Below, piece by piece: positions 1 through 64,000 of a DNA stretch of 64,000 nucleotides. Where the stretch lies: IMG/VR virus record IMGVR_UViG_3300046507_000371, positions 1 to 64,000 of that record; one strand, written 5' to 3'. The number at the start of each line of letters is the position of its first letter. Position 1 is the stretch's first letter. The DNA comes from a virus. The notes beneath the pieces are model-generated. The model did not search any database. It had not been told where the DNA came from and saw nothing but the letters and a program-made list of their open reading frames with translations. The position numbers and the translations under genes were made by a program.

Positions 1-18
1 GAATCGAGATTCATTAAC

Positions 19-186
19 TTATACTTCCTTGGTTTTAATAATTGTGTAACTATGTGAGGCCACTACTTCTTCGAGGTCGCTAAAAGAGAGACCCCACGTT
101 TCTTTAATCCGTTCGGATACTTGACCCCTATTATACAGGTCTAAGTCCTCATCGGTCAATACAACACGCCCTTGTTTTTCAAGCAT
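19..186 (-). CDS. small acidic protein, 55 aa, unknown
   Basis: Read directly from the minus strand: ATG at 186 and TAA at 19-21. The product is acidic (MLEKQGRVVLTDEDLDLYN...) with no motif I recognise. A box A promoter lies about 18 bases upstream at 204-213 and no strong Shine-Dalgarno site is visible. A further minus-strand gene begins at base 14 (M-N-L-D...) and runs off the left edge, so this is probably the first gene of a short operon. Expression is supported by the promoter; function is unknown. Confidence 0.55.
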   Translation of the reverse strand: MLEKQGRVVLTDEDLDLYNRGQVSERIKETWGLSFSDLEEVVASHSYTIIKTKEV

Positions 187-203
187 AATGTTGTACCAAT
201 ACT

Positions 204-213
204 GTTATACCAA
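204..213 (-). promoter_or_regulatory. box A promoter (TTGGTATAAC)
   Basis: Minus-strand TTGGTATAAC, one base different from the box repeated upstream of many minus-strand genes. It reads as an extended -10 element (TGGTATAA). Confidence 0.5.
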
Positions 214-228
214 AAATTCTCAATTTGT

Positions 229-414
229 TTACTCGGTCTTTACCTGGACTACGAGCTGGTTAGAACTAACGTAGCCTCCGCGCTTTTCGAAGTCTCCAAA
301 CATAGCTACTCGAATAGCATCCAGAATTTCATGGTCGTCTTCAGAATTGCATTGAAAAGAGAGTGCGACCATCTTCTTCTCTTCGTTTACTTCCATCTCT
401 ACTTTAACGCTCAT
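229..414 (-). CDS. small hypothetical protein, 61 aa
   Basis: A short ORF whose ATG overlaps the TGA stop of the guanylate kinase gene (ATGA), typical of translational coupling. The product is charged, with a run of Glu/Lys near residues 7-14. No known domain is seen. Context (coupled to a nucleotide kinase) supports that it is expressed but does not give a function. Confidence 0.6.
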   Translation of the reverse strand: MSVKVEMEVNEEKKMVALSFQCNSEDDHEILDAIRVAMFGDFEKRGGYVSSNQLVVQVKTE

Positions 415-1019
415 TTCGGGCTCTCAATATAGTATTCCACCATTTTAGCCATTTCTGTTATGTATTGCAAGTTATCACCTGAATTCATAAACGTACAATT
501 GAAGCGTACAACATGCTGCCAGTCAGTGTACTCAGTGTGAATTGCGGCAATACGTTTGGCGTGATACTTAACTCTTGCTGGATCTGCGAAATCGGTTGAA
601 ACAAGCCGAGAGAGGTAGCGATGTACAAGAACGTCAAACTCTGCTTGGACAAAGATTGTGAGTAGCTGATACCCATTCTCTGCAGCGAATTTCTGAAACT
701 GAGGTATCCCAGTTGGCTCGATAATAACAACTGGCACAGTTCCTGAGTTGATCGCTTCAGCTGCATCGCTTTTAAGTGTTCCGTAATACTGCAGGCCTTG
801 AAAGTGAACGGTTTGGACAAACTCGTCTTCTCCCATGAGTCTAAGGAAAATAGGTTCACTGGTAAATCTGTAATCAACTCCATCTACTTCTCCTGCTCTC
901 GGCGGTCTGGTAGTTACGCTTAACAGTTTGGCAAATTTGCCAGTTTCAATGAGCTTGTTAAGTAGCTCTGATTTTCCGGAACCAGAAGGACCGGTGATTG
1001 TTATCAAAAACTTCGACAT
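411..1019 (-). CDS. gmk: guanylate kinase-like protein
   Basis: The 202-residue product has a P-loop GPSGSGKS at residues 10-17 and the GMP-binding signature SVTTRPPRAGE...GVDYRF at residues 34-52, both hallmarks of guanylate kinase (ATP + GMP to ADP + GDP). The length matches the family (about 200 aa). The C-terminal third is less typical, so altered substrate use (as in some phage dNMP kinases) is possible. It lies divergent to the sigma factor gene and upstream of a coupled 61-aa gene. A role in the phage nucleotide supply is inferred; the fold assignment is firm. Confidence 0.88.
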   Translation of the reverse strand: MSKFLITITGPSGSGKSELLNKLIETGKFAKLLSVTTRPPRAGEVDGVDYRFTSEPIFLRLMGEDEFVQTVHFQGLQYYGTLKSDAAEAINSGTVPVVIIEPTGIPQFQKFAAENGYQLLTIFVQAEFDVLVHRYLSRLVSTDFADPARVKYHAKRIAAIHTEYTDWQHVVRFNCTFMNSGDNLQYITEMAKMVEYYIESPK

Positions 1020-1101
1020 TTACATTACTCTTGCATAATTAAGATTCTTTATGATACTCTACGTTAAAGGAGACTTCAAGGTCTCATGACCGGAAACTAT
1101 A

Positions 1102-1884
1102 ATGGATTTATCAAAATACTACGAACAGATTTGTGCGCACCCCCTATTGGATAGGAATGAGGAGTACGATCTGTTTCTGGAATACCAAGACCCCGCTGCC
1201 TCAGTTGCTAAAAAAGAAGCTATCAAAAAGAGAATCATTAACTCCAATCTGCGCTTTGCTTTTAAACAAGCCAAGTACTTTAGCGGAGGTGATCTCTATC
1301 TATTCGAAGAACTGATCGGTTCAGCGAACGAAGGACTCCTAGTCGGATTCGAGAAATACAATCCAACTCCAGAAGTTAGATTCCTATCCTACGCAGGATG
1401 GTGGGTCTCACAGCGAATTCTGTACACGATGTCTAAGATGAGAATAGTCTCCCTTCCGATCTGGAAGCAGCAAGTTGGTCAACAGATTTCTAAGTTTATT
1501 GAAGCCAATCCAGATAATTGCTCTTTTGAAATGCTGAAAGAGAAATTCCCCAAGGTCTCAGAAAAAGACCTCAGGGAACTCTCAGAAACAAAATTTTTAA
1601 CCTACTACATAGAAGATATGAGTACGGATAGTCCTGAGTTTGAAATCGATCCCATTGGAACCGAAGTTGAAAGCAGAATTGATAAAGAACGAATCCACCA
1701 AATGGTAGACGATCTACCAAGCCCACACAAAGAAATTGTCATCATGTCTTACGGCTTAAAAGACGGTGACGACAAAACCCATGCAGAGATGGCAAAAACT
1801 TTGAACATTTCCAAAGACCAGCTTAGGTCTTATAAGCGCGAAGCAATGGATATGCTCAAAGAGAAATTGGTGCCCGTGAGATAA
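1102..1884 (+). CDS. phage sigma-70-family factor
   Basis: The 260-aa product shows a sigma region 2 core around residues 50-107: the N-L-R-x-A segment, the F-E-E-L-I-G-x-A-N-E-G-L segment and the F-L-S-Y-A-x-W-W-V segment (compare F-x-T-Y-A-x-W-W-I in bacterial sigmas). A region 4-like helix-turn-helix near residues 208-256 begins H-K-E-I-V-I-M-S-Y-G-L. It is shorter than primary sigmas and lacks region 1.1. Because the window also encodes RNAP beta and beta-prime, the simplest inference is that it programmes the phage polymerase, though it could redirect host RNAP. A small inverted repeat (GAGAC ttcaag GTCTC) lies just before the start. It is the only plus-strand gene in this left region. 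Confidence 0.85.
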   Translation: MDLSKYYEQICAHPLLDRNEEYDLFLEYQDPAASVAKKEAIKKRIINSNLRFAFKQAKYFSGGDLYLFEELIGSANEGLLVGFEKYNPTPEVRFLSYAGWWVSQRILYTMSKMRIVSLPIWKQQVGQQISKFIEANPDNCSFEMLKEKFPKVSEKDLRELSETKFLTYYIEDMSTDSPEFEIDPIGTEVESRIDKERIHQMVDDLPSPHKEIVIMSYGLKDGDDKTHAEMAKTLNISKDQLRSYKREAMDMLKEKLVPVR

Positions 1885-1929
1885 TTACTTAGTCGGCGGC
1901 ACGGGCCAGTGGTCCCAATTCCAAGGCAT
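1885..1929 (-). CDS. possible 14-residue tryptophan-rich peptide
   Basis: A minus-strand mini-ORF encodes MPWNWDHWPVPPTK and stops exactly at the base after the convergent sigma factor stop codon. Three of 14 residues are Trp and three are Pro, which is unlike random sequence. It lies 36 bases downstream of the AT-hook gene. The upstream AAAGAAA is a weak ribosome site. A TTG start further upstream would add about 8 residues. Whether it is translated is unknown. Confidence 0.3.
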   Translation of the reverse strand: MPWNWDHWPVPPTK

Positions 1930-1964
1930 TTTCTTTACCCACAAATTAATCAAAAAAATCTCTT

Positions 1965-2570
1965 TCAGTTATCCAGAGGCTTTACTTTAGGTGGCCTGCC
2001 TCGCCGTTTTTTGACAGGCTGATCTCCGATTGGGCTTTGAATGGCTAAAGTTTCCGCAACGTTTTCGGTCAACGTCTGAACTTTATTAGCTTCAGACGTA
2101 CTACCTGTTACCGACACGCTCCCCTGTTGAACCAATATTCCTGCGTTTTTTGGTGGTCGTCCTCGACGCCGTTTTGGCTCATTGCCAAGAACGGGAGATC
2201 CGACTCCACTTCCTCCAGACTTGTCGGCAGAAGCCAGCTTGTCAGGATTGGCTGCTCTGACCGTTCCGTGTGATCCAGAACCGCCGATACGTGCCGTGTC
2301 AAAAGATGTAGTTTTGCTGGTGATTTCCGGTGAGAATGCAAATCGCGGAAACGGCCAGACATACGGGACTGGTTTTGCGATTCCTTCTGGCTCAAGCTTT
2401 TGCTGAGCGGGTTCAGGGGAAACGACTTTCCTTGGTCTACCACGCTTTCTTGGTTGTTCATTTGTTTTTGACTCTTGGTCTGGATAAAGAATAGACGAAA
2501 TGTTTTGGGTGTTATTTACTTCCACAATATACTTATACCAATTTCTAACGCTGATTATGAATTGATCCAA
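1965..2570 (-). CDS. triple AT-hook DNA-binding protein
   Basis: The reading frame encodes up to 201 residues with three AT-hooks (RGRP cores): KRGRPRK near 42-48, RRRGRPPK near 134-141 and KRRGRPPK near 188-195. They are separated by low-complexity Ser/Gly/Pro linkers. AT-hooks bind the minor groove of AT-rich DNA, so a role in phage DNA organisation or transcription control is likely. The most upstream start is TTG at 2570, overlapping the preceding gene. A box A promoter at 2532-2541 lies inside this frame, so a shorter product starting at GTG 2525 from a nearly leaderless mRNA is also possible. Confidence 0.7.
   Translation of the reverse strand: MDQFIISVRNWYKYIVEVNNTQNISSILYPDQESKTNEQPRKRGRPRKVVSPEPAQQKLEPEGIAKPVPYVWPFPRFAFSPEITSKTTSFDTARIGGSGSHGTVRAANPDKLASADKSGGSGVGSPVLGNEPKRRRGRPPKNAGILVQQGSVSVTGSTSEANKVQTLTENVAETLAIQSPIGDQPVKKRRGRPPKVKPLDN
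2532..2541 (-). promoter_or_regulatory. box A promoter (TTGGTATAAG) in front of the AT-hook gene
   Basis: Minus-strand TTGGTATAAGTATATTGT. The downstream TATATTG extension is shared with the boxes at 17994 and 60468. In this frame the box is read as the peptide N-W-Y-K-Y-I-V, the same fossil-like string seen upstream of two other genes, which argues that it is a promoter and not coding. Confidence 0.65.
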
Positions 2571-3172
2571 TCAGCGTCGTGATTAACGTTTGAATCGTAA
2601 AGAGCGAATTCTATTTCAGGTGAACCGCTTATGGAAATGCCATTCCGTAGAAATCCTAATACAGTCGCTGATACCAGTTGCCTGAACTTATCAACAGGAA
2701 CTTTTCTACGCAACGTAATGAACTGAACATATGTACCGTTATCAAAAGTCTTAAACGGATTTCGGCTCAGATGTAGACCTTGACTCTGACATGTATCGGA
2801 GAGAAAAGTCTTCTCGTCTTCAGAAGCTACGATGATTGGAATGTGTGCTTCAAAGTAGCCATCTTTATCCGTATCCGGATCATATACAACCGCCTTCGGA
2901 TGCCAAGGAACGGTTTCGATCTTTTCTCTAACAACTTCAAATCCTCTGGAAGAAAGAGCATCCGATACCATCCTGTTTTCCAGAATAGCATCGAAATCAG
3001 TTCCGGTTATCTTTGAAGAAGTCATTACATCTTGGACAGAACCGGAACCACCCTTCTTCTGTAAATCTAAAACGATAGGTTTAACTCTGATTTCACTACA
3101 TACATCCATAAACCGTTGTACTTCTTGAGTTCTTACCGTTACGTGAATCTCGTAGTGAATCGGACGTTCCAT
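2555..3172 (-). CDS. conserved-looking hypothetical protein, 205 aa
   Basis: An intact minus-strand ORF with normal codon use, starting M-E-R-P-I-H-Y-E-I-H-V-T-V. It alternates beta-like and helical segments and has no signal peptide or membrane segment. It sits between the dCMP deaminase gene and the AT-hook gene in one operon-like run. I do not recognise the family, and no catalytic motif is certain. Confidence 0.75.
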   Translation of the reverse strand: MERPIHYEIHVTVRTQEVQRFMDVCSEIRVKPIVLDLQKKGGSGSVQDVMTSSKITGTDFDAILENRMVSDALSSRGFEVVREKIETVPWHPKAVVYDPDTDKDGYFEAHIPIIVASEDEKTFLSDTCQSQGLHLSRNPFKTFDNGTYVQFITLRRKVPVDKFRQLVSATVLGFLRNGISISGSPEIEFALYDSNVNHDADWINS

Positions 3173-3179
3173 ATTTACC

Positions 3180-3632
3180 TCAAGTGTTAGGGATTACAAA
3201 GACTTTGACTCCACATTCTTCATACATCTTCTGGGTTAGTTCCCAATCTTCCTTCCAGCGGTTTTGAAGCAAAGCATCTGCCTCTAGATAAACCTCTGTA
3301 ATTCCAGCTTGTACAATTGCACGAGCGCAGTCCACACAGGTAGGGAGGCGAGACACATATATTCGACTGCCTGCCAATTCGTGTCCAGAGCGTGCAGCGC
3401 TATAGATTGCATTACGTTCTGCATGTTCAACCCATTTGTACTTCTCTTTTGTTCTGTCGTGACGTTCAGGTGCGTCATCATTAGATCCTCTTGGAAATCC
3501 GTTGTAGCCCCAGGATAGAGGCTCGTTGTTCTTGCCTAGAATCAATGCTCCGATCTTCGTTGACTGATCTTTGCTATAGAGATCCCCGATAAACTTTGCA
3601 TGTTCCATATGCTTAGAATGATTATTGCTCAT
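3180..3632 (-). CDS. dCMP deaminase-like zinc enzyme
   Basis: The 150-aa product carries the cytidine/deoxycytidylate deaminase zinc site: HAE at residues 70-72 (zinc His and catalytic Glu) and P-T-C-x-x-C at residues 98-102. The N-terminal K-I-G-A-L-I-L-G-K-N-N and G-Y-N-G-F-P-R-G segments are typical of phage and bacterial dCMP deaminases, which make dUMP for dTTP synthesis. Length fits the family. Its 3' neighbour is a gene of unknown function and its 5' end overlaps a small membrane protein gene by 11 bases. Together with the guanylate kinase it forms a nucleotide-supply module. Confidence 0.88.
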   Translation of the reverse strand: MSNNHSKHMEHAKFIGDLYSKDQSTKIGALILGKNNEPLSWGYNGFPRGSNDDAPERHDRTKEKYKWVEHAERNAIYSAARSGHELAGSRIYVSRLPTCVDCARAIVQAGITEVYLEADALLQNRWKEDWELTQKMYEECGVKVFVIPNT

Positions 3633-3912
3633 GGAACAACTTCCTTAGTTTTTCATTGAATTGCTTTACTGCTTCTTTGTTACCGGCTTTAGCTTCTTTT
3701 GTAACCTTCGAAATATCAGACCATAGCCAGGCTCCGAAGAATACAAAGAAGATGTTGAATACAGGAATGAGTCCAATGACGAAACTAACAAACGCATCCC
3801 TATTGGTAATCTCCGCCTCTACATCGTAGCTATCCAACACAGCTGAAACCTTTGGACCAAACCACGTACACAGCCCTAAGGCAATCAGATAAATCACAAA
3901 CATTACACTCAT
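3622..3912 (-). CDS. small membrane protein, 96 aa
   Basis: Two hydrophobic segments are visible, about residues 1-18 and 40-64 (the latter containing G-L-I-P-V-F-N-I-F-F-V-F-F), followed by a charged, Lys-rich C-terminal tail. The L-I-P-V-x-N pattern recurs in the membrane protein at 51099-51422. It overlaps the dCMP deaminase start by 11 bases. An inner-membrane location is likely; the function is unknown. Confidence 0.7.
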   Translation of the reverse strand: MSVMFVIYLIALGLCTWFGPKVSAVLDSYDVEAEITNRDAFVSFVIGLIPVFNIFFVFFGAWLWSDISKVTKEAKAGNKEAVKQFNEKLRKLFHEQ

Positions 3913-3921
3913 ACCGCTCTC

Positions 3922-4185
3922 TTATTTAACAGGGACCCAACCAGAAGGCGTTAACTTATCAACGTCTTCAGCTTGAGCATTTTTGTCTCCTTCAATCTCC
4001 TTGATAAGCGGTGGAGTGGATTCGATAATGACCGATCCATCAACGCCTTGAAAAAATTGAAGCACATGACCATCAATTTCGTGGCCTTGATTTACTGTAC
4101 CAGATTTTCCGAAAGCTTGCTCATCTCTCTTCTTCTGGTTCTCGATTACATCTTTGAGAGTTTTTTCATTGATATGGAAAAACAT
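3922..4185 (-). CDS. hypothetical protein, 87 aa
   Basis: A soluble, acidic, complete ORF lying 9 bases before the membrane protein gene and 8 bases after the helicase gene, so probably in the same transcript. No known motif is visible. Confidence 0.65.
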   Translation of the reverse strand: MFFHINEKTLKDVIENQKKRDEQAFGKSGTVNQGHEIDGHVLQFFQGVDGSVIIESTPPLIKEIEGDKNAQAEDVDKLTPSGWVPVK

Positions 4186-4193
4186 ACCCTTCC

Positions 4194-5822
4194 TTATTTG
4201 TAGACAAACGCATCTTTAAGCCACTTCGGTAATTTGCTGGAATTGTTCGCAATGAACTTATTAAATCTAGAGTCCATCAAAAACGTTACTCCGAAGTCAT
4301 CCTCTGCACGATTCACACGACCAATCTGCTGACCGAACGTAATCAATGCCTGATAATTGTACCAGTTGAAATCGTTCTTTACTTTAAAATTGACGAACTC
4401 ATCCGACGTGTTGAGGTATGGGATGCGAAGTACGATCTGGAACCTCGATCTATCGTACTTGAAGTCAACACCTTGCTGACAGACCGGAGAGAGGAAAACC
4501 TTTGGCTCTTTGGAGGCGTAAAACTCCGAGAGCTTCTCTTGGACATTAGACTTGTCATGCCATATAACGCGTCCGGGTGGAAGCCAACTTGCAATTTCTT
4601 CAGCAGCCTGATAGGAAGGAACATGAATTAATCCTTTAACGTCATGGAAGATATTCAGGATCTTGTTGATCTTCTCAACCATTTCCTTAAAGTTATCATT
4701 CCAGTTAGCAAACGAAGTATCGACTTGATACTCCGGCTTCAAAATAATCGGCCTACTCTTGACCGGAAACGACGATGGAACACGAATGAAGTAAGCATCT
4801 TCAGGTTTGATACCGATGCTTCTGCAATACATATTCTTGTCATAGATCGTACCTGACATCAGCAATACGTGTTCGCCATAGTCAAACATCAACCTAGTCG
4901 GAGCACTGCCTACGCTGTGCGGAATGAATTCAAACACAGTGTTGATACAACGATCACCAAGATAATTCGGAGTACGCTTAACGGTAAATGCTTCGCCGTA
5001 ATACTCAGCCTTTTCCTTGAATGCCAGAATCTGTTCGAGATACTTGTCACGCTCGGTGATATAGTTCTCATCAACCTCTTTCATTGCTTTTTCAGATGCG
5101 CTTACTTCTGGCAGAAACCTGTCTGTCATAAAGAAATCACACCACTTATCGATTGAAGGATCTCCAGGAGTATCAATTGCTTCAACCAATCCCTTGAGCG
5201 TTACCTTCTTCGTAATGAAGTCACGAATGATACTTTCAATCATATGTGCTTCATCAATTACCAGCAAACGTCGCTTCTGAAATTTCTCACCGAAATTCGT
5301 TTGGAAGATAAACGAGTGAACGTTGTGAATAACTGTATGGTGTTCTTGTGCTACTTCGATTGCAGCTGTGTACGGGCAAGGCCCTTGCGCTTCTACACAC
5401 ATCTTATACACAGTTTCACTATTACGACACGGTGCGTTAGCACAGTTGTCTTCGCCTTGACCTGGCTGTTTTACTTGGCCTTTCTTGATATCATTAATCA
5501 CCTTCATGTAAATCTTGCGACTCTTGTTGCGAGTACACGGATACGCATTACGGCCTTTCATCAGAACTGTGTCTTCTGAAAAGTCTTCGTAATACTGGTT
5601 CTGCAAGGATTTCTGAGGAGTGATAATGTGGGAGTCTTGAAACTTTCTTCCGAAAGTCATAGCTACGGGGGATTTGCCAGAACCAACTGGTGCTTCTAGA
5701 ATGACGAATTTCTTGCCCTCATGAAACGCTTTATCGATTTCCAACAATACTGCTTTCTGCGTAGGCCTCGCTTCTTCCAAAGGGAAAAAAGAAAGGATGT
5801 CGCTTTTATACTCTTGCTGCAT
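4194..5822 (-). CDS. DinG/XPD-like iron-sulfur helicase
   Basis: The 542-aa product is a superfamily 2 helicase of the Rad3/XPD/DinG type. Walker A is APVGSGKS near residues 44-51 and the DEAH box is at 190-193. Between them lie Cys residues at about 96, 127, 132, 142 and 149, in the position of the 4Fe-4S domain of this family. A C-terminal Q-Q-I-G-R-V-N-R is helicase motif VI. These enzymes unwind DNA 5' to 3' in repair and replication. It heads an operon-like run reaching the dCMP deaminase gene. The start has no clear ribosome site and may be coupled to a short upstream reading frame. Confidence 0.88.
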   Translation of the reverse strand: MQQEYKSDILSFFPLEEARPTQKAVLLEIDKAFHEGKKFVILEAPVGSGKSPVAMTFGRKFQDSHIITPQKSLQNQYYEDFSEDTVLMKGRNAYPCTRNKSRKIYMKVINDIKKGQVKQPGQGEDNCANAPCRNSETVYKMCVEAQGPCPYTAAIEVAQEHHTVIHNVHSFIFQTNFGEKFQKRRLLVIDEAHMIESIIRDFITKKVTLKGLVEAIDTPGDPSIDKWCDFFMTDRFLPEVSASEKAMKEVDENYITERDKYLEQILAFKEKAEYYGEAFTVKRTPNYLGDRCINTVFEFIPHSVGSAPTRLMFDYGEHVLLMSGTIYDKNMYCRSIGIKPEDAYFIRVPSSFPVKSRPIILKPEYQVDTSFANWNDNFKEMVEKINKILNIFHDVKGLIHVPSYQAAEEIASWLPPGRVIWHDKSNVQEKLSEFYASKEPKVFLSPVCQQGVDFKYDRSRFQIVLRIPYLNTSDEFVNFKVKNDFNWYNYQALITFGQQIGRVNRAEDDFGVTFLMDSRFNKFIANNSSKLPKWLKDAFVYK

Positions 5823-5829
5823 GGCTGTT

Positions 5830-5925
5830 TCACCAAATTAATTGAGAAGGAGGAAGATCGGCCTTCACCATTGGAGCGTTGACGAGGACGTAGGACAAGT
5901 ACGTCTTCAGCTTGACGACAATAAT
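5830..5925 (-). CDS. possible short ORF with ATT start upstream of the DinG-like helicase
   Basis: An open frame of about 31 codons ends at TGA 5830-5832, just before the helicase ATG. It has a good ribosome site (GAGGAAG at 5931-5937) five bases before ATT, but no ATG, GTG or TTG start nearby. It lies downstream of a box A promoter (5944-5953). It may be a leader peptide with a rare ATT start, or just untranslated leader. Confidence 0.25.
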   Translation of the reverse strand: MIVVKLKTYLSYVLVNAPMVKADLPPSQLIW

Positions 5926-5943
5926 GCGATCTTCCTCAATACT

Positions 5944-5953
5944 CTTATACCAA
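5944..5953 (-). promoter_or_regulatory. box A promoter (TTGGTATAAG)
   Basis: Exact minus-strand TTGGTATAAG about 120 bases upstream of the DinG-like helicase gene, just before a GAGGAAG ribosome site. Confidence 0.65.
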
Positions 5954-5967
5954 AATACTGGGGATTA

Positions 5968-6480
5968 TTACCCGTAGACGATTGTCTGGATAAAGTCCAT
6001 CTTGTAACGATTGCAGATACAGAGAACATTGGCAAGCATATCAAGGATACCAACTTGCATCAGGTCCATGTCAACCATGTCTGGATTGTCAGAATCAAAG
6101 GCCCCAACGTAGTAGTCCAGAATCATGTTTGCATAAATGTGTTGAATGCTAAGAATACACATCGTAGCATCCATCTTGTTTTCATCGATGATCTCGTCTT
6201 CAACAAATTCTTCTAGTTCCTCGTACTCAGGAATGTATAGATCAAGGCAGTGAGCAATGACGGCAATGTGCTGGATAACGGATCTAAGTTCCTTAGCTAC
6301 AGCATCGAGATCTGGACTCTTGCCAGTACCTCGTACCTCATACACCTTCAATAGAACACTGGAAAGTGCTACTGACAAATTCAACGCACATGTAGCTAAC
6401 AGATCCTCTACTTGAGCGTAGTTGTCCCCTGCAAGGTACTCATCTAGTGCAACAACTTTAAGCTTTTCAATTTCTTCCAT
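5968..6480 (-). CDS. all-helical hypothetical protein, 170 aa
   Basis: The start is taken as ATG 6480, which overlaps the upstream stop as TAATG; a TTG two codons earlier is possible. The product looks entirely alpha-helical and acidic, with a Glu-rich stretch near residues 84-96 (E-Y-E-E-L-E-E-F-V-E-D-E-I). That pattern recalls MazG-like NTP pyrophosphohydrolases, but the full metal-binding motif is not clear and I do not assign it. Confidence 0.65.
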   Translation of the reverse strand: MEEIEKLKVVALDEYLAGDNYAQVEDLLATCALNLSVALSSVLLKVYEVRGTGKSPDLDAVAKELRSVIQHIAVIAHCLDLYIPEYEELEEFVEDEIIDENKMDATMCILSIQHIYANMILDYYVGAFDSDNPDMVDMDLMQVGILDMLANVLCICNRYKMDFIQTIVYG

Positions 6481-7322
6481 TACCAAATCTCTAGTCTTGT
6501 GCTCGGGTTAGGATTAAGCCATCCTACCGGTATAGCTGTTTTCAGCGGAGCAACCGTTACAACTTCGTCTTCCCATTCTAAAGACATCTGTTCCCATTGT
6601 AAATCAGTTTTTTGCCACTTGAAGATGTCTGTTGTTCTAGTATCTGCATCCCGTGTAATATCTGTCTTACGAAATGATCGTATCGGATACGTTAGCTCTG
6701 AAACTATTTGACAGATAACCTTGTACTTGACTATTTCAGTGGTTTCAATTTTAAGAATTTTCATCTTAGGAAAGATGTTTCTAAATTCGTACTTTAAAAT
6801 TTCTTCAGAACCGTACTCTTTCAAAATAGACTCAAAGTAATTTTTACCGAATTCCATCTTCCAATACGTCTTACCTTTTTTAGAAATAAGATCTACTCCG
6901 AACGCAGAAAGCCTGTGTCTCACTTCTTTGGTGTTGATATTCTTTAACGTGAAGGTATTGAACCGATTAAGCTTCTTGTCAACCGATCCTACATATTGAT
7001 CGTATAAAAAAACCTCACCAGTCTTAGCACGATATTCCACAGACTTTGATTTGAAGTTGAGATTATTACTTATGCACATAGAGATATCGTTGTTCAGAAT
7101 ATGACCAGCGCGATGAGTAACTACTCCGTTTGGACTACGAGAATATTTCCACTTACGTTCTCGTTTCGTCTTTAAGTCATACTCTAATGTGTACATCCAC
7201 ATAGGTTTACCTCTGCCGTTATAATTAGCAGGGTATCTAATCTTATTGTATTCAGGCGTACCGATAACTAAATCAGCATTAGCCTCTGTATCTCTTTGAA
7301 TGTAAAAATGGATGATATTCAA
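6480..7322 (-). CDS. hypothetical protein, 280 aa, TTG start
   Basis: The start is TTG at 7322, preceded by a strong AGGAGG site with six-base spacing. A box A promoter is at 7357-7366, so expression signals are complete. The product is rich in Lys, Tyr and Trp and has no membrane segment. I recognise no domain. Confidence 0.7.
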   Translation of the reverse strand: MNIIHFYIQRDTEANADLVIGTPEYNKIRYPANYNGRGKPMWMYTLEYDLKTKRERKWKYSRSPNGVVTHRAGHILNNDISMCISNNLNFKSKSVEYRAKTGEVFLYDQYVGSVDKKLNRFNTFTLKNINTKEVRHRLSAFGVDLISKKGKTYWKMEFGKNYFESILKEYGSEEILKYEFRNIFPKMKILKIETTEIVKYKVICQIVSELTYPIRSFRKTDITRDADTRTTDIFKWQKTDLQWEQMSLEWEDEVVTVAPLKTAIPVGWLNPNPSTRLEIW

Positions 7323-7356
7323 TTCAGCCTCCTAGAAAGTATTCTTTACTAAGAGG

Positions 7357-7366
7357 CTTATACCAA
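7357..7366 (-). promoter_or_regulatory. box A promoter (TTGGTATAAG)
   Basis: Exact minus-strand TTGGTATAAG 35 bases before the TTG start at 7322. It also lies directly downstream of the lipase-like gene's stop (7382), so it starts a new transcription unit. Confidence 0.7.
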
Positions 7367-7381
7367 ATAAAAACGGTTAGT

Positions 7382-8074
7382 TTAATCGTCTGAAGTTTGT
7401 ACTGTATGAGTACTGAATTCGATACCGAAGACTTGGTCTGGATTGAAAATTGCAGTTTTGATATGTGACACAACGCTATCGCTCAGAAGAACTTCGAAGT
7501 GATTGAATGGTACTTCGATTTTCTTAGCACGTCTTAGAGCACGTTGAGAATTGACAGTTACTACACCATCATTTGATTCCGGATAGATCGGATTGTTGCC
7601 AGATGTGGTTATGAAATTAAGCGTAGGAACAACAGCGCCTACAGCCTTGATATCATTGACTACTCTATTCTTGGTAGAGATATTCTTGAATAGATGATAA
7701 TGCGGAAAAAGCCACTGAAGATAATCTGCTCCTTCACATCCACCTATGGGAGAAGCCATTGTGATTACGCCCTTAATGTCTTTGTTTAACTCAAAGTGTT
7801 TAACTCTCTGAGATACTGCTACTGCTAAAACCCCGCCTAGACTATGGCCAATCAAATAAATAGGCCTGTCAGAGGGGAGTGAATCAGCAATGATTTCTAC
7901 TGTTGATGCAATAGGATCTTGACAATCATATCGCACATTTACAAATTCTGTGCCATCCATTTCTTCAAACTCGTGAAGCTTTGTTTGAATGGCGGAGAAG
8001 GACGTAGGTGTTGCGTTAGCGCCGTGAATAAACCAAATAGATGGCTTCTTCACATGGGTTAGTTCGTTACTCAT
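7382..8074 (-). CDS. lipase-like alpha/beta-hydrolase
   Basis: The 230-aa product has the nucleophile elbow GHSLGG at residues 76-81 (Ser78), an oxyanion-side W-F-I-H-G-A-N at 14-20, and a plausible triad completed by Asp169 (S-N-D-G) and His192 (N-H-F). This is the lipase/PGAP1-like branch of the alpha/beta-hydrolase fold, acting on esters. No signal peptide is present, so it would act in the cytoplasm unless released by lysis. It overlaps the upstream HExxH gene by 8 bases. The natural substrate is unknown. Confidence 0.8.
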   Translation of the reverse strand: MSNELTHVKKPSIWFIHGANATPTSFSAIQTKLHEFEEMDGTEFVNVRYDCQDPIASTVEIIADSLPSDRPIYLIGHSLGGVLAVAVSQRVKHFELNKDIKGVITMASPIGGCEGADYLQWLFPHYHLFKNISTKNRVVNDIKAVGAVVPTLNFITTSGNNPIYPESNDGVVTVNSQRALRRAKKIEVPFNHFEVLLSDSVVSHIKTAIFNPDQVFGIEFSTHTVQTSDD

Positions 8075-8393
8075 TTTGTAATATCCATTTTGTGAATTCT
8101 GGATTGTCTTTGAGCACAGCTAGCAATACGCTTGCGATATTACTTACTTGCTGTTCAGTCATTCCCGTCACTAGGGTTTCATCGATTGCATGGATGGTTT
8201 CATGAAGCAGAGTATCTTGCATATACCCAAGCGCTGTTTTTTCTCTTACAAGAATGTCTTGAGAATCTAGCTGCATTAAGCCATCAGCGTCTGTCCATTC
8301 ATCATCTTTCATATACCTGATCTTGAAAATCTTACCTAGTACCCGTACCTGATCAGGTAACTTATTGTAAACCGGTCGTTTAATTTTGTCCAT
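8067..8393 (-). CDS. small HExxH zinc metallopeptidase-like protein
   Basis: The 108-residue product has H-E-T-I-H at residues 64-68, a zinc-binding HExxH motif, followed by A-I-D-E. It is preceded by an alternating beta region typical of small phage proteins with a minimal metallopeptidase fold. A third zinc ligand is not certain. Its substrate is unknown. It is coupled to the hydrolase gene by an 8-base overlap. Confidence 0.65.
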   Translation of the reverse strand: MDKIKRPVYNKLPDQVRVLGKIFKIRYMKDDEWTDADGLMQLDSQDILVREKTALGYMQDTLLHETIHAIDETLVTGMTEQQVSNIASVLLAVLKDNPEFTKWILQNE

Positions 8394-8463
8394 GTTTGTG
8401 TTCCAGAGTTTCGCTCCTCTAATTGGTTATTAAGCTAAAAAAAGCGACTCACTTTAGAAAGGC

Positions 8464-8492
8464 AAAAAAAGACGCTCCAAACTTCGGAGCGC
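8464..8492 (-). terminator. rho-independent terminator after the two small membrane genes
   Basis: Minus strand: GCGCTCC gaagttt GGAGCGT followed by seven T. It lies 5 bases after the stop of the gene at 8497. Confidence 0.8.
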
Positions 8493-8496
8493 CTCT

Positions 8497-8643
8497 TCAT
8501 TCCTTCTTCTCGCCTTCTTCCGTCGTTTCGAATATGCCTTTGAAAGCGCCTACGATCCCAGAAACTACAACTGCGAAAACGATCATTATCAGCACTGCTG
8601 CTACGACGATTACTACAGAAGCCTTGAACAGAAACACGAACAT
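8497..8643 (-). CDS. small single-pass membrane protein, 48 aa
   Basis: ATG 8643 is preceded by TGGAGGTG, a strong ribosome site. The product is one long hydrophobic segment (about residues 7-34) with a charged C-terminal tail ending in E-E-G-E-K-K-E. A terminator follows directly. It is probably cotranscribed with the 54-aa gene upstream from the box A promoter at 8871. Confidence 0.75.
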   Translation of the reverse strand: MFVFLFKASVVIVVAAVLIMIVFAVVVSGIVGAFKGIFETTEEGEKKE

Positions 8644-8663
8644 GTCACACCTCCAGAGGAGCG

Positions 8664-8828
8664 TTACATGCAGACGTTGCTTCCTGAGCAGAAGGATTGA
8701 ATGGTCAAGGTCGCAAGAATGGTGACTGCAACAACCAGTACCATCAAGCTACCGAAAACCTTCAGATCTTCCTTGTCTGCTACAACTTTTTGCTCAGACA
8801 ACATATGTCGCATATCGATGTTTTTCAT
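8664..8828 (-). CDS. small single-pass membrane protein, 54 aa
   Basis: ATG 8828 has an AAGGAC ribosome site and a box A promoter at 8871-8880. Residues 25-44 form one transmembrane helix; the N-terminal 22 residues are charged and the tail has two Cys. Function unknown; a role at the host membrane is likely. Confidence 0.7.
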   Translation of the reverse strand: MKNIDMRHMLSEQKVVADKEDLKVFGSLMVLVVAVTILATLTIQSFCSGSNVCM

Positions 8829-8870
8829 TTGGAACTTGTCCTTCCAAAAAAGATTGTTTTACCCAATTCT

Positions 8871-8880
8871 CTTATACCAA
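8871..8880 (-). promoter_or_regulatory. box A promoter (TTGGTATAAG)
   Basis: Exact minus-strand box 43 bases upstream of the 54-aa membrane protein gene and just past the lytic transglycosylase stop codon. Confidence 0.7.
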
Positions 8881-8900
8881 CTTACGATATTGTAATTGAG

Positions 8901-9563
8901 TTAAATGGATTTAAGAATAGCCTTCTCTTTGTTGACTTTCGACAGGTACGTTTTAGCTTTCTTACCAGCCAGGAAATTACCGATCCCTATGTTGTAAGCC
9001 TGGATTGCTCCTGACCTACTGTGTGTGATTTCGTAATACTCGCTTAGAACTTCTGTCCCAACACGGATATTGGTGTCGATGTTTTTGAGACTTTCACCAC
9101 GTGTCTTAGCACGGTGTGATTTAGCCTCTATTTGCATCAGGCCCCACGATCCTCTGTGCTGCGCATTTGTGTTGTAAGTAGACTCTACAGCGATGATTGC
9201 AAGAATATCATCTGCTGTTGGAAAATCTGGCCGAGAATACTTAAGGGCAGTTTCCACGATCTTTTCAATGAACCATTCAGGCTTCTTGAATCTACTTGCA
9301 ACAAATTTGATCAGTTTTGCACTTCTCTGATCTTTCGTCTCTTGTGGTTCATCAGAACCTATGAACTCATATAAAGAGAAAGTATCTTGTTGCTGTAACG
9401 CAGCATTTAAGACAGTGGATTCCCGTGTGGGTGTGGTTGCTAAAACAGGCGTATTGATTGATGAATTATCAAATTTGACTTCTTGAGAGCCGCACGCCGA
9501 GAGTAGCACCGTTACTGCAAGTGCGGGGAAGAACTTTCCTACCCATCGTCGGATATAAGCCAT
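8901..9563 (-). CDS. lipoprotein lytic transglycosylase (SLT type)
   Basis: The start is set at ATG 9563, with GGAGGT upstream. The 220-aa product opens with a lipoprotein signal peptide ending L-L-S-A-C (Cys24 the lipidated residue). The C-terminal half is a soluble lytic transglycosylase domain: catalytic Glu127 in A-V-E-S, G-L-M-Q-I at 141-145 and A-Y-N-I-G at 189-193. It would cleave peptidoglycan glycan strands from the inner face of the outer membrane or from the periplasm. A membrane-anchored enzyme is unusual for a phage. A lysis or envelope-modification role is inferred. Confidence 0.85.
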   Translation of the reverse strand: MAYIRRWVGKFFPALAVTVLLSACGSQEVKFDNSSINTPVLATTPTRESTVLNAALQQQDTFSLYEFIGSDEPQETKDQRSAKLIKFVASRFKKPEWFIEKIVETALKYSRPDFPTADDILAIIAVESTYNTNAQHRGSWGLMQIEAKSHRAKTRGESLKNIDTNIRVGTEVLSEYYEITHSRSGAIQAYNIGIGNFLAGKKAKTYLSKVNKEKAILKSI

Positions 9564-9587
9564 TAGGTAAAACCTCCAATTTAAAAA

Positions 9588-9624
9588 TAAAAAAAGGCTG
9601 CTCGACGTGAATCGAGTAGCCCTT
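9588..9624 (-). terminator. rho-independent terminator
   Basis: Minus strand: GGCTACTCGAT tcacg tCGAGCAGCC followed by seven T. It separates the 121-aa gene (ending at 9644) from the transglycosylase gene. Confidence 0.8.
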
Positions 9625-9643
9625 TGATTGAGTTTAACCCCAA

Positions 9644-10009
9644 TCAGACTGCTTGCAAAGTCCGGCGTTGTTGCGGCGCAACTCGAACGAGCTTGTCGGT
9701 AGTGTATTCGCCTTTTGCAACCTTGACATCGTACGCCCACTTACGCTTGCTTTCAGTGCGTAAGAAGTGTATCGATTTGTATTCCGCACGACGATTGTGA
9801 CGAATCGTATGCTGTTCTGCGTAAACCACTTCCGGATGCATCTTGGCGATCATTTTCATGATCTCTTCTCGGTGCTCACCGATATCCGGCAAGCCCTGGT
9901 AGATGTCAAGAGGAAGAGGTTCAACCTTCTTGATCTCTGCCGACACTTCCACTTGGGTAAGCATCGACTTAGCTTGAAACAATTTCTTGAGTGCTTGAAC
10001 GAAGTTCAT
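9644..10009 (-). CDS. hypothetical protein, 121 aa
   Basis: ATG 10009 has a good AAAGGAAAA ribosome site. The product is basic, especially in the C-terminal half (R-H-N-R-R-A-E-Y-K, and Q-Q-R-R-T at the end), and could bind nucleic acid. No family is recognised. It is followed by a terminator and is the last gene of the GC-rich run 10076-12198. Confidence 0.7.
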   Translation of the reverse strand: MNFVQALKKLFQAKSMLTQVEVSAEIKKVEPLPLDIYQGLPDIGEHREEIMKMIAKMHPEVVYAEQHTIRHNRRAEYKSIHFLRTESKRKWAYDVKVAKGEYTTDKLVRVAPQQRRTLQAV

Positions 10010-10075
10010 TTGGCGTTTTCCTTTTATATGTTATACGTGGTGAGAGCGGAGCCTAAGCCCCGCCCTCGTCCAGGT

Positions 10076-10801
10076 TCACTTCAACGACGCAAGACCCATA
10101 CGCTGTCGGATCAACGGATCCACCGGCTCGTTGTGAGCTACTGCTTGCTGCTTGTCTGCTGCAGCTTTTTCCAGCTTGGTCTCCGGGCACGAAACTCCTG
10201 CATCACGATACGCTTGACGCACATCGTCTGACAGATTGCACAACATGTTGACTGAAGCTTGGGCAAGCTTGCCCGACATTGCCGCAAAGTTCGCAGCGCT
10301 GTCTTGATACGCCACAGACGCCTGTACATCGTTGCGCTTCTTGGCATCGTCAGCCAGAGCCAATGCACGTGCTGCTGCGTTGCCGAACGTTGCTGAGAAC
10401 TCCATCGTGTGTACTGCTGCACGAGTGTTCACGCAAGCTACGCCTGGCTCCTTCAGCACCGGCCCACCAGCGGCCAGTGTTGCGTAAGGGACGCTGATAC
10501 CGGCCTGTTGCGTACCGCCGCAATAGTCCGATGAGAATGAGCTGGAGAATGATCCCAGGCCGACTGCCGTGTTCGAACCCGTCACACCGGAGTAATGCAC
10601 ATCGGTGGAGGTATGTTCCGGCGAAGTCGTGTTGAAGTTGTTCGTGGCGCTAACACCCTGATTGCTTGCCTCGGTTTGCGAGACTGCATTCGTGGTGCTT
10701 GTGTTGCTGACATCCGCGTTGACTTTGTTTTGAGCCATTGCGGTCGAAGCTATCACCAATCCCAGAGCAGTGCCCAGGATAACTTTTGCAAAGCGATTCA
10801 T
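10076..10801 (-). CDS. Sec-exported hypothetical protein, 241 aa
   Basis: The product starts with a classic signal peptide (basic N-terminus, hydrophobic core, S-T-A-M-A-Q cleavage site near residue 23). A Ser/Thr/Asn-rich region follows, then an Ala-rich helical part with four Cys that could pair in the periplasm. Base composition is clearly richer in G and C than the phage average. The 5' leader (10802-10860) contains a GGCGTAC/GTACGCC inverted repeat. The function is unknown. It probably acts in the periplasm or outside the cell. Confidence 0.75.
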   Translation of the reverse strand: MNRFAKVILGTALGLVIASTAMAQNKVNADVSNTSTTNAVSQTEASNQGVSATNNFNTTSPEHTSTDVHYSGVTGSNTAVGLGSFSSSFSSDYCGGTQQAGISVPYATLAAGGPVLKEPGVACVNTRAAVHTMEFSATFGNAAARALALADDAKKRNDVQASVAYQDSAANFAAMSGKLAQASVNMLCNLSDDVRQAYRDAGVSCPETKLEKAAADKQQAVAHNEPVDPLIRQRMGLASLK

Positions 10802-10904
10802 GTTAACTACCCCAGAATTTAGTATCGTTATGTAGGCGGAGCGTACCCCATCAGTACGCCCCTACCTGTGGCCTTTTTACTACTGTGCTTCTACTACCCG
10901 TCGC

Positions 10905-11444
10905 TTAGAAGCCTGCGACGTGGCCGATGGCCGACAGACCTGCCGAACCTTCGATGCCAGCCATGCCGGTCACGCCGACGATGGTTTGCGTTGCTGCAGC
11001 TGCGGCGGTGTTCTGGACTTGAGCGACGCCAGCGGTGCCGTTGATGAGCAGACCCTTGTCGTCCAGAGTCGGCAGTTGCGACGATTGGTTCGAGTTCGAC
11101 ACGACGTTCGAGACTGCGCCTTGCGAGGTGTTTGCCGTCACGCTGTTGGGCTTTACGTCCACGCTTGCCGTCGTCGTGCCAGCGCCGGTCGAGATGGTCG
11201 ATTGCGTACTGTACGCATTCGGGCCGAAGACCTTCGTGGACGACACTGCGTTGCCGCTGGTTTGGCTCGAAGCCGACAGACCTGCGTTGACCTGACCGAC
11301 CGTGATCTGGCCGCCGATTTCTGCTTGTCCGGCCACGCCGCCCGAGACTGCGCCGCCGTTGTTGCCGTTGCCATTGCCGTTACCAGCGAATGCAGCGATG
11401 GATGCGAGGGAGAGGATTGCTGCAGCGATGAAGTTGCGTTTCAT
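10905..11444 (-). CDS. Sec-exported Gly/Asn/Ser-rich protein, 179 aa
   Basis: A strong ribosome site (AGGAGT) precedes ATG 11444. A signal peptide ends near A-A-F-A-G at residue 20. The mature part begins with G-N-G-N-G-N-G-N-N-G-G and stays low in complexity, with many V, T, S and Q, similar to secreted or fibre-forming proteins. Codon use is GC-rich like its neighbours. No family is recognised. The two exported proteins here may alter the host envelope (inference). Confidence 0.72.
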   Translation of the reverse strand: MKRNFIAAAILSLASIAAFAGNGNGNGNNGGAVSGGVAGQAEIGGQITVGQVNAGLSASSQTSGNAVSSTKVFGPNAYSTQSTISTGAGTTTASVDVKPNSVTANTSQGAVSNVVSNSNQSSQLPTLDDKGLLINGTAGVAQVQNTAAAAATQTIVGVTGMAGIEGSAGLSAIGHVAGF

Positions 11445-11580
11445 GGTGTTACTCCTAACAGATTGGTTGAGTTTTTGTACTGCGGTTGTTTGCCAATAGG
11501 AGACTACACTCTTTGTAGGTTGGCCATCTACTTTGAGTATTCACTGCCGTGTGTTTAGCACGGCCCCCGGGAATACGGTT

Positions 11581-12198
11581 TTACAGATATGCTGCTGAAT
11601 ACACTTCGTGAGCGTTGTGATTGACCAGGCCCCGAGCCATGTCCGAATACGACAGCTTGTCGGCGTCAGTTGCGTAGACCGTAAGGACTTGACCGTTCAG
11701 GAGACGAGCTACTGCGTACTCCTTCGCCACGAGGTAATCCGCCGTGTCAGCCGGATTCTGCAGCGCTACGGCATAGTCGATCTTGAAGGCCTTGCCGATC
11801 TTGGTACGCTTGAACACGAACGTGATCGTGCGAGTTGCGATGTCCGGAATCGCCGCGAACAGCAGTTCATCCAGGAACGTCTCGAAGCCATTCCGAGCCG
11901 TCGTCGGATCTTGCTGCTTACGTTCTACGAACACGGTTTCTTGCACCGTCGAGAACTCCAGGCCGTGCTTCGCAACTTCTTCCGCGATTGCGGCCTTGCG
12001 AACTGCACGGTTGACCTTCGAATTCTGGAACTTGTCCTTCAGCCGGGAGTTCGTGATCTTGTCGCGGAGGTTGTCCGTTATAGCAGCACGTTGTTCCGAC
12101 GTGTGGTCAGGATGCTTTTGCATCCAGCGGTTGAGCGCAATGCTGACTTGCGATTCAACGGCGTTTTGATTCAGAAAATGCTGAGTTTCTGCGGTCAT
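11581..12198 (-). CDS. hypothetical protein, 205 aa, GC-rich
   Basis: ATG 12198 follows an AAGAAGGG ribosome site. The product has a highly charged helical N-terminal half and a more globular C-terminal part with beta character. There is no signal peptide. The high G+C content and host-like codon use match the two exported-protein genes downstream, which suggests the three were acquired or adapted together. Function unknown. Confidence 0.72.
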   Translation of the reverse strand: MTAETQHFLNQNAVESQVSIALNRWMQKHPDHTSEQRAAITDNLRDKITNSRLKDKFQNSKVNRAVRKAAIAEEVAKHGLEFSTVQETVFVERKQQDPTTARNGFETFLDELLFAAIPDIATRTITFVFKRTKIGKAFKIDYAVALQNPADTADYLVAKEYAVARLLNGQVLTVYATDADKLSYSDMARGLVNHNAHEVYSAAYL

Positions 12199-12237
12199 CT
12201 TATTTTTACCCTTCTTGGTCAGGTCTTTACTACGGGG

Positions 12238-12477
12238 TTAATGTTGTGGTCTAAGCCAGAGGTACAAGCCGTTCTCCGGAATCTGGAAAGGTTCGGGAGC
12301 GGAAAGACTATGTTTGCCCTCAGAACCCTTATGCCAATTCGGTGCTTCAATATTGACTTTCGTCTGCTCAATAGCGCATTCAACTGCTGGCGTATGGCAA
12401 ACATTGCAGGTCCGAATAAGCAAGTTCTTGGGAACTTTCTTACTGGCCTGCTTGAGACAGGGAATACAGGTCCACAT
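12238..12477 (-). CDS. small zinc-ribbon-like protein, 79 aa
   Basis: The product has C-I-P-C near the N-terminus and C-N-V-C about 20 residues later, a four-Cys zinc ribbon. The rest is unassigned, with a Trp-rich end. The first ATG after the box A promoter (12517-12526) that opens this frame is at 12477. A different frame starting at 12512 is also open but lacks the Cys pattern. Confidence 0.6.
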   Translation of the reverse strand: MWTCIPCLKQASKKVPKNLLIRTCNVCHTPAVECAIEQTKVNIEAPNWHKGSEGKHSLSAPEPFQIPENGLYLWLRPQH

Positions 12478-12516
12478 GATGAAATCCGGTAAAAAGTTAC
12501 AGGTTTACCCAATAAC

Positions 12517-12526
12517 CTTATACCAA
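12517..12526 (-). promoter_or_regulatory. box A promoter (TTGGTATAAG)
   Basis: Exact minus-strand box overlapping the 3' end of the SNF2-like gene and 40 bases before the zinc-ribbon gene. Confidence 0.65.
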
Positions 12527-14320
12527 ATTAGCATCTGATTCTCTAAGTTTGTGAGCTATGTCAACGAGAAGTTCTTCCCGAATGCTCATCTTATCAACTG
12601 CTGCTTTCCTGATTTGATGTTCGATTGATGTATTTGCGAATATACGGTAATAGTCACAAACGTGTTTTTGACCGATACGGTGAATACGGTCTTGTTGTTG
12701 TAGATATACTTCCAAGCTAAAGTTCATACTGTAAAAGATTTCAGTGTGAACTTCTGGGCTAATGTTTGGCATTACCTCGTATTCACTATCTGAGTCTTCT
12801 AGTTTCTCAATCGTAGTTCCAAGAACAGTAATACCGTAGTTAACTGCCTTAGCTTGACAGATCAAATACTGAATTGCTGGATTGGCATTATACTCACGAA
12901 CCTTCTTCCCGATATTCGATTCTCCACCTTTGATTACAGAATAGGTTTTACCTTCTTTCTGCATCATAGCTTCAATAAGTTCAAGCTCTGCTGACATGTT
13001 GAACCAGATAATCGCTTTCTTAATCGGAATCTTGTTTACACAAATATCACGCAACGCTTCAACCTTAGGTTGCTCATCGAAGAACAGAGTTTCACGCTTT
13101 GGTTTACGCTTGCGTTCACTTCCGTCTTGCAGAAGGTCGTCTAAGTCATTAGCTGCAAAGGCATCGGTCTTCTTAATATCTACTTCAGGCTTATCAGTCT
13201 TGTACAGAAACCCGTTTGAGATCTGATACAACTTACTGAGCATAACCAGAGGATTATCGATTTCAATGAAGTTTCCTCTAAACTCAGCAATGTAATTCTT
13301 CATCAAGGAGTTATACACTTCCTTTTGCTGAGCAGATGGCGTCACATAAACATCATGAAATACCTTCTCTGGAATCTTTCCTTTAAGCCACTCTTCCTTC
13401 GTCATTACGATAGAACAGGACTCAAGAATGGACCTGGCAATATCCATGCCCTTAAACGCGACAATAGCTTGGACTGAGCCTTGTTCTCCTTTCTTGACAG
13501 CTACCTTAACAGCATGGCGATCAAGAAAGTTACGATAGTTCCAACCAACCAATGCTGGTTGCAAATACCGTACTGGACAGAACACATCCATAATACTATT
13601 GTTAATAAGCGTTCCAGAGCCACCAGTTCTGTACGGGATTACTTTTGAAATCTCAGTTAATGCTTTTGTTCTTGTCGTCTTTGGATCTTTGATTAAGAAC
13701 TCGTCCAAGTGAATGTATTCATAACCAACTTCTTTTAGGTTCTGTTCAAATGTTACAGCCTTGTTATAGTTGATGATTGTCACTCGGTTATTAAGAATCC
13801 CTTCTTTTTCCTTCTCCCAATTCGTTGTCTTAACTGTGTAAAAAGTAAGGTCAGGACGATGGAACTTGATTTCGTCTTCCCATACGAAAAGCAAAGGCTT
13901 CGGGCAAACGATAACTACTCTCTTAAAACCCATAAGGGCAATGTAGTCCAGAGTTACTTTGGACTTACCCATGCCTGGATCTAAAAGAATACCTCCGCTT
14001 CCTACTGTGTAAATGTAGCGCAGAGCAATTCTCTGAAAGTCCATAGGTTCAGTGAAGAACTTGAATGATTCAGGGATTTCTTTAAGTTTTGGAGTTGAGG
14101 TTAGAAATTCGTGAACGTCTAAATCGACTTTGAATTTCATCGTTTTGAAATCGTTTCTCATACGCATGTATACGTTACGAGCAACGGCCCATGTGGCGGG
14201 TACAAAGAAATACGGCCCATCACGTAGAAAGGCCGGAAATTCCATTAACTTCTTGTATTCTTTGATATCTTCATTAATGAACAATACCCTTGTTTTATTT
14301 TGGTTGAATCTTACTAGCAA
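12518..14320 (-). CDS. SNF2-like superfamily 2 ATPase/helicase
   Basis: The 600-aa product has Walker A D-P-G-M-G-K-S-K at about 114-121, a DE box in I-H-L-D-E-F near 204-208, a motif III-like G-G-S-G-T-L-I-N-N and a C-terminal motif VI Q-Q-D-R-I-H-R-I-G-Q near residue 550. The last is diagnostic of the SNF2/RapA group of DNA translocases. Likely roles are remodelling of DNA or RNAP, replication-fork repair, or recombination; the sequence does not decide. It overlaps the following gene and belongs to the minus-strand run that starts at 15031. Confidence 0.88.
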   Translation of the reverse strand: MLVRFNQNKTRVLFINEDIKEYKKLMEFPAFLRDGPYFFVPATWAVARNVYMRMRNDFKTMKFKVDLDVHEFLTSTPKLKEIPESFKFFTEPMDFQRIALRYIYTVGSGGILLDPGMGKSKVTLDYIALMGFKRVVIVCPKPLLFVWEDEIKFHRPDLTFYTVKTTNWEKEKEGILNNRVTIINYNKAVTFEQNLKEVGYEYIHLDEFLIKDPKTTRTKALTEISKVIPYRTGGSGTLINNSIMDVFCPVRYLQPALVGWNYRNFLDRHAVKVAVKKGEQGSVQAIVAFKGMDIARSILESCSIVMTKEEWLKGKIPEKVFHDVYVTPSAQQKEVYNSLMKNYIAEFRGNFIEIDNPLVMLSKLYQISNGFLYKTDKPEVDIKKTDAFAANDLDDLLQDGSERKRKPKRETLFFDEQPKVEALRDICVNKIPIKKAIIWFNMSAELELIEAMMQKEGKTYSVIKGGESNIGKKVREYNANPAIQYLICQAKAVNYGITVLGTTIEKLEDSDSEYEVMPNISPEVHTEIFYSMNFSLEVYLQQQDRIHRIGQKHVCDYYRIFANTSIEHQIRKAAVDKMSIREELLVDIAHKLRESDANLV

Positions 14321-14567
14321 TCTTTAATGTCTCAATATCAAAGTCAATCATCGTGCAGAATTCTTTCACCATATTAATGTCTAACTTTAGATCTCTAATA
14401 TGTCTAAACATAAATAACATCGAATTAAAGTCTTCTGTGTCGAACTGCCACTTACGAAGAATGTCGTATTTGTTTTGCTGCCAAAAAAATGGATTGTCTA
14501 TATCAATGTATTCTTTAATACGATATTGAAGCCGACCGTCCACGTCTAGAAATGCATATCCTTTCAT
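14295..14567 (-). CDS. hypothetical protein, 90 aa
   Basis: A complete ORF whose ATG overlaps the upstream stop (TGATG) and whose end overlaps the SNF2-like gene by 26 bases, so all three are probably translated from one mRNA. The product is helical with many aromatic residues. No motif is recognised. Confidence 0.68.
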   Translation of the reverse strand: MKGYAFLDVDGRLQYRIKEYIDIDNPFFWQQNKYDILRKWQFDTEDFNSMLFMFRHIRDLKLDINMVKEFCTMIDFDIETLKIASKIQPK

Positions 14568-15031
14568 CAGTTGTAATTGATTAAAATACCGCCAGCAAAT
14601 GCGAATGCATCTGCGAAATTAGGCTCTATAGAATCTACGATCTCACAAGCTTTTTCTTTACTGCCACAACGAAGTACTATAATGTCCTTCTGAATGTGTT
14701 CGATCTTCTCTTTTGGAATTTTTGCCCAGAAAGATAGTCCACGCTCTTGAGCGTTCAAGTCTTTTAGAACAACAATGCTTTCATGTGGATAACGAGATCT
14801 GACCCATTGACCTAGAACCTCTCCGTATGAGAAGCCTTCTAGCTTGCTCTCTGATTGGATAAGCGCAGCTTGAGCAATACCAACATGTTTCCAATAAGTG
14901 TTAAAACTATTGAAATACATAGAATACTGGCTGCTGTAATACTTTGATCCATGACGGTCTCTCCAAGGCCAACGCCTTGTTATAGTGTCTCCGTGATATT
15001 CGTAGACAATGCCGTTTTCTGTGAGTTTCAT
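14567..15031 (-). CDS. hypothetical protein, 154 aa
   Basis: First gene of the minus-strand SNF2 operon, divergent from the structural gene at 15107. The product is a soluble alpha/beta protein rich in Tyr and Trp in its first half. No family is recognised. Confidence 0.7.
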   Translation of the reverse strand: MKLTENGIVYEYHGDTITRRWPWRDRHGSKYYSSQYSMYFNSFNTYWKHVGIAQAALIQSESKLEGFSYGEVLGQWVRSRYPHESIVVLKDLNAQERGLSFWAKIPKEKIEHIQKDIIVLRCGSKEKACEIVDSIEPNFADAFAFAGGILINYN

Positions 15032-15055
15032 AGTTGAAGCCTAAAAATAAATGCT

Positions 15056-15063
15056 GTAAAATA
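15056..15063 (+). promoter_or_regulatory. box B promoter (CTG-TAAAATA)
   Basis: GTAAAATA 43 bases before the fibre-like gene at 15107. It matches the box found before most virion operons. Confidence 0.55.
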
Positions 15064-15106
15064 AGCCATAGATATTGTACCATAACTCAATCGGAATTCA
15101 ACAAAT

Positions 15107-16294
15107 ATGTCTACACCAGGTTTCGTCGCTCAGGACAGCAACTCACTAACAACAGTGCGTTACTTCACCCAATTCGACCCATATCACTATGCAGTTGATA
15201 ACAGACCGCTAACTGACCTAGCTCAGAATATTGCCACTATCGGTTCTGGCGGTGGCGACTCTGCTAGACGTGCTGTTCTTATTAACGAGCTTTCTCTAGC
15301 GTCTGTGTTTCAAGAGTTGTTCTCTAATGCCAACAACTCAATGGTTATGTCAGGGCTATCAGTTAGCTTTCCTGGCTCAAACATCATTACGATCAATCCG
15401 GGCTCTGTTTACCAAGCTCAGGCAACAAATGACGCCATTGCTCAAACCATTGTCAAGCAGGCACTTCTATTCGCCCCTGTTAGCTTTAACCTCGTTTCAC
15501 CTACGAACGCAGGCACATCTATTTCTTATGTTGTAGAAGCTCAGTTTTCTGATTTGTCTTCTGTAAACATGGCCTCTTCAGGTCTTCCAGCTTCGTTTCT
15601 GGATTCTACTAATTCGTTCTTGCCTTGCTTGCTTCTGAATAAAGAACTTAAGCTTCAGCTTAAAGCAGGTACGCAAGCACCTACTGGCACCCAGGTTGAA
15701 CCGGCTATCGACGCAGGATGGTTTCCCCTGTATACGTTCGTAACTACGTTCGGTATTACCAACCCTACTGTATTTGCAAATTCTGCAGCACCGTTCCTTA
15801 AAGGTATTAATCTTTCAGTTGACGCGGCTGCACTTCTGTCAAACTCAGCTACGCAAACTACTGTTGCAGGTATTCCTGCTTGGACCTTTGCAAATGCTGC
15901 TACTCAAGGTGTAGCTGTTCCAGTTCCACTTCGTAGCCAGAACACAAATCCGTATGTTCCTATTAAGCTTCGTATTGCTTTCTCAGGAGACGCTGCTGGC
16001 AATAACTTCGCCCTGCAACTCTCATACCTTGCAACTGGCGTAGGTGACAGTACTACTTCAGGTCTTACTACAACGGGCGTTGAAACAGTAGCTATGAACG
16101 TTTCTGCAAACGCAGTTCAAACGTATGCAACTGCAACGGCTATTATTCCGTCAACCGCATTTTCAGGTTTCGTAAATAACCAGTGGGTAATCAACAAAGA
16201 GAAGCTATTCGTTACTCTGAATAGACTTGGCTCAAACGCTGCTGATACCAACACTGGTAACTTACGTATTCATGATATTGTTGTTTTTCAATAA
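15107..16294 (+). CDS. virion structural protein, fibre/baseplate type
   Basis: The 395-aa product carries F-D-P-Y-H-Y-A-V-D-N-R-P-L near residue 25, a motif shared by many phage baseplate and fibre-associated proteins. The remainder is Ser/Thr/Ala-rich beta sequence typical of virion surface proteins. A box B promoter precedes it. The exact position in the virion is not decided by the sequence. Its 3' end overlaps the convergent gene at 16262. Confidence 0.7.
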   Translation: MSTPGFVAQDSNSLTTVRYFTQFDPYHYAVDNRPLTDLAQNIATIGSGGGDSARRAVLINELSLASVFQELFSNANNSMVMSGLSVSFPGSNIITINPGSVYQAQATNDAIAQTIVKQALLFAPVSFNLVSPTNAGTSISYVVEAQFSDLSSVNMASSGLPASFLDSTNSFLPCLLLNKELKLQLKAGTQAPTGTQVEPAIDAGWFPLYTFVTTFGITNPTVFANSAAPFLKGINLSVDAAALLSNSATQTTVAGIPAWTFANAATQGVAVPVPLRSQNTNPYVPIKLRIAFSGDAAGNNFALQLSYLATGVGDSTTSGLTTTGVETVAMNVSANAVQTYATATAIIPSTAFSGFVNNQWVINKEKLFVTLNRLGSNAADTNTGNLRIHDIVVFQ

Positions 16295-16609
16295 ACCATC
16301 ACATAGCTTATAGATTTCTCTCAAGTGAGAGAGAATAGTCGGGGCGTTCTCTTGATTAATGTTCGGGAGTTCTGCCCCGAATTTCATTGCGAGGTTAGCA
16401 AGCTTCTCGATCACTGCACCCCTAATACTTTTTTGATCAATGAGTTGACTTGTTCGAAGGATCATTGCTTCCATCTCATCTAAAAAATTAGGTTTGACGA
16501 GTGGATGTGAATGGATAAAAATAAGCTCCGAAGTGGGAATATATGAATTCGATCCTTTGAAGTAATTTAGGATCTGTGGATTTTTAAAACTGAAATCTGC
16601 TAATGCCAT
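16262..16609 (-). CDS. hypothetical protein, 115 aa
   Basis: A minus-strand ORF, convergent and overlapping the structural gene by 33 bases. Its product is helical after residue 40 and has no recognised domain. Its coding nature rests on length, amino-acid composition and the gap around it. Confidence 0.6.
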   Translation of the reverse strand: MALADFSFKNPQILNYFKGSNSYIPTSELIFIHSHPLVKPNFLDEMEAMILRTSQLIDQKSIRGAVIEKLANLAMKFGAELPNINQENAPTILSHLREIYKLCDGLLKNNNIMNT

Positions 16610-16639
16610 TATTGTGTCCTGTAATATCCTTAGTTTAAG

Positions 16640-16666
16640 GAAGACCCGCAGTTTCTACGGGCCTTC
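16640..16666 (-). other. inverted repeat between two minus-strand genes
   Basis: GAAGNCCCGYAG with loop TTT/AAA forms a 12-position stem (two mismatches or wobbles) between the membrane protein gene ending at 16680 and the gene starting at 16609. The T run is weak, so it may be a poor terminator or an RNA processing or stability hairpin. Confidence 0.45.
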
Positions 16667-16679
16667 GTATTAAATTGCG

Positions 16680-17327
16680 TTAGAGGTTCATGATATTGGA
16701 TTTGTTGTTTCCAAGCAAGCTGGAACCAACCGCAATGCCCCCGCCAAGTACTGCGAGAGTAGCTGCACCCAAGAGACCCCAGATGATGCCTTTTTTGACG
16801 CGCTCGTTGTTTCTATGCTTGCGGTCATCGTCGGCTTTTTCTTCATCGGTCCTCGTGTCCTCTTCCCTATGATCGTCATCGCCATGTGCGGCCTTGCGTT
16901 TGCCGCTGCCATATCCCTTTGGGTTATCATTGGTTTCTTGTGCATTACTGCCGACCGGCAGAAATGGGTCTTCTCTCTTTAAACTCATAGACGCCTCTTC
17001 ACCATTTTCTTCGCTGTAAATAACCTGAAGCTGGCCAACTTCTGAACCTATAACTTCTTCACTACCGATGTCTCCCGGGTGATTCCCCGCCTCGTGTATG
17101 ACATCGTCTAGGTTATCTACATTGGTTAACGCTTTTTCACTACCGTTTACACCAGAGAAAACTACTCCTTCGAATGGATCAGATTCTTGGAGTTTTTTGA
17201 CCTTACCGCGTACGTAACGATTGGAGACGTACCCTCCGATTGCATCTCGATCCCTATTGCCAAGGATGCTTCCCACTTCCAGAAGCTGATCTTGCCAATC
17301 ATGAGATTGATTTGTAACCCCTGACAT
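16680..17327 (-). CDS. acidic protein with C-terminal membrane anchor, 215 aa
   Basis: The start is set at ATG 17327, which has a GAGG site seven bases upstream; an ATG at 17369 would add 14 basic residues without a ribosome site. The product is acidic and disordered, with a highly charged stretch (about residues 145-180), then one hydrophobic helix (G-I-I-W-G-L-L-G-A-A-T-L-A-V-L) near the C-terminus. That suggests a tail-anchored inner membrane protein with a large cytoplasmic domain. Function unknown. Confidence 0.7.
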   Translation of the reverse strand: MSGVTNQSHDWQDQLLEVGSILGNRDRDAIGGYVSNRYVRGKVKKLQESDPFEGVVFSGVNGSEKALTNVDNLDDVIHEAGNHPGDIGSEEVIGSEVGQLQVIYSEENGEEASMSLKREDPFLPVGSNAQETNDNPKGYGSGKRKAAHGDDDHREEDTRTDEEKADDDRKHRNNERVKKGIIWGLLGAATLAVLGGGIAVGSSLLGNNKSNIMNL

Positions 17328-17386
17328 AGTCGGCCTCGTTTTGTTAGTCTTCGAGTTCCTGTTCTTCATATATGTCAGGGTATCTT

Positions 17387-17608
17387 CTACCTATGTGCAC
17401 TAGCCGAACTGCCGCCACTGGACCGCTCACGCGATGCACGGTAGTTCTCTTGGGCAACGCCAGCACTGTATCCGGCAATGACCGCCATCAGCGCAAAGCC
17501 TGCAACCTTGAGAATGCCCTTGAGAAAACCTCCCGCAATCTTCTCAGCGTCCAGTTCCCCGTTATCCAGATCCAGGTCCGGATCGTATGGTCTCTTTTCG
17601 TATGCCAT
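17387..17608 (-). CDS. small membrane protein, 73 aa
   Basis: ATG 17608 with a GGAG site six bases upstream. An acidic N-terminus (D-P-D-L-D-L-D-N-G-E-L-D) is followed by one transmembrane helix near residues 33-50 and a basic/Ser-rich tail. No family is recognised. It lies in a run of three genes for single-helix proteins, which suggests membrane-directed functions. Confidence 0.68.
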   Translation of the reverse strand: MAYEKRPYDPDLDLDNGELDAEKIAGGFLKGILKVAGFALMAVIAGYSAGVAQENYRASRERSSGGSSASAHR

Positions 17609-17718
17609 TTGAAACTCCAAAATTAAACAGCACTTAATACTAACAACGCCCGTTGTAAAACTTCAAAACAGAAGGTTTGTTTTTAACTCCTGTTCCTTTT
17701 TTGGTCTGACTGAAATTA

Positions 17719-17883
17719 TTAGTGGTGTCTCAAGGTACGCCCTTCCTGGGAGACAAGTAACACAGAGATCAAAAGACCGCCGACGACTACGCCCGCAGAA
17801 TGAACGATTTCCTTGAAGACGCCGCCGATGATTCTCGATGACTGTGCCTCTTTATCTGTGGTTCGGGGCTTGTATTGGGACAT
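17719..17883 (-). CDS. small membrane protein, 54 aa
   Basis: ATG 17883 with a GGAG site. The product has a polar N-terminus and one hydrophobic helix around residues 29-45. A box A promoter lies at 17994-18003, leaving a leader of about 100 bases. Function unknown. Confidence 0.68.
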   Translation of the reverse strand: MSQYKPRTTDKEAQSSRIIGGVFKEIVHSAGVVVGGLLISVLLVSQEGRTLRHH

Positions 17884-17993
17884 GACTAACTCCTAATTAA
17901 GTGAGGCATCAAGCAGATAGTTGACGTTGGCTCCTAGCCTTTAAAAGTAAAGTTTTATTCGTTTTTAGTGGTGATACTTTTTACTACAATATA

Positions 17994-18003
17994 CTTATAC
18001 CAA
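17994..18003 (-). promoter_or_regulatory. box A promoter (TTGGTATAAGTATATTGTAG)
   Basis: Exact box with the full downstream extension TATATTGTAG shared with 60468 and nearly with 2532. A GGGTC element lies nine bases upstream of the TATAAG, as in the two boxes at 18536 and 18609. Confidence 0.7.
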
Positions 18004-18027
18004 TAATTGACCCTATTTCAGGAAACT

Positions 18028-18054
18028 AAAAAAACCGGGCGAGGTCCCGGTTTT
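18028..18054 (-). terminator. rho-independent terminator
   Basis: ACCGGG cgaggt CCCGGT with a seven-base A run on the plus strand (T run on the minus strand). It follows the stop of the gene at 18101. A second hairpin (GGGGaCTGGA/TCCAGtgCCCC) lies between them. Confidence 0.8.
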
Positions 18055-18100
18055 CTAGGTGAAGAGTGGGGACTGGATTTCTCCAGTGCCCCTGCACAGC

Positions 18101-18475
18101 TTACTCTGCCGTGACGTGGAATTCGGGATTGTCCGAACCCGTGGTACCGACGACCGTGCGGTTCATGCGGCTTTGCACCAGCACCGTACCACCGACGCCG
18201 AGAGCAGCTCCGACGACGATGCTTCCTGCTGCCAGAACCGAGCGGTTCATGTGGCGGAAGAATGCACCGACGCGGCTTTCGCCTTCGATGATCGCCGCAG
18301 CATCTTCGTAGCGACCGGCTGCCTTCTTGGCACGGAGCGCTTCCGACTTGAGACGGCGGTTCTCTGCTTCCAGCTCTTCCGAGCGTTCACGAGCCTGGCG
18401 AAGCTCGTCGTTCGACAGCGTTTCTTCGTTCTTGCCTGCTTCGTTCTTGCCTGCTTCCGGTTTTTGCGTCGTCAT
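18101..18475 (-). CDS. coiled-coil protein with membrane helix, 124 aa
   Basis: The start is ATG 18475, seven bases after AAGGAG. The product has a repeated A-G-K-N-E segment near residue 8, a charged coiled coil (about residues 22-65) and one hydrophobic helix near 80-100, then a short outer tail. It is GC-rich in codon use. Two tandem box A promoters (18536, 18609) precede it, which suggests strong expression. The topology resembles small membrane-anchored coiled-coil proteins; function unknown. Confidence 0.7.
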   Translation of the reverse strand: MTTQKPEAGKNEAGKNEETLSNDELRQARERSEELEAENRRLKSEALRAKKAAGRYEDAAAIIEGESRVGAFFRHMNRSVLAAGSIVVGAALGVGGTVLVQSRMNRTVVGTTGSDNPEFHVTAE

Positions 18476-18535
18476 GATGTTGCTCCTTAAAGGATTTTGA
18501 TTTCGGGAGGAAACTACAATATTATTACACAGCAC

Positions 18536-18545
18536 TTATACCAAG
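18536..18545 (-). promoter_or_regulatory. box A promoter, proximal copy of a tandem pair
   Basis: Exact TTGGTATAAG on the minus strand. About 20 upstream bases (CAATTTTCAGGGTCGC) are repeated upstream of the distal copy. Confidence 0.68.
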
Positions 18546-18608
18546 CTGCGACCCTGAAAATTGAATATCGCTCGACTAATCAAAACGATACTGTTTCCCG
18601 GTACTTTA

Positions 18609-18618
18609 CTTATACCAA
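18609..18618 (-). promoter_or_regulatory. box A promoter, distal copy of a tandem pair
   Basis: Exact TTGGTATAAG on the minus strand with upstream CAATTTTCCGGGGTCAC, a near copy of the proximal upstream region 73 bases away. Confidence 0.65.
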
Positions 18619-18671
18619 GAGTGACCCCGGAAAATTGAATTTTTACCATTTGACTTGGATCAGGGGTCAGT

Positions 18672-18679
18672 TTAAAATA
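18672..18679 (+). promoter_or_regulatory. box B promoter (TTAAAATA) before the portal gene
   Basis: GTTTAAAATACG 27 bases before the portal ATG. Confidence 0.6.
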
Positions 18680-18705
18680 CGGTTATCTATTAATCTGGCC
18701 AAGAC

Positions 18706-20604
18706 ATGTCAAATAACGGCTTTTACGTACCATACCAACCTCCTCCTATTCCAGGAACTTCCGGTCAGCTGCCGGGAGCAGGCAATTTTGCAACTGCAGG
18801 GAGTCCTTGGTTCTCGGTCTCGAATCAATTCTTACCGAGAAATCTTCACGATGTAATCAGATGGGCTAAGTACATCACCGTTCAATCACCGGTGACGACT
18901 GAGGTCATCCGTAAATTTGCAACGTATCCTATTACTGAATTTGTAGTACGTACAAAATCAGATGCTACGAAACGCAAGTACGAAGAAGTATTCAAGAGTT
19001 TCAAGCTTAAATCAGCGCTTCACAATATTGGCTTCGAGTATTACACAGTAGGTAACGTATTTATCTCTATCTACTTTCCTATTCACCGTACGCTGCACTG
19101 CCCACTTTGTAATGGTAATACCTCTGCTAAAGCTGCAGAGTTCACACAGTTCAAAAACTACGAATTCGTAGGTAACTGCCCTCATTGTGATGCCAAAGGC
19201 GTTACGTTTACACGTAGAGACGCTAAGTCAATGAACGTGGAAGATATGAATCTGATTCAATGGGATCCGATCAATATCAACGTTAACTTCAACCCTATCA
19301 CTGGCGAATACGAATACTTCTACAAGATTCCAAACGACGTTAAACGTAAAGTTCGTGAAGGGGATAAGCTATTCGTGAACAGTGTTCCGTGGGGATTTAT
19401 TGAAGCTGTAAAGAATAACCAAGACTTCAAGTTCGATAAGAATAATCTGTTCCACTTGCAGAATCTATCCGCAGGCCAACAGATTAATGGCGTTGCCGTA
19501 CCTCCGCTTATTTCACTATTCTACCTTGTTTTCTATCAGGCAACGCTTCGTAAAGCAAACGAGTCTGTAGCTACTGACTTTATGTCTCCGCTTCGTGTGA
19601 TTTTCCCGCAAGCTCAGACAGCTAACAGCGATCCTGTGTCACAGATCAGTCTACGTAACTTCGTAGAACGTATGCAGGCTAATTTGGTCAAGCATAAGCA
19701 AGACAATAACCACGTTGTAGTTGCGCCAGTACCTATCGGTTACCAAGCTATTAGCGGTGAAGGCAAGAGTCTTCTCGTAGCTTCTGAAATCCAACAAGCT
19801 GAAGATTCAATTCTTCTGGCTCTTGGCGTTTCGAGAGAGTTGCTTGCAGGTACGACTAACTGGACTAGTTCAACGACTGGACTTCGTCTGTTAGAAAATA
19901 CTATGCTTTGCTATACCGGTCAGATTGCCGATCTTATTACTTGGATCATGGCTCGTGTATCAAAGTACCTGAACCTTGAGACTTGTGATGTTGATCTTGC
20001 ACCGTTCAAGCTAACTGACGACCTGAATCTACAACAAATGCTTATCCAAGCAGTTCAGTCAAACAATGGTTCACTGTCAAGCCTGTACGAATCCTTCGGT
20101 ATGAACTTTGGCGAAGAGCTTGACAAGATGCGTGAAGATGCTATTTCTCGTGCTGTTAGCGAAGTTAAGACGAAGCTCGAAGTTGATCAAAGCACGTACT
20201 TGGCTGCTCGTGAAACTGGGGATTCGTTTGACCGTAACAACGACTATAAAACAGCTCTAGCTAAGGCTCAGCAAATTGCTGAACAGCTTTATACTGCTGA
20301 CGATGGTACGAAACGTGCTATACTTAACCGTCTAAAATTAGAAGATTATGCGATGTTCATGCTCGTCGCTAAACTTCTTGAAGAGTACGCAGAAAATCAG
20401 CAGGCCCAAATGGCTATGCAACAGGTTGGACCGGATGGTAAACCGATTCCAGGACAACCGGGTCAGCAAGCACCGGCCGGGCCGGGCGGAGAAGAAAAGG
20501 CTGCTGACGAACCAACAAATGGGGCCGGTAGTCCAGAACATCAAAATGGATCTGGAGAAGAGAAGCAAAACGATACTTCTAGCGGCCCTGCTGAACAACA
20601 GTAA
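18706..20604 (+). CDS. portal protein with zinc-ribbon insertion
   Basis: The 632-aa product fits a large-phage portal: length, a central helical region with G-V-S-R-E-L-L-A-G-T...T-G-L-R-L-L-E-N-T, and an acidic, Pro/Gly/Gln-rich C-terminal tail. A C-P-L-C pair near residue 131 and a C-P-H-C pair near 157 form a zinc ribbon inserted in the N-terminal half, unusual for a portal. The portal is the dodecameric ring at the capsid vertex through which DNA passes. The next genes are a 98-aa ORF and RNAP beta. A head-to-tail role is inferred from sequence features alone. Confidence 0.75.
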   Translation: MSNNGFYVPYQPPPIPGTSGQLPGAGNFATAGSPWFSVSNQFLPRNLHDVIRWAKYITVQSPVTTEVIRKFATYPITEFVVRTKSDATKRKYEEVFKSFKLKSALHNIGFEYYTVGNVFISIYFPIHRTLHCPLCNGNTSAKAAEFTQFKNYEFVGNCPHCDAKGVTFTRRDAKSMNVEDMNLIQWDPININVNFNPITGEYEYFYKIPNDVKRKVREGDKLFVNSVPWGFIEAVKNNQDFKFDKNNLFHLQNLSAGQQINGVAVPPLISLFYLVFYQATLRKANESVATDFMSPLRVIFPQAQTANSDPVSQISLRNFVERMQANLVKHKQDNNHVVVAPVPIGYQAISGEGKSLLVASEIQQAEDSILLALGVSRELLAGTTNWTSSTTGLRLLENTMLCYTGQIADLITWIMARVSKYLNLETCDVDLAPFKLTDDLNLQQMLIQAVQSNNGSLSSLYESFGMNFGEELDKMREDAISRAVSEVKTKLEVDQSTYLAARETGDSFDRNNDYKTALAKAQQIAEQLYTADDGTKRAILNRLKLEDYAMFMLVAKLLEEYAENQQAQMAMQQVGPDGKPIPGQPGQQAPAGPGGEEKAADEPTNGAGSPEHQNGSGEEKQNDTSSGPAEQQ

Positions 20605-20617
20605 GAAAGGATAATAA

Positions 20618-20914
20618 ATGGCTTCAAAAGACGGCGTTACAAATGGACTCAGTCCTTCTGAACCAATTACGTTTCCGGGCTTCGGCCCGAAACAGGTTGA
20701 TGAAGGTGATTTTAATAACTACAGAGTTAGATACGCTCAAATAGATATTATGGACCCAGGCTCAAGAGCAGAGCTTGAAATCATTGAAACAAAAGCAGTT
20801 AAGGGACAAGGGGTTATTATCCTGACGAAGGATAAATTCACCTTCATGGATAAATACTATATGGTAGTAAGCTACCTGGAATTAGAGACACGAGATGCCG
20901 ACACCAGCCGATAA
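20618..20914 (+). CDS. hypothetical protein, 98 aa
   Basis: AAAGGA precedes ATG 20618, and the 3' end overlaps the RNAP beta start by 20 bases. The product appears beta-rich after residue 35. It lies between portal and RNAP genes and is surely cotranscribed with them; no family is recognised. Confidence 0.68.
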   Translation: MASKDGVTNGLSPSEPITFPGFGPKQVDEGDFNNYRVRYAQIDIMDPGSRAELEIIETKAVKGQGVIILTKDKFTFMDKYYMVVSYLELETRDADTSR

Positions 20915-23900
20915 TCTACAACTTATCTTTTCATCACCTAAGGAAATGCGCACAAGAGTTGACGCTTCCTTAATGCAGGGCATCGCTTCTCAATTCCCTA
21001 TCGAGGGTAAGAACTACATTCTTACTCTTGAGGATCTTCGTACAGAGCCTAAGGAATTCACTCATCTTGACGAAAAGGATGCAATTCTTAAGTCAAAGTC
21101 TCTTGCATATCCAATCAAGGGCCACATTAAGCTTATTGACAAAACTACTGGAAAAGTTATTGACGAAAATAAGAACTTTTCGTTGATGGATGCATTCCAC
21201 ATTACTCCAAAGCACACAATGCTTTACAAGGGTAATAACTACTCAGTTGCTAACCAGCTTCAGCTTAACCCCGGTGTTTACACTCGTAGTAAAGAAACTG
21301 GTGAACTAGAATCTCACTTCAACACTGGTTCTGGTCGAAGCTTCTCAATTACGCTTGATCCACAGACATTCCAGTTTTCAGTTCATCCTGCAAGCTCGTC
21401 TTCAAGCATTCCTCTTGGACCTCTGGTTTCAAGAGTTTTTGGCATTGGTCCAAAAGAAGTAAGCCAGTACGTACCTGCTCAGGTTTGGGAAGCTAACCTT
21501 GCTTCTTCAGCAGGTAAAGAGCAGAAGATCATCAACGATCTATACGCCAAGCTTGTATCTACTGGTAAGCAAAAGCCTACTGCAAGTCTTGAAGAGAAGA
21601 TTATGCAACTCCGTGAATCAATGGAGGCATCATCACTTTCTCCTCAGACAACTCTGGTTACGCTTGGTAAGTCACTTGGTGCTGTAAATTCAGAAACCAT
21701 TCTCCGTGCAATGCGTAATCTTGTACAAGTTCACTCAGGTGACCGTGAAGAAGACAATCGAGATTCTCTGCAATTTAAGCGTGTTCAGAATCTGCCTGAT
21801 TTCATCCGTACTCGTTTCAGCAAGCACGAAATGCTTCCAAGCATTCGTCGTAAGCTGCTAGCTGGACTAGACAAGACTAAGAATCCGTCTGTACGTGACG
21901 TAGTGGTCAGCAAGCCCTTTAACAAGGTTATGACGGGCTACATCATCGACTCTAACCTCGTATCTACCCCTTCGGAAACTAACCCGCTGGAGAGCCTGGA
22001 AAGCGTTGGAAAGGTCACTGTACTAGGTGCCGGTGAAGGCGGTATTGCTTCAGACCGTGGAGTACCTATGTCAGCACGAGACATCGATCCGTCACACCTT
22101 GGCATTATCGATCCGAGTCGTACTCCTGAATCTGGTCACGCTGGTATTGACCAACGTTTCACTATTTCTGCTCGTCGTGATGATAGTGGTAATCTCTATT
22201 CACGAGTTCTTGATAAACAGGGCAAGCAACACTATTTGTCAGTCCAAGAAATGATGACAAGCACAATTGGTTTCCCACATCAAGAAGGGAAGAAGACTGT
22301 GCAAGCTCAGGTTCGTGGTGCACTTAAAGAAGTTCCAGTAAGCCAAGTTGATTACTGGCTGGCAGATACAACTGACATGTACACTATTACGACTAACCTC
22401 GTACCGTTCCTGAACAGTAATCACCCAGGTCGTCTAACGATGGCCGGTAAAGCTATTCCTCAGGCACTGTCACTTGTAGAACGTGAAAAGCCACTTGTAC
22501 AGACAGTAAATGGTCAAGGCGTAAGTTTTTCAAAAGCTATCGGCAACGTTATTAGCACTGTTTCTCCTGTTGCAGGAAGCATTTCGCACATCACTAAGTC
22601 ACAGATTCATATTAAAGACGATGATGGTAGGACTCATAAAGTAGACCTCGTTAAGAATCTTCCATTCAACATGAAGGGTTTCCTTGATGATGAAAAACCT
22701 CTCGTTAAGGTCGGTGACAAAGTGAAGGAAGGCCAGCCTATCTCTGATAACAACTATACGGTTGACGGAGAGTTGGCTCTTGGTAAGAACCTTGAAGTAG
22801 CGTACATGCCATATAAAGGCTACAACCACGAAGACGGCTTGGTTATTAGCCGTTCATGTGCCGATAGTCTTAGCAGCCATCACGCTTATAAGGTTGACTA
22901 CTCTGTACAGCCAATCTCTACTATGAGCAAGACTCTGCTGGTAAGACACTTTTCTGGCAAGTTCACGAAAGAACAGCTTGAAAAATTGGATGAACGTGGT
23001 TTTGCTAAGGTTGGTGCAGTTCTTAATCATGGCGATCCGGTATATGCTGTACTTGAAAAACGTGAACCTACTTCTGAAGACAGAATGTTGGCTCGGCTTC
23101 ACAAGTCACTCGTTAATCCATTCCGTATTGCTTCAGAACTATGGACCCACGAAGAGAACGGCACAGTAGTTGATGCACACACAGAAGGTAAGAATATTCG
23201 TCTTCTAGTGCGTTCAGTAAAACCTCTTGAAATTGGAGATAAGCTGACAGGCCTGCACGGTAATAAAGGTATCGTTTCAAAGATTCTTAATGACAATGAA
23301 ATGCCTTATAAGAAAGAATCTGGTCAACCAGTTGATATTCTTTTGAACCCTGCTTCTGTTACTTCTCGTATTAACCTTGGACAGCTAATGGAAACTGCTG
23401 CTGGTAAACTTGCTAAAGTTACTGGCAAGACATACATGGTTCACAACTTCAGCAAGAACAGTAACGTTTCTGATCTAAAGAGAGAACTAGATGCAGCAGG
23501 CGTAAGTGATACTGACATGATGGTTGATCCGAAGACTGGTAAAGACCTTGGCAAGATTCTTACAGGCCCTCAGTACTTTCTGAAGTTGTACAAAACTACT
23601 GACCAAAACTGGTCTGCTCGGAATACGGGTGGCTACGATAACGTACTGCAACCTACCAAGGGCGGTGAAGAAGGTTCTAAATCAGTTGGCTACATGGAAA
23701 TGCTTGGTCTTCTTGGCTCTAATGCTCGTAAGAACCTTAAAGAAATTGCAACGCTTAAGTCTCAGGAAAACTCAGAATACTGGACGAAATTTAAGTTCGG
23801 TCAGGCTCTTCCAAAGCCACGTATGACCTTTGCTACCGAGAAGTTTCTCGATTATCTTAAAGGTGCAGGTATTAAGACAAGTATTGATAACGGAAAGCTT

Positions 23901-24296
23901 ACAGCGTCACCGCTTACCGATCAAGATATTATCGGAATGTCAAATGGTGTAATTAAATCACCTGAACTTCTAAGTGCCAAGAACCTTGAGCCTGAAAAAG
24001 GTGGTCTTTATGACCCAGGTACAACTGGTGGATTGAAGGGTAAGAACTGGACTCACTACGAACTAGCTGAAGCTCTTCCAAACCCAGTGTTTGAACGTCC
24101 TATCAAGAGTCTGCTAGGTCTAAAGTCAAGCGAATATGATGGTATTATCCAAGGCTCAATAGGTATCAAGAAGTTGGATGATGGTTCATTTGCCCTGCAC
24201 AATACGTCTAACGGTCAGCACATTAAAACTATAAAAGTGAATAGTGCTAACATAAGTAGCGAAGCGGAAGGGCATAATGATCACGAATCCCAATAG
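20895..24296 (+). CDS. rpoB: RNA polymerase beta subunit (unsplit)
   Basis: The 1133-aa product has the beta-subunit catalytic-face blocks: M-P-Y-K-G-Y-N-H-E-D-G-L-V-I-S near residue 638 (bacterial MPWNGYNFEDSILIS), G-D-K-L-T-G-L-H-G-N-K-G near 781 (bacterial GDKMAGRHGNKG) and P-V-D-I-L-L-N-P-A-S-V-T-S-R-I-N-L-G-Q near 813. It is shorter than bacterial beta (about 1340 aa) and highly divergent N-terminally. Unlike phiKZ-group phages, beta is not split. It sits in the portal operon, so late expression or virion packaging is possible, but no targeting peptide is seen on it. Partners are the beta-prime halves at 27234 and 36187; no alpha or omega subunit is visible. Confidence 0.93.
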   Translation: MPTPADNLQLIFSSPKEMRTRVDASLMQGIASQFPIEGKNYILTLEDLRTEPKEFTHLDEKDAILKSKSLAYPIKGHIKLIDKTTGKVIDENKNFSLMDAFHITPKHTMLYKGNNYSVANQLQLNPGVYTRSKETGELESHFNTGSGRSFSITLDPQTFQFSVHPASSSSSIPLGPLVSRVFGIGPKEVSQYVPAQVWEANLASSAGKEQKIINDLYAKLVSTGKQKPTASLEEKIMQLRESMEASSLSPQTTLVTLGKSLGAVNSETILRAMRNLVQVHSGDREEDNRDSLQFKRVQNLPDFIRTRFSKHEMLPSIRRKLLAGLDKTKNPSVRDVVVSKPFNKVMTGYIIDSNLVSTPSETNPLESLESVGKVTVLGAGEGGIASDRGVPMSARDIDPSHLGIIDPSRTPESGHAGIDQRFTISARRDDSGNLYSRVLDKQGKQHYLSVQEMMTSTIGFPHQEGKKTVQAQVRGALKEVPVSQVDYWLADTTDMYTITTNLVPFLNSNHPGRLTMAGKAIPQALSLVEREKPLVQTVNGQGVSFSKAIGNVISTVSPVAGSISHITKSQIHIKDDDGRTHKVDLVKNLPFNMKGFLDDEKPLVKVGDKVKEGQPISDNNYTVDGELALGKNLEVAYMPYKGYNHEDGLVISRSCADSLSSHHAYKVDYSVQPISTMSKTLLVRHFSGKFTKEQLEKLDERGFAKVGAVLNHGDPVYAVLEKREPTSEDRMLARLHKSLVNPFRIASELWTHEENGTVVDAHTEGKNIRLLVRSVKPLEIGDKLTGLHGNKGIVSKILNDNEMPYKKESGQPVDILLNPASVTSRINLGQLMETAAGKLAKVTGKTYMVHNFSKNSNVSDLKRELDAAGVSDTDMMVDPKTGKDLGKILTGPQYFLKLYKTTDQNWSARNTGGYDNVLQPTKGGEEGSKSVGYMEMLGLLGSNARKNLKEIATLKSQENSEYWTKFKFGQALPKPRMTFATEKFLDYLKGAGIKTSIDNGKLTASPLTDQDIIGMSNGVIKSPELLSAKNLEPEKGGLYDPGTTGGLKGKNWTHYELAEALPNPVFERPIKSLLGLKSSEYDGIIQGSIGIKKLDDGSFALHNTSNGQHIKTIKVNSANISSEAEGHNDHESQ

Positions 24297-24645
24297 GTTT
24301 ATAAGGGGGCTATCTGATCTTACAGATATTGTGGATGATGACTATGATATTGATCAGATAGTAACTACTCCTCCCACTACTCCGGTGGGAGTTGTAGCTC
24401 CTCCAACACAAGAAAGAGACAGTTCACCATCATCGTTTACCCTAGAACAAGCCGAGTTTACTCTGGCTTTTGATGGTGCACAAAACCTATCTTTACCAGA
24501 TGTTCCTGCCTTAGGAACAATGTTGTTTATAAATGGATTTCTCCAATCCAGAACTTGTTATGAAGTAGTTAGTAACGTCCTTATACTACCAGAAGATTTA
24601 GATCTGTATGCCGGGGACCTTATTATGCTGACTTATATAAAATAA
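24277..24645 (+). CDS. small virion-type protein, 122 aa
   Basis: Overlaps the end of the beta gene by 20 bases. The N-terminal half has an acidic, Thr/Pro-rich linker. The C-terminal 45 residues (L-F-I-N-G-F-L...Y-A-G-D-L-I-M-L-T-Y) match in pattern the C-terminus of the next fibre gene (L-F-L-N-G-M-L...L-T-G-D-K-L-R-A-Y-Y). A shared tip or trimerisation module is inferred. Confidence 0.65.
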   Translation: MITNPNRFIRGLSDLTDIVDDDYDIDQIVTTPPTTPVGVVAPPTQERDSSPSSFTLEQAEFTLAFDGAQNLSLPDVPALGTMLFINGFLQSRTCYEVVSNVLILPEDLDLYAGDLIMLTYIK

Positions 24646-24651
24646 GCAAAA

Positions 24652-24660
24652 GTTAAAATA
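24652..24660 (+). promoter_or_regulatory. box B promoter (GTTAAAATA)
   Basis: Lies 59 bases before the fibre gene at 24719, with a leader hairpin in between. Confidence 0.6.
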
Positions 24661-24674
24661 CAGTTTGTAAGCTA

Positions 24675-24696
24675 AGGTCCAGCTACTATCGGGCCT
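24675..24696 (+). promoter_or_regulatory. leader hairpin, fibre mRNA
   Basis: AGGTCC agctactatc GGGCCT (one G-U pair) directly downstream of the promoter and before the AAGGAG ribosome site. Similar leader hairpins precede the decoration, sheath and tube genes. Confidence 0.5.
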
Positions 24697-24718
24697 CTTT
24701 TAAAAAGGAGAGCCACAA

Positions 24719-25816
24719 ATGGCTCAAACATTAATCCGGGGCGGTTCACAGATAATGGCTGGATCTATTCCAGCTTCAGCGCTTGTATCCGGCCTCAATC
24801 TTCCAACATCTCAACTCCAAGACGGTGCCTCGTTTATTCGTTCGACAGGCACTGTTGCTATGGCCGCTTCTCTTAATATGGGCGGTTTTTCGATTACCAA
24901 CGTAGGTATTCCAACGAACGGATCAGACGTAGCTAGCAAATCATACGTTGACGCTTTAGCTAACGGTCTAAGCTTTAAGAACGCAGCTAGAGCACTTGCC
25001 GCTTCAAATATTACGTTAAGTGGAACTCAGACTATTGACGGAGTTTCTCTTGTAGCAGGTGACCGTGTTCTTGCAACTGCACAGACTACTGGTTCACAGA
25101 ATGGTCTTTGGGTTGTAGCTGTAGGTGCATGGACTCGGCCTGCTGACTGGGCTGCAGCAAGTTCACAGAAAGAAGGCGCTTACGTTCTAGTTGAGCCAGA
25201 AGGCACAACATATAAGAACTCTAAGTGGTTCTGTACCACGGCAATAAACATTACAGTTGACACAACGTCAACAGCTTGGTCACAAGACACCTCAGGCACT
25301 TCATATAGCAATGGTCAAGGTCTTAGTTTAACTGGTGTTACCTTCGCTATTAAGAACGGTAACGGTCTTGGCTTCGACGGCTCTAACAATGTTCAAGTTG
25401 TTGCTGCAAGCGGTGGACTATTAACAGTTGCTGCAGGCGGAGTAGGAATTACTGCTTCAAGTACTTCTGGTCAACTTATTGTATCCAACGGTTCCAATCA
25501 ACCTGCTTGGGTTAGTGCTTCTGGTGATGTAACCATTTCTACTGCTGGTGCAATGACAGTAAATAACGTTGCTGGTACTGGCTTCTTGAAATATGGTAAC
25601 CAAGTAAACAATGAAACACCTACTGGTTCTATTAACGGCTCAAACACATCGTTTGCACTTGCAAATGCTCCACAAGTTAATTCGCTTGAACTGTTCTTAA
25701 ACGGTATGCTACTTGAACCGGGTGCAGGAAACGATTATACTATTAGCGGAACAGCTATCACTATGCTGTTCGCTCCGTTAACCGGAGACAAGCTAAGAGC
25801 ATATTACTGGAAATGA
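24719..25816 (+). CDS. tail fibre-like structural protein
   Basis: The 365-aa product contains the fibre hallmark L-N-M-G-G-F-S-I-T-N-V-G-x-P...D-V-A-S-K-S-Y-V-D near residues 52-80. A repetitive Ser/Gly/Thr-rich shaft and a C-terminal F-L-N-G module shared with the preceding gene follow. A strong AAGGAGAG ribosome site precedes ATG. It is probably part of the receptor-binding apparatus; the receptor is unknown. Confidence 0.8.
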   Translation: MAQTLIRGGSQIMAGSIPASALVSGLNLPTSQLQDGASFIRSTGTVAMAASLNMGGFSITNVGIPTNGSDVASKSYVDALANGLSFKNAARALAASNITLSGTQTIDGVSLVAGDRVLATAQTTGSQNGLWVVAVGAWTRPADWAAASSQKEGAYVLVEPEGTTYKNSKWFCTTAINITVDTTSTAWSQDTSGTSYSNGQGLSLTGVTFAIKNGNGLGFDGSNNVQVVAASGGLLTVAAGGVGITASSTSGQLIVSNGSNQPAWVSASGDVTISTAGAMTVNNVAGTGFLKYGNQVNNETPTGSINGSNTSFALANAPQVNSLELFLNGMLLEPGAGNDYTISGTAITMLFAPLTGDKLRAYYWK

Positions 25817-26052
25817 CGAATAACACTCGAATGGCACCAGAACAAGACGCCTGGCTCGGAAAGATGCAAAACGAGCTGGGCGTTTTATATTCTAACGTAT
25901 GGATGTTAGAAATTCAGAAGGAACGTCTTACACAAAGAGTTCTACAGGATGCAGAATTAATCAGCCATCTAAAAGAAAGAATTCTAAAATTAGAACAGTC
26001 TAATACAGAGCTGAAAGAAATGATTCAGCCAGAACGTAAAACGAGAAAATAA
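25813..26052 (+). CDS. coiled-coil protein, 79 aa
   Basis: ATGA overlap with the fibre gene. Residues 30-72 form a heptad-like charged coiled coil ending in a basic tail. Its position between fibre genes suggests a fibre-assembly or attachment factor (inference). Confidence 0.7.
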   Translation: MTNNTRMAPEQDAWLGKMQNELGVLYSNVWMLEIQKERLTQRVLQDAELISHLKERILKLEQSNTELKEMIQPERKTRK

Positions 26053-26586
26053 ATGGCACGTACACAGCTTAATCTTGGAGCACAAGGCGCAGATGGATCT
26101 ATCTTAAGGACAGATCTAAATACTACTACAGCAGGAAGCGCACTTATAACTAAGGTGATTGCTGGTACTGGCGTTACGTTTAGTTCAACGGGAGCTGATG
26201 CCGGAACAGGAGATGTCACTATCAATGTTTCTGGTGGGGGAGGGAGCATACCTTTCGACGTTATTATGTTTGTGCAGGGGAGTATGGCTAATGCAGAAAC
26301 CTTAACTTCAATAAATATACGTCGTGCATTTTCTTTACCCTCAGGATTAACTGGAAGTAAAGTTGATTCAAAAGTTGCAGCAACTGCTTCCACAACTATA
26401 ACCTTTACTAAGAATGGAACTTCAATAGGAACTGCCGTATTCGCAGCAAGCGGAATAGTAGCAACCCTTACTTTTGCTTCCGGCGTAAACTTTGCAATAG
26501 ACGATATTTTCGAAATCGTAGGACCTGCAACTGCGGATGCTACTCTTGCAAACATTCGTTTTAATCTAGTAGGAACTCTATTATAA
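26053..26586 (+). CDS. fibre-type structural protein, 177 aa
   Basis: Starts at the base after the coiled-coil gene stop. The N-terminus contains T-G-V-T-F-S-S-T-G...T-I-N-V-S-G-G-G-G, common in collar and fibre attachment domains, and the rest is beta-rich Thr/Ala/Ser sequence. A virion surface protein is likely. The long open frame on the opposite strand is a compositional shadow. Confidence 0.7.
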   Translation: MARTQLNLGAQGADGSILRTDLNTTTAGSALITKVIAGTGVTFSSTGADAGTGDVTINVSGGGGSIPFDVIMFVQGSMANAETLTSINIRRAFSLPSGLTGSKVDSKVAATASTTITFTKNGTSIGTAVFAASGIVATLTFASGVNFAIDDIFEIVGPATADATLANIRFNLVGTLL

Positions 26587-27215
26587 TGGGTACTTTAAGC
26601 GGTTCAGTTACAACAGCTACGGGAACTGAAGTATACAATCTTACGACTCCCAATCAGACAGACTGGATAGAATTTCCACAATCAGCCACTGCACCTAATC
26701 GCAAAAGCGGCGCTGGTTCAACGATAAGTCTACCTACTATCCTAGGTACAAACGCTTCATTTGCTGGCTTCAACTTCGGCTTAGGATATACTTGGACAGG
26801 CGGAACTCCTTTAGCATCTGGAACCACTAGACGGGAAGGTGCTTATGTAGCTCCTGCTAGCAACTCTATCCCTGGTCAGGGGTTTAGTATTTCATTTCCT
26901 GCAGATACTACTCCCAGAACAGCGGTTATATATTGGGGAGTTTCAAGTGGCGCTTCGAGATTGGTAGCTACTCTTTCTGACGGGAGTGCTCCAGTGCTTA
27001 CTCAAAACCAAGCATTGACACAAAACACCGGATATTGGTTTTCTACCATTACATACAGTGCAAATTCTCCAAAGCAAACTCTTAAGCTTGATATAACTCT
27101 TACTCAAGCTGATTCTGGAGGCGGCGGAAACGTATGGATAGGCGCGGCAAAATACTTGAATGCAGCATATACCGGCCCTGCTAGAGCAAGAAGAACAGTA
27201 ATGACGAACCGCTAA
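26586..27215 (+). CDS. fibre-type structural protein, 209 aa
   Basis: Overlaps the upstream stop by one base (TAATG). Gly/Ser/Thr-rich beta sequence with T-Y-S-A-N-S and Y-T-G-P-A-R-A-R-R at the end. It is the last gene of a four-gene fibre cluster lying between RNAP beta and the beta-prime N-terminal half. Role in host recognition inferred. Confidence 0.68.
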   Translation: MGTLSGSVTTATGTEVYNLTTPNQTDWIEFPQSATAPNRKSGAGSTISLPTILGTNASFAGFNFGLGYTWTGGTPLASGTTRREGAYVAPASNSIPGQGFSISFPADTTPRTAVIYWGVSSGASRLVATLSDGSAPVLTQNQALTQNTGYWFSTITYSANSPKQTLKLDITLTQADSGGGGNVWIGAAKYLNAAYTGPARARRTVMTNR

Positions 27216-27233
27216 CATCTTAAAATTGGAATC

Positions 27234-28403
27234 ATGAGCAAACCAAACGACCCAGTAGATCCAGATACCCTAGCGGTTTCAGGCGATGCATTCCATCAGA
27301 TGCTATCAACCATCGATGTAGATGTGCAACTTAACGCACTCAAGGCTGAGATTAAGGAAACTAAATCTCCGTCTAAGAGAGATGCAATTATAAAGAAAAT
27401 CAAGTACTTAGCCGGGCTAAAAAAAGTCGATTTGAGACCAGAGACGGCATATGTGCTTCACAATATTCCAGTCACTCCTCCTCTTGTTCGACCTAGTATT
27501 CCTATGGGTGGAAACCGTATTGAGTTTGCTGACGTAAATACGCTTTATCGTGACCACATGACCATCAACAATTCGTTGAAGGACATTAAGGATGACCTGA
27601 CTCACGATCAACTAGTAAATGAACGTAAAGATGCGTATAACGGAGTCAAGGCTATTTTTGGTCTTGGCGATGCTGTTTCAGGAAGCGCTCGTGGTAAAGA
27701 GCTTAAAGGTTATATTCAACAAATTTCTGGAGACACTGGTCCGAAGGGCGGTTTCTTCCATAATAAGCTCCTAAAGAAGAAACAAGACTTCTCAGGTCGA
27801 GCAACGATTTATGCAGAGCCTAATCTTGGCTTTAATGAAGTAGCCGCACCAAAAGATATGCTGTGGACCATGTATGAGTTCCACATTATTCGTGACTTGG
27901 TTCGTAATGGTTATGATTGGATTGCTGCTAGAAAGGCTGTAGAGAAACGTGACGTTGCTGCAACTAATAGTTTCAATAAGATGATTAAGCAAGTTCCGGT
28001 AATTCTGAACCGTGCTCCTACTCTTATGAGAACAAACATTACAGCTCACTTTCCTGTGCCAATTGAAGGTAAGACGCTTGGTATTAACCCACTTCACCTT
28101 CCGATGTATGCAGGTGACTTCGACGGCGACGCTTTAACTTTGCACGTACCAATGACTCCTGAAGCAGTTGAAGAAGCTAAACAAAAGCTTCTGCCACAAC
28201 AACACATTTACGATTACCGTAAAGGTCAAGGCGCTTCAATGGTAGCTCCTGGTCACGAAGCAGTTATCGGTTCGATGGCAATTACGGAGCCAGATACAAG
28301 TCAAGAGCATCGTGAATTCGCAACGGAGGCAGAGGCTCTAGAAGCTCTGAAGCGTGGCGAGATAAACGAAAACACCCCGCTTAAAATCACAAGTCACGGT
28401 TAA
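27234..28403 (+). CDS. rpoC: RNA polymerase beta-prime, N-terminal part
   Basis: The 389-aa product carries the beta-prime active site: L-N-R-A-P-T-L near residue 260 and G-D-F-D-G-D near 294, whose three Asp hold the catalytic Mg. A G-K-G-G-F-F-H-N-K-L-L-x-K-K-x-D-F-S-G-R-A block near 180 matches bacterial beta-prime. The usual N-terminal zinc ribbon and most of the clamp are missing. The protein ends soon after the active site; the remainder of beta-prime is encoded 7.8 kb away at 36187. Only a weak box B (CTTAAAATT at 27216) precedes it. Confidence 0.92.
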   Translation: MSKPNDPVDPDTLAVSGDAFHQMLSTIDVDVQLNALKAEIKETKSPSKRDAIIKKIKYLAGLKKVDLRPETAYVLHNIPVTPPLVRPSIPMGGNRIEFADVNTLYRDHMTINNSLKDIKDDLTHDQLVNERKDAYNGVKAIFGLGDAVSGSARGKELKGYIQQISGDTGPKGGFFHNKLLKKKQDFSGRATIYAEPNLGFNEVAAPKDMLWTMYEFHIIRDLVRNGYDWIAARKAVEKRDVAATNSFNKMIKQVPVILNRAPTLMRTNITAHFPVPIEGKTLGINPLHLPMYAGDFDGDALTLHVPMTPEAVEEAKQKLLPQQHIYDYRKGQGASMVAPGHEAVIGSMAITEPDTSQEHREFATEAEALEALKRGEINENTPLKITSHG

Positions 28404-28405
28404 GC

Positions 28406-28450
28406 AAAAAAAGAGGAGAGACACCCGCAGGGTTGTCTGGTGTTCTCCTC
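28406..28450 (-). terminator. rho-independent terminator
   Basis: Minus strand: GAGGAGA-ACACC stem pairing with GGTGT-CTCTCCTC, then seven T. It ends the transcript of the gene at 28505. Confidence 0.8.
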
Positions 28451-28504
28451 AACCTCCCAACCACGCTCGCTGGGGGCAAGCGCAGTTAGTCCTTACGCTG
28501 TGCC

Positions 28505-29152
28505 TTATCCTTCGATGAGCGTCTTCATTTCTTTGAACAGTTTCATGAACTGCTCAGGTGTCAGTACAATTCCCTTCTCATCGATGTCGATGAAGATCCC
28601 GGTGATCAGACGCTTCTCTTCTACCTTCGGGGCTTCGATCTTGACCGGAGCCTGATTCTGCTGGGTAGCGTCGAGAATGGTTTTTGCAATCTCTCCGAAC
28701 TGCGGATGATCTGCATCAACCGTTGCAATGCCTTGTACGATATGAAGCTCCGGGGTCCGCTTCGTTGGCTGGTGCTCATCGATCTTGGGGAGTGAAGGGG
28801 AATTTTCCGTGACGGGCACGGGCTTGATTTTCTTCATGATCGCCTTAGGCTTGTAAAGCTTGCCAGTCACACGCCAGCGAAACTTCAGACGATCTTCCGG
28901 ATCCTGCATTGCACCCTTGATGTTCGAGTACGCAATGTAGCCGCCCTTGAAAAGGTCGTTGATTGCTTGGTGCAAGTTGTTTACGGAGTTACCGAGACCC
29001 TGTAATACTTTGCGGATCTCTGACTGCTTGAGATTCGGCTCGGCGTCGATGACCAAATAAACAGCATGGGAAAAGTTCTTCGGTTGAACGAGCCACCCTT
29101 GACCGTCATAGCTTGCTGTAGACGGTCTCGGGGCTGCAAAAAGCTGATTCAT
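28505..29152 (-). CDS. winged-helix-like DNA-binding protein, 215 aa
   Basis: Residues about 28-80 (N-L-K-Q-S-E-I-R-K-V-L...L-H-Q-A-I-N-D-L-F-K-G-G-Y-I) look like a winged helix-turn-helix followed by a linker rich in Pro, Lys and Glu and a small acidic C-terminal domain. Codon use is GC-rich. A box A promoter is at 29214-29223 and a terminator follows, so it is a single-gene unit. A regulator or replication role is possible; not established. Confidence 0.65.
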   Translation of the reverse strand: MNQLFAAPRPSTASYDGQGWLVQPKNFSHAVYLVIDAEPNLKQSEIRKVLQGLGNSVNNLHQAINDLFKGGYIAYSNIKGAMQDPEDRLKFRWRVTGKLYKPKAIMKKIKPVPVTENSPSLPKIDEHQPTKRTPELHIVQGIATVDADHPQFGEIAKTILDATQQNQAPVKIEAPKVEEKRLITGIFIDIDEKGIVLTPEQFMKLFKEMKTLIEG

Positions 29153-29213
29153 GGTACTGGTCCTTACGAAGTAGAATTGTTTTTAGTAGGGAATGATATT
29201 CCTCTACATAACT

Positions 29214-29223
29214 CTTATACCAA
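29214..29223 (-). promoter_or_regulatory. box A promoter (TTGGTATAAG)
   Basis: Exact box 62 bases before the start at 29152 and just after the ligase stop codon. Confidence 0.68.
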
Positions 29224-29244
29224 TTCGAAGGACCATTGTGGATT

Positions 29245-30606
29245 TTAGAGATTTACACGGTCTAGTTCGCCGTCAGCGAAACCATTGTAAACTGGGAATC
29301 TGATTTGACCGCCTGGAACGCTAGGAGGATATGCCTTAACTTGGATAAGCTTCTCATTGAACAGATCAGGAGTCTTCCAAGCATTGATACGAGTATCTCT
29401 ATCAAAGCCTGTTCCAACCTTACCAACCATTCTTCCTGAAGCATCCGCAAGAATCAACGCACCCATGCTGTCTTTGGGATTGCCTTTGATGTCGATTTCT
29501 TGTTGTTGACCAATTACCTTCAAGTTGTACGTTACGTAGTTCTTGACTTTGTATCGTACTGATTCTGTCTCTGGCTTAGCATAGTCTGCAACGATTAAGC
29601 CTTCTCCCTTTTGCTCTTTAATCCTGTCTAGATACTTGTTGATGTTCTCAACGCCGTGTTCTAGATGAGGAGAGAACAGAAGATCTGGCTCACCATAAGC
29701 TTGTTCGAATTTCTGAATGTATTCGACTTTATCTTTATACGTTGGCAGGTCTGGATTCTTAACATCGATAAGCACTGCACGAACTGGACCTTTTTCCGCC
29801 TGAGTTGCAATTGAACGTGGAGGAAGAGAATTCAGAATACCGGAAACAGTAGGGTGAGACTCCGTTTCAGACTTTGCAAGACCTGTATGTACAAGCTCTA
29901 CCGCAAATTGGTTTCCAGCAAATTCTGGCATCGGTTTAGCTAGGTGAGGAAGCTGTGCTGAACGCTCAGGAAATCCACCTTTTACGCTAGGTCTGCGGGA
30001 ATGATAAGTTAGAGAACCATCAGGCTGTACGGTAAGTACGAAGTGAGCACCATCCCACTTCTTTGAAGCTACAGGATGCTCAAGCTGAGTCCAATCTCCC
30101 TCTACGTATTTGTGACGAACGTAGGTATCGATTGAAGCTTGTTTTTGAATATGTTCGAGATATGGATTAATGCCTTCCACGAATAACTGGCTCCCAAGAG
30201 GACCGATCCCGCGAAATGATTGAATCTCTGCCCTGATTTCTTCAGGAGTCCGCTTGTCGATCAGATTACTAATTGTACCATATTTCTCTTTCAAATGTCT
30301 TGCTTGGGCAAGCATCGTCGTGGCAGTAGATTCGTCAAAACGACCGTAATGGCCTTGTACGAGATTATCACGAAGAGTTTCCCATCCAGCAGACTCCACG
30401 GCTTCAGGTGAGTGAAAACCCTGTGAAGCCATGTGTTTCGCAGCCATACCTGCTACTGAGCGCTGGATAGGTCTAGAAAAAAGAGTGACAGCCGTCATCC
30501 ACTTGTACAGTTCTTTCTCGTCGCCTTTAGACAAGTCAAAGCCAAGACTCTCTGGGCTAGCAGGTTCTTTAAGGTCTGTCGCTACTTTTTCTAGGTATTT
30601 ATTCAT
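29245..30606 (-). CDS. tagged HhH-domain/ATP-dependent DNA ligase fusion
   Basis: The 453-aa product begins with the tag M-N-K-Y-L-E-K-V-A. Residues 30-165 resemble an HhH-GPD (endonuclease III-like) domain with F-R-G-I-G-P-L-G at 131-138. An I-D-T-Y-V near 159-163 may hold the glycosylase Asp. Residues 178-453 are an ATP-dependent ligase: K-W-D-G (nucleotidyl Lys183), E237, E-G-L-I-V at 335-339, Y-K-V-K at 352-355, then an OB-fold (G-K-V-G-T-G-F). An I-Q-K-Q-A-S site at 153-158 resembles the K-x-A sites of the head proteins. Base excision plus sealing in one chain is inferred; a structural HhH role without glycosylase activity is the alternative. It overlaps the next gene by 4 bases. Confidence 0.85.
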   Translation of the reverse strand: MNKYLEKVATDLKEPASPESLGFDLSKGDEKELYKWMTAVTLFSRPIQRSVAGMAAKHMASQGFHSPEAVESAGWETLRDNLVQGHYGRFDESTATTMLAQARHLKEKYGTISNLIDKRTPEEIRAEIQSFRGIGPLGSQLFVEGINPYLEHIQKQASIDTYVRHKYVEGDWTQLEHPVASKKWDGAHFVLTVQPDGSLTYHSRRPSVKGGFPERSAQLPHLAKPMPEFAGNQFAVELVHTGLAKSETESHPTVSGILNSLPPRSIATQAEKGPVRAVLIDVKNPDLPTYKDKVEYIQKFEQAYGEPDLLFSPHLEHGVENINKYLDRIKEQKGEGLIVADYAKPETESVRYKVKNYVTYNLKVIGQQQEIDIKGNPKDSMGALILADASGRMVGKVGTGFDRDTRINAWKTPDLFNEKLIQVKAYPPSVPGGQIRFPVYNGFADGELDRVNL

Positions 30607-30989
30607 GTTTTACGACTTGCGTTAAGGTGACGCCACATTGTGTTATCTACTTTAACTTCCTCAGATTTTTGTTTATTGCCACCATGAGCGAGAAACGGGG
30701 CTAGAGCTAAACCTAAAGCTCCGCCTACAGCAGCTGTTCCAGCTGTAACTTTAGCAGTTCTTGCGGGATTTTTAAACCATTGTTTTCCTGCTGCTGTAGC
30801 TGCCGTAACTGCTCCAGTTGCTGCAAACCCTGCCGGAATAACAGCTAAGGCTTTAAGGTGATGATGATGGTCATTCTCTTTTGCAAACTGTTTCCTTACT
30901 TCTGGATCAGGCACATGGAAACGCCCATTATCATAGTGAATACCCTTAACGTATTCAAAAGCTATTTTTTCTAGATATTTGTTAGTCAT
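30603..30989 (-). CDS. tagged small membrane protein, 128 aa
   Basis: Begins M-T-N-K-Y-L-E-K-I-A, the shared tag. A polar His-rich segment (D-H-H-H-H) near residue 40 is followed by two Ala/Gly-rich hydrophobic helices at about 46-66 and 80-101. Its gene overlaps the ligase and helicase-fusion genes by 4 and 8 bases, so the three are translated together. A membrane-associated or DNA-ejection role in the packaged set is inferred. Confidence 0.75.
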   Translation of the reverse strand: MTNKYLEKIAFEYVKGIHYDNGRFHVPDPEVRKQFAKENDHHHHLKALAVIPAGFAATGAVTAATAAGKQWFKNPARTAKVTAGTAAVGGALGLALAPFLAHGGNKQKSEEVKVDNTMWRHLNASRKT

Positions 30990-32913
30990 TTTTCATCAAA
31001 CCTTTTACTTCATCAAACAACTCTTCCTTCGTATCTGAGTTTTCTGACAGATACTTGTCAATCGAGTACGGCGTCTTGCCCCATAGTGGCTTAGGGTGTA
31101 CGCTGTGGAAATGCTCAACTAATACTTTACGTTCTTCTTCTGGCAAGTGTGCATGTGAACCAAATCTAACTGCACGGCCTACTACTTGGTTAATCTTACT
31201 TGGGTTAAAGTGTGGCTCAAGTACCTGTACACGCTTCGTTCCCTTTGAATCCAGTCCTTCTGAACCTGAAGATGAGATCAACAGAATTTTCTTCCTACCA
31301 GAGTTGTAGTCCTTGACTAACTGGTCCTTCTCTGCTCTTGACAGTGAACCGTCATAGACAGCGTGGTCAATCTTCATTTCTTGAAGTTTTTTGGAGTAGT
31401 CTCTTAGTCCAGCATCAAGATAATTTGAATACACAAGGGCTTTGAAGTTCTTATCCTCCGACATACCCTTTTGGAGGCTCTCTACGGCTTTGAGAATCTT
31501 AGGTGAGTACTCAGCCTTACCGTCGCTTGTCAAATGCCTGTAGCCGTTAGAAACCTGCCTTACGCCTGTTGAGAAAGCATTGAGGTTAGCCTTTTCTTTC
31601 TTGTCCAGTGGTAGATTGTGACGGATCTTCATTCTCAGCAAGAACGGAATCTTACCTTCAGCGAACTTGTAATACTTCTGCTGCTCTTTGGACATCGGTA
31701 CTTCAACGATAGTCTCTGTCTTCTTCGGGAAATGCTTTGCTGCTTCCGGATCATCTTTGCTATCGTAGAAGCTTACGTACTGATTGAGAATTTCTTTAAG
31801 CTCTTTTCTACGGTCAAGTCTACGCACTGCTTCAGGCTTGGCTCCTAGAAGTCTATCTTTGAAGCCCGGCTTAATAATTTCTTCCTTCGTGTAACGATCA
31901 TCCATTTTCTTTGATTCTTCAGGAAGAACGTTATCATTGGCCGCAATGTTTACAAGAGCGGATATATCAGAGAGTTTATTGTAATTGCCAGTAGCAGTAG
32001 CAAGTAAACGACGATCAGCACCGCTGATAATATCTCGGAGTTCTCTAGTACGTTTAGTGTTCGTATTACGGAGCCTGTGAGCTTCGTCTGCAACTGCGAT
32101 AGAGTAATCATTTTTACGTAATTTGTGAGCATCAATAACAGCTTTCTCATAGGACATTACATCCAGTCGATCTCTGTCCAGTTTGATATTGTGTTTCTTG
32201 AGTTCCTTATCAACGTTCGTGACGAGACTGGCAGGAGCAATGACCAACGCCCGCTTCTTCGGGTACTTCTCTTGATAGCGACGTACTGCCTCAAGGAACG
32301 TCTTAGTCTTGCCGCTACCAAGGCTGTGATGAAGGACGACGCCGTGTTCTTTATCCAAATGATCAAGGGCATCAGTTTGGTGGGGACGTAGATCATCTTT
32401 CTGTTCCTTCTTCTTGGCAATTTTTTCTAGGTATACGTTACCACCAGCATAGTCGTCAAGCGCCCAAGCTCGTTTCTCAATAGAAGATTTGCGAGTTAAA
32501 TATGGGCTCGTACTCTTACCCATACCAGTAATGTTTCTGAGAATCCAAGATTTTTCGTTTTCTTTAGTCGGTGATTTCTTCAGCAAAAACTTCTCACCAT
32601 CTTTGGTGAAGATTACAAGCATAGTCTCTGTACTATGTGGAGCTACAACAGCTTTACGAACCCAATCTAAATACGTAGTTCCAGCACCGTATTGGCCTTT
32701 AGGGATTACTACCTTCTTGCTCAATGCGTAAGCACGATCATGTACAGGCTGTTCAAAGACGCCAATGATTTCGCCTGGCTTCGGCATATCTTTAAGCGTT
32801 GCAAAAGAATACGCCTTGTCCTTGTGGACAAGCCTGAGGTCATAATGAAGGCCCATGACATCAGCTTCGTGTCGTTGCCGGGTAAATAGAAATTCGTCGT
32901 TTGGTTGTAACAT
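30982..32913 (-). CDS. 3'-phosphoesterase/SF2 helicase fusion with internal tag
   Basis: The 643-aa product joins two DNA-repair modules. Residues 8-125 match the LigD-type 3'-phosphoesterase domain: R-H-E-A-D-V-M-G-L-H-Y-D-L-R-L (His15, His23, Asp25, Arg27), P-V-H-D near 58 and I-P-K-G-Q-Y-G-A-G at 70-78. This domain trims 3'-phosphate or ribonucleotide ends. Residues 175-643 are a superfamily 2 helicase with H-S-L-G-S-G-K-T at 196-203, DEAH at 276-279 and G-R-A-V-R-F-G motif VI. Between them, V-Y-L-E-K-I-A-K at 160-167 is an internal copy of the tag, possibly a cleavage site. No Ku gene is visible. Confidence 0.85.
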   Translation of the reverse strand: MLQPNDEFLFTRQRHEADVMGLHYDLRLVHKDKAYSFATLKDMPKPGEIIGVFEQPVHDRAYALSKKVVIPKGQYGAGTTYLDWVRKAVVAPHSTETMLVIFTKDGEKFLLKKSPTKENEKSWILRNITGMGKSTSPYLTRKSSIEKRAWALDDYAGGNVYLEKIAKKKEQKDDLRPHQTDALDHLDKEHGVVLHHSLGSGKTKTFLEAVRRYQEKYPKKRALVIAPASLVTNVDKELKKHNIKLDRDRLDVMSYEKAVIDAHKLRKNDYSIAVADEAHRLRNTNTKRTRELRDIISGADRRLLATATGNYNKLSDISALVNIAANDNVLPEESKKMDDRYTKEEIIKPGFKDRLLGAKPEAVRRLDRRKELKEILNQYVSFYDSKDDPEAAKHFPKKTETIVEVPMSKEQQKYYKFAEGKIPFLLRMKIRHNLPLDKKEKANLNAFSTGVRQVSNGYRHLTSDGKAEYSPKILKAVESLQKGMSEDKNFKALVYSNYLDAGLRDYSKKLQEMKIDHAVYDGSLSRAEKDQLVKDYNSGRKKILLISSSGSEGLDSKGTKRVQVLEPHFNPSKINQVVGRAVRFGSHAHLPEEERKVLVEHFHSVHPKPLWGKTPYSIDKYLSENSDTKEELFDEVKGLMKND

Positions 32914-32942
32914 TCTTGTTAGACGCCCTTTGAAAGGCTAAA

Positions 32943-32982
32943 AAAAGCCCAGACACATTATAACATGTCTAAGCTATTTTAA
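32943..32982 (-). promoter_or_regulatory. hairpin with T run overlapping a box B-like sequence upstream of the repair cassette
   Basis: Minus strand: TTTTAAAATA at the upstream edge, then AGCTTAGACA tgttataatg TGTCTGGGCT (10-bp stem with two G-U pairs) and six or more T. It can be the terminator of the gene ending at 32986, or an attenuator in the leader of the helicase gene starting at 32913. No other promoter-like box is seen in the 30 bases before that start. Confidence 0.55.
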
Positions 32983-32985
32983 AAC

Positions 32986-34113
32986 TTAAGCTGTAAGTCT
33001 CTGGTGAGTTTCAGCGATTCGAGCCTTGATAGTCTCTACTGATGAGCTAAGAAGGAAGAACTCTAAATCTTGCTTAGCGTAAATCTCTTGTTCGAACGCT
33101 GGTTTGAATGTCTTGAACATTACGTCTTCAGGAGTCCAGCCAGTTACTTCTTGGATGATGCTGTCGTTGTACTTTTCATTGATCAGCTTATACTTAGAAG
33201 CGCCTTCTATCGCAACGTTGTAATCTTTGTATGTAGCACGGTTCCAACCCTCCCAATTTTTAAGCATGTGCTTTCTGGCAGTTTCTGGAAGTACTTTAGG
33301 ATTGTGGAGTGTATTCCAGTCAGAAACCTGAAGATATGCAACTGCTTGTCTAAAAAGATCACAACCGAAGTAATCGCCTGGGCCTACGTACCGTTTATTT
33401 TCATCGAGAAAGAAATTGTTGAAGCTAATGTACTTGCCAGTCAGAAGCCAGCTTGTAATTTCTCCAGCATCTCGATATCGTGAATATAGCATATCCGAAA
33501 ATGCTCTTCCACTCATCCCGAGTGCCTTAAAAACAAGATCAGCACTATGCGCTACATTGAAGCTTACCGGACCTCGTCCTGGGATGTTTTCTTCATATTC
33601 CAGATACAGAGACTCGCTTCCAATCTTGAACCCAGAACTCTTTAGTACAATATTGATTAAATCGTAAAGACCATCGTAACCGAAAAGAATGCTCTGAAGA
33701 TTAATATCTACGCTGATGTGTCCTCGTGCCGTATCCTTCGCATCTCCGAAGTGATACAATTTGATTTCAATACCTTCATTCATAAATGAAGTGCATTTAT
33801 CAGTACGTCGCACTTGTTCAGGAGTTGAACTCAGGCCGAGCCTTGTTATAATTGCGGTAATAACACGTTCGTTAGATGCCCGTCTATAACTGTAACCATC
33901 TAAAGTATAGGAAAGAGGCTGAGTTGAAACTTCTGATCTGGTGGGAACGTAAAACTCTTTTAGTTCACGCAAATTTATACCGATACCAATTTCTGAACCA
34001 GCGTCTCTTACTACTTGATTTACATGGCGACGTATGAGACTCCGCTGATCATTGGTTTTAGGGCGTGGGGTCCAGTAGTCAGCTGGAGTTGCAGTTTGTG
34101 AAATATTAACCAT
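32986..34113 (-). CDS. hypothetical protein, 375 aa
   Basis: A complete soluble protein. A central segment (Y-H-F-G-D-A-K-D-T-A-R-G-H-I-S-V-D-I-N near residues 120-138) looks like an enzyme core, but I cannot assign a family; a nucleotidyltransferase-like fold is only a guess. The start codon at 34113 abuts the divergent ATG at 34114 (CATATG). Confidence 0.7.
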   Translation of the reverse strand: MVNISQTATPADYWTPRPKTNDQRSLIRRHVNQVVRDAGSEIGIGINLRELKEFYVPTRSEVSTQPLSYTLDGYSYRRASNERVITAIITRLGLSSTPEQVRRTDKCTSFMNEGIEIKLYHFGDAKDTARGHISVDINLQSILFGYDGLYDLINIVLKSSGFKIGSESLYLEYEENIPGRGPVSFNVAHSADLVFKALGMSGRAFSDMLYSRYRDAGEITSWLLTGKYISFNNFFLDENKRYVGPGDYFGCDLFRQAVAYLQVSDWNTLHNPKVLPETARKHMLKNWEGWNRATYKDYNVAIEGASKYKLINEKYNDSIIQEVTGWTPEDVMFKTFKPAFEQEIYAKQDLEFFLLSSSVETIKARIAETHQRLTA

Positions 34114-34530
34114 ATGACATTACTCATTAAAGACAATGAATTCTTAAAAGACTGGGCAAAGCTAGCCGGTGTCTCAATCGAATTCAAAGATGCAACGATG
34201 CTTCCGGGAACAGCATGGATAGCTGGACTCCCAATCGACATTGCTATTTATAAAGGCTACCTTGTTTTAAACGCTGTTGGTGAGTTCGGCGGAACAGCAA
34301 AGACACTTGCGAAGAGTAAAAATAAAGGTAGAGGTACTTTCAAAAACTTATACCAACACCTCCCAGATTTACTGAAAAAGTACGGGCTGGGGGATCGTAT
34401 CTATCTGACCCCGCTCAGCCCCGTTTGGGAAAAGAACTACAAACTAGTTGAAGCTACAGAGCCGCTGAAAGGGCACTGGTATTTCTTGCAAGTTGAGCAA
34501 CCGGATCAAAGCCAAGAGTGCCAGCCTTAG
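34114..34530 (+). CDS. hypothetical protein, 138 aa
   Basis: The only plus-strand gene in a minus-strand island. Its ATG abuts the start of the opposite gene, and its 3' end overlaps the convergent gene by 77 bases. Composition and codon use look coding (P-G-T-A-W-I-A-G-L-P-I-D, then a Lys-rich middle). No known domain. A box A-like sequence read on the other strand lies within it at 34347. Confidence 0.55.
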   Translation: MTLLIKDNEFLKDWAKLAGVSIEFKDATMLPGTAWIAGLPIDIAIYKGYLVLNAVGEFGGTAKTLAKSKNKGRGTFKNLYQHLPDLLKKYGLGDRIYLTPLSPVWEKNYKLVEATEPLKGHWYFLQVEQPDQSQECQP

Positions 34531-34816
34531 CCATACGCACTTTGTAGTCTTCGAGAAGACCTTGATCTGCAGGGTGCTTTCCCTTGACGGTAGAGAGGAC
34601 CGGAGTGGTCTTCAGGTCACGGAGAAAGGTCTCGTGAACAACCACGATTTCAGCCTTGCTTCCGTGGACATTTCCAGATTCCTGGTAGCAACTCGTACGA
34701 CGACGCTCACGCTCAGCTTCGACGCTAAACTGTTGAGCAGAGTAAATGTAACCGTCGTCAACCCATCCCATTCCGGGAATGTACTCTTTCATGCAAACTC
34801 GGTAAACTGCAAACAT
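34454..34816 (-). CDS. hypothetical protein, 120 aa, tandem paralogue A
   Basis: Begins M-F-A-V-Y-R-V-C-M-K-E...G-W-V-D-D-G-Y-I-Y-S. The gene directly upstream (34839-35111) starts M-L-A-A-Y-R-V-E-M-T-E...G-W-G...D-G-Y-I-Y-S with the same layout, including a V-V-H/V-E-I-T-x-x-F segment and a G-K-H-(P)A-D end. The pair is a tandem duplication. Function unknown. Confidence 0.65.
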   Translation of the reverse strand: MFAVYRVCMKEYIPGMGWVDDGYIYSAQQFSVEAERERRRTSCYQESGNVHGSKAEIVVVHETFLRDLKTTPVLSTVKGKHPADQGLLEDYKVRMAKAGTLGFDPVAQLARNTSALSAAL

Positions 34817-34838
34817 AGCTTGTCCCTATGTGGTTGAG

Positions 34839-35111
34839 TTACTTGCGGGTGAGATCGCCAGCGTGCTTACCTACTGGCGTCCAATACGGGTCCTTGTCAC
34901 CAAGCTCCAGAAAGTCGTGAAACTCCTGGGTGATTTCTACGATAACGATGGGGCTTGACGGAAACGAGTACTCTTCGTAATCTTTGGCTGCGTCGATCTC
35001 TTTCAACCTGGCTTCGAGCTTTTCTTTCGAAATGCTATAAATGTAGCCATCAGGCCGCTGACCCCAACCAACTTCTGACTCGGTCATTTCAACTCTATAT
35101 GCTGCTAGCAT
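34839..35111 (-). CDS. hypothetical protein, 90 aa, tandem paralogue B
   Basis: Shares the N-terminal A-x-Y-R-V-x-M-x-E and D-G-Y-I-Y-S pattern with the neighbouring 120-aa protein, and is 30 residues shorter. Its start overlaps the upstream gene by 7 bases. Coupled expression from the box A promoter at 35487 is likely. Confidence 0.65.
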   Translation of the reverse strand: MLAAYRVEMTESEVGWGQRPDGYIYSISKEKLEARLKEIDAAKDYEEYSFPSSPIVIVEITQEFHDFLELGDKDPYWTPVGKHAGDLTRK

Positions 35112-35332
35112 GATTCCCTCAGTTTTCTAAGATTATCCAAATCTTCCGGATAGATCGCTGACCCGAACATCTCAACCTCATCCCAATACATACTGGTAAG
35201 GATTTTAGCGTCGGAAATTGCACTCTCTCCCTTGGCAGTTGCGTAATGTCTCCCTTTAGGACACACTACAAAAACAAGTTCAGGAGTTGCACTGATAAGT
35301 CTGCATCTGTTGTGCGTAATTTCTTCAGCCAT
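35105..35332 (-). CDS. hypothetical protein, 75 aa
   Basis: Small ORF overlapping both neighbours (7 and 8 bases). The product contains V-C-P-K-G-R-H-Y-A-T near residue 23. No family is recognised; the tight packing supports expression. Confidence 0.6.
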   Translation of the reverse strand: MAEEITHNRCRLISATPELVFVVCPKGRHYATAKGESAISDAKILTSMYWDEVEMFGSAIYPEDLDNLRKLRESC

Positions 35333-35447
35333 TTTTCAACTCCTCTGCATGAGCCTCTGCGGCTTCAAAAGAAACGAAAGGTTTAGGAAGACGCTTACCG
35401 AGTTTGTACACAAACCAGGTTCCAAACTCGTAATCAACTTTGTACAT
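35325..35447 (-). CDS. small protein, 40 aa
   Basis: ATG 35447 has a GGGAG site; the stop overlaps the next start (ATGGCTGA). The sequence begins M-Y-K-V-D-Y-E-F-G-T-W-F-V-Y-K and is aromatic and basic. A box A promoter lies 40 bases upstream, so this is the first gene of a four-gene operon. Confidence 0.6.
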   Translation of the reverse strand: MYKVDYEFGTWFVYKLGKRLPKPFVSFEAAEAHAEELKNG

Positions 35448-35486
35448 GCTCGACTCCCTAAAGTAAGAACTATGTTCTGTAATTTA

Positions 35487-35496
35487 CTTATACCAA
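35487..35496 (-). promoter_or_regulatory. box A promoter (TTGGTATAAG)
   Basis: Exact minus-strand box upstream of the four-gene run 35447 to 34454. Confidence 0.7.
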
Positions 35497-35540
35497 AAGG
35501 AATGATAATATGTAAAGATTGTTCACCGTCTTAGACAGAT

Positions 35541-36164
35541 ATGAAAACTTGCTGTAAATGTAAACTTGACTTAGATCTAAATTTTTTCAATAAAAACAAA
35601 TCGTACAAAGACGGACTCCATATAGAGTGCAAGGAGTGTAGACGAAAGTACAGAGAGTCTAGAAAAAACGAAATCGCTGAATACAATGCTGAGTATAGAC
35701 TTAGTATGCCGGAGACTCAGAGAGAAAAATATAGAGCTAGTCAAAGAAACTATTTGGAAAATTTACCTCCAGAAAAAATAGAATTTAGAAAAAAATATCT
35801 ACAAAATTACTTTAGAAATCTTTCTGAAGTTCAAAAACAAGAACGGTCTAAATATAGCAAATCGTATTTAAAAAACAATCTGCATAAACACGCTGCAGTA
35901 CAAGCTAAAAGAAGGGCCTTAAAAATTATGGCAACTCCAATATGGGCTAGCAAAGAAATAATTGATGATTATTATTTAAGGGCAACAGCTTGGTCAAAGC
36001 TATCCGGAGAAGAGTTCGAGGTAGACCATATAGTGCCTCTGAAATCAAATGTAGTATGCGGACTTCATTGTCAACAAAATTTGACAATTTTATCAAGATT
36101 CGAAAACTCTTCTAAGGGCAACCGTTGGTGGCCAGACATGCCGGAACCCGAACCGTTAAAATAG
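35541..36164 (+). CDS. HNH homing-type endonuclease
   Basis: The 207-aa product has an N-terminal zinc ribbon (C-C-K-C near residues 3-6 and C-x-x-C-R-R near 31-36), a long Lys/Arg-rich helix and a C-terminal HNH core. That core has F-E-V-D-H-I-V-P-L near residue 157, then C-G-L-H-C-x-x-N-L and N-x-S-K-G-N. Its AT-rich composition differs from the neighbouring genes, as expected of a mobile endonuclease. It lies directly before the beta-prime C-terminal gene, and its last codons overlap that gene's box B promoter. Confidence 0.88.
   Translation: MKTCCKCKLDLDLNFFNKNKSYKDGLHIECKECRRKYRESRKNEIAEYNAEYRLSMPETQREKYRASQRNYLENLPPEKIEFRKKYLQNYFRNLSEVQKQERSKYSKSYLKNNLHKHAAVQAKRRALKIMATPIWASKEIIDDYYLRATAWSKLSGEEFEVDHIVPLKSNVVCGLHCQQNLTILSRFENSSKGNRWWPDMPEPEPLK
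36155..36163 (+). promoter_or_regulatory. box B promoter (GTTAAAATA) embedded in the HNH stop region
   Basis: GTTAAAATA includes the HNH stop codon and lies 24 bases before the beta-prime C-terminal ATG. Confidence 0.6.
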
Positions 36165-36186
36165 GGAATAATTTTACCTACTTACC

Positions 36187-38013
36187 ATGACAGAACGTTA
36201 CACAACAGCCGGTGCACTGAAGCTAAAGTCCGAACTACCTACTCAAGAAGCGCGGGATAACTATGACGTGTATCGCCCTCTTGACAAGAAAGCTATTTCA
36301 GATCTCGTCAATGTCCTTTTAAAGCATGGCGGTACAAATAGTCACGAGACTATAAATGATCTTGGTAAAAAGTTCTTCGATAAAGCTACGGCCATCGGTG
36401 CTACAACTCCGCTAACTGACTACATCAACGAAAGTGATGAGCGACAAGCTATTATCGATGAATTTGAAACAAAGGTTCATCAGATTTTTGCTAAGAAACT
36501 TCCAAAGACTAAAGAGAACGATGAGCTTGGCGCATTGACTGGCGAATACAACGGAAAAATTGAAAAGCAAAATTTGGACTATCTTCTTTCTAAAGGTTCT
36601 ACGGCCGCAAAAATGGCACGTACAGGAGCCCGAGGAAATCCAACTCAATTGGCTACTGGTACCTCAACTCCTTTGATGTCTATAAATTTGCGCGGTGAAC
36701 TTGTTCCTTATGTTATCAAGAGTTCATTCGCTAAAGGGATGTCTCCGTCTGAGATGCTTGCAATGAGCTATATGGGCCGTGGTTCTACCGTACTGTCCCA
36801 GCTTTCAACTGCTCTTCCTGGCGCTCTATTCAAAGAACTTTCTCCGACTACTTTTCATGAAGTAATCACGGTAGATGACTGCGGAACAACTAATGGTATT
36901 CTGCTTTCCATCACAGATAAGAAAGGTGCTATTGGCCGGTATGAGGCTGGCACTAATACTCTGATTGACGAACACTACTACAAAGAACTTGTTAATTCTG
37001 GCAAGAAGGGTATTAAGGCTCGTAGCTCACTTACATGTGAAGCTCATCAAGGCATTTGCAAAAAGTGCTATGGCCTAATGGCTAACGGTAAGCTTCCAGA
37101 AATTGGTGAAAACGTAGGTGTAATCGCTGCACAATCAGTTTCAGAAGTTCTTACGCAGTCGATGCTTTCAACCAAACACAAGGCGTCTGTTGGCGCTCGT
37201 AAAGGTAACTCATACGAACAAGCTTCAAACTTGCTTCGTAACCCTGCCGAGAACTTCAAAGACGAAGCAACGATCACGAATATCAATGGCGTAGTTTCAG
37301 CAATTAAACAAACGCCTCTTGGTGACCATCAAGTATTCGTTAATGAACAGATGCACTTCGTACCCAGAGTACAGGGCCTGAAAGTAGCTGTAGGCGATAA
37401 CGTCCTGAAGGGTGATGCTCTTTCAACTGGCGTTGTTAATCCTCGTAAACTGGTAGGCCTAAAGGGTCTAGGAGCCGGTCGTATTCACATGGCTCACGAA
37501 CTACGTGGTATCTACGGTTCAGACCTTGATCCACGTCACTTCGAGTTGATTGCAAAGAATCTTATCAAGCACGTAGAAGTGCAAGATCCAGGTGAGACAG
37601 GCTTTCTCCCAGGCCAGAAGATTGACGTAAACACAGTTCAGAAGTACCTTACGAACACCGCTGGTGAAGTATCTCTTGACAAGGCTGAAGGAAAGCTTCT
37701 TGCAAGAGGCGTTCATGAACTTACTGCTGGTACATTGCTAGATGGCAATCATATCAACGATCTCAAGAGCCACGGCGTTAAAACTGTTCACGTAGCCAAT
37801 ACTGGTCTGACAGTTACTCCGATTGTACCTGGTCTTAAGACAGCTAAGCTTCTTGATGACAACTGGGTTTCAAAACTCTCATTCTCAGGTCTTAAGAATA
37901 CGCTTCGTGAAAGCGCTGCAGTTGGTGCAGAATCAGATGTACACAGCACAGAGCCTATCACTCCATACATTCTTGGTAGTGAATTTGGTGAAGGTCCAGG
38001 AGGCCAATACTAA
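36187..38013 (+). CDS. rpoC: RNA polymerase beta-prime, C-terminal part
   Basis: The 608-aa product continues beta-prime: G-M-S-P-S-E-M-L-A-M-S near residue 186 (bridge helix/trigger loop region), V-D-D-C-G-T near 229, the second zinc site S-L-T-C...G-I-C-K-K-C-Y-G near 280-297, and the invariant G-V-I-A-A-Q-S near 312. The split from the N-terminal half falls after the catalytic D-F-D-G-D, as in other phages with split beta-prime. It is cotranscribed with the downstream transglycosylase gene (TAATG overlap). Confidence 0.93.
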   Translation: MTERYTTAGALKLKSELPTQEARDNYDVYRPLDKKAISDLVNVLLKHGGTNSHETINDLGKKFFDKATAIGATTPLTDYINESDERQAIIDEFETKVHQIFAKKLPKTKENDELGALTGEYNGKIEKQNLDYLLSKGSTAAKMARTGARGNPTQLATGTSTPLMSINLRGELVPYVIKSSFAKGMSPSEMLAMSYMGRGSTVLSQLSTALPGALFKELSPTTFHEVITVDDCGTTNGILLSITDKKGAIGRYEAGTNTLIDEHYYKELVNSGKKGIKARSSLTCEAHQGICKKCYGLMANGKLPEIGENVGVIAAQSVSEVLTQSMLSTKHKASVGARKGNSYEQASNLLRNPAENFKDEATITNINGVVSAIKQTPLGDHQVFVNEQMHFVPRVQGLKVAVGDNVLKGDALSTGVVNPRKLVGLKGLGAGRIHMAHELRGIYGSDLDPRHFELIAKNLIKHVEVQDPGETGFLPGQKIDVNTVQKYLTNTAGEVSLDKAEGKLLARGVHELTAGTLLDGNHINDLKSHGVKTVHVANTGLTVTPIVPGLKTAKLLDDNWVSKLSFSGLKNTLRESAAVGAESDVHSTEPITPYILGSEFGEGPGGQY

Positions 38014-38795
38014 TGGCAGCTACAGGATCAGTTATCGATACCTCGATTAAACAGATTTGTAGTACTACGATTAACAATTTACTTCAACAGTTCTTTGCTA
38101 ATACCTTGGGCAAAGAAACAGACGTTGTAAAATTGATAATGGCTCAAATACAAACTGAGAGCCATTTCAATGTCAACGCTCAAGGTCCGTCCCTTAACCC
38201 TGTAAACTCATCTGGGGCAAGGGATTACATCAATGCTAGTGCTGTACAATCTGTGATTGGAAAGGGTATTAGCCAGCAATCGGTAAATATCGATCAAGGC
38301 TTACGAGCTTGGGGCGTTATGCAAAGTATGGGTTGGAACCACGTCAAAGGCGGATCTCAGAAGCTAGGTAAGTGCCTAGTTGAAATAGCGAGACCAGACT
38401 TAGTTTCAAGACTTTGTGTAAACCCAGGAGAAAGTCTAGCAGCAAAGCTCAACGGTCAAAGTACAGTTGAGGACCAAATCCTTGCTGGTTTAGTTGTTCT
38501 TGAACAGAAGTACAAACTTGTGAAGCAAGCAGGTAATAAGTTTACAATTGGTCAGTTTACTTATGACAGTCGTATGCAAGCAACATTCCGAGGATATATC
38601 GGATTGGCTTCTAACGACAAGGGTAACGGTAGTTCTTCCGAAGCATACGTATCTACTATATACTACGGAGCTAACTTTACAAAAGCCAATGGGCCGGGTG
38701 GAGTAGCAGTAGCTAATAAGAGTGCAGAAGGCGCTGCAGCAGGACCCGCAATCACCGTTGCCTCAGGCGATAATAAGCATCCAGATGGGTGCTAA
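38013..38795 (+). CDS. virion-type lytic transglycosylase
   Basis: The 260-aa product has an SLT-like active site Q-I-Q-T-E-S-H-F near residues 46-53 (Glu catalytic) and G-L-R-A-W-G-V-M-Q-S-M-G near 96-107, matching the G-x-x-Q motif of transglycosylases. No signal peptide is present. The position among structural genes suggests a tail or internal virion enzyme that opens peptidoglycan during DNA entry, in contrast to the lipoprotein enzyme at 8901. Confidence 0.78.
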   Translation: MAATGSVIDTSIKQICSTTINNLLQQFFANTLGKETDVVKLIMAQIQTESHFNVNAQGPSLNPVNSSGARDYINASAVQSVIGKGISQQSVNIDQGLRAWGVMQSMGWNHVKGGSQKLGKCLVEIARPDLVSRLCVNPGESLAAKLNGQSTVEDQILAGLVVLEQKYKLVKQAGNKFTIGQFTYDSRMQATFRGYIGLASNDKGNGSSSEAYVSTIYYGANFTKANGPGGVAVANKSAEGAAAGPAITVASGDNKHPDGC

Positions 38796-38826
38796 AATCA
38801 AACGTAGACTAAATGCAGGTTATTCT

Positions 38827-38835
38827 GCTAAAATA
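38827..38835 (+). promoter_or_regulatory. box B promoter (CTGCTAAAATA)
   Basis: TTCTGCTAAAATATC(T)GCATAA is almost identical to the box before the sheath gene (55208), including flanking bases. It lies 40 bases before the gene at 38875. Confidence 0.7.
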
Positions 38836-38874
38836 TCTGCATAATTGAGCTTATATTTCAAAGGACTGTTATAA

Positions 38875-40842
38875 ATGGATTTCTCCGACATCGCTCTTGC
38901 AAAACTGCTTCAAACTGTTCCGGAGCTAGGAAATTACATTATCACGTTTAAAGACGTTTCTGAGGAACTTCAAGACGACACTGGCATTCAAGTCGGTGTC
39001 TTCGTATTGAGAGTCGGAAGTGAAATCTTCTTCATCCCAGTCGTAGCTAAAAACGATAACGTATATCCGATTGATTCAATCTTCTTTGATACAGACAAGA
39101 AATTCTTCCCTCTGACCAAGAAGACAGTGACGATGGTTGTCGCTTCAAGCCAACTCGAACAAGGCAAGCCTACGGAGATTCCGAAGACTGTCGTTGGTAA
39201 TCCTAGTGTTGCGGACATGATTAATCCTCCGCGCACTGGTAAACATGTTTATGCTAGTACAAGTCGTCTTACCGACTTTCTAGCCAGTATGCCTGACTAT
39301 CTAAAGCAGGTTACTATGGAAAAGATCGCAGCTGAAAAGTCGGTTTACGACTCGCTCGATCAGATGTATGGACTGAAGGCAATCTTTGACGTTCTAAAGA
39401 AAAAGCCGCAAAGTATGGCTGCTGCTACTAATGAGGCTCCAATCTCAGTAGTCACAGATGCAAACCCAAGCATGACCCCAGATCAGATCTCCTCAATCCT
39501 GAACGACGGGTATCATATTTCAGGCGAGCAACCTTCCTCACGAGTAGCTGTATGTGTGCATGATTTCAATTCTTCAGGGACCTTCCGTAACATCACAAAT
39601 CTTGACGGAGATAAAGATTTTGAAATTATGCTTACTAATGGCTCGTCTCGTGATGCGTACGTTCCGAAAATGTATACTGTGGGTTCTAGCCCAAGAGGTG
39701 TGAGCACGAGCTACGGTCGTAGCTATGAGGATCCTACTTCATCTCTTGCAATTTTTACATCAGGCGACTATGCGCTTTCAGGTAGCTTTATTACGGTAGG
39801 CGACAACCTTGACAGAAAAGAAGTCCTAAAGACTCTTTTCCAATATAATCCACCAGTAATGTTGAAAGATGTAGAATCTGGTGATAAAATCGTAATCGTG
39901 CTTAACTCAGGTAGATTCCTGGGTCCGATTTCTATTAACCGTGTAGCTCTTAGCAGCCTCGGAGTAGAAGCAACTGGCTCATCATATCAAACAGGATATG
40001 GTGCAGTAACAGTATATGGTTATCGTAATCTTGCAGGTGAAATCAGTATTTGTGGAAAGGGCTCAAAGCATGAGATCTATATTCCGCATAATTCAGTTAT
40101 TCTCAAACTGCGTAGAGACATTACCGGTGAGCTAGAAGTAAACGTCAATGCAGCATCACACAAGCGTAAGCTGACTGATATTCAGTGGCTTGGTGAAGAA
40201 ATGAATATTGGCTACGATGGTATTGAATTTGCTATCAATGGTAAGACTGCTGGTGCCGAAGCTGACGTAATGAAGCGTCTAGTCGTAGGTGAAGGTATTG
40301 ATCCTGAACATGCAGCATCATTTGTAAAACAGGCTAAGGAAGTTAAGTTTGCAAAGGTCTACATGACTAAGCGCGCTGGCTTCACAACAGATTCAGACGA
40401 TGGCAAGATTCCTAGTTATGGTGAAGAAGACCTAACTGGCATTGAACCAGATGAAGTTACGATGAACGGGGCTTACAAGCCAAACGGAAACATGATTCCT
40501 AACGTTCAAGAATCTCTTAAGGCTGGTGATGCACAGGTAACGGAAGCGACGATTATTTCTGAACTTCTTCAAGCTCCTGATATGTTTGAGCTGATCAATG
40601 AATATCTGCCAGACATTGAAGAAGCAATCGATAAGCTTGGTCGTACTCTGTTCATGGCTCGTGTTCATATTAGCCGCCTTGCTGAAGCAAATGATGCCGA
40701 TCAAGTATACGCTTTCCTAGCTTCGCTTAAGACTGTGTACCGTCTGCTTGGTGACAATTTCATTAAGCTGAAAGAAATGGCTGCTGTCAGTGATTCTATT
40801 GATACGGAAGCACCCGGCAAACAAATGTCGGTAAAAGAGTAA
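38875..40842 (+). CDS. large virion/head-associated protein, 655 aa
   Basis: No family recognised. The N-terminal 150 residues are alpha/beta, the middle is beta-rich and the end is helical. It contains several sites like those in the core proteins: T-M-E-K-I-A-A near residue 145, F-V-K-Q-A-K near 483 and M-T-K-R-A-G near 497. It has its own box B promoter and precedes the head core genes, so an internal head protein or inner-body component is likely (inference). Confidence 0.7.
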   Translation: MDFSDIALAKLLQTVPELGNYIITFKDVSEELQDDTGIQVGVFVLRVGSEIFFIPVVAKNDNVYPIDSIFFDTDKKFFPLTKKTVTMVVASSQLEQGKPTEIPKTVVGNPSVADMINPPRTGKHVYASTSRLTDFLASMPDYLKQVTMEKIAAEKSVYDSLDQMYGLKAIFDVLKKKPQSMAAATNEAPISVVTDANPSMTPDQISSILNDGYHISGEQPSSRVAVCVHDFNSSGTFRNITNLDGDKDFEIMLTNGSSRDAYVPKMYTVGSSPRGVSTSYGRSYEDPTSSLAIFTSGDYALSGSFITVGDNLDRKEVLKTLFQYNPPVMLKDVESGDKIVIVLNSGRFLGPISINRVALSSLGVEATGSSYQTGYGAVTVYGYRNLAGEISICGKGSKHEIYIPHNSVILKLRRDITGELEVNVNAASHKRKLTDIQWLGEEMNIGYDGIEFAINGKTAGAEADVMKRLVVGEGIDPEHAASFVKQAKEVKFAKVYMTKRAGFTTDSDDGKIPSYGEEDLTGIEPDEVTMNGAYKPNGNMIPNVQESLKAGDAQVTEATIISELLQAPDMFELINEYLPDIEEAIDKLGRTLFMARVHISRLAEANDADQVYAFLASLKTVYRLLGDNFIKLKEMAAVSDSIDTEAPGKQMSVKE

Positions 40843-40852
40843 ACATGAAGAT

Positions 40853-41542
40853 ATGCGCGTTAATCAGAGAGAATTACACATCCGTAACAATGTTCGGGGC
40901 GTTGATCCACTAGTAGATATCCTATTATCTGAAGTGGATTGCCCTGAACGTACCGCCTATCTGAAAGCCATACCTTTAAAAGAATCGAAACTCAAAAAAG
41001 GTTACGTCGAAGCTAGTTTGCTTTGTAGCAACGACGTAAACGCTATTTCCCACATCCTTGAAATTCCAGCGGATGTTATCCAGATGTACAACGACATCTT
41101 TTACGATGTTATGGAACTGGATAAACTAAGCAAGATGGAACTCTTGGATGTGCGTGACAAAACAGAAGCTGCCCTGAAAACATGGGCACTTAGTCAAGGT
41201 TTGCCTTTCATCTCTTGGAGAATGGGCAAACAAGTAACAATTTCTCCGGTTGAAGGTCTAGTCGATCTCTTTACGACATGTGTCTATAAGAGCCGTGAAG
41301 CCATGTTCAGCCAGAATGCATCAGAGTCAAGCCGTGAAGCAACTAAGTGGACGAAGCTATCAATGGACATTGCGCGTCTGTTGAAGATTTGGACTACCGA
41401 TGCTGGCGCTGCTAAGAAAGACCTTGAGATCGCTATTCGTGAGGTTGTACCTGACTTTGAAGGGTTTGATAGCTTGGAAGGTTTCAGTATGGCTGAATTG
41501 AATGGCGACCTATATAAGGTTGACTCAGATAGTAACGACTAA
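40853..41542 (+). CDS. hypothetical virion-region protein, 229 aa
   Basis: Follows the 655-aa gene by 10 bases. The product is mostly helical with an acidic C-terminus (D-S-D-S-N-D). It lies two bases before a tagged 54-aa gene. A head assembly role is suggested only by context. Confidence 0.68.
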   Translation: MRVNQRELHIRNNVRGVDPLVDILLSEVDCPERTAYLKAIPLKESKLKKGYVEASLLCSNDVNAISHILEIPADVIQMYNDIFYDVMELDKLSKMELLDVRDKTEAALKTWALSQGLPFISWRMGKQVTISPVEGLVDLFTTCVYKSREAMFSQNASESSREATKWTKLSMDIARLLKIWTTDAGAAKKDLEIAIREVVPDFEGFDSLEGFSMAELNGDLYKVDSDSND

Positions 41543-41544
41543 TT

Positions 41545-41709
41545 ATGAACATATACCTAGAAAAAATAGCGTCTAAAAAGAAGGGTCAGCTTACGATGCG
41601 TAAAGGTCAAAAGGCTATTAAGCATCCCAAGAAGCCTTTTATATCCTTGTCAGCCAAGGTTAAAATAAAGTCACAGAATGGAGCCAAGAATGGCAAACGT
41701 AACCCCTGA
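41545..41709 (+). CDS. tagged basic peptide protein, 54 aa
   Basis: Read directly from the sequence: M-N-I-Y-L-E-K-I-A-S followed by a very basic tail with 16 further Lys/Arg. The tag matches the other packaged-type proteins, and the basic remainder could condense DNA, like T4 internal proteins. It overlaps the next gene's start by 20 bases, and that gene's box B promoter lies inside it. Confidence 0.75.
   Translation: MNIYLEKIASKKKGQLTMRKGQKAIKHPKKPFISLSAKVKIKSQNGAKNGKRNP
41659..41667 (+). promoter_or_regulatory. box B promoter (GTTAAAATA)
   Basis: Lies 23 bases before the start chosen for the core protein gene at 41690. Confidence 0.6.
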
Positions 41710-42772
41710 ACTTATTCGGGATATCTCAGTTCAAGCAGTTGAAGATTTCCTGAACAATAAAGTTCCTCTGAGCAAGGGCCTTGCTAAACAAGCAGCCGCT
41801 TACGAACTGAATGTAGAACAAGTGAAGCGTGCTGTTGAATCAACGAATAACATTGCTTATTTGAAGGTTCTTCAACATGCAGAAGACCGCACAGTAGAAT
41901 TCCCCCTAGCTAAGTTTGCTGAAGTAATGTCAGCAGCTACGATTCCTGAAGGTTTTCAAGAAAAAGTAGCACAAGTAAAAGCAGAAGAGCTTCAAGCAAA
42001 TCTTGAGAAAGAAGCTTCAAGCCACGAACTAGAATTAGTAGAAGCAGAGAAGCTCACATATCTTATAAAGTCAGCAGCAGCTAACAAAGAAGCTCTTGAT
42101 CGCCTAGAGATTGATGCTATCGTTTTAGCAGATACGCTTGTGAAGGCCGCAAAGGCTCTTAGCAAGGATGATGCATGGATGGATAAGCTGGCATGTGTCA
42201 CAGAAGAACAAACGTTCTCAGAGCTTTCTGTCCTCGTTTCTGGCGAAGTTAAAGCGTATCGTGATATTGGTGAGCTAGGTCTATTTAAATCAGCTCAGCT
42301 TAAAGAAGTAAATGCTTTTGCAGATCTGTACAAACAAGCTCGTGAACTTGTTCGTGAACAACGTGAGCGTTCTGGTCTTCAGAAACGCGCTGCTGATGCT
42401 GCGCAAGGTGTAAAATCAAACATGTTCACTAGGGCCATGAACGGAGCTGCAGCTTCTGCTAAGGTTACTGCTCAAAAAGCTAACCCGGCATACGCAGCAG
42501 GTAAGATAATCGGTACTGTAGCATCTTCTCCGATGAGAGTAGCAAAGGCAGTAGGCGGAGCTGTTAATAAGTCTGTTAAAGACAATCTTTCAGCACTTGG
42601 TAAACCCACCATAAAAAATACAGCAAAGGCTATCGGTAAGACTACAGTAAGCGCTGGTAAGTCTTTGTTTAATGCTGCTGGTCCTATAGCTGATGCAGCT
42701 TTCTATGATCCAGGTGTAGACAAGACAACCGGTAGAAGTAACGATGTCTGGAGCGCTCTCCAGCGTGATTAA
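41690..42772 (+). CDS. head core/scaffold-like protein with repeated K-x-A sites
   Basis: The start at 41690 (M-A-N-V-T-P-E-L) has a GGAG site; an ATG at 41678 lacks one. The 360-aa product is helical, with at least six sites of the type L-x-K-x-A: G-L-A-K-Q-A-A, N-L-E-K-E-A-S, L-I-K-S-A-A, L-V-K-A-A, L-Y-K-Q-A-R and G-L-Q-K-R-A-A. The last third is Ala/Lys/Gly-rich and basic, suited to DNA contact. A prohead core component processed by the protease encoded at 44489 is inferred. Confidence 0.72.
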   Translation: MANVTPELIRDISVQAVEDFLNNKVPLSKGLAKQAAAYELNVEQVKRAVESTNNIAYLKVLQHAEDRTVEFPLAKFAEVMSAATIPEGFQEKVAQVKAEELQANLEKEASSHELELVEAEKLTYLIKSAAANKEALDRLEIDAIVLADTLVKAAKALSKDDAWMDKLACVTEEQTFSELSVLVSGEVKAYRDIGELGLFKSAQLKEVNAFADLYKQARELVREQRERSGLQKRAADAAQGVKSNMFTRAMNGAAASAKVTAQKANPAYAAGKIIGTVASSPMRVAKAVGGAVNKSVKDNLSALGKPTIKNTAKAIGKTTVSAGKSLFNAAGPIADAAFYDPGVDKTTGRSNDVWSALQRD

Positions 42773-42800
42773 TAAAGATTGAATAAAGGAACAACATAAA

Positions 42801-43349
42801 ATGTTAAATGAAGTTAAGCAAATGGGTCTTGAGAAGTTTGCTGGAGACGAAAAACTGGCTGATGAATTTCTAGCCGGTTTTGTTACGCATGTAATGCTTG
42901 AAAAAGAAGCTGCTGAAGAAGTTGAAAAACAAGCTAATGCTGCTCAATCCCGTGTTATGGGTCCAGGCGAAAGCGTTGCAAAGGGCTTTCTGGAACAAGC
43001 TGGTAAATCAGCAGGTGGACTTGCAGTAGGTACAGGTCTTTGGATGTTTTCAGGTGCAGCGAAGAGCGTAGTAGATCAATTTCGCTATAATCGCTTTAAG
43101 AAGGCTCTTCTACAAGCTATTTCAAACTCTCATATCCTTCAGACCGCTGAGCGTTCTAAGGTAGAGCATTACGCAGATACAATCTATAAGTTTGCACCTA
43201 TGGTTGCAACTGATCCTAATCTGCTACAATCTGTTCTTACCAACGCAGTTCATGGTGACGGCATTGATATTATGACTATCAAGAGTCTTACAGATCTAGA
43301 AGGTCGTTGGAAAGATAACAGTTCGTTCTCACCTAAGTCGTTCCTATAA
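42801..43349 (+). CDS. head core-associated protein, 182 aa
   Basis: Preceded by AAAGGAAC. The N-terminal 50 residues carry G-L-E-K-F-A-G, M-L-E-K-E-A-A and V-E-K-Q-A-N sites like other core proteins. A central hydrophobic helix (A-G-G-L-A-V-G-T-G-L-W-M-F) and a conserved-looking helical C-terminal domain follow. It lies among tagged genes ahead of the protease gene. Likely a capsid-internal protein trimmed at its N-terminus (inference). Confidence 0.7.
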   Translation: MLNEVKQMGLEKFAGDEKLADEFLAGFVTHVMLEKEAAEEVEKQANAAQSRVMGPGESVAKGFLEQAGKSAGGLAVGTGLWMFSGAAKSVVDQFRYNRFKKALLQAISNSHILQTAERSKVEHYADTIYKFAPMVATDPNLLQSVLTNAVHGDGIDIMTIKSLTDLEGRWKDNSSFSPKSFL

Positions 43350-43351
43350 AT

Positions 43352-43666
43352 ATGAATAAGTACCTAGAGAAAATCGCATCCGCAAAAGCTGTAGCTGAAT
43401 CCATAACTGGTTTCGGCAAAAGTTTTGCGAAGGGCTGGAAACGAAGCTCAACAACTTCTAAAGTTGGTCTGGGTATGTCTGCTGCCGGTCTCTCTCTAGG
43501 CGCTGCTAATTATAGTAATAGCCTAGAGAATAAGCTTGACAATAAAAAACGTGGCGTACTTGAGGCGCAATCGCTGAACGAGCTTAAGGGTATTTCAGAG
43601 GCTCTTAGGAAAAAGCCTAAGGTAACCGTAAATCTGAAATTAGTCCCTGACCAAAATGCAAAATAA
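43352..43666 (+). CDS. tagged protein, 104 aa
   Basis: Begins M-N-K-Y-L-E-K-I-A-S. The rest is basic with a short Ala/Gly/Leu hydrophobic stretch near residues 47-62. It overlaps the next tagged gene by 11 bases. A packaged internal protein is inferred. Confidence 0.78.
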   Translation: MNKYLEKIASAKAVAESITGFGKSFAKGWKRSSTTSKVGLGMSAAGLSLGAANYSNSLENKLDNKKRGVLEAQSLNELKGISEALRKKPKVTVNLKLVPDQNAK

Positions 43667-44465
43667 GTATTTAGAAAAAATAGCATCAGACAAGAACAAA
43701 GATAAGTCTAAAGTTGTTTCAGCAGTAGGAGCCTCCTTGCTTGGAGGCTTTTCTGCGGGAGTAGCCGGTGGTGCCCTACAGCATGCAGTATCTAGAAAAG
43801 TTGTATCTGCAATATCAGCTTCTCACAGCGATTCTGGAGCAGATCACCACACCCTTAGAAAGTTTATGAAAGATAATGGTTTACATAAAACCACTACTTT
43901 CAATACTAGAAAGCACAATGTAGATAAAATGACTTTTTCAAAGAATCCTTTGGGAAAGATTTATAAACACTTAGCTAGTAATGACGCTCCTGGACCTGCG
44001 TTTCTACGTACCAGAGGGGTAGGTGCTCAAAAAGACTTTGTAGTAGGATTAAGAAATGGTGGAAAGACTGTTAAGAACGCTGACGTTCTAATGCATGAAC
44101 TTGGCCACGCCAAAGACTTCCAAAGTTACGGAAAGCTTAAAGCGTTGGCTCCAATTGCCAAAATGCCCGGAGTAAGTAGTGTTGCTACCATTGCAGCTCT
44201 TTCAAATGACAAGACTCGTGATTACGCTCCAGCCGTTGCAGCTATTCCTGGCGCACTAACTTTAAGAGAAGAAGCTGCTGCTAATTACCATGCATACAAA
44301 GGAATTAAAGCCCACAAGGGAGCTGCCGCTGCTAATAAGTATGTACGCAAGCTTCTACCTTCGCAAATGGGCTCTTATGCTGTTGGGGCTGCAATCCCAG
44401 TAGCCGGTGCATATCTTGCCAAGAAAATTATGGACAAGTGGCATCCGAAGAAAGAGTCAAAATAA
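43656..44465 (+). CDS. tagged zinc metallopeptidase-like protein
   Basis: The 269-aa product begins M-Q-N-K-Y-L-E-K-I-A-S. It has a Gly/Ala-rich hydrophobic segment near residues 23-42, the zinc motif H-E-L-G-H at 147-151 and a downstream R-E-E-A-A-A-N-Y near 212 that could give the third zinc ligand. If packaged and injected it would be an early host-acting protease, by analogy with injected enzymes of T4. Its substrate is unknown, and activity rests on the motif only. Confidence 0.75.
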   Translation: MQNKYLEKIASDKNKDKSKVVSAVGASLLGGFSAGVAGGALQHAVSRKVVSAISASHSDSGADHHTLRKFMKDNGLHKTTTFNTRKHNVDKMTFSKNPLGKIYKHLASNDAPGPAFLRTRGVGAQKDFVVGLRNGGKTVKNADVLMHELGHAKDFQSYGKLKALAPIAKMPGVSSVATIAALSNDKTRDYAPAVAAIPGALTLREEAAANYHAYKGIKAHKGAAAANKYVRKLLPSQMGSYAVGAAIPVAGAYLAKKIMDKWHPKKESK

Positions 44466-44473
44466 AGATTCGC

Positions 44474-44483
44474 CTGTAAAATA
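44474..44483 (+). promoter_or_regulatory. box B promoter (CTGTAAAATA)
   Basis: The box ends 6 bases before the protease ATG, so the mRNA would be leaderless or nearly so. Confidence 0.5.
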
Positions 44484-44488
44484 GAACT

Positions 44489-46003
44489 ATGCTAACTAAA
44501 CTAATCGATACGTCTTCTTTTTACCGTGAAGAACCACAGGTAACTATTCTCGATCCCAAAGATCTTACAGGCAGTCTTATTAAGCAGGCTACGGATTCTC
44601 GCATTCAAGAATTCGCTTCTAAACTAACGCCCATTCAGGGCAAGACGTATCTTCACATTCTAGCTATGGGTGCTGGAGAGTTTTATGGTGCAAACCGTAA
44701 TGCTGACTACTTCCCAGAAAGTAGCCTCATTGATTACCACAATACCTTTGAGACTGCTCCTGCCCATATTTTCAGAAACCACGTAAACAAAAATCCCGAA
44801 ATCGCTATTGGTCAAGTTGTGTACTCTGTCTACAACGACAGAATGCACCGCGTTGAGCTTATCGCTGAGCTTTGGAACGACAAGGCTCCAGACATCGTTG
44901 ATCGTATCGAAAGCGGTGACTGGCCAAAGACTTCAATGGCTTGCCGTACACCTTTCGATGTTTGTTCAATTTGTGGTAACAAAGCTCGTACCCGTGAAGA
45001 GTATTGTGAGCATCTAAGCGAACAGTTGGGTAAGGTTTTCCCTGATGGTCGTAAGGTAATGGCGCTTAACTTGGCTCCATTGCGATTCTTCGACATCTCT
45101 ATTGTATTTCGTCCAGCAGACGTAACTAGCGCAGTTCTACAGAAAGTAGCATCTGAAAGCGAAGTGATTGGTTCAGTGGATGAGGCGCTAATGGCTGGTC
45201 TAAATGACCTTCCGTTACAGAAGAGTGCTACTCTTAAAAAGCTTTCAGAATTAACGAAGGAGATTGATGGCGATGTTGTATCTATCGATTCTAATCTTGA
45301 TAATCTTGTATCACGAGTTAGTGATCCGCAAGGATCGGTTATCGATGTTCTTCGAAATTATAAGCTTAATGAGACTTTTAGTACCTTTGCTCATCTTGGC
45401 ATTAGCCCTTCGATTGGTTTTCTCGCTGAACTGATTGCTAGAAAATTGATGGGTGAAGAAGGGCGCGGCATTGGCCCAATGGCTGCTGCATATTTTGATA
45501 AGGTTGGTCTTACTGCTATTCCCGAATTCGACCGTGATTTCGGTGAAATTACAGAACCCAACATCGGTATCGTTCATGCTATGCTTCCTCATATGCAGGA
45601 TGCCTCGTATCTTCCACAGTATGTTGAGGAACGTGTATCGCTGAACAAACAGGCTTCGACTTACGGTTATGTACAGGGTACTAATGTTGGCTTTGTCGGC
45701 AACGGTCCTCACATCGAACCTACGATTTACGAAAAGTTCCGTGAACAGAATCTCAAGTCAGAAGAAGGGAATAAGTCAAGTTTGATGAAGATGCTTACTG
45801 CCATTGCTGCTATCGGCGGAGCTGCTCTAGCTGCTAAGTGGTACATTACCCAAGCAATAGAGCGGAAAATGAAAGAGCAAGAATTGAACAAGGCTTCAGA
45901 TGGTGTTAAAATAGTTTTAGTTAAATCTGCTTCTGACTATAAGCTGACTTACAAACTCGCCAAAACAGCGATGGTTAAGTTGGTTCAGAAGAAAAAGAAT
46001 TGA
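44489..46003 (+). CDS. prohead protease with long C-terminal extension
   Basis: The 504-aa product matches the HK97/herpes-type prohead protease fold: F-R-N-H-V...I-A-I-G-Q-V with His98, a Ser149 candidate in K-T-S-M-A, and the closing F-D-I-S-I-V-F-R-P-A-D block near 201-211. An inserted Cys/His cluster (C-S-I-C at 159-162 and C-E-H at 173-175) could bind zinc. The 290-residue extension contains V-L-Q-K-V-A-S (217-222), L-Q-K-S-A-T (243-248) and L-V-K-S-A-S sites, likely self-cleavage points. Such proteases mature scaffold and capsid proteins inside the prohead. Confidence 0.8.
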   Translation: MLTKLIDTSSFYREEPQVTILDPKDLTGSLIKQATDSRIQEFASKLTPIQGKTYLHILAMGAGEFYGANRNADYFPESSLIDYHNTFETAPAHIFRNHVNKNPEIAIGQVVYSVYNDRMHRVELIAELWNDKAPDIVDRIESGDWPKTSMACRTPFDVCSICGNKARTREEYCEHLSEQLGKVFPDGRKVMALNLAPLRFFDISIVFRPADVTSAVLQKVASESEVIGSVDEALMAGLNDLPLQKSATLKKLSELTKEIDGDVVSIDSNLDNLVSRVSDPQGSVIDVLRNYKLNETFSTFAHLGISPSIGFLAELIARKLMGEEGRGIGPMAAAYFDKVGLTAIPEFDRDFGEITEPNIGIVHAMLPHMQDASYLPQYVEERVSLNKQASTYGYVQGTNVGFVGNGPHIEPTIYEKFREQNLKSEEGNKSSLMKMLTAIAAIGGAALAAKWYITQAIERKMKEQELNKASDGVKIVLVKSASDYKLTYKLAKTAMVKLVQKKKN

Positions 46004-46061
46004 CCTAAGATTTTCGAAAGGCTACAATTCAACGTAGCCCTATTAAAAAAGGATATTAGTC

Positions 46062-46925
46062 ATGATGAGTTTCACTCTAGACGGTCTTCTTAATGATCTG
46101 CAAAAAGAAGCTGGCCTCCATAAAGTAGCTAGTGAAGATACAGAGAAAGAAGAAAAGAAAGATGAAGATAAGGCAGAAAAGGCTATCGACAAAGCTGACA
46201 AAGATGTAAAGGAAGCTAAGGAAGAAGTCAAGGACGCCAAAGAGAAGAACGATGCTGATGAACGTGTCAAAGAAGCTGCGGCTAAAGGCGCTGACTTAGC
46301 AAAAGAAGTAATGCAAAAAGTTGCATCCATTAAACTTGATCAAGTTAAACCAGAGGATACTATGAACAAACAAGCTGCTGACGCAGGCAAGGCACTAGCC
46401 GAAGCTCTTCTTGAAAAGCTGGCTTCAGTAGGTGACCAAAATACCGTTAACGGTATTGGTAATGCTGTACCGAACAAGACACAACAAGATCTTGCAGCTC
46501 AAGTAGCTGAACAAGATGCTATCATCCAGAACCAACCCGGCACAGACGGCAAGGGTAATGGTGGTACAATCAACCAAATCTTCGACGCAATCGTTGCTGA
46601 CGCAATGGCTCGTGGAGCTGCTCCAGTTGATCAAAATCCTGCTCCTGGCATTGCTAAGGATGAAGGCGCACAAATCGGTGCACAAGCTCCTAACCAAGTT
46701 CAAACTGGTGGTTGGGTAACGGCTGGTCAAGAAAAGGCTGCTGCAGTTTCATCACTCGTTGAGCAAGGCTTTGAATTTGACGATGCAGTAAACATGGTCA
46801 AGGAAGCTGCTGAAGAAATCGAACGTGAAGAAGCTTCACAAGTTAAGCAAGCTGCACTGTCACACTTCATCGAAGCTGGCTTCGATTTTGACACCGCAGT
46901 AAACTTGGTAAAAAAGCTGGGCTAA
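46062..46925 (+). CDS. head core/scaffold protein, zero-frame product (287 aa)
   Basis: The product has a Lys/Glu-rich coiled coil (about residues 25-75) and many K-x-A sites (L-Q-K-E-A, M-Q-K-V-A-S, M-N-K-Q-A-A, L-E-K-L-A-S, V-K-Q-A-A). Two copies of a helical repeat of the form L-x-x-x-G-F-x-F-D-x-A-V-x-x-V-K follow near its C-terminus. It lies directly after the prohead protease gene, typical for a scaffold or core protein. An A AAA AAG slippery site four codons before the stop allows a longer -1 frame product (see next entry). Confidence 0.78.
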   Translation: MMSFTLDGLLNDLQKEAGLHKVASEDTEKEEKKDEDKAEKAIDKADKDVKEAKEEVKDAKEKNDADERVKEAAAKGADLAKEVMQKVASIKLDQVKPEDTMNKQAADAGKALAEALLEKLASVGDQNTVNGIGNAVPNKTQQDLAAQVAEQDAIIQNQPGTDGKGNGGTINQIFDAIVADAMARGAAPVDQNPAPGIAKDEGAQIGAQAPNQVQTGGWVTAGQEKAAAVSSLVEQGFEFDDAVNMVKEAAEEIEREEASQVKQAALSHFIEAGFDFDTAVNLVKKLG

Positions 46926-46983
46926 CGAAAGAAGCGGGTGTCCTGCAACTAGCGGGTAAAGTTCCAGGCACTTCGTTAGCTCA
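46910..46983 (+). promoter_or_regulatory. programmed -1 ribosomal frameshift signal
   Basis: Heptamer A AAA AAG at 46910-46916 in the correct phase (GTA AAA AAG). It is followed by a perfect 9-bp stem GCTAACGAA (46921-46929) with TTCGTTAGC (46972-46980), extendable by three pairs, and a nested GCGGG/CCTGC hairpin (46934-46946). The zero frame stops at 46923-46925. Confidence 0.8.
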
Positions 46984-47467
46984 AAAAGTCACACGTATTC
47001 CAGGCTCAGGTGGGGGTCCCAAGAATGTTATGGGTGCTCCACGCACACTGAATAAGGCTAGGGTCGCAGCAGCGGCCACTGGCGCAGGAGTCTTAGGTCT
47101 AGGTGTTGGCGCCGCAGTACAAAAGAACAAAAACCAAGAAAAACAAGCTGCAGTAAGTCTTCTGGTAGACTCAGGTCTGGATTTTGAAAATGCAGTTGAT
47201 CTAGTAGAAAAGAAGGCTTCTGAGTTAGAAAAAGAAGCTCTTCTTAGTGCACTAAGTGGTTATGCTGGATCCAAGAAAGGTGATAAAGTAGGTGGTACCT
47301 TATCAGGATTCGTAACCGGTACTGCAGGTGCAGTAGCAGGTGTTCATGCAGCTGGACTTCCAGGACTTGTTGCAGGATCTGTCGGCGGTGGATACCTTGG
47401 CGGAAAAGCATATTCGGCAATCAAAGGTGCTCTAGCAGACAAGAAACATAAATCTAAAGCAGACTAA
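46916..47467 (+). CDS. -1 frame extension of the core protein (fusion about 468 aa)
   Basis: After slippage the frame continues from 46916 as A-G-L-T-K-E-A-G-V-L-Q-L-A-G-K and runs without a stop through 47467, adding about 183 residues. Conventional annotation would give a separate ORF at ATG 47030 without any ribosome site. The extension carries another copy of the G-L-D-F-E-N-A-V-D-L-V repeat and the sites E-K-Q-A-A, V-E-K-K-A-S and L-E-K-E-A. It ends with a Gly/Ala-rich, membrane-like region and a basic tail. It would be a minor long form of the core protein. Confidence 0.72.
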   Translation, partial: AGLTKEAGVLQLAGKVPGTSLAQKVTRIPGSGGGPKNVMGAPRTLNKARVAAAATGAGVLGLGVGAAVQKNKNQEKQAAVSLLVDSGLDFENAVDLVEKKASELEKEALLSALSGYAGSKKGDKVGGTLSGFVTGTAGAVAGVHAAGLPGLVAGSVGGGYLGGKAYSAIKGALADKKHKSKAD

Positions 47468-47490
47468 CTAGCTTGATTTTATAAAGTAAG

Positions 47491-47526
47491 AACCCCTCTG
47501 TATCCTCGATGTAGAGGGGTTTTTTA
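47491..47526 (+). terminator. rho-independent terminator
   Basis: ACCCCTCT ... AGAGGGGT followed by six T, 23 bases after the stop of the frameshift product. Confidence 0.85.
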
Positions 47527-47536
47527 TTAGGTAACT

Positions 47537-47962
47537 ATGAACAAATATCTTGAAAAAATCGCTAGTCTTAATTTTGACATGGACACTCAAGGTCGCATCA
47601 AATCGGCTGGTATGATTGTCAAGAAAGATGTAAGCCTAGGGAAAGTAAAAGAACCAGCGCCTATTACGGCACCTGGTTCAAAACTGATACGGGGAGCTAA
47701 GACTCTCTTTACCAGAGCGTTGTATAAAGCTGCGCAGGATTTAACACATAAACAAGAGCTGGTCAACACTGGCGTAATCGCTGGTTTGGGCACAGCTACA
47801 GGCTTTGGTGCTCATAAGCTGATGAACTCTATGCCTAAGGTATTCGGGCAAGGTGCCAAACTTCACAACGCTAAAATTATGGCGTTAAGTGGAGCAGCTG
47901 GTTTAGCAGCAGACTATGCTGGTGTTAAACTAAATAAACAGATTAACAAACATGTCCAATAA
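47537..47962 (+). CDS. tagged protein, 141 aa
   Basis: Begins M-N-K-Y-L-E-K-I-A-S. Its first 29 bases are identical to those of the tagged gene at 53466, though the proteins then diverge. A possible hydrophobic hairpin (V-I-A-G-L-G-T-A-T-G-F-G-A and L-S-G-A-A-G-L-A-A-D-Y-A-G-V) lies in the C-terminal half. Packaged internal protein inferred. Confidence 0.76.
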   Translation: MNKYLEKIASLNFDMDTQGRIKSAGMIVKKDVSLGKVKEPAPITAPGSKLIRGAKTLFTRALYKAAQDLTHKQELVNTGVIAGLGTATGFGAHKLMNSMPKVFGQGAKLHNAKIMALSGAAGLAADYAGVKLNKQINKHVQ

Positions 47963-48443
47963 GTACTTAGAGAAAGTTGCTTCCATATTTCCAAGCAAAG
48001 AATATAGAAAGACTTTACATGGAAGAGAAAAAGCTAACTACGATGTAGAATACGCTACTGCTGGCAGATCTAGTCTTAAAAACTTTGGAAAAACTCTTCT
48101 GGGTATCGGAGCAATAGGCTTAGGTGCTGGGTTTGGGCATCATGGCGGAGCTACTCTCGGTGGTAAAATCGGAGCCAAGATTGGAGCCAAGCAAGGAAAG
48201 AAATTTGGTGCTGAGGCATATAAGAGTCTTATGGCAGGTGGTAGAACTCCAGAGCGTGAAGCTAAAGGCTTTGCAGTGTATGCCCATGACATGATTAAAC
48301 AGAAGACTCAAAATGCAGGTAGGGCTGTAGGCGGTGTTGTCGGAGGTACGGCAGGCATGATTCCGGGAATAGCTTACGCTGATAACTTCAGACACAACCA
48401 CGCTAAGAGCGTAATCGAGAAAAGACGTAAACAAAATGACTAA
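47952..48443 (+). CDS. tagged protein with Gly-rich membrane-like region, 163 aa
   Basis: Begins M-S-N-K-Y-L-E-K-V-A-S and overlaps its neighbours by 11 and 8 bases. Two Gly/Ala-rich stretches (L-G-I-G-A-I-G-L-G-A-G-F-G and A-V-G-G-V-V-G-G-T-A-G-M-I-P-G) resemble membrane-active segments. The N-terminal 45 residues are basic. A role in DNA ejection or membrane passage is possible. Confidence 0.74.
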   Translation: MSNKYLEKVASIFPSKEYRKTLHGREKANYDVEYATAGRSSLKNFGKTLLGIGAIGLGAGFGHHGGATLGGKIGAKIGAKQGKKFGAEAYKSLMAGGRTPEREAKGFAVYAHDMIKQKTQNAGRAVGGVVGGTAGMIPGIAYADNFRHNHAKSVIEKRRKQND

Positions 48444-49035
48444 ACTATCAACAATCCTCAAAGACCACGCTGAAACAGTTCGTCTTGCAACTCCCGAAGC
48501 TGTTGCTATCGAACATCTTAAGCAAGCTGGTTTTAGCGATGCAGATGCTCGTTATCAAGTAGCTCAACATATCATGGAAAAAGAGGCTACGTCAGCTCTA
48601 GCTATGAAGGGCGTTGATCATGAAGAAGCTGTAAAGCTTGTTAAAGCAGCAAACATTAACGTTGCTGAACTTTCAAACTTCGTTCTTGAAGTAGATGAAA
48701 ATCCAACGGTTGAACTTCTGCACAAGACAGCTGAATACGTTGATGCTCTAGAAGCCCAAATCGAAGGCCTGAAGGCTGAGATTGAGAAGCAGGCTACCGA
48801 ACATCAAGTCGCACTCGACAGGGCTCTAGAAGTGCCTGTAGAGATGCCTGAGCAAATCACTAAGCTGGCTTCTGCCGCTCAGTTCACACAAGAAGATCTG
48901 GAACAACTCCAACGAGTCTCTCCTGAAGTTCTTCAGAAGGTTGCATCTGCAATGGATGAACCGTGGGGAATGGGTAATGGCGTAGGCTTTGCTCGTCCTA
49001 AGACTGATCCCCTTCTTGAATTCATGCTGAGCTAA
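48436..49035 (+). CDS. scaffolding-like protein with K-x-A sites, 199 aa
   Basis: Directly upstream of the decoration and capsid genes, the usual scaffold position. It has a coiled coil around residues 95-135, two copies of the G-F/V-D-x-x-x-A-V-x-L-V helical repeat, and sites M-E-K-E-A-T, I-E-K-Q-A-T, I-T-K-L-A-S and L-Q-K-V-A-S. The C-terminus (P-W-G-M-G-N...L-L-E-F-M-L-S) could be the capsid-binding end. Removal by the prohead protease is inferred. Confidence 0.75.
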   Translation: MTKLSTILKDHAETVRLATPEAVAIEHLKQAGFSDADARYQVAQHIMEKEATSALAMKGVDHEEAVKLVKAANINVAELSNFVLEVDENPTVELLHKTAEYVDALEAQIEGLKAEIEKQATEHQVALDRALEVPVEMPEQITKLASAAQFTQEDLEQLQRVSPEVLQKVASAMDEPWGMGNGVGFARPKTDPLLEFMLS

Positions 49036-49082
49036 ATTTTTTAGCTAAAAATAATCGATTTCCCACACTACTATTTTTCCAC

Positions 49083-49091
49083 ATTAAAATA
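49083..49091 (+). promoter_or_regulatory. box B promoter (ATTAAAATA)
   Basis: Lies 87 bases before the decoration gene, upstream of a leader hairpin. Confidence 0.6.
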
Positions 49092-49113
49092 GAAATGTTG
49101 TGAAAGAATTTTG

Positions 49114-49142
49114 AGCCGAGTAGATATAGTCTTTACTCGGTT
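49114..49142 (+). promoter_or_regulatory. leader hairpin, decoration/capsid mRNA
   Basis: CCGAGTA gatatagtctt TACTCGG, a perfect 7-bp stem (extendable by two pairs) between the promoter and the AAGGAA ribosome site. Confidence 0.6.
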
Positions 49143-49177
49143 CCTTTAAAAATAGAAACATATACAAGGAAATAAAT

Positions 49178-49600
49178 ATGTTAATGGAACGTAACGCAGA
49201 GATCATCCGTGGCTGGCCCTACGATGGTTCTCTAGAACGCGTCGAGCCGATTACAGCAGCTGCTACTCTGCAAAATGGTGACTGGGTTACCAAGCAGAGC
49301 GACAACACTGTTAACAAGTCAGGCGCGACAGCTTCAAACAATGTAGGCCTAGTAATCGTTGGTAACGGCGATAGCAGCTCTTCAGCATATTCAGGTAAGG
49401 CAGTTGTTCTTTGGGGTAACTTCCTCGCAAGTATCTCTAACTACGCCGCTGGTGCATATGCTCCTGGTTCACCTATCACTGTTAAGAGCGGCCAAATTGC
49501 TCTCGCAAACGGTACTACTGATCCAACTATCGGCTTTGTGCTAGACGTTGTTACAGCAAGTGCAACGCAAACTGCTCATATTACAATCAAAGTAGCGTAA
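49178..49600 (+). CDS. capsid decoration-like protein, 140 aa
   Basis: A small beta-rich, Thr/Ser/Ala/Gly-rich protein encoded directly before the major capsid gene, in the position and size range of capsid-stabilising decoration proteins. It contains W-G-N-F-L-A-S-I-S and an A-G-A-Y-A-P-G-S-P-I-T-V loop. No exact family match can be claimed from sequence alone. Confidence 0.6.
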   Translation: MLMERNAEIIRGWPYDGSLERVEPITAAATLQNGDWVTKQSDNTVNKSGATASNNVGLVIVGNGDSSSSAYSGKAVVLWGNFLASISNYAAGAYAPGSPITVKSGQIALANGTTDPTIGFVLDVVTASATQTAHITIKVA

Positions 49601-49613
49601 CAGGAAAATAAAA

Positions 49614-50507
49614 ATGAGCGCATATAACACAGAAACCGTAAACGTACAATTCCTGAATCAATCTTTCCTAGACAAGATTGACCAAGGTCACACCAAAGAA
49701 GCTTCAGCTGCAATGTCAGCTTTCGTACGTCAGAAGCTTCGTGAAGACGGCTTTACCCGTAAGATTCTTACGCCAGTTCAAATCACAGCTTCAGAGCTTG
49801 ATCGCCAACTGACCGAAGAACCAACGGTTATCGTTGAAAAGGAACCTGATTCAGTAGCTGCTACTGCTCCTTTCCTTGGCCGTCCGGAAATCCGTTACTG
49901 GAAGACACAACGTTACCCAGTTACATTCCAGAAGATCCAATCAGCTGACTTCCGTAAGAGCAAGTTCGAACTCGCTACATACCGTACCGACATTCGTACT
50001 ATCCTTCAAGAAAACAGCGTTAAGGATATTCAAGAACAAGAAGACGTAAACTTCTATCAAAACATCAACGCTATTGCTACAGCAAACAGCAACGTTCACA
50101 CCATCGCTGGTGGCTTTACAAAGGCTAACCTGATGGCTGGTATCAAGTTCATGCTTCTGAACAAGCTACCTGTTGGTTGTATCCTTATGACACAATCAAT
50201 GTACGCTGACCTGCTGACTTTTGCAGCAACAGACGTAGGCTCACCGGCAGCATCAGCACTGTTCCAAGGCGAAGCGACTCTTGATAACTTCTTCGGTTAC
50301 AAGATCATCACCACGAACAAGGCTAACATCCTCCCGACGAACCAAGCAATCGTTTTTGCTCCTCAGAACTACCTCGGTCAGTTCTATGAGCTTCAAGCTC
50401 CGACAGTCTTCCTGAAGACCGAAGCAGACATTATCGAGTTCCATACTTACGAAGCTGTAGGTGCTGGTATCGGTAACGTAAATGGTGCAGTTGTTCTAAA
50501 CTTCTAA
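49614..50507 (+). CDS. probable major capsid protein
   Basis: The 297-aa product lies directly after protease, scaffold and decoration genes and has the mixed alpha/beta layout and end (A-V-G-A-G-I-G-N-V-N-G-A-V-V-L) typical of HK97-fold capsid proteins. A K-E-A-S site near residue 28 could be the maturation cleavage point. Ribosome site AGGAAA. Codon use is biased as in a highly expressed gene. A 3' region complementary to the 16S rRNA tail and a terminator follow. Confidence 0.75.
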   Translation: MSAYNTETVNVQFLNQSFLDKIDQGHTKEASAAMSAFVRQKLREDGFTRKILTPVQITASELDRQLTEEPTVIVEKEPDSVAATAPFLGRPEIRYWKTQRYPVTFQKIQSADFRKSKFELATYRTDIRTILQENSVKDIQEQEDVNFYQNINAIATANSNVHTIAGGFTKANLMAGIKFMLLNKLPVGCILMTQSMYADLLTFAATDVGSPAASALFQGEATLDNFFGYKIITTNKANILPTNQAIVFAPQNYLGQFYELQAPTVFLKTEADIIEFHTYEAVGAGIGNVNGAVVLNF

Positions 50508-50534
50508 TCACTCAGCGTGGTTAGAACTTCCGAG

Positions 50535-50546
50535 AGGAGGTGATCC
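50535..50546 (+). other. 12-base perfect complement to the 16S rRNA 3' tail
   Basis: AGGAGGTGATCC is the exact complement of GGATCACCTCCT. It lies 28 bases after the capsid stop codon and is followed by no gene, only a terminator at 50558. A GTG-started mini-ORF of nine codons overlaps it but has no proper spacing. Confidence 0.7.
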
Positions 50547-50557
50547 CATCTAAAGAC

Positions 50558-50584
50558 AAGCCAGGGTAAAATCCTGGCTTTTCT
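50558..50584 (+). terminator. rho-independent terminator of the capsid operon
   Basis: AAGCCAGG gtaaaat CCTGGCTT followed by TTCTT. Confidence 0.85.
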
Positions 50585-50598
50585 TATTTCTGAAAGTC

Positions 50599-50631
50599 TA
50601 AAAAAAGCCCAGTTGTTAGCTGGGCTTTTTC
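50599..50631 (-). terminator. bidirectional terminator
   Basis: AGCCCAG ttgttag CTGGGCT with A and T runs on both sides, between the capsid operon and the convergent gene at 50633. Confidence 0.85.
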
Positions 50632-50632
50632 T

Positions 50633-50992
50633 TTAGCGCATCGCTAGAACATCTTGATGAACCTGCTTCAGCATCTTCTGAGTCATCATTGCGATGTTAC
50701 CCATCTCAGCTGCCATTTCAGCTGCCATGTCGAACTTTTCTTCTGTATCGTACAGAATCTTCATCATCAAATACACCTTATCGGTGACTTTTTCGTTGAA
50801 CATCTCTTCTGCACGGCGAGTGAAAATTTGCATGAACTTGTCTGCAAAATCTCTCTCACCTTCGTCAGCAAAGCCACTAGACTCCATAGCTATGAAAACT
50901 TGGCTTGCAGCATACGCCGCGCAAAGTGCATTGAGTTCTGCAGTCGTGAGCGTCTTAAGCTGGACGTAGGTAATACCATTGAGCGTCTTCAT
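50633..50992 (-). CDS. helical hypothetical protein, 119 aa
   Basis: A fully helical product with Met-rich C-terminal half (M-A-A-E-M-A-A-E-M-G-N-I-A-M-M). A box A promoter is at 51039 and a terminator follows. No known domain. Confidence 0.68.
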   Translation of the reverse strand: MKTLNGITYVQLKTLTTAELNALCAAYAASQVFIAMESSGFADEGERDFADKFMQIFTRRAEEMFNEKVTDKVYLMMKILYDTEEKFDMAAEMAAEMGNIAMMTQKMLKQVHQDVLAMR

Positions 50993-51038
50993 TGGTCAAA
51001 CTCCTTAGTAAAATTATATGTATTATGTTTCTATACTT

Positions 51039-51048
51039 CTTATACCAC
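51039..51048 (-). promoter_or_regulatory. box A promoter (GTGGTATAAG)
   Basis: One base different from the consensus; 47 bases before the gene at 50992. Confidence 0.6.
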
Positions 51049-51066
51049 TTCGTCCTTTACGAATTT

Positions 51067-51093
51067 AAAAAAACCCGTCGTACTGACGGGGCT
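51067..51093 (-). terminator. rho-independent terminator
   Basis: Minus strand: GCCCCGTC agta cGACGGGT followed by seven T, six bases after the stop at 51099. Confidence 0.85.
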
Positions 51094-51098
51094 ATTCT

Positions 51099-51422
51099 TT
51101 AGTCTCTTTTGAGACCTACTCTTCTGCAGAAGGCCAATACCCGTTTAGATACTTTCGTCGTAATATAGATTCTAACGAATTCAAGTTCTTCATCTTCCGT
51201 TTTGAAATTCTCTCGCTTCACTGCACGATCTACTTCCCTGACCAACGGGATGAAACTTATGAAACACACATTTATTACTGGTATTAATGATACGAGTACC
51301 ACGAATACAACTCTCGGTATAATTTTTTCTAACGAGAGTTTCTTCCACGGAGCTACTTTTATAAGAACGTACGCAGTCAGTAGAACAGATACAGCGTACA
51401 TAGTGTACAGCAGCGGTGCCAT
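51099..51422 (-). CDS. membrane protein, 107 aa
   Basis: ATG 51422 with AAGGGG upstream. Two transmembrane segments (about residues 3-24 and 37-60, the latter with S-L-I-P-V-I-N-V-C-F) and a basic C-terminal cytoplasmic tail. The pattern is like the 96-aa membrane protein at 3622. Function unknown. Confidence 0.68.
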   Translation of the reverse strand: MAPLLYTMYAVSVLLTAYVLIKVAPWKKLSLEKIIPRVVFVVLVSLIPVINVCFISFIPLVREVDRAVKRENFKTEDEELEFVRIYITTKVSKRVLAFCRRVGLKRD

Positions 51423-51471
51423 GAAATCCCCTTGGTAGAGCCCAGTTACTAGCTGGGCTGTGCATCGTTTT

Positions 51472-51609
51472 TTAGCGCTGCCTCAGAGCTATGAGGGCCA
51501 GCACTGCTGTAATTACAGATACAACCGCCACTGCTATGATCTTTGAATACAGTACCTCATTTTCACCAAATACGATTCTCCGTATTTCGTCTTGATCGGC
51601 CTGATCCAT
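51472..51609 (-). CDS. small membrane protein, 45 aa
   Basis: The correct start is ATG 51609, with GGAG upstream (M-D-Q-A-D-Q-D-E-I). A polar N-terminus of about 20 residues is followed by one transmembrane helix (I-I-A-V-A-V-V-S-V-I-T-A-V-L) and a short basic end. A longer open frame upstream in the same phase has no ribosome site and overlaps the next gene. Confidence 0.68.
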   Translation of the reverse strand: MDQADQDEIRRIVFGENEVLYSKIIAVAVVSVITAVLALIALRQR

Positions 51610-51625
51610 TTTGTTTCTCCGAAGA

Positions 51626-51712
51626 CTACTTCTTAGCTCTCGGTGATAGCAGAGCGATGATCGCCAGCAGAGCCAGGATCGGGAATGCCACTGAGCGTTT
51701 CTTTTCAGCCAT
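51626..51712 (-). CDS. very small membrane protein, 28 aa
   Basis: ATG 51712 preceded by AAGGAG. The peptide M-A-E-K-K-R-S is followed by a hydrophobic helix (F-P-I-L-A-L-L-A-I-I-A-L-L) and S-P-R-A-K-K. The basic ends flanking one helix fit an inner-membrane microprotein. Confidence 0.62.
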   Translation of the reverse strand: MAEKKRSVAFPILALLAIIALLSPRAKK

Positions 51713-51724
51713 ACTATTTTCTCC

Positions 51725-51988
51725 TTATTTTTTACGGTGGTCAGCAAGGAACATCACGATCTTCGCTCTTGTCTTGTCTCTGTCAATGAAGTACTTCCGC
51801 TCGACGTAGTCAAGAAAGTCTTCTATCAGAATTCGTATCGTAGTATCACTCATTCCGCTAGTCAGTGCATAGTCCAATCCTACTACGTGCTTTTTGATGA
51901 GCGGGTCTTTTTCACCCCACCTGTCTATCATCATCCGTATTGGGAGCGGTGCTCTCTTGACGATATCGGTCATCTCACTTATTTTCAT
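51725..51988 (-). CDS. hypothetical protein, 87 aa
   Basis: The start ATG 51988 is chosen because GGAGGA lies just upstream; an adjacent ATG at 51991 is also possible. The product is helical and basic with no known motif. It overlaps the small gene upstream by 14 bases. Confidence 0.65.
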   Translation of the reverse strand: MKISEMTDIVKRAPLPIRMMIDRWGEKDPLIKKHVVGLDYALTSGMSDTTIRILIEDFLDYVERKYFIDRDKTRAKIVMFLADHRKK

Positions 51989-52070
51989 CATATCCTCCAA
52001 AGAGGTATAGCTCGGAAATCCGCAAGAACTCCAGAATTGCTTCGGTCATAGTTTCTTCTTCTAGTAACAC
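51975..52070 (-). CDS. small acidic protein, 31 aa
   Basis: GTG 52070 has GAGG six bases upstream; an internal ATG at codon 8 is the alternative. First gene of a four-gene operon of very small proteins after the box A promoter at 52097. Confidence 0.45.
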   Translation of the reverse strand: MLLEEETMTEAILEFLRISELYLFGGYDENK

Positions 52071-52096
52071 GATAAACCTCTATTGTTATTACTCTC

Positions 52097-52106
52097 CTTA
52101 TACCAA
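52097..52106 (-). promoter_or_regulatory. box A promoter (TTGGTATAAG)
   Basis: Exact box, divergent from the box B promoter at 52139 on the other strand. Confidence 0.7.
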
Positions 52107-52138
52107 TCTGAAGCTTGATGTATTACTTCTCTATCTCT

Positions 52139-52147
52139 GTTAAAATA
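52139..52147 (+). promoter_or_regulatory. box B promoter (CTGTTAAAATA)
   Basis: Lies 28 bases before the gene at 52175, with AAAAGGAAA as ribosome site between. Confidence 0.65.
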
Positions 52148-52174
52148 CTCTTTGTAAATTAAAAGGAAACCAAC

Positions 52175-52492
52175 ATGGCAGGTAGTTTTAACAGATACCT
52201 ATCCAAGACCCTCAAAATGATCGATCAAGTGTCGGGGAAGAGCGCAAAGGAATGGGCTACTAAGGCTCGTGTAATGCGCGAGGCTGAGGATACGGGACTT
52301 ACAGCTCTTCGTGCTAAACGCAAAGCACAAGTAGAAGCTGGCCGTACATTCCAGACAAGAGTAAAGGTCGGAGTTGGTGGAGCAGCAGCTGTAGGTACAG
52401 GCATGTTTGGAGTACACAAGTACTTCCAGCACCAAGATCGTAAGATCATGGAAAAAATTGACAAACTGTACGGACAGAAATACAATACTTGA
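52175..52492 (+). CDS. hypothetical virion-region protein, 105 aa
   Basis: Basic helical protein with one Gly/Ala/Val-rich hydrophobic segment (V-G-V-G-G-A-A-A-V-G-T-G-M-F-G-V) near residues 65-80. It opens the neck operon. Function unknown; a small structural or ejection protein is possible. Confidence 0.65.
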   Translation: MAGSFNRYLSKTLKMIDQVSGKSAKEWATKARVMREAEDTGLTALRAKRKAQVEAGRTFQTRVKVGVGGAAAVGTGMFGVHKYFQHQDRKIMEKIDKLYGQKYNT

Positions 52493-52512
52493 ATCTAAGA
52501 AAGGATTAGCAA

Positions 52513-52959
52513 ATGTCTAAAGTAGTTTTTAAAAATTTTTATCTGGTCAATAAGCTTCCGACCGGTCTTGTACTGAAAGCAGGGTATATCTCTATCAAGC
52601 AAGGCTCGTTCGTTAAGATTCTTGAATCAGATTTAGAACACCAAGATGTTCTTGATGCAGTAAATCGTGGTTGGGCAGAAGTTCACTCAGAAGAGCCTGA
52701 TGTCAGCGATCTAGTCAAGGCACCTGAACTGGTTGTAGAGCACGAAGGTTATCAAGGTATGACGGCTGAAGAACTGAAGGCTTCAAAGACTCCGGAAAAG
52801 AAGAGCACAGCAACTTCAGAGTCAATTGGCAAGAATACCGATGTAGTAGAAAAAGTATCAGAAGCAGCAGCTTCACAGATCGGTCAAACCGCTGAAGAAG
52901 CAAATGGCGTAGCAGAAACAGAGAAGGCTAAGCGTGGTCGTAAGGCTGCAGCAGAGTAA
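52513..52959 (+). CDS. hypothetical protein, 148 aa, disordered C-terminus
   Basis: AAAGGA precedes ATG. Residues 1-60 form a small beta domain. The rest is Glu/Ala/Lys-rich and ends in K-A-K-R-G-R-K-A-A-A-E, a basic AT-hook-like patch. It lies between neck-region genes; no family is recognised. Confidence 0.65.
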   Translation: MSKVVFKNFYLVNKLPTGLVLKAGYISIKQGSFVKILESDLEHQDVLDAVNRGWAEVHSEEPDVSDLVKAPELVVEHEGYQGMTAEELKASKTPEKKSTATSESIGKNTDVVEKVSEAAASQIGQTAEEANGVAETEKAKRGRKAAAE

Positions 52960-52963
52960 ATAA

Positions 52964-53407
52964 ATGTCCGTTAATCAAATCCTCACCCCGCAAGAAGTAA
53001 GAGAGTATACGTCAGACTATGCTGTCAACAATTACCTTATCGAAGGTGAGGAAATGACTGACACGTTTATTTCACTCTCTATGACACTAGCAGTGGATTC
53101 GTTTAATACGATTCCGCCAATTGGTGCAGTAGGAATTCAAAACTTCCCATCCAAATCAGTTCTTCTGTGGGGAACTCTTTGGCATGCATACCTCGGTAAA
53201 GCGTTGCTCCTAGCTCGTAATACTATGAACTACAGCGACGGCGGGCTTCAGATTCCAATCGAAGAACGTTCGCAGTTGTATCAGAGTCTAGCAGCAGGTT
53301 TTCAGCAACAGTTTACCGAAGCAGCTACAAAGCTAAAGATTCAGTTGAACATGGAAAGTGGTTGGGGAGAAGTACGAAGCGACCTCTCGCTTATGCCAAC
53401 TTGGTAA
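52964..53407 (+). CDS. head completion/neck-like protein, 147 aa
   Basis: Starts 4 bases after the upstream stop. The all-helical product begins with a T-P-Q-E-V-R-E-Y-T-S-D-Y-A segment and ends L-S-L-M-P-T-W. Size and position between capsid and sheath genes fit a head-tail connector, but this is inferred from context. Confidence 0.55.
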   Translation: MSVNQILTPQEVREYTSDYAVNNYLIEGEEMTDTFISLSMTLAVDSFNTIPPIGAVGIQNFPSKSVLLWGTLWHAYLGKALLLARNTMNYSDGGLQIPIEERSQLYQSLAAGFQQQFTEAATKLKIQLNMESGWGEVRSDLSLMPTW

Positions 53408-53427
53408 TCAAACACAGTTCCAAACAA

Positions 53428-53448
53428 GGCCTCCTTCGGGAGGCTTTT
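53428..53448 (+). terminator. rho-independent terminator
   Basis: GCCTCC ttcg GGAGGC followed by a T-rich run, after the stop at 53407. Confidence 0.8.
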
Positions 53449-53452
53449 GCTT

Positions 53453-53460
53453 TTAAAATA
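53453..53460 (+). promoter_or_regulatory. box B promoter (TTTTAAAATA)
   Basis: Ends 5 bases before the ATG of the tagged gene at 53466, so a nearly leaderless mRNA is predicted, as for the protease gene. Confidence 0.5.
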
Positions 53461-53465
53461 CTGTC

Positions 53466-53729
53466 ATGAACAAATATCTTGAAAAAATCGCTAGCGGTGG
53501 TAATCTTGAAATCATTATGGATTTAACTCATAAACATTTTGATTCAAGTATGAAACCAGATCATGCTTTCTTTCCTAAGAACCGTGAAAATAAGGCTGCT
53601 ACAACAATAGCTGGTAAAAAGTTGGTCGCAGCTATAGAAAGTAGATTCGGTAAAATCAATCCCGGTGATCATCACAAACTCACTACTCCGCGTAAAGTAG
53701 CTGAGTACTTTAAAAACAATACGCCCTAA
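53466..53729 (+). CDS. tagged protein, 87 aa
   Basis: Begins M-N-K-Y-L-E-K-I-A-S and shares its first 29 bases exactly with the gene at 47537. The remainder is soluble, with two His-rich spots (T-H-K-H-F near residue 23 and D-H-H-K near 68). It lies 3 bases before a neck/tail gene. Packaged internal protein inferred. Confidence 0.76.
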   Translation: MNKYLEKIASGGNLEIIMDLTHKHFDSSMKPDHAFFPKNRENKAATTIAGKKLVAAIESRFGKINPGDHHKLTTPRKVAEYFKNNTP

Positions 53730-53731
53730 AC

Positions 53732-54619
53732 ATGGCATTCAACTTCTCAGTCACCCCAGGGTTCTTAATCCAAACCGCTCAGTTGCCTCTTACAACGGCT
53801 AGGAGGGCTTCGGCTATCCAAGTCAAGGTCTACCCACAGTGGTACAAGCAGGCGACTGTAGAATGGTCCATACCGGCTTCCTGGGGTAACTGTGTATTTG
53901 ATGTATACTTCTCTCAAATAGAGGATTCAGATTTTGTCAAAATCAACGCAACCCCAATCGTCGGAAACCACTTCATCGACACCACCCTCAGAGAAGAGTC
54001 CAAATTTAATCATGGATACTACGTCGTTGAAGTACTTCTTCTCGACAAGGGTAGTATCGCCCTTAGATCCGACCCCGCTACTTGGAAAACGTTCCAAAGA
54101 AGCTGGGTAACTATCCGCAGCATGGAAATCCAACGACGTGAGTATTGGCTTCTGTCAAGGTTCGGTGGAATTAGTTCTTATCTATTTAGGCGCAAAAACT
54201 ATGGTAAACGTTGTACGACTTGCTGGGATCCTGTGCATGAACATACGACCCGCGATAATTGCCCTAATTGCATCGGTACTAGTTTTGAAGGCGGATACTT
54301 CACTCCTGCAAAGATCTTCTTGCAGTACGATCCAACCCCAAACAACCTTACCAAAAACTACCTTGGACAAGACGAAGAGAATGTAATTGGAGCGTGGACA
54401 ATTTCCATGCCAGATATTCGTCTTGGTGATGTTATAATTCGTAGCGGAGACTGGAGCGGATATGAAGTTACTAGAATCGCTACTACAGAGTTACAGGGCA
54501 ATGTTGTGAGACAAATGCTGACTCTTACTCAGCTAAGTAAGGGAGCGGTTGAATTCCAACTAGTGACAAGAGATCTTCCAGACTTTCCGTCACAATACTT
54601 GGATTCGTACTTACCATGA
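53732..54619 (+). CDS. neck/tail structural protein with zinc ribbon, 295 aa
   Basis: A beta-rich protein with C-T-T-C near residue 164 and C-P-N-C near 180 forming a zinc ribbon in the middle. Overlaps the next gene by 4 bases (ATGA). Position between head and sheath genes suggests a neck or tail-completion protein; no exact family recognised. Confidence 0.6.
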   Translation: MAFNFSVTPGFLIQTAQLPLTTARRASAIQVKVYPQWYKQATVEWSIPASWGNCVFDVYFSQIEDSDFVKINATPIVGNHFIDTTLREESKFNHGYYVVEVLLLDKGSIALRSDPATWKTFQRSWVTIRSMEIQRREYWLLSRFGGISSYLFRRKNYGKRCTTCWDPVHEHTTRDNCPNCIGTSFEGGYFTPAKIFLQYDPTPNNLTKNYLGQDEENVIGAWTISMPDIRLGDVIIRSGDWSGYEVTRIATTELQGNVVRQMLTLTQLSKGAVEFQLVTRDLPDFPSQYLDSYLP

Positions 54620-55203
54620 TTTTTAGCCCAGTTAACTTAAGCGAATTGATCCTGCAACCTCTTCGCTACTACTTCTCCCAGTACACAGAACAGTCAACGT
54701 TCTTCTGGGACGCAGACGAAAAGAAGAGGACGATTGAACTGGACTATATGAATAACCTTCATAAGATTCCATTTAATGAACGTCCCCGAGTATTGGTTGA
54801 TCGTGGTGCATATAATGTTGGTAAGTTCTCGCTTACCGATAATATGTCTTCTGCAAAGACGATGAATCAAACTATGGGCTTACACGATATTGAGAACTTC
54901 ATTCTCTATAGCGGTCAAGCTGAAATCATAATTGAAGCAACTCAGCTTGGTAGTTGTGAAATTATTACGGATATGGTGCAGCACTTCTTGCTGTGGACAC
55001 GACCTTATCTGTGTAGTACCCAAGGCTTCAAAGACTTCGCTTCTCCTATGACGGTTAGTAATTGTGACCTCGATGGAAGTTCAGAAGGCAAAGAGAAATT
55101 CAGAGTTACAATTGCAGTGCCTTGGATGCGTGAAGAACGCTGGTCAGTTAAGAACGACAGTATCAAGATCAAGAACTTCATTTTGAATCTTCAGCCTGAA
55201 TAA
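54616..55203 (+). CDS. tail completion-like protein, 195 aa
   Basis: Coupled to the upstream gene by ATGA. It contains V-L-V-D-R-G-A-Y-N-V-G near residue 58 and a helical segment (M-V-Q-H-F-L-L-W-T) near 120. It is the last gene before the sheath promoter, a usual place for tail terminator or completion proteins (inference). Confidence 0.58.
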   Translation: MIFSPVNLSELILQPLRYYFSQYTEQSTFFWDADEKKRTIELDYMNNLHKIPFNERPRVLVDRGAYNVGKFSLTDNMSSAKTMNQTMGLHDIENFILYSGQAEIIIEATQLGSCEIITDMVQHFLLWTRPYLCSTQGFKDFASPMTVSNCDLDGSSEGKEKFRVTIAVPWMREERWSVKNDSIKIKNFILNLQPE

Positions 55204-55207
55204 TTCT

Positions 55208-55216
55208 GCTAAAATA
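55208..55216 (+). promoter_or_regulatory. box B promoter (CTGCTAAAATA)
   Basis: TTCTGCTAAAATATC(A)GCATAAT, nearly identical with the box at 38827. It lies 76 bases before the sheath gene. Confidence 0.7.
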
Positions 55217-55241
55217 TCAGCATAATGTGTCAAGAATTCGG

Positions 55242-55263
55242 CTCGTAGTCAAGTGACTGCGAG
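55242..55263 (+). promoter_or_regulatory. leader hairpin, sheath mRNA
   Basis: CTCGTAGTC AAGT GACTGCGAG, a 9-bp stem (one G-U) with tetraloop, between promoter and ribosome site. Confidence 0.62.
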
Positions 55264-55291
55264 TATCAAAAAATCCTTTTAGGAAATAAAT

Positions 55292-57928
55292 ATGTCATAT
55301 GTCGTTCCATCAGTACTAGTTTATCAACAGCTCCAAAGCTCTGGCGGCGTTGCTAACGTTACTCCTGATCTGGAAGTATGCCTAATTGGACCCGCATACA
55401 ACGTAGTGAGCTACGTAGCAGGTTCAAATGCATCCCTTATCCAAACTGCAGCAGTTCCAGCAGTAAACGCAATCGGTAGCATGACCCTTGGTTCAGCAGT
55501 AGTTACTTTTACTACTCCTGTTCCTTTCGCTATTGGTGACGTTCTACTTATCCCTGGTGCTTCCACAACAGGTAGTACACTTAGCGCAACTGTACTTTCA
55601 GTGTCTGGCCTTACTGCCACGACAGATACTGCTGCAGGTACAACTGTAAGCAACGTAACAGTAACGAAGACTGCTGTTATCAGCAACTCAGGTGTTGTAA
55701 ATACCTTTGGTCTTCCTTCAACTCAACCTGGCCAAGTAGTTGAGCCAGACTCAGTTCAGGTATATCTGAACAACGCAAAGATCGAAACCCTTGTAAGTGG
55801 CTTCCTGGGATATTCAGGCGCAAACCAACTTGATATCTCTACACCTACCGGCACAGGTACAACTTCAGCTGGCTCAGCAAGCGTAACCGCAGTTACTAAC
55901 GCTACTCGTTTCGTAGTTGGCGATGTTATCTCTATCGCTGGTGCAGGCGCAGCAGGTGCTGCTCTAGTTGCTACGATCAGCAACATTTCAGGTACAACGT
56001 TCACAATCTCAGCCCAAGCTGGTACTGCTACAACTGGTGCAGCAATCACTAAGGCTACGCTTTCAAACGTTAACCAAACAACTTCAACTCTTCTAGTTGA
56101 ACCAGGTGATGCTATCGATATCGCTTACACGAACACAAGTTCAGTAGCGAAGGTATTCAGCACGACCGTAACCGCTGTTGTTAATCCGACTTCAACTCTG
56201 ATTACCCTGAACACTACAGACGTTCTACCGGCTGACCTTAGCGTTCAAACAACTGTTCCTGGTGCTCTTACTCAAGGCGCAACAAGCGTCACAGTAGCAA
56301 GCGCAACTGGTATCGCAATCGGTGATACGATCCTTATCCGTGGCGCAGGTGCTAACGGTGCAGACCTAGTTGCAAACGTATCAAACGTAGCTACCAACGT
56401 TCTTACCATCAGCCCCGCTGTAGGTACAGCAGTTGGCGCAGGCGCAGTAGTAATCAAGAAGGCTCTGTTCACTGTTAAGACTCGCAAGATTTATAACAAC
56501 CAGCTTCTTCCTGCTGTAAACCCAAGCACAAGTACATCAAACTACGATGCTTCAAACGCTCCTACAACTGGCCAGATCTCAATCGAACCTAATCCGTTCG
56601 TAATTTACGGTCGTGTTGTTAGCGGTGAAGTTCACTTTGCTTACCGTGCTCTTCGTACAGATCTTTCAGGCGCTATCCAAGTTCTGACGACAACTGGTGA
56701 CATCGAAGGTATCCTTGGTGATACTTCTGATCAAAACCCGCTTGGCCTGGCTTCAGTAATTTGCATGGCAAATACTACGACTCAGATCAATGTAATCGCA
56801 GTACCGAGCGACGACCTTATTGGTTATGAAACCGCTCTTGAACTTGCTGAAGGCCATCGTCTTTACGCACTAGTTCCGCTTACACAAGAAGTAGATATTC
56901 TTTCAGCATTCCAAGCTCACGTTGACCAAATGTCAACTCCGCAAGAAGCTGCATGGCGTATCGCTTTGGTTAACACAGCAATTCCTACGAGCCAAAACAT
57001 TGGTCCGTACTCAAGCGGCTTCGTTAACGCAAACGGTGGAAACAACACTATTACTGTTATCAACGGTAACTACGTACTGACAGCCTCAAATGCTACATTC
57101 ATGTCAGACGGCGTTGTTCCTGGTGACTCAGTTATTGTTACTGCTGCTACTGGCACTCCTACTCAAGTTGGTTCACTACAAGTACAACAAGTACTGAATA
57201 ACCAACAAGTAGTTGTAGCTGCTACTGGTACTGCAACTGCTGTTAGTTACTACGTTGGTCGTACGCTGAGCAAGGCTCAAAAGGCAACTGCTGTAGCTGC
57301 TGCTAGCACAACCTTCACCGACAAGCGTGTGATCCACGTTCAGCCGGATACAGTTGGTATTACCGTAGATGGCGTTGTTAAGTATCTGCCTGGCTACTAC
57401 CTGTGTGCTGCTCTTGGTGGCATGGTTGCTGGTTTCCCAGTACAACAAGGTTTCACCAACGTTGGTGTTGCAGGCGTTGCAGATCTGAAGTTCTCAAACT
57501 TCTATTTCACACGTGCTCAAATGAACACGATGGCTGCTGCAGGTACGCTGTTGTTCGTACAAGAAACGCAAGGTTCAATTCCTTTCGTTCGCCATGAACT
57601 AACGACAGATATGTCAGTACTTGAGTTCCGTGAACTTCTAGTCGTTAAGAACTGGGACTGGCTCAGCATGTTCTACCATGATCAGCTAGCTTCCTTTATC
57701 GGTAAGTGGAACGTTACTCCAGATAGTCTTAATACTCTGCGTCAAACAATCATCTCTGCTTCAGAGTTGGTTAAGGGTCAAAAACTACCGAAGATCGGTG
57801 CACCGCTGCTTAGTTACAAAATTTCTAGCCTGGCTCAAGATCCGAACAACAAGGATCAGGTCATTATTAATCTGAACATCAGTGTTGTGTACCCTCTTAA
57901 TTATATCAATCTGTTCCTCATTATCTAA
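55292..57928 (+). CDS. tail sheath protein with inserted repeat modules
   Basis: The 878-aa product begins M-S-Y-V-V-P-S-V-L-V-Y. The C-terminus (K-L-P-K-I-G-A-P-L-L...V-I-I-N-L-N-I-S-V-V-Y-P-L-N-Y-I) is typical of contractile sheath proteins. Three similar beta modules of about 65 residues (near 61-130, 190-255, 325-395) share V-G-D-V-I-S-I-x-G-A-G-like cores; a fourth, more divergent one lies near 578-655. They probably decorate the outside of the sheath. It is much longer than common sheaths (about 400-660 aa). The tail tube gene follows after a mobile endonuclease gene. Confidence 0.85.
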   Translation: MSYVVPSVLVYQQLQSSGGVANVTPDLEVCLIGPAYNVVSYVAGSNASLIQTAAVPAVNAIGSMTLGSAVVTFTTPVPFAIGDVLLIPGASTTGSTLSATVLSVSGLTATTDTAAGTTVSNVTVTKTAVISNSGVVNTFGLPSTQPGQVVEPDSVQVYLNNAKIETLVSGFLGYSGANQLDISTPTGTGTTSAGSASVTAVTNATRFVVGDVISIAGAGAAGAALVATISNISGTTFTISAQAGTATTGAAITKATLSNVNQTTSTLLVEPGDAIDIAYTNTSSVAKVFSTTVTAVVNPTSTLITLNTTDVLPADLSVQTTVPGALTQGATSVTVASATGIAIGDTILIRGAGANGADLVANVSNVATNVLTISPAVGTAVGAGAVVIKKALFTVKTRKIYNNQLLPAVNPSTSTSNYDASNAPTTGQISIEPNPFVIYGRVVSGEVHFAYRALRTDLSGAIQVLTTTGDIEGILGDTSDQNPLGLASVICMANTTTQINVIAVPSDDLIGYETALELAEGHRLYALVPLTQEVDILSAFQAHVDQMSTPQEAAWRIALVNTAIPTSQNIGPYSSGFVNANGGNNTITVINGNYVLTASNATFMSDGVVPGDSVIVTAATGTPTQVGSLQVQQVLNNQQVVVAATGTATAVSYYVGRTLSKAQKATAVAAASTTFTDKRVIHVQPDTVGITVDGVVKYLPGYYLCAALGGMVAGFPVQQGFTNVGVAGVADLKFSNFYFTRAQMNTMAAAGTLLFVQETQGSIPFVRHELTTDMSVLEFRELLVVKNWDWLSMFYHDQLASFIGKWNVTPDSLNTLRQTIISASELVKGQKLPKIGAPLLSYKISSLAQDPNNKDQVIINLNISVVYPLNYINLFLII

Positions 57929-57942
57929 TGAGTTCAGAAAAC

Positions 57943-57974
57943 TAAAAAAAGCCCGGAGAAATCTGGGCTTTTTT
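57943..57974 (+). terminator. bidirectional terminator after the sheath gene
   Basis: AGCCCGG agaaat CTGGGCT with A and T runs, between convergent sheath and GIY-YIG genes. Confidence 0.85.
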
Positions 57975-57982
57975 GTTTGTAT

Positions 57983-58801
57983 CTATCTTTTTACAAAAGA
58001 GTGTAACTCAATAGGATCGACTATCAGATTATCTCTACCCGGTACAAATTCGACATCTAAATTCAATACGTTATTTTCTACCAACTTACGTATGTCTAAA
58101 TAGCTATTAGCTCCGCTTTTTATGTATCCGATCTTGTCAAGTATGGGGGTAAAAATTGGCAGAAAATTATTACCTTTAGAACTTAGACGTTTGAATATAT
58201 TACAAATAGTACTTTTATCAACACCCAATTTTTTAGCAAAATCTGATGCTTTGTATGATGGATTTGAAATAAGCAAATGTATGAAAGCTAGTACATCTCT
58301 ATCAGATATTTTTCTGTGAATCAACGCCGCCTTGAACCCGGAAATCTCTGACTGAAGACGTTCTTCATTAGATTGGGTTTTACCCCTAGTTTTATCGTGC
58401 AACGTTTTTAATTGCAAAAGTCTATCTTTCTCATTTGCATAATAAGCATTCTTCATTTTAGAAACAGTCTCTTCAGTCATATCAACTGATCCAGCTGTTC
58501 TTGTTATATTGAAATCTTCCCTAGATAGTTTATTTAAGTGTATCTGTTCTCTGCTTAGTAAATCGATTCTGTCTACAACTAATTCCACTACTTTAAATAC
58601 AAAACTTTCGGGCCCGTATTTGTCGAAGGAAAACTGGAGGTGTCTATTTCCGTGAGTTTTAGAAGCTAAAGCTCTTAAGTGATCCTTGTGTCTTCTGCAA
58701 AACTTAGTCGTTGATCCAACGTATTGTCTACCATTCGCCAAGCAAGTTATAGAGTAGATTCCTGCCAAATTTTTTTCGTTATTTTCTACTTCAAACTTCA
58801 T
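57983..58801 (-). CDS. GIY-YIG homing endonuclease
   Basis: The 272-aa product has G-I-Y-S-I near residue 14, Q-Y-V-G-S-T near 26-31, an R-R-H-K-D-H segment and a F-D-K-Y-G-P-E-S-F catalytic region with Glu. This is the GIY-YIG nuclease fold. A C-terminal helix-turn-helix (F-A-K-K-L-G-V-D-K-S-T-I near 190-201) would bind the target. It is AT-rich and on the opposite strand to the structural genes, inserted between sheath and tube, as expected of a free-standing homing endonuclease. Confidence 0.9.
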   Translation of the reverse strand: MKFEVENNEKNLAGIYSITCLANGRQYVGSTTKFCRRHKDHLRALASKTHGNRHLQFSFDKYGPESFVFKVVELVVDRIDLLSREQIHLNKLSREDFNITRTAGSVDMTEETVSKMKNAYYANEKDRLLQLKTLHDKTRGKTQSNEERLQSEISGFKAALIHRKISDRDVLAFIHLLISNPSYKASDFAKKLGVDKSTICNIFKRLSSKGNNFLPIFTPILDKIGYIKSGANSYLDIRKLVENNVLNLDVEFVPGRDNLIVDPIELHSFVKR

Positions 58802-58832
58802 TTTTTATATACATGTCCTTCTCTAACTTCCA

Positions 58833-58841
58833 ATTAAAATA
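58833..58841 (+). promoter_or_regulatory. box B promoter (ATTAAAATA)
   Basis: Lies 68 bases before the tube ATG and upstream of a leader hairpin. Confidence 0.6.
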
Positions 58842-58850
58842 CAACCGTAG

Positions 58851-58879
58851 GGTACAGGTTGTCTCAATCTTCTTGTACC
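58851..58879 (+). promoter_or_regulatory. leader hairpin, tail tube mRNA
   Basis: GGTACA, 17-base loop, TGTACC; a perfect 6-bp stem between promoter and start. Confidence 0.45.
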
Positions 58880-58909
58880 AAAGAATTCATTTTTAAGGAT
58901 AGATACTAT

Positions 58910-59587
58910 ATGGCAGCCGATGCTACCAATGACCGCCTAACCACCGTCCAGGAAGCTGGGTTTGGACTCGGCTGGGACTGGAAGAACGAGTACATCTCGA
59001 AGCTTAACCAGGACGGCTATGAGCGGTTCTCACAATTTTCAGCTTCACCGGACACCACAGCGTTATTCGCTGGTCCAGCACGTTTCACAGGCCTCTCAGG
59101 TGGCGTTGGTGATCTAGTGCCTATCGGTCTAACCGATAACATTCAGATGAGCGCAGACGCAGGTCTAGCACGTCTATTCGAAGTAGGTTCAAATCGTTCA
59201 TTCTTCACACGTGGTAAGACACAACATGCTATTTCACTTAGCAAGTTCCTCGCTGACCAAGGCAACGTTCTGTTTGCTCTTTCACAGCAAGCTTATCGCC
59301 CAGCAATGAACAACGGTGGTTTCGGTGCTCCAGGTGCTGATTCTCCTAACACCTACATTCAGATGAACCTTGACTCAGAAACGTTCGCAGTACCGTTTGG
59401 TCTTCTGATGGTATTCAAGACTCGTGGCGGTGGTTCAGATGGTTTCGGCCAAGCTCTTGCCGGTCTGTACCTCGAATACTGTATGTTCCAAAACTACAGT
59501 TTCGCAGTTGCAAGCGCACAGCCTGTAATTGCTGAAAACGTCTCGATTCAATTCGACCGACCAGTTCCAGTAAGCTTCAACGGATAA
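58910..59587 (+). CDS. tail tube protein
   Basis: The start is set at ATG 58910 (M-A-A-D-A-T-N-D), with AAGGAT upstream; an in-frame TTG at 58859 lies inside the leader hairpin. The 225-aa product follows the sheath gene, has the size of contractile tube proteins, and is beta-rich with a long helix in the middle. Codon use is that of a highly expressed gene. Its family is assigned by position and layout more than by a motif. Confidence 0.68.
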   Translation: MAADATNDRLTTVQEAGFGLGWDWKNEYISKLNQDGYERFSQFSASPDTTALFAGPARFTGLSGGVGDLVPIGLTDNIQMSADAGLARLFEVGSNRSFFTRGKTQHAISLSKFLADQGNVLFALSQQAYRPAMNNGGFGAPGADSPNTYIQMNLDSETFAVPFGLLMVFKTRGGGSDGFGQALAGLYLEYCMFQNYSFAVASAQPVIAENVSIQFDRPVPVSFNG

Positions 59588-59590
59588 AAA

Positions 59591-59616
59591 AAGGCCCTGA
59601 GAAATCGGGGCCTTTC
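59591..59616 (+). terminator. bidirectional terminator after the tube gene
   Basis: AGGCCCtGA gaaa TCGGGGCCT with A and T runs on either side. Confidence 0.8.
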
Positions 59617-59620
59617 TTCT

Positions 59621-59959
59621 TTACATGTGCTTCCAGACCTTAGAGGTCTTTCTGAAGACGATGTAGTAATTCCCCAACAGTCCCATAAGGAACGCTGTCA
59701 TCCAAATAGGATCAGGTTGCACTTCACGTGCAATCAACCACAGAATGATCAGATACGGGACTTGAATCAGTATCGTGAACCACCTGGTCATGTAGAACGG
59801 AATGTTACCGTTGAACATTTCCTTGAGACTGATGTTCGGCAAATCTTCCACCAGCTCAAATACTTTTCTGTATTTCATCTGAGCAAATATGTTCAAGATG
59901 ATGGAGAAGAATGACACAGCGATGAAACCGTAGAAACTGAACAGGCAGAATTCGTGCAC
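59621..59959 (-). CDS. membrane protein, 112 aa, GTG start
   Basis: GTG 59959 is preceded by AGGAG at good spacing. Three hydrophobic segments (about residues 6-28, 60-78, 84-102) suggest an inner-membrane protein. A box A promoter is at 60007-60016. Function unknown. Confidence 0.68.
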   Translation of the reverse strand: MHEFCLFSFYGFIAVSFFSIILNIFAQMKYRKVFELVEDLPNISLKEMFNGNIPFYMTRWFTILIQVPYLIILWLIAREVQPDPIWMTAFLMGLLGNYYIVFRKTSKVWKHM

Positions 59960-60006
59960 GGTCTTACTCCTGAATAGGTTTTAAAATCATTGTTATTACT
60001 AATTTT

Positions 60007-60016
60007 CTTATACCAG
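60007..60016 (-). promoter_or_regulatory. box A promoter (CTGGTATAAG)
   Basis: One base different from the consensus, with the upstream CAATTTTC element also seen at 18536 and 18609. Confidence 0.65.
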
Positions 60017-60035
60017 TTTCAACATTCGAAAATTG

Positions 60036-60062
60036 AAAAAGAGCCCGATGATATCTGGGCTT
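60036..60062 (-). terminator. rho-independent terminator
   Basis: Minus strand: AGCCCAGATATCATCGGGCT followed by five T; after the gene at 60093. Confidence 0.7.
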
Positions 60063-60092
60063 AAGTACTACTCACCCTACCACGGGTCTCTC

Positions 60093-60422
60093 TCAGGCTA
60101 TTGCGCCTCGTACTGGGAACTTACGTGCCAGTCGGTGTTCGTCTCTTGCAATGGCCTCGTCGATACAGACAAGTGCTGCCTCTAAGTCTTTTACTCTCTT
60201 ATCTCTATCTGATGTGCACGCTATCCGCTGGATTTCTATTTCTATTCCCTTTTTCGCCCCCGTTATAATATTTTCCAAGCAGTGACCTTTCATCACGCCG
60301 AATGCTTCAGTAGGTTGCCCTTCCACTTGCAGTAACTCCAATCGAACTCCTGGAATCTCGAATGATATCAGCACGGACTTTCCATTGGTCCCGTATCTTG
60401 TGCGAATATATCTATTAGACAT
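60093..60422 (-). CDS. hypothetical protein, 109 aa
   Basis: The true start is taken as ATG 60422 (M-S-N-R-Y-I-R-T), because the box A promoter lies inside the longer open frame. The product is soluble, with a beta N-terminal half and a helical C-terminal half ending R-H... K-F-P-V-R-G. No family recognised. Confidence 0.65.
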   Translation of the reverse strand: MSNRYIRTRYGTNGKSVLISFEIPGVRLELLQVEGQPTEAFGVMKGHCLENIITGAKKGIEIEIQRIACTSDRDKRVKDLEAALVCIDEAIARDEHRLARKFPVRGAIA

Positions 60423-60467
60423 TTTGGTCGCCCCCGTAAGCGTAATCTGGTTTTTAACTACAATATA

Positions 60468-60477
60468 CTTATACCAA
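60468..60477 (-). promoter_or_regulatory. box A promoter (TTGGTATAAGTATATTGTAG)
   Basis: Exact 20-base match to the extended box at 17994, 46 bases before the gene start. Confidence 0.72.
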
Positions 60478-60494
60478 ATAGTCCTTCCAGATGC

Positions 60495-60523
60495 TAAAAA
60501 AGACCCAGTGTTACCTGGGCCTT
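60495..60523 (-). terminator. rho-independent terminator
   Basis: Minus strand: GGCCCAG gtaacac CTGGGTC followed by six T, after the gene at 60532. Confidence 0.82.
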
Positions 60524-60531
60524 CTTCTACC

Positions 60532-60819
60532 TTACCACTCCAAAACCGGAGTATGAATGAATTCGAAATGGGCACTGAGAAGTTTCAAGTACACCCCCAT
60601 GCTCATGCCCAGCACTTCGTTGCAGACCGTGAAGAGGGTCATTGCAGCTGTGTATGCAAGGCGATAGTTCAACAACGAATCCTTATCGTTGTAAACTTGA
60701 TGAAGGTTCTTACGACCTTCTAGCGTGTGCATTGCCCCAACAAACTTCCTGAGAACCATTTCATTGACGCTCAGATTCTGGTTCTCAGTTTTTTCCAGGA
60801 AACGAATTTGACTTGCCAT
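60532..60819 (-). CDS. helical hypothetical protein, 95 aa
   Basis: ATG 60819 with AAGGAA upstream. Helical with a hydrophobic middle (Y-T-A-A-M-T-L-F-T-V-C). Divergent from the candidate ncRNA. No family recognised. Confidence 0.65.
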   Translation of the reverse strand: MASQIRFLEKTENQNLSVNEMVLRKFVGAMHTLEGRKNLHQVYNDKDSLLNYRLAYTAAMTLFTVCNEVLGMSMGVYLKLLSAHFEFIHTPVLEW

Positions 60820-60843
60820 GTCTTGATTCCTTAAATCAGTCTG

Positions 60844-60852
60844 TGTTAAAAT
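60844..60852 (+). promoter_or_regulatory. box B promoter (CTGTGTTAAAAT) of the candidate ncRNA
   Basis: TG-T-TAAAAT on the plus strand in a gap where both flanking genes are minus strand; about 105 bases before a plus-strand terminator. Confidence 0.5.
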
Positions 60853-60858
60853 TAGTTT

Positions 60859-60981
60859 ACACTTGCGAAACGAGGGATTCCCCGTCCCACTTTAAGAACA
60901 AATACAAGTTTCTACAAGATCTTGGTTGTTTCGCTCCTTTCTACCAAGAAGTTCAAACCCGGTGCAATGCCGGGTTTTTTG
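60859..60981 (+). ncRNA. candidate small RNA, about 120 nt
   Basis: A box B promoter and a strong plus-strand terminator delimit about 120 bases with no open frame of note and no plus-strand gene nearby. Internal structure includes ACG-a-GGG att CCC-CGT and the palindrome CAAGATCTTG. The 5' end position is estimated from the promoter. It could regulate phage or host mRNAs; the target is unknown. Confidence 0.5.
60956..60981 (+). terminator. rho-independent terminator of the candidate ncRNA
   Basis: AACCCGG tgcaatg CCGGGTT followed by TTTT. Confidence 0.82.
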
Positions 60982-60989
60982 TTGCTCCC

Positions 60990-61415
60990 TTACATGAACG
61001 ATCCAGCGCCTGCACTTACCTTAGCTACGGTGCCCTGCGACACTCGTATCTTTTCTTTCTTTGCCTGTTCGAAGTCCATGTTACGCCGAAGTGCAGTCAG
61101 ATACTCGACAGCCTTGGGGATACTGTATGCATGAACATCACACGGACCACGAGTCACAGCATCATCGGTAATACTGTCGTACGTGTGTTCACCGTTCTGC
61201 TCAGAGACATATCCGGTCTCTTGCCAGTCGATTGCGATGACGCGTTTGCGCCAGCCAATCTTGATCGTGCCATACTGCGTGTCCACCAGCCACCACGGCG
61301 ACCCTGCAATAAGCTCGACATACGCTTTGGGCCAGTATTCGTTTTCTATCTGGGTCGTTTTCTTGACATTAAACCCTGCCAGCAGGAACATCGACTTAAC
61401 TTGATCTTCACGCAT
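60990..61415 (-). CDS. hypothetical protein, 141 aa
   Basis: A soluble protein with a beta/Trp-rich first half (S-P-W-W-L-V-D-T, I-K-I-G-W-R-K-R) and a helical C-terminal third. No family recognised. Lies downstream of the phosphoesterase gene and is probably cotranscribed. Confidence 0.67.
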   Translation of the reverse strand: MREDQVKSMFLLAGFNVKKTTQIENEYWPKAYVELIAGSPWWLVDTQYGTIKIGWRKRVIAIDWQETGYVSEQNGEHTYDSITDDAVTRGPCDVHAYSIPKAVEYLTALRRNMDFEQAKKEKIRVSQGTVAKVSAGAGSFM

Positions 61416-61438
61416 GATTTAGCCTTATATGAAACGGG

Positions 61439-62275
61439 TTATTGGAACTTTGCTTCGAACTCTTCAAGCATACTGCAAATGTCTGCTTCTGTAACTTCTC
61501 TGGTTATCAACGAGGTATCAATCATGAATTCCTTGTTGAACCCAGTTTCCTTCTCTCCGTACCCTTGATACCCGAACGGATTCCTGATGACTCTGGTGTT
61601 GCCGATCTTTTCATCCATAGCAACATGGCTGTGACCGTGAATCCAGACATCAGGAGATTTTTCAGATTCGAGGATATGATCCAACGCGCTGAAATAGCCA
61701 CAGTTGGCACTGCTGTACTGGTACTGCTTTGCTACTGCCCGGAACGAAGGGCCATGATGAGTAATAACGACTTTCTTGTGATCCTTGAAATTTTCTGACT
61801 TCAAGCACTCTTCAATGAATCCAACCATGAACTCATGCTTCTGGTTAGTGAAGTCAGTCGTAAGACTCGGACAATGTCTGAAGTCTGCCATGAAGTGCTT
61901 GACGATATCTGCATTGATTGGATTCCACAGATTCGTCCAGAGAGTTCCGCCGATAAAGAGGACGTCATCAATTTGACGATAATCCTCATTGAGAACAGCG
62001 ACGTTAGGCATCCCTGAAAACACTGTCTTCAGGTCCTTAACGAGACCTCTACAATCCTCTGAGCCCCAGTATTCATGGTTACCTGGCACATAAAGGATAC
62101 GTTTGTACACATCGGCCAGTGCTCGCTTGAGAAGGCCTATGTTGCGCCATTCACACATGTCTCCTGCGAACACTATTACGTCTGCTTCTGGATTGATAAT
62201 GGAATGCAGTACACCTTCCCACTGCTTACCTTCCAGACAATCTAGATGCAAATCTGAAATAGGTTGAACTTTCAA
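61439..62275 (-). CDS. calcineurin-like metallophosphoesterase, TTG start
   Basis: The start is TTG 62275 with AAGGAGG six bases upstream; a longer open frame crosses the box A promoter and is not the real 5' end. The 278-aa product has the metallophosphoesterase metal-binding blocks: I-S-D-L-H near the N-terminus, F-A-G-D-M, V-P-G-N-H-E-Y, V-I-T-H-H-G-P and I-H-G-H-S-H. It hydrolyses phosphoesters, possibly nucleic acid or nucleotide. It is the first gene of a two-gene unit. Confidence 0.88.
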   Translation of the reverse strand: MKVQPISDLHLDCLEGKQWEGVLHSIINPEADVIVFAGDMCEWRNIGLLKRALADVYKRILYVPGNHEYWGSEDCRGLVKDLKTVFSGMPNVAVLNEDYRQIDDVLFIGGTLWTNLWNPINADIVKHFMADFRHCPSLTTDFTNQKHEFMVGFIEECLKSENFKDHKKVVITHHGPSFRAVAKQYQYSSANCGYFSALDHILESEKSPDVWIHGHSHVAMDEKIGNTRVIRNPFGYQGYGEKETGFNKEFMIDTSLITREVTEADICSMLEEFEAKFQ

Positions 62276-62311
62276 AATACCTCCTTGAGGTGAAAGACTT
62301 ATTCTATAATA

Positions 62312-62321
62312 CTTATACCAA
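62312..62321 (-). promoter_or_regulatory. box A promoter (TTGGTATAAG)
   Basis: Exact minus-strand box, 37 bases before the TTG start of the phosphoesterase and divergent from the spike gene at 62334. Confidence 0.7.
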
Positions 62322-62333
62322 ATTGAGGTATAA

Positions 62334-63377
62334 ATGATGCTTAACAATCCGTCTAAAATTGACAACACTTTTGATGAAGGTACTGTAACAGAAGTCGATC
62401 CAATTCGTTCCTTCTGTAAGGTAAAAACTCTTCGTGGACAGAACCTAGACCAGGTTCAATGGGGTCAACCGTCAGGTGGATCGAGTCGTGCTGGTGACAG
62501 AGTAACGCCTGTGATGGGGGATAGGGTTGTTGTCATGCATGGTCTTGGATATCCATTAATTATTCTATTCCTACCTCGTACACAAACCTCTGATAGTGCG
62601 TTTCCTATCAATATCGATACTGGCACTTTAGCAGTAGACACGGGTAATTTCAGTCCAGAAGGTGTAAATGCTATTAACGACGTTAACAAAGCTGGAGATT
62701 TATCTGTAGGAGATCGTGTCATTGCCTCTAGCGGAGGTGGTATACTAGCGGTACTTAGAGGGGGCTCTCTATTAATGAGAAGTTCACGATTGGCTGAGAT
62801 CTTTATCTCTAAGTGGGACGATGTTGTACGCATTGTTTCTCGTAACTTTGAACACTTTACTGATGTGAGTTCTGACATCGTTAAGAATATCAAAGGTCGA
62901 GTATATCGATACACAGGATACGCAGCAACATCTGATGCAGCAAAGATAGAGAACTACGGATACAACCTGTACTACGGTGATGTTGCTTTAGCTCAGGCTG
63001 TAAAGACTGGTTATCAAAATGCAGGTGCTCCTCCTGCAAGTTCTTCAATCATTTTCAGGGAAGAAGTTCCAGCCGGTTCAATGTATCGAATTGTGGATGG
63101 AGTATCAGGAGCAGTAACTCAAGTAGTAGGACAGACAAAGATATACCAAGACGGCACTAAGGTTACGGTTGACTTTGGTGGGAACCACATCGCCACTTGG
63201 GATGGTTCTCAAATCAAACTTGATTACGAAGGGCAACAAACTGTTACAGTTAACGGTAGCGTCATTGACCTAAAACATAGTAGTGGTGCCGAAGTCAATC
63301 TTAGCAGTGATGGCGCAAAAACAACGTTTAACGGTCACTTCGTTAATGTCACATCAGGTGGCGTTCAAATGGGATAA
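62334..63377 (+). CDS. baseplate spike/puncturing protein
   Basis: The 347-aa product opens with an OB-fold-like domain (G-T-V-T-E-V-D-P-I-R-S-F-C-K-V-K-T...G-D-R-V-V-V-M-H-G) of the gpV/gp5 spike type. It ends in repeated short beta strands (I-K-L-D-Y-E-G-Q-Q-T-V-T-V-N-G-S and similar) typical of a trimeric beta-helix. Such spikes sit at the baseplate centre and pierce the outer membrane. TATAAATG directly before the ATG could be a -10 element. Confidence 0.72.
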   Translation: MMLNNPSKIDNTFDEGTVTEVDPIRSFCKVKTLRGQNLDQVQWGQPSGGSSRAGDRVTPVMGDRVVVMHGLGYPLIILFLPRTQTSDSAFPINIDTGTLAVDTGNFSPEGVNAINDVNKAGDLSVGDRVIASSGGGILAVLRGGSLLMRSSRLAEIFISKWDDVVRIVSRNFEHFTDVSSDIVKNIKGRVYRYTGYAATSDAAKIENYGYNLYYGDVALAQAVKTGYQNAGAPPASSSIIFREEVPAGSMYRIVDGVSGAVTQVVGQTKIYQDGTKVTVDFGGNHIATWDGSQIKLDYEGQQTVTVNGSVIDLKHSSGAEVNLSSDGAKTTFNGHFVNVTSGGVQMG

Positions 63378-63380
63378 TTT

Positions 63381-64000
63381 ATGTTTACTAAATTTTTAAG
63401 TTGGCTCGGTTCACTTTTCAGAAAGAGCCAAACAGATAAAGGAGAGGTTGTGAGAAAGAAGATTCAGTTTATTTTGAAGTATAGAGAAAATGCCTACACA
63501 GATGAAGGTGGGTACTGCAGTACAGGGATGTTAGAAAGCGGTTTGTTTAACAGCGCACGATTCATGGTTGACATGCTAAATGATCATCCAGACATGTTCG
63601 AAGCAGAAATCGTACACGTAGAAGACAACAACGGTATTGATAGAGAAGTTACTAGATACAAACCAGACATTGTAGTAATCGAAGCATACTGGGTAGTTCC
63701 AGAGAAGTTTGAAGTTCTGACAAAGCTACATCCAAAGGTTAAGTGGGTTATTCGCAATCACAGTAAGTCACCGTTCTTGGCAAATGAAGGCATTGCGTTT
63801 GATTGGTCAATGAGATACACAGACTATCCTAACGTTTACGTTTCATCAAATGCAGAAAATACGAACAGCGAAATCGCTCAACTAGTGTATAACCATCATG
63901 CCGATTGGTCACTAGCACAAGCAAAAGAACGCTGCCCGTATCTTCCTAACTACTACCCTATCCAGAAGTTGAAGTGTGATCGTCACGATTATAAGCCTCA
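63381..64000 (+). CDS. glycosyltransferase-like protein, partial (runs off the window)
   Basis: ATG 63381 follows the spike stop by three bases. About 206 residues are visible. The segments Y-K-P-D-I-V-V-I-E-A-Y-W-V-V-P, K-V-K-W-V-I-R-N-H-S-K and N-V-Y-V-S-S-N-A-E match the GT4-like glycosyltransferase type protein found in many myoviruses. It may modify phage DNA or virion proteins; the substrate is unknown. No stop is reached by base 64000. Confidence 0.62.
   Translation, partial: MFTKFLSWLGSLFRKSQTDKGEVVRKKIQFILKYRENAYTDEGGYCSTGMLESGLFNSARFMVDMLNDHPDMFEAEIVHVEDNNGIDREVTRYKPDIVVIEAYWVVPEKFEVLTKLHPKVKWVIRNHSKSPFLANEGIAFDWSMRYTDYPNVYVSSNAENTNSEIAQLVYNHHADWSLAQAKERCPYLPNYYPIQKLKCDRHDYKP

Follow-up and report, generated by a model that had tools for sequence, protein, structure and literature searches.

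Eight genes in a 64,000-nucleotide stretch of an IMG/VR virus contig of 181,435 bases (this stretch is here called the window) begin with the peptide M-x(0,1)-N-[K/I]-Y-L-E-K-[I/V]-A (strict consensus). This shared N-terminus very probably acts as a removable capsid-targeting sequence, N-x-Y-L-E-K-I-A, that loads cargo into the phage head. The N-x-Y part would bind scaffold or core proteins, or the protease, during prohead assembly, so that any protein bearing this part becomes trapped inside. After closure of the shell, the head protease encoded at 44489-46003 would cut after the Ala of L-x-K-x-A, shredding the scaffold and core proteins, trimming the arm of the capsid protein, trimming itself, and taking off the tag; for the product of gene 43352, the predicted mature N-terminus is SAKAVAESITGFGK. 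In fused genes, the K-x-A sites that precede and terminate each internal tag would allow the polyprotein to be cut into separate cargo. Mature cargo would then lie free among the packaged DNA and be ejected with it into the next cell. We infer these steps of binding, cleavage after Ala, encapsidation, and ejection from sequence comparisons. The capsid-targeting reading, which had been proposed in a preliminary description of this DNA, is favored by the location of the tagged genes in the head block, an enriched motif at the end of the tag, paired motif sites in fused proteins, basic cargo, and homologues in the virions of Salmonella phage Arash.

Table 1. Tags and candidate head genes in the window (hxKxA, number of motifs observed, with the number expected in brackets).
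Feature	Coordinates	Strand	Remarks
Portal protein	18706..20604	+	phrog_16240, phrog_2739; 45% identical to Arash gp204; start of head block
Tag MNKYLEKVA	30580..30606	-	N-terminus of ATP-dependent DNA ligase, gene 29245-30606
Tag MTNKYLEKIA	30960..30989	-	N-terminus of 128-aa basic protein, gene 30603-30989
Internal tag NVYLEKIA	32416..32439	-	Joint of LigD-type phosphoesterase and SNF2-like helicase, ORF 30982-32913
Tag MNIYLEKIA	41545..41571	+	54-aa very basic protein, gene 41545-41709
Core protein candidate	41678..42772	+	hxKxA 10 (3.0)
Core protein candidate	42801..43349	+	hxKxA 5 (0.85)
Tag MNKYLEKIA	43352..43378	+	104-aa protein, gene 43352-43666
Tag MQNKYLEKIA	43656..43685	+	269-aa protein with HELGH metalloprotease-like motif, gene 43656-44465
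Head maturation (prohead) protease candidate	44489..46003	+	phrog_18299, E=6e-7; invariant H98, S149
Scaffold/core protein candidate	46062..46925	+	hxKxA 7 (2.3)
Tag MNKYLEKIA	47537..47563	+	141-aa protein, gene 47537-47962
Tag MSNKYLEKVA	47952..47981	+	163-aa glycine-rich basic protein, gene 47952-48443
Scaffold/core protein candidate	48436..49035	+	hxKxA 7 (1.0)
Major capsid protein	49614..50507	+	phrog_2522, E=4.6e-14; conserved K-E-A in N-arm at 49695-49703
Tag MNKYLEKIA	53466..53492	+	87-aa protein, gene 53466-53729

Sequence and distribution of the tag

All eight shared N-termini are present at the genes named in the preliminary description, two of which (29245 and 30603) lie on the minus strand and carry their tags at the high-coordinate end (Table 1). 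The peptide had been written there as M-(x)-N-K-Y-L-E-K-I-A-S; the core up to Ala stands, but the final Ser falls outside the consensus, as Thr and Phe also occupy this position in the window and nearly any residue does so in relatives, and gene 41545 has N-I-Y instead of N-K-Y. A motif search of the kind suggested in that description, extended over the whole contig and its relatives and to internal copies, recovers the eight N-terminal copies together with a ninth, internal one (G-N-V-Y-L-E-K-I-A), no additional copy in the other 117 kb of the contig, and 20 positive contigs. With a looser pattern, these 20 contigs of the clade hold 2-9 copies each, and the reversed pattern has no match across 22 records. 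A protein encoded at 52175-52492 starts with MAGSFNRYLSKTLKMI, in which a tag-like N-x-Y-L-x-K is present and the final Ala is missing; this N-terminus may be a tag that has decayed or is not cleaved.

Written as a degenerate pattern of 26 bases, MNKYLEKIA matches 51 stretches in IMG/VR, but bacterial and archaeal genomes totalling 257 Gb yield a single match, which is apparently accidental. The major capsid protein is present on 18 of the 22 tag-bearing contigs at 55-98% identity, and the remaining four are shorter contigs of 36-47 kb without a capsid-protein match. The tag pattern has no copy in Arash or in Vibrio phage D69, and a search for other shared N-terminal peptides in these two phages and in more distant relatives found none. 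In a tree of the capsid protein, the sequences from tagged contigs group together, and Arash and D69 fall either within or next to this group. The peptide strings were likewise not found in the open-access papers searched.

Were the shared 5′ ends a spreading DNA cassette or a translation leader, selected as RNA or DNA, the 29 identical bases with which 47537 and 53466 begin would be readily accommodated. This identity, from which the preliminary description concluded that the tag also spreads as a DNA module, is real, but the claim of spread draws on the sole pair of this kind, which is perhaps a recent copy. Same-peptide tag pairs in the window differ at a mean of 4.27 of 24 bases, versus 4.26 expected with independent codon choice, and there are 57 DNA encodings among the 63 genes with an exact NKYLEKIA start. 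Codon differences are at the level of random choice, and selection therefore acts on the peptide, in agreement with what the synonymous codons had originally suggested. Internal copies also keep the peptide despite synonymous changes, as in a related contig (AACGTATACCTAGAAAAAATTGC versus AACGTATATCTAGAAAAGATTGC). A cassette or leader is exceedingly improbable as the source of the shared ends, and a tag acting as an RNA or DNA element is rejected on the codon data.

The motif at the end of the tag

Residue pairs at spacings of 1-6 were tested for over-representation against within-protein shuffles, with pair and spacing left free (2400 combinations). In a core set of five proteins (41678, 42801, 44489, 46062, and 48436), chosen because K-x-A had been seen there by eye, K-x-A ranks first and L-x-K second of the 2400, with z of 6.7 and 6.4, and the largest z in 400 shuffles of this set is 4.4. 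Applied to the same five orthologues, the test ranks K-x-A first or second in each relative that has the complete set, the untagged Arash and D69 among them, and between first and fifth in four more distant contigs that hold one or two of these proteins. As a positive control, T4 gp68, gp21, and gp22 yielded I-x-E at rank 1 and L-x-E at rank 2, which is the known gp21 specificity; neither pair was recovered from the T4 shell proteins by the same test.

The logo over 467 sites reads [L/M]-[E/V]-K-[Q/E/V]-A-[S/A/G], which the tag's L-E-K-I-A-(S) fits. None of 304 core L/M/I-x-K-x-A sites is preceded by N-x-Y, and the tag therefore consists of the motif plus an N-x-Y that is confined to tags. In the candidate protease, the motif takes the form LQKVA (45137-45151), directly behind the catalytic region that contains the invariant H98 and S149; K219 and A221 are invariant in 13 sequences down to 28% identity. 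The K-E-A in the capsid N-arm is conserved in all aligned rows and is followed by Gly or Ser in nearly all. Assignment of the protease is based on its profile match, the invariant His and Ser, and its position by the scaffold and capsid genes; an AlphaFold model was poor (pLDDT 56), and its best Foldseek match in the PDB (E=1.1) indicates no significant fold match. Protease homologues in L090, L092, and L095 show that the K-x-A behind the domain is invariant in far more distant phages as well, and remote matches occur in mycobacterium, gordonia, and rhodococcus phages. The motif may be shared by a phage group far wider than the one that has the tag.

Similar sites are found in fused proteins. 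In the window, the helicase is joined to a LigD-type 3′-phosphoesterase with the tag retained at the joint; its counterpart in L044, L017, and L042 is encoded separately and starts with MNKYLEKIA. A second K-x-A lies within 16 residues before 14 of the 16 internal tags (2.2 expected), for which P is about 1e-11 in a calculation that ignores relatedness and includes some orthologues, so that the true weight is less. A cut at this upstream K-x-A would leave, for example, SNRYLEKIA..., which resembles a tagged protein without its Met. An I-D-K-Q-A link connects the HELGH protein of L045 to a further domain, whose homologue in L017 is free-standing and starts with MTNKYLTKIA. An open frame of 396 aa with three internal tag copies (L082:8220-9410) is a candidate cargo polyprotein.

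On these comparisons, the tag looks like a peptide that ends in a site of the phage's own head protease. Cleavage after Ala is suggested by the enrichment, and the cut could fall elsewhere in the motif. L-x-K-x-A might instead be an uncut docking motif that binds one partner, such as the portal, the protease, or a packaged RNA polymerase, in which case the tag would load cargo and stay on. The enrichment in itself proves only that the motif is important in core proteins, and Arash virions are rich in RNA polymerase subunits, both of which suit docking. Nevertheless, docking seems unlikely, given that the same statistic recovers a proven cleavage motif in T4 and that an invariant copy of the motif borders the protease domain on its C-terminal side, where the phiKZ and SPN3US proteases cleave themselves (PMC5694885), C-terminal self-cleavage being described for SPN3US gp245 (PMC5694885). 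The occurrence of the motif in the capsid N-arm, the K-x-A pairs that flank the units of fused proteins, and the K-Q-A kept in the L045 fusion where the tag of the free-standing homologue ends also argue for cleavage over docking.

Tagged proteins and the head-gene block

With the tag left out of the comparison, the 102 distinct tagged genes (collected with small variation of the tag allowed) form 40 families, which bears out the initial impression that the tagged proteins are unrelated. Information content is 4.3 bits at the Ala and 1.1 bits at the next residue, conservation ending exactly after Ala. The mature proteins are basic, with a median pI of 10.1 in tagged proteins versus 5.4 in other window proteins (p=4e-5), and of 99 tagged genes, 90% have a pI above 8.5; the ligase, with a pI of 6.4, departs from this pattern. 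Recognizable members comprise the ATP-dependent DNA ligase (29245-30606; phrog_114, E=4.8e-19), SNF2-like helicases, the HELGH protein, and glycine-zipper proteins. The cargo had been described as including DNA-repair enzymes and a protease. The first part is reasonable in view of the ligase and of the LigD-type phosphoesterase/SNF2-like helicase, but the second refers to the 43656 product, which is metalloprotease-like by its HExxH motif only, a HELGH that is also conserved in a tagged relative in L045. A search of named phages for homologues of the window ligase or of the metalloprotease-like gene gave no useful match.

Tagged proteins in L023, L035, L039, L077, L033, and L049 carry a YHG[T/S] motif and show weak Pfam similarity to PARP/Tpt1, with sub-threshold matches in three of the four members of the L023, L035, L039, and L077 group. 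For this group of four, no PDB profile matched, and a structure model (pLDDT 40) was of no use. The YHG[T/S] proteins are possibly, and tentatively, packaged ADP-ribosyltransferases; T4 Alt is a packaged ADP-ribosyltransferase.

The tagged genes sit among the portal, protease, scaffold, and major capsid genes. The order 38875-40853-41678-42801-protease-46062-48436-capsid is conserved in relatives and in Arash, and the tagged genes are the changing inserts within it. An RNA polymerase region occupies 20895-24296, 27234-28403, and 36187-38013. Arash gp206, an RNA polymerase of 1525 aa that is the most abundant virion protein, is a single gene in Arash; its counterpart is split into two window genes that match residues 1-1142 and 1147-1524, with tail-fibre-like genes between them. 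In L015, a tagged polyprotein gene of 633 aa lies at the gp206 break point. Homing-endonuclease-like genes (35541-36164 and 57983-58801; HNH-like and GIY-YIG-like by eye) are inserted in the head/tail region, and similar ones occur in relatives.

The published virion proteome of Arash (PMC10585845) contains homologues of two tagged families, gp217 (1148 spectra; 39-41% identical to the tagged helicases) and gp96 (816 spectra; 32% identical to a tagged protein, E=2e-13), and of one K-x-A-flanked domain, gp100 (471 spectra), whose first residues are MEKQAS and which corresponds to the stretch that follows the phosphoesterase K-Q-A. Because 116 of the 252 proteins are listed and some coverage values are odd (100% with 2 peptides), presence in this proteome is moderate evidence. 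None of the three carries the NKYLEKIA tag, and gp217 starts directly with its own domain. Arash packages the helicase gp217 and the RNA polymerase untagged, and other loading routes therefore exist.

A signal for localization unrelated to the head, such as to a membrane, a replication compartment, or a host complex, could also be shared by late proteins, as a peptide alone proves no destination and glycine-zipper or glycine-rich stretches occur in many of the tagged proteins. Such a role is very improbable, however, considering the location of the tagged genes among head genes, the identity of the tag's last five residues with the scaffold/protease motif, and the presence of the Arash homologues in virions; moreover, the peptide is short, charged, and unlike a signal peptide.

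If head loading is the function of the tag, then a single transferable address peptide may well serve the whole clade as an open system for cargo. N-K-Y-L-E-K-I-A would direct the product of any gene acquiring it into the head, fused polyproteins included; an Ala-directed protease would cut these inside the prohead at paired K-x-A sites, and dozens of effectors (DNA-repair enzymes and ADP-ribosyltransferase-like, metalloprotease-like, and membrane-active proteins) would be swapped in and out. Cargo genes could thereby be recruited and fused, yet still be packaged and processed. The tag would make it possible to recognize, from sequence and without proteomics, the head cargo of an uncultured clade of large tailed phages, and would provide a short loading-and-release signal usable for protein delivery. 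It would also predict a head-protease specificity, after Ala in L-x-K-x-A, that is absent from the open-access literature searched. The pair test, validated on T4, may find the head-protease motifs of other phages from genome sequence alone.

Comparison with known systems

T4 is, to our knowledge, essentially the one phage in which capsid-targeting tags have been characterized in detail; P1 and the phiKZ group add isolated cases. The nearest named relatives of the tagged phages are Arash (‘Arashvirus’) and Vibrio phages D69, D148, and D181, with 50-55% identity in the capsid protein and 46-47% in the protease. They share the core gene order and the K-x-A enrichment, whereas Arash and D69 are without a tag copy.

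DarB of P1 has an N-terminal segment, 30 residues of which suffice, that directs both DarB and a reporter into the head (PMC9024508). In contrast to the tagged proteins, the Dar proteins share no sequence. The cleavage of the P1 capsid protein was considered as a second K-x-A case and was rejected, as the cut falls after M-L-E.

The phiKZ and SPN3US system (protease gp175 and gp245, respectively) is similar in that a head protease matures many internal proteins and a multi-subunit RNA polymerase is packaged, as in Arash, and two SPN3US proteins have an identical N-terminus of 15 residues (PMC5694885). It differs in that propeptides are mostly longer than 100 residues and are cut after A/S-x-E, and no common short tag is present on dozens of proteins.

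The capsid-targeting sequence (CTS) of T4 IPI, IPII, IPIII, and Alt offers the closest functional parallel. The head proteases of T4, phiKZ, and SPN3US all cut after Glu (PMC5694885, PMC9026906), and in T4 IPIII the CTS comprises the first 10 residues, of which positions 4 and 7 matter for targeting and 8 and 10 for processing (PMC9026906). Several differences separate the two systems: L-x-K-x-A is the predicted site here, as opposed to (L/I)-x-E for gp21; one phage carries eight tagged genes, and tagged families number 40 across the clade; internal tags occur in fused polyproteins, with a ligase and a helicase among the cargo; and the tagged phage type has its own multi-subunit RNA polymerase. 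In both, a peptide of about 10 residues stands at the N-terminus of otherwise unlike, basic proteins (pI 9.3 and 9.5 for IPII and IPIII), has a Tyr at position 4, which T4 mutants show to be important for targeting (PMC9026906), and ends in the motif of the head protease (known in T4, predicted here), which is over-represented in scaffold and core proteins as well. The position-by-position likeness noted in the preliminary description is confirmed by the T4 record, in which ipII and ipIII start with MKTYQEFIAEA, M1, Y4, E6, I8, and A9 being identical. Five identical positions out of nine, with no Glu at the cut position, do not establish descent from the T4 CTS, homology being beyond demonstration on 10 residues; the proposed function of the tag nonetheless fits the CTS class.

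Follow-up and report, generated by a model that had tools for sequence, protein, structure and literature searches.

What does a peptide that stands at the start of other phage proteins do in the middle of a two-enzyme protein? The window analyzed here, which comprises the first 64 kb of an IMG/VR virus record of 181,435 bases, carries an ORF in which a LigD-type 3′-phosphoesterase (PE) and an Snf2-family ATPase are joined by a linker that holds the sequence YLEKIA, here referred to as the tag. The parts of this ORF are as follows.

30982..32913, minus strand: fusion ORF of 643 amino acids (aa), ATG to stop, consisting of PE, tag linker and Snf2-family ATPase
32521..32913, minus strand: LigD-type PE domain, aa 1-131 (profile, alignment with 3p43, model)
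32395..32520, minus strand: disordered linker, aa 132-173 (pLDDT of about 30 over most of its length)
32467..32481, minus strand: weaker motif copy IEKRA, aa 145-149, just upstream of YLEKIA
32416..32433, minus strand: YLEKIA tag, aa 161-166, corresponding to the start of the unfused helicase (MNKYLEKIA)
30985..32394, minus strand: Snf2-family ATPase/helicase, aa 174-643 (Pfam, fold)

The initial annotation had described a PE-helicase ORF with Y-L-E-K-I-A between its domains. Both domains were indeed recovered by Pfam in the 643-aa minus-strand product, and the tag lies within the linker. The Pfam LigD_N profile matched aa 13 to 81 (E value of 1.8 × 10−7) with a score of 31.7 bits, just above the curated cutoff of 31.1 bits, and phmmer matched the PE to the solved archaeal enzyme 3p43 (E value of 7 × 10−6). 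The active-site H, HxDxR, H and Y, whose catalytic roles we take from what is known of the family, matched 3p43 in every phage copy of the alignment. In these respects, the phage PE resembles bacterial LigD and the stand-alone archaeal PE; its active-site residues are intact, and processing of 3′ ends is predicted from them. Unlike in LigD, however, PE and ligase are encoded in separate ORFs, and the PE is joined to phage cargo through the tag. The rest of the ORF matched SNF2-rel_dom (E value of 4 × 10−20) and Helicase_C (E value of 1 × 10−15), and a Foldseek search aligned it with ISW1, CHD1 and CHD4 (E value of about 1 × 10−19) and with CSB bound to RNA polymerase II (E value of about 1 × 10−18). 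The previously assigned SF2 helicase thus has the expected helicase domains, and its type can be specified as Snf2 from domains and fold. An AlphaFold model built from 13 sequences (pLDDT of 79) showed two folded domains, aa 1 to 131 and 174 to 643, separated by a low-confidence segment, aa 132 to 173, whose sole helix (aa 160 to 167) is the tag.

The phage of the window is Arash-like. Among isolates, Salmonella phage Arash and Vibrio phages D69, D148 and D181 are closest to it, sharing 50 to 55% identity in the capsid protein and 50 to 52% in a half of the RNA polymerase (RNAP) beta′ subunit; a scan of genome contigs revealed no relatives of the capsid protein in host chromosomes. The fusion ORF sits between the two halves of the beta′ gene (27234-28403 and 36187-38013), where an ORF resembling an HNH homing endonuclease by eye (35541-36164) is also found. 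On the same strand, 3′ of the fusion ORF, two further tagged proteins are encoded.

30603..30989, minus strand: 128-aa tagged protein MTNKYLEKIA... with a Gly/Ala-rich hydrophobic stretch
29245..30606, minus strand: 453-aa tagged protein MNKYLEKVA... with a weak HhH-like domain, a seam motif and an ATP-dependent DNA ligase (KxDG)
30136..30150, minus strand: IQKQA motif at the HhH/ligase seam (NKYLQKAAF at the same place in L016)

PE and ligase had been taken for a DNA-end repair cassette. The intact PE active-site residues and ligase KxDG motif agree with such a role, whereas a search for Ku, suggested at the same time, found none in 13 records, some of which may be fragments. Ku-dependent end joining was rejected for lack of a Ku in these 13 records.

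In 55,704 aa of called ORFs of the genome, the strict pattern YLEK[IVLM]A occurred nine times, and eight of these matches lay within the first 20 residues, the ninth being the internal copy in the fusion ORF. All nine fall within the window and none at 64 to 181 kb of the record; the same DNA pattern read backwards gave no match in the genome. Besides the two neighbors above, the N-terminally tagged proteins are as follows.

41545..41709, plus strand: 54-aa protein MNIYLEKIAS...
43352..43666, plus strand: 104-aa protein MNKYLEKIAS...
43656..44465, plus strand: 269-aa protein with a HELGH (zincin-like) motif
47537..47962, plus strand: 141-aa protein
47952..48443, plus strand: 163-aa protein
53466..53729, plus strand: 87-aa protein

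A search of IMG/VR with a DNA pattern for MNKYLEK followed by I, V or M and A yielded 53 stretches. At least one copy of the tag was present in each of the 25 contigs searched, in which the reversed pattern had no matches; these contigs were gathered by the tag itself, but not by its position beside a PE. The tag stood at the N terminus of 82 called ORFs (some from overlapping stretches), including helicase, ligase, HELGH zincin-like proteins, many small Gly/Ala-rich proteins and proteins resembling ADP-ribosyltransferases (ART-like), as judged from weak matches to PARP and KptA. Gene calling followed a simple ORF rule and the contigs are partly related; E values and counts hold for these sets only. 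Across 115 distinct tag sites from related contigs, every tag codon varied synonymously and all synonymous codons were used. The tag is therefore selected as a peptide, and a nucleotide-level signal was rejected on the same grounds. A text search of the literature for the tag returned just unrelated words among the matches listed.

A weaker form of the tag is concentrated in proteins of the head region, which include the following.

41678..42772, plus strand: scaffold-like head protein with several weaker motifs (homologue of Arash gp220)
46062..46925, plus strand: scaffold-like head protein with several weaker motifs (homologue of Arash gp223)
48436..49035, plus strand: scaffold-like head protein with several weaker motifs
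44489..46003, plus strand: head maturation protease (phrog_18299) with the weaker motif at several places
49614..50507, plus strand: major capsid protein with TKEAS at aa 27-31

The motif phi-[EDQ]-K-x-A had 21 copies in the 1,976 aa of seven head-region proteins, picked after their motif counts were seen, compared with 14 in the remaining 51,686 aa of untagged proteins. When the seven were shuffled, the mean was 1.2 and the maximum 7 copies; the reversed motif was without such an excess, and two permuted forms had a lesser excess, with 4 copies each in these proteins. Residues K and A of the motif were 0.83 to 0.97 identical in four of the seven families (ORFs starting at 38875, 41678, 46062 and 48436), while x reached 0.44 to 0.53; conservation of K and A was lower in the protease alignment (0.75 and 0.62) and in the ORFs starting at 69365 and 42801. 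The single copy in the capsid protein is invariant (K28 E29 A30) inside a generally conserved N terminus. The head proteins of Arash and Vibrio phage D69 showed the same pattern, with phi-x-K-x-A present nine times in Arash gp220, eight times each in gp223 and gp242 and six times in the protease gp222, and with MPKSAS or MPKKAS at the start of RNAP beta. The protease was assigned by its match to phrog_18299 (E value of 6 × 10−7), and the homologous place in Gordonia phage Pupper is annotated as capsid maturation protease; its model is of low confidence (pLDDT of 56), and a profile search found no solved relative. By eye, a recurring UBA-like unit, roughly xxLVxxGxxFxxAVxLVxKxA, was seen in the products of 46062-46925, 47030-47467 and 48436-49035 as well as in Arash gp223.

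Of 26 records, 22 contained LigD_N, whose partners vary. Apart from the helicase, the PE is joined to a protein of about 270 aa (G003/21/22, G006, G009 and G023), an ART-like module (G015), an EncFtn/rubrerythrin-like (encapsulated-ferritin-like) module above the Pfam cutoff (G007, L128) or one of three other modules (G008, G014 and G024), and it stands without a partner in G005/10/19 and G016; it thus has seven partner types, the helicase included, or none. All 14 distinct PE seams or tails, a set that leaves out the G002 PE, hold phi-x-K-x-[AS], and the chance of phi-x-K-x-A per 45 aa in untagged proteins of the window's phage is about 5%; since the seams are partly related, no combined P value is given. 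In the two kinds of stand-alone PE, the motif is C-terminal (MPNKYLEKLSHYA; EEMQKKAMQAFYE). Across orthologues, the seam before the 270-aa partner reads NKYLDKVAS, NKFLDKSAS, NEFLDKTAS or GMDKQAS. Because the strong form fades into the weak one in orthologous seams, tag and weak motif look like one element; the HhH/ligase seam, IQKQAS in the window versus NKYLQKAAF in L016, presents a parallel. The motif also stands between other modules: in G018, FLDKAAS and QEKRAED separate modules that elsewhere are separate tagged genes, and in G002 the tag and IEKKA lie between hydrophobic, zincin-like and DnaJ-like parts. Three individual proteins may be recorded here, namely a tagged multi-module protein with hydrophobic, zincin-like (HELGH) and DnaJ-like parts (L093:9403-11304), a tagged protein of three modules, two of which are separate tagged genes elsewhere (L110:11169-12479), and a PE fused to a tagged domain that shows a W..Q.HP.GW..WY pattern and has no Pfam match (L087:4980-5843, G014). 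The phage PE as a query had no match in 50,697 isolate records.

The separate genes of relatives reveal how the fusion arose. In close relatives (>80% identical), the helicase is a separate gene starting MNKYLEKIA. L016 encodes PE and helicase as separate genes in different frames with an 8-nt overlap, the 155-aa PE ending in EEMQKKAMQAFYE and the helicase starting MNKYLEKIAKK..., while in L013 to L015 the helicase is separate and tagged and the PE is joined to another protein. The fused state is found in the window, L011 and L012. Upstream of YLEKIA, which itself is kept, the unfused genes have M-N-K and the fusion has G-N-V. The suggestion that the fusion came from joining a gene to a tagged gene is thus well supported by the split genes of L016 and the tagged, separate helicase of L013 to L015. 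Ancestrally, the Snf2 ATPase would have carried the tag at its own N terminus; the upstream PE gene would then have been joined to it in frame, with loss of the stop and start codons and retention of the tag. In the helicase tree, fused and unfused members of the window's clade are sisters, and the fused forms overall require at least two changes. PE-helicase fusions with other linkers occur in G011 and G018/G025 (GTTGNKYLEKAA; GKTGNKYIEKAA...NRYLVKIA), and a single ancestral fusion is disfavored by the trees and by the linkers of G011 and G018, which are unlike that of the window. One gain of the fusion followed by losses is a possible alternative to repeated fusion. Production of a separate helicase by re-initiation at the tag was rejected, the nearest in-frame ATG, GTG or TTG being 30 codons before it.

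The best-known counterpart is the capsid-targeting sequence of phage T4, a short common start on unrelated head-interior proteins (IPIII, IPII and Alt; protease gp21). For incorporation, the first ten residues are enough; residues 4 and 7 are the main determinants of targeting, processing depends on residues 8 and 10, and Alt undergoes processing at its C terminus as well (PMC9026906). IPIII and IPII start MKTYQEFIAE, with which MNKYLEKIAS agrees at positions 1, 4, 6, 8 and 9, although five common residues of ten could be chance. Like T4, the window's phage encodes a head maturation protease, and just as T4 carries the ADP-ribosyltransferase Alt by means of its targeting start, this phage group has tagged ART-like proteins. 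In contrast to the N-terminal signal of T4, the tag is internal in the fusion ORF, while being N-terminal in eight others; in the phage group it is also found at C termini, K and A are best conserved rather than a scissile Glu, and many more cargo proteins bear it. We consider the resemblance a likeness of working rather than demonstrated homology.

That a helicase orthologue is located in the virion is known from Arash. Its gp217 (L009:14986-16404), which is 42% identical and encoded beside RNAP beta′, was represented in the virion proteome by 38 peptides and 1148 spectra, compared with 1333 spectra for the capsid protein, 3516 for beta, 1210 for beta′ and 467 for sigma gp10 (PMC10585845). 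By our own rough arithmetic, this corresponds to 2.4 spectra per residue for gp217, 4.3 for capsid, 2.3 for beta, 2.0 for beta′ and 2.0 for sigma; the published coverage figures were set aside, since in one case a long protein is given 100% coverage from 2 peptides. Unlike the fusion ORF, gp217 has neither PE nor YLEKIA, and the window's own beta and beta′ are untagged as well. The helicase, beta and beta′ are nevertheless packaged in Arash, so that packaging can at least sometimes do without YLEKIA. Arash virions also contain gp96 (816 spectra) (PMC10585845), whose YHGTS-like motif was recognized by eye in the tagged ART-like proteins. The proposal that the fusion is packaged is thereby strengthened indirectly, by the abundance of its orthologue in virions and by the gp96-like ART proteins, and weakened in that this orthologue is untagged.

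Our preferred reading, to which we assign a probability of roughly 0.7, is that YLEK[IV]A is a head address that works in a T4-like manner, and that the PE borrows it by fusion so that both enzymes are delivered. The tag would be a short amphipathic peptide marking proteins for inclusion in the phage head. As the PE has no tag at its own N terminus, fusion would give the two enzymes one shared tag, and PE and Snf2 ATPase would both enter the head and be delivered together with the genome. The PE would then restore 3′-OH ends by removing 3′-phosphates or ribonucleotides, the neighboring tagged ligase would seal the ends so healed, and the Snf2 ATPase would work either on the DNA as it enters or together with the virion RNA polymerase.

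Two versions of this reading differ in whether the address is cut off. The address may bind a site on the scaffold or shell and stay uncut, leaving the fusion as one bifunctional enzyme, a version to which we give somewhat less than even odds. It accords with the Lys that follows the tag in the fusion ORF, with tags that are N-terminal, C-terminal or inside and with conservation of K and A instead of a scissile Glu. Alternatively, and tentatively, the motif could be address and cleavage site in one, the maturation protease cutting the fusion into PE and helicase in the prohead. Small residues are enriched directly after N-terminal tags (39 of 78 versus a background of 29%, P = 10−4, first position only), and the motif is dense in the protease and scaffold-like proteins, as expected of cleavage sites and not of an uncut address; protease, scaffold-like and capsid proteins are also substrate classes of the T4 and SPN3US proteases (PMC5694885, PMC9026906). 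The seam is disordered in the AlphaFold model, and cutting of the fusion is plausible given the encoded head maturation protease and the many module seams marked by the motif, including those in G018 and G002 between proteins that are tagged and separate elsewhere. However, the residue after the tag is Lys in the fusion ORF and Lys or Arg in unfused helicases, whereas Ser, Ala or Gly is favored after other tags, and known T4-type proteases cut after Glu. We give cleavage at the PE-helicase seam a chance near one in three. Equally tentative is the broadest version, in which YLEK[IV]A and phi-x-K-x-A-[SAG] form a position-independent, cleavable capsid address and cargo polyproteins of Arash-like phages, built by fusing enzymes at the tag and cut by the protease in the prohead, would deliver PE, ligase, the Snf2 motor and further enzymes together with the genome.

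Two further explanations dispense with an address at the seam. The internal YLEKIA could be a dead leftover of a recent fusion, as might be thought from the unfused state of close relatives; this is unlikely, since in L011, at 92% protein identity, the tag is identical despite synonymous changes in its DNA, and the motif is kept at every PE seam or tail examined. Still less probable is a helix binding a membrane or host target, in which case the tagged proteins would be a late-expressed set unrelated to packaging. The Gly/Ala-rich and hydrophobic character of many tagged proteins would suit such a helix, whereas its presence on ligase and helicase, the weak motif in the capsid protein, protease and scaffold-like proteins and the virion location of the Arash counterparts would not. 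If the head-address reading is correct, the proteins injected by a phage group hardly known in culture share one short label, dozens of unknown genes become predicted head cargo, and a LigD-type end-healing enzyme is delivered by phages. Alongside the T4 sequence, the tag would also be a second head-loading address, modular in kind and useful for packing foreign proteins.

A role beside the virion RNA polymerase, instead of in repair, is possible for the Snf2 ATPase. Since gp217 is close to RNAP beta, beta′ and sigma in spectra per residue, the Arash data suggest about one helicase per virion RNA polymerase, and one idea is that the ATPase travels with the polymerase as a RapA/CSB-like partner. 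A virion RNA polymerase, a maturation protease and, by prediction, ejected proteins are features shared with SPN3US and phiKZ, in which the propeptides of ejection proteins differ from the tag in being mostly long and cut at A-X-E. Among the virion proteins of Arash, the 439-aa gp97 (L078:5924-7243, minus strand; 1060 spectra) contains five motif copies between Gly/Ala-rich stretches and thus looks like a chain of small tagged proteins.
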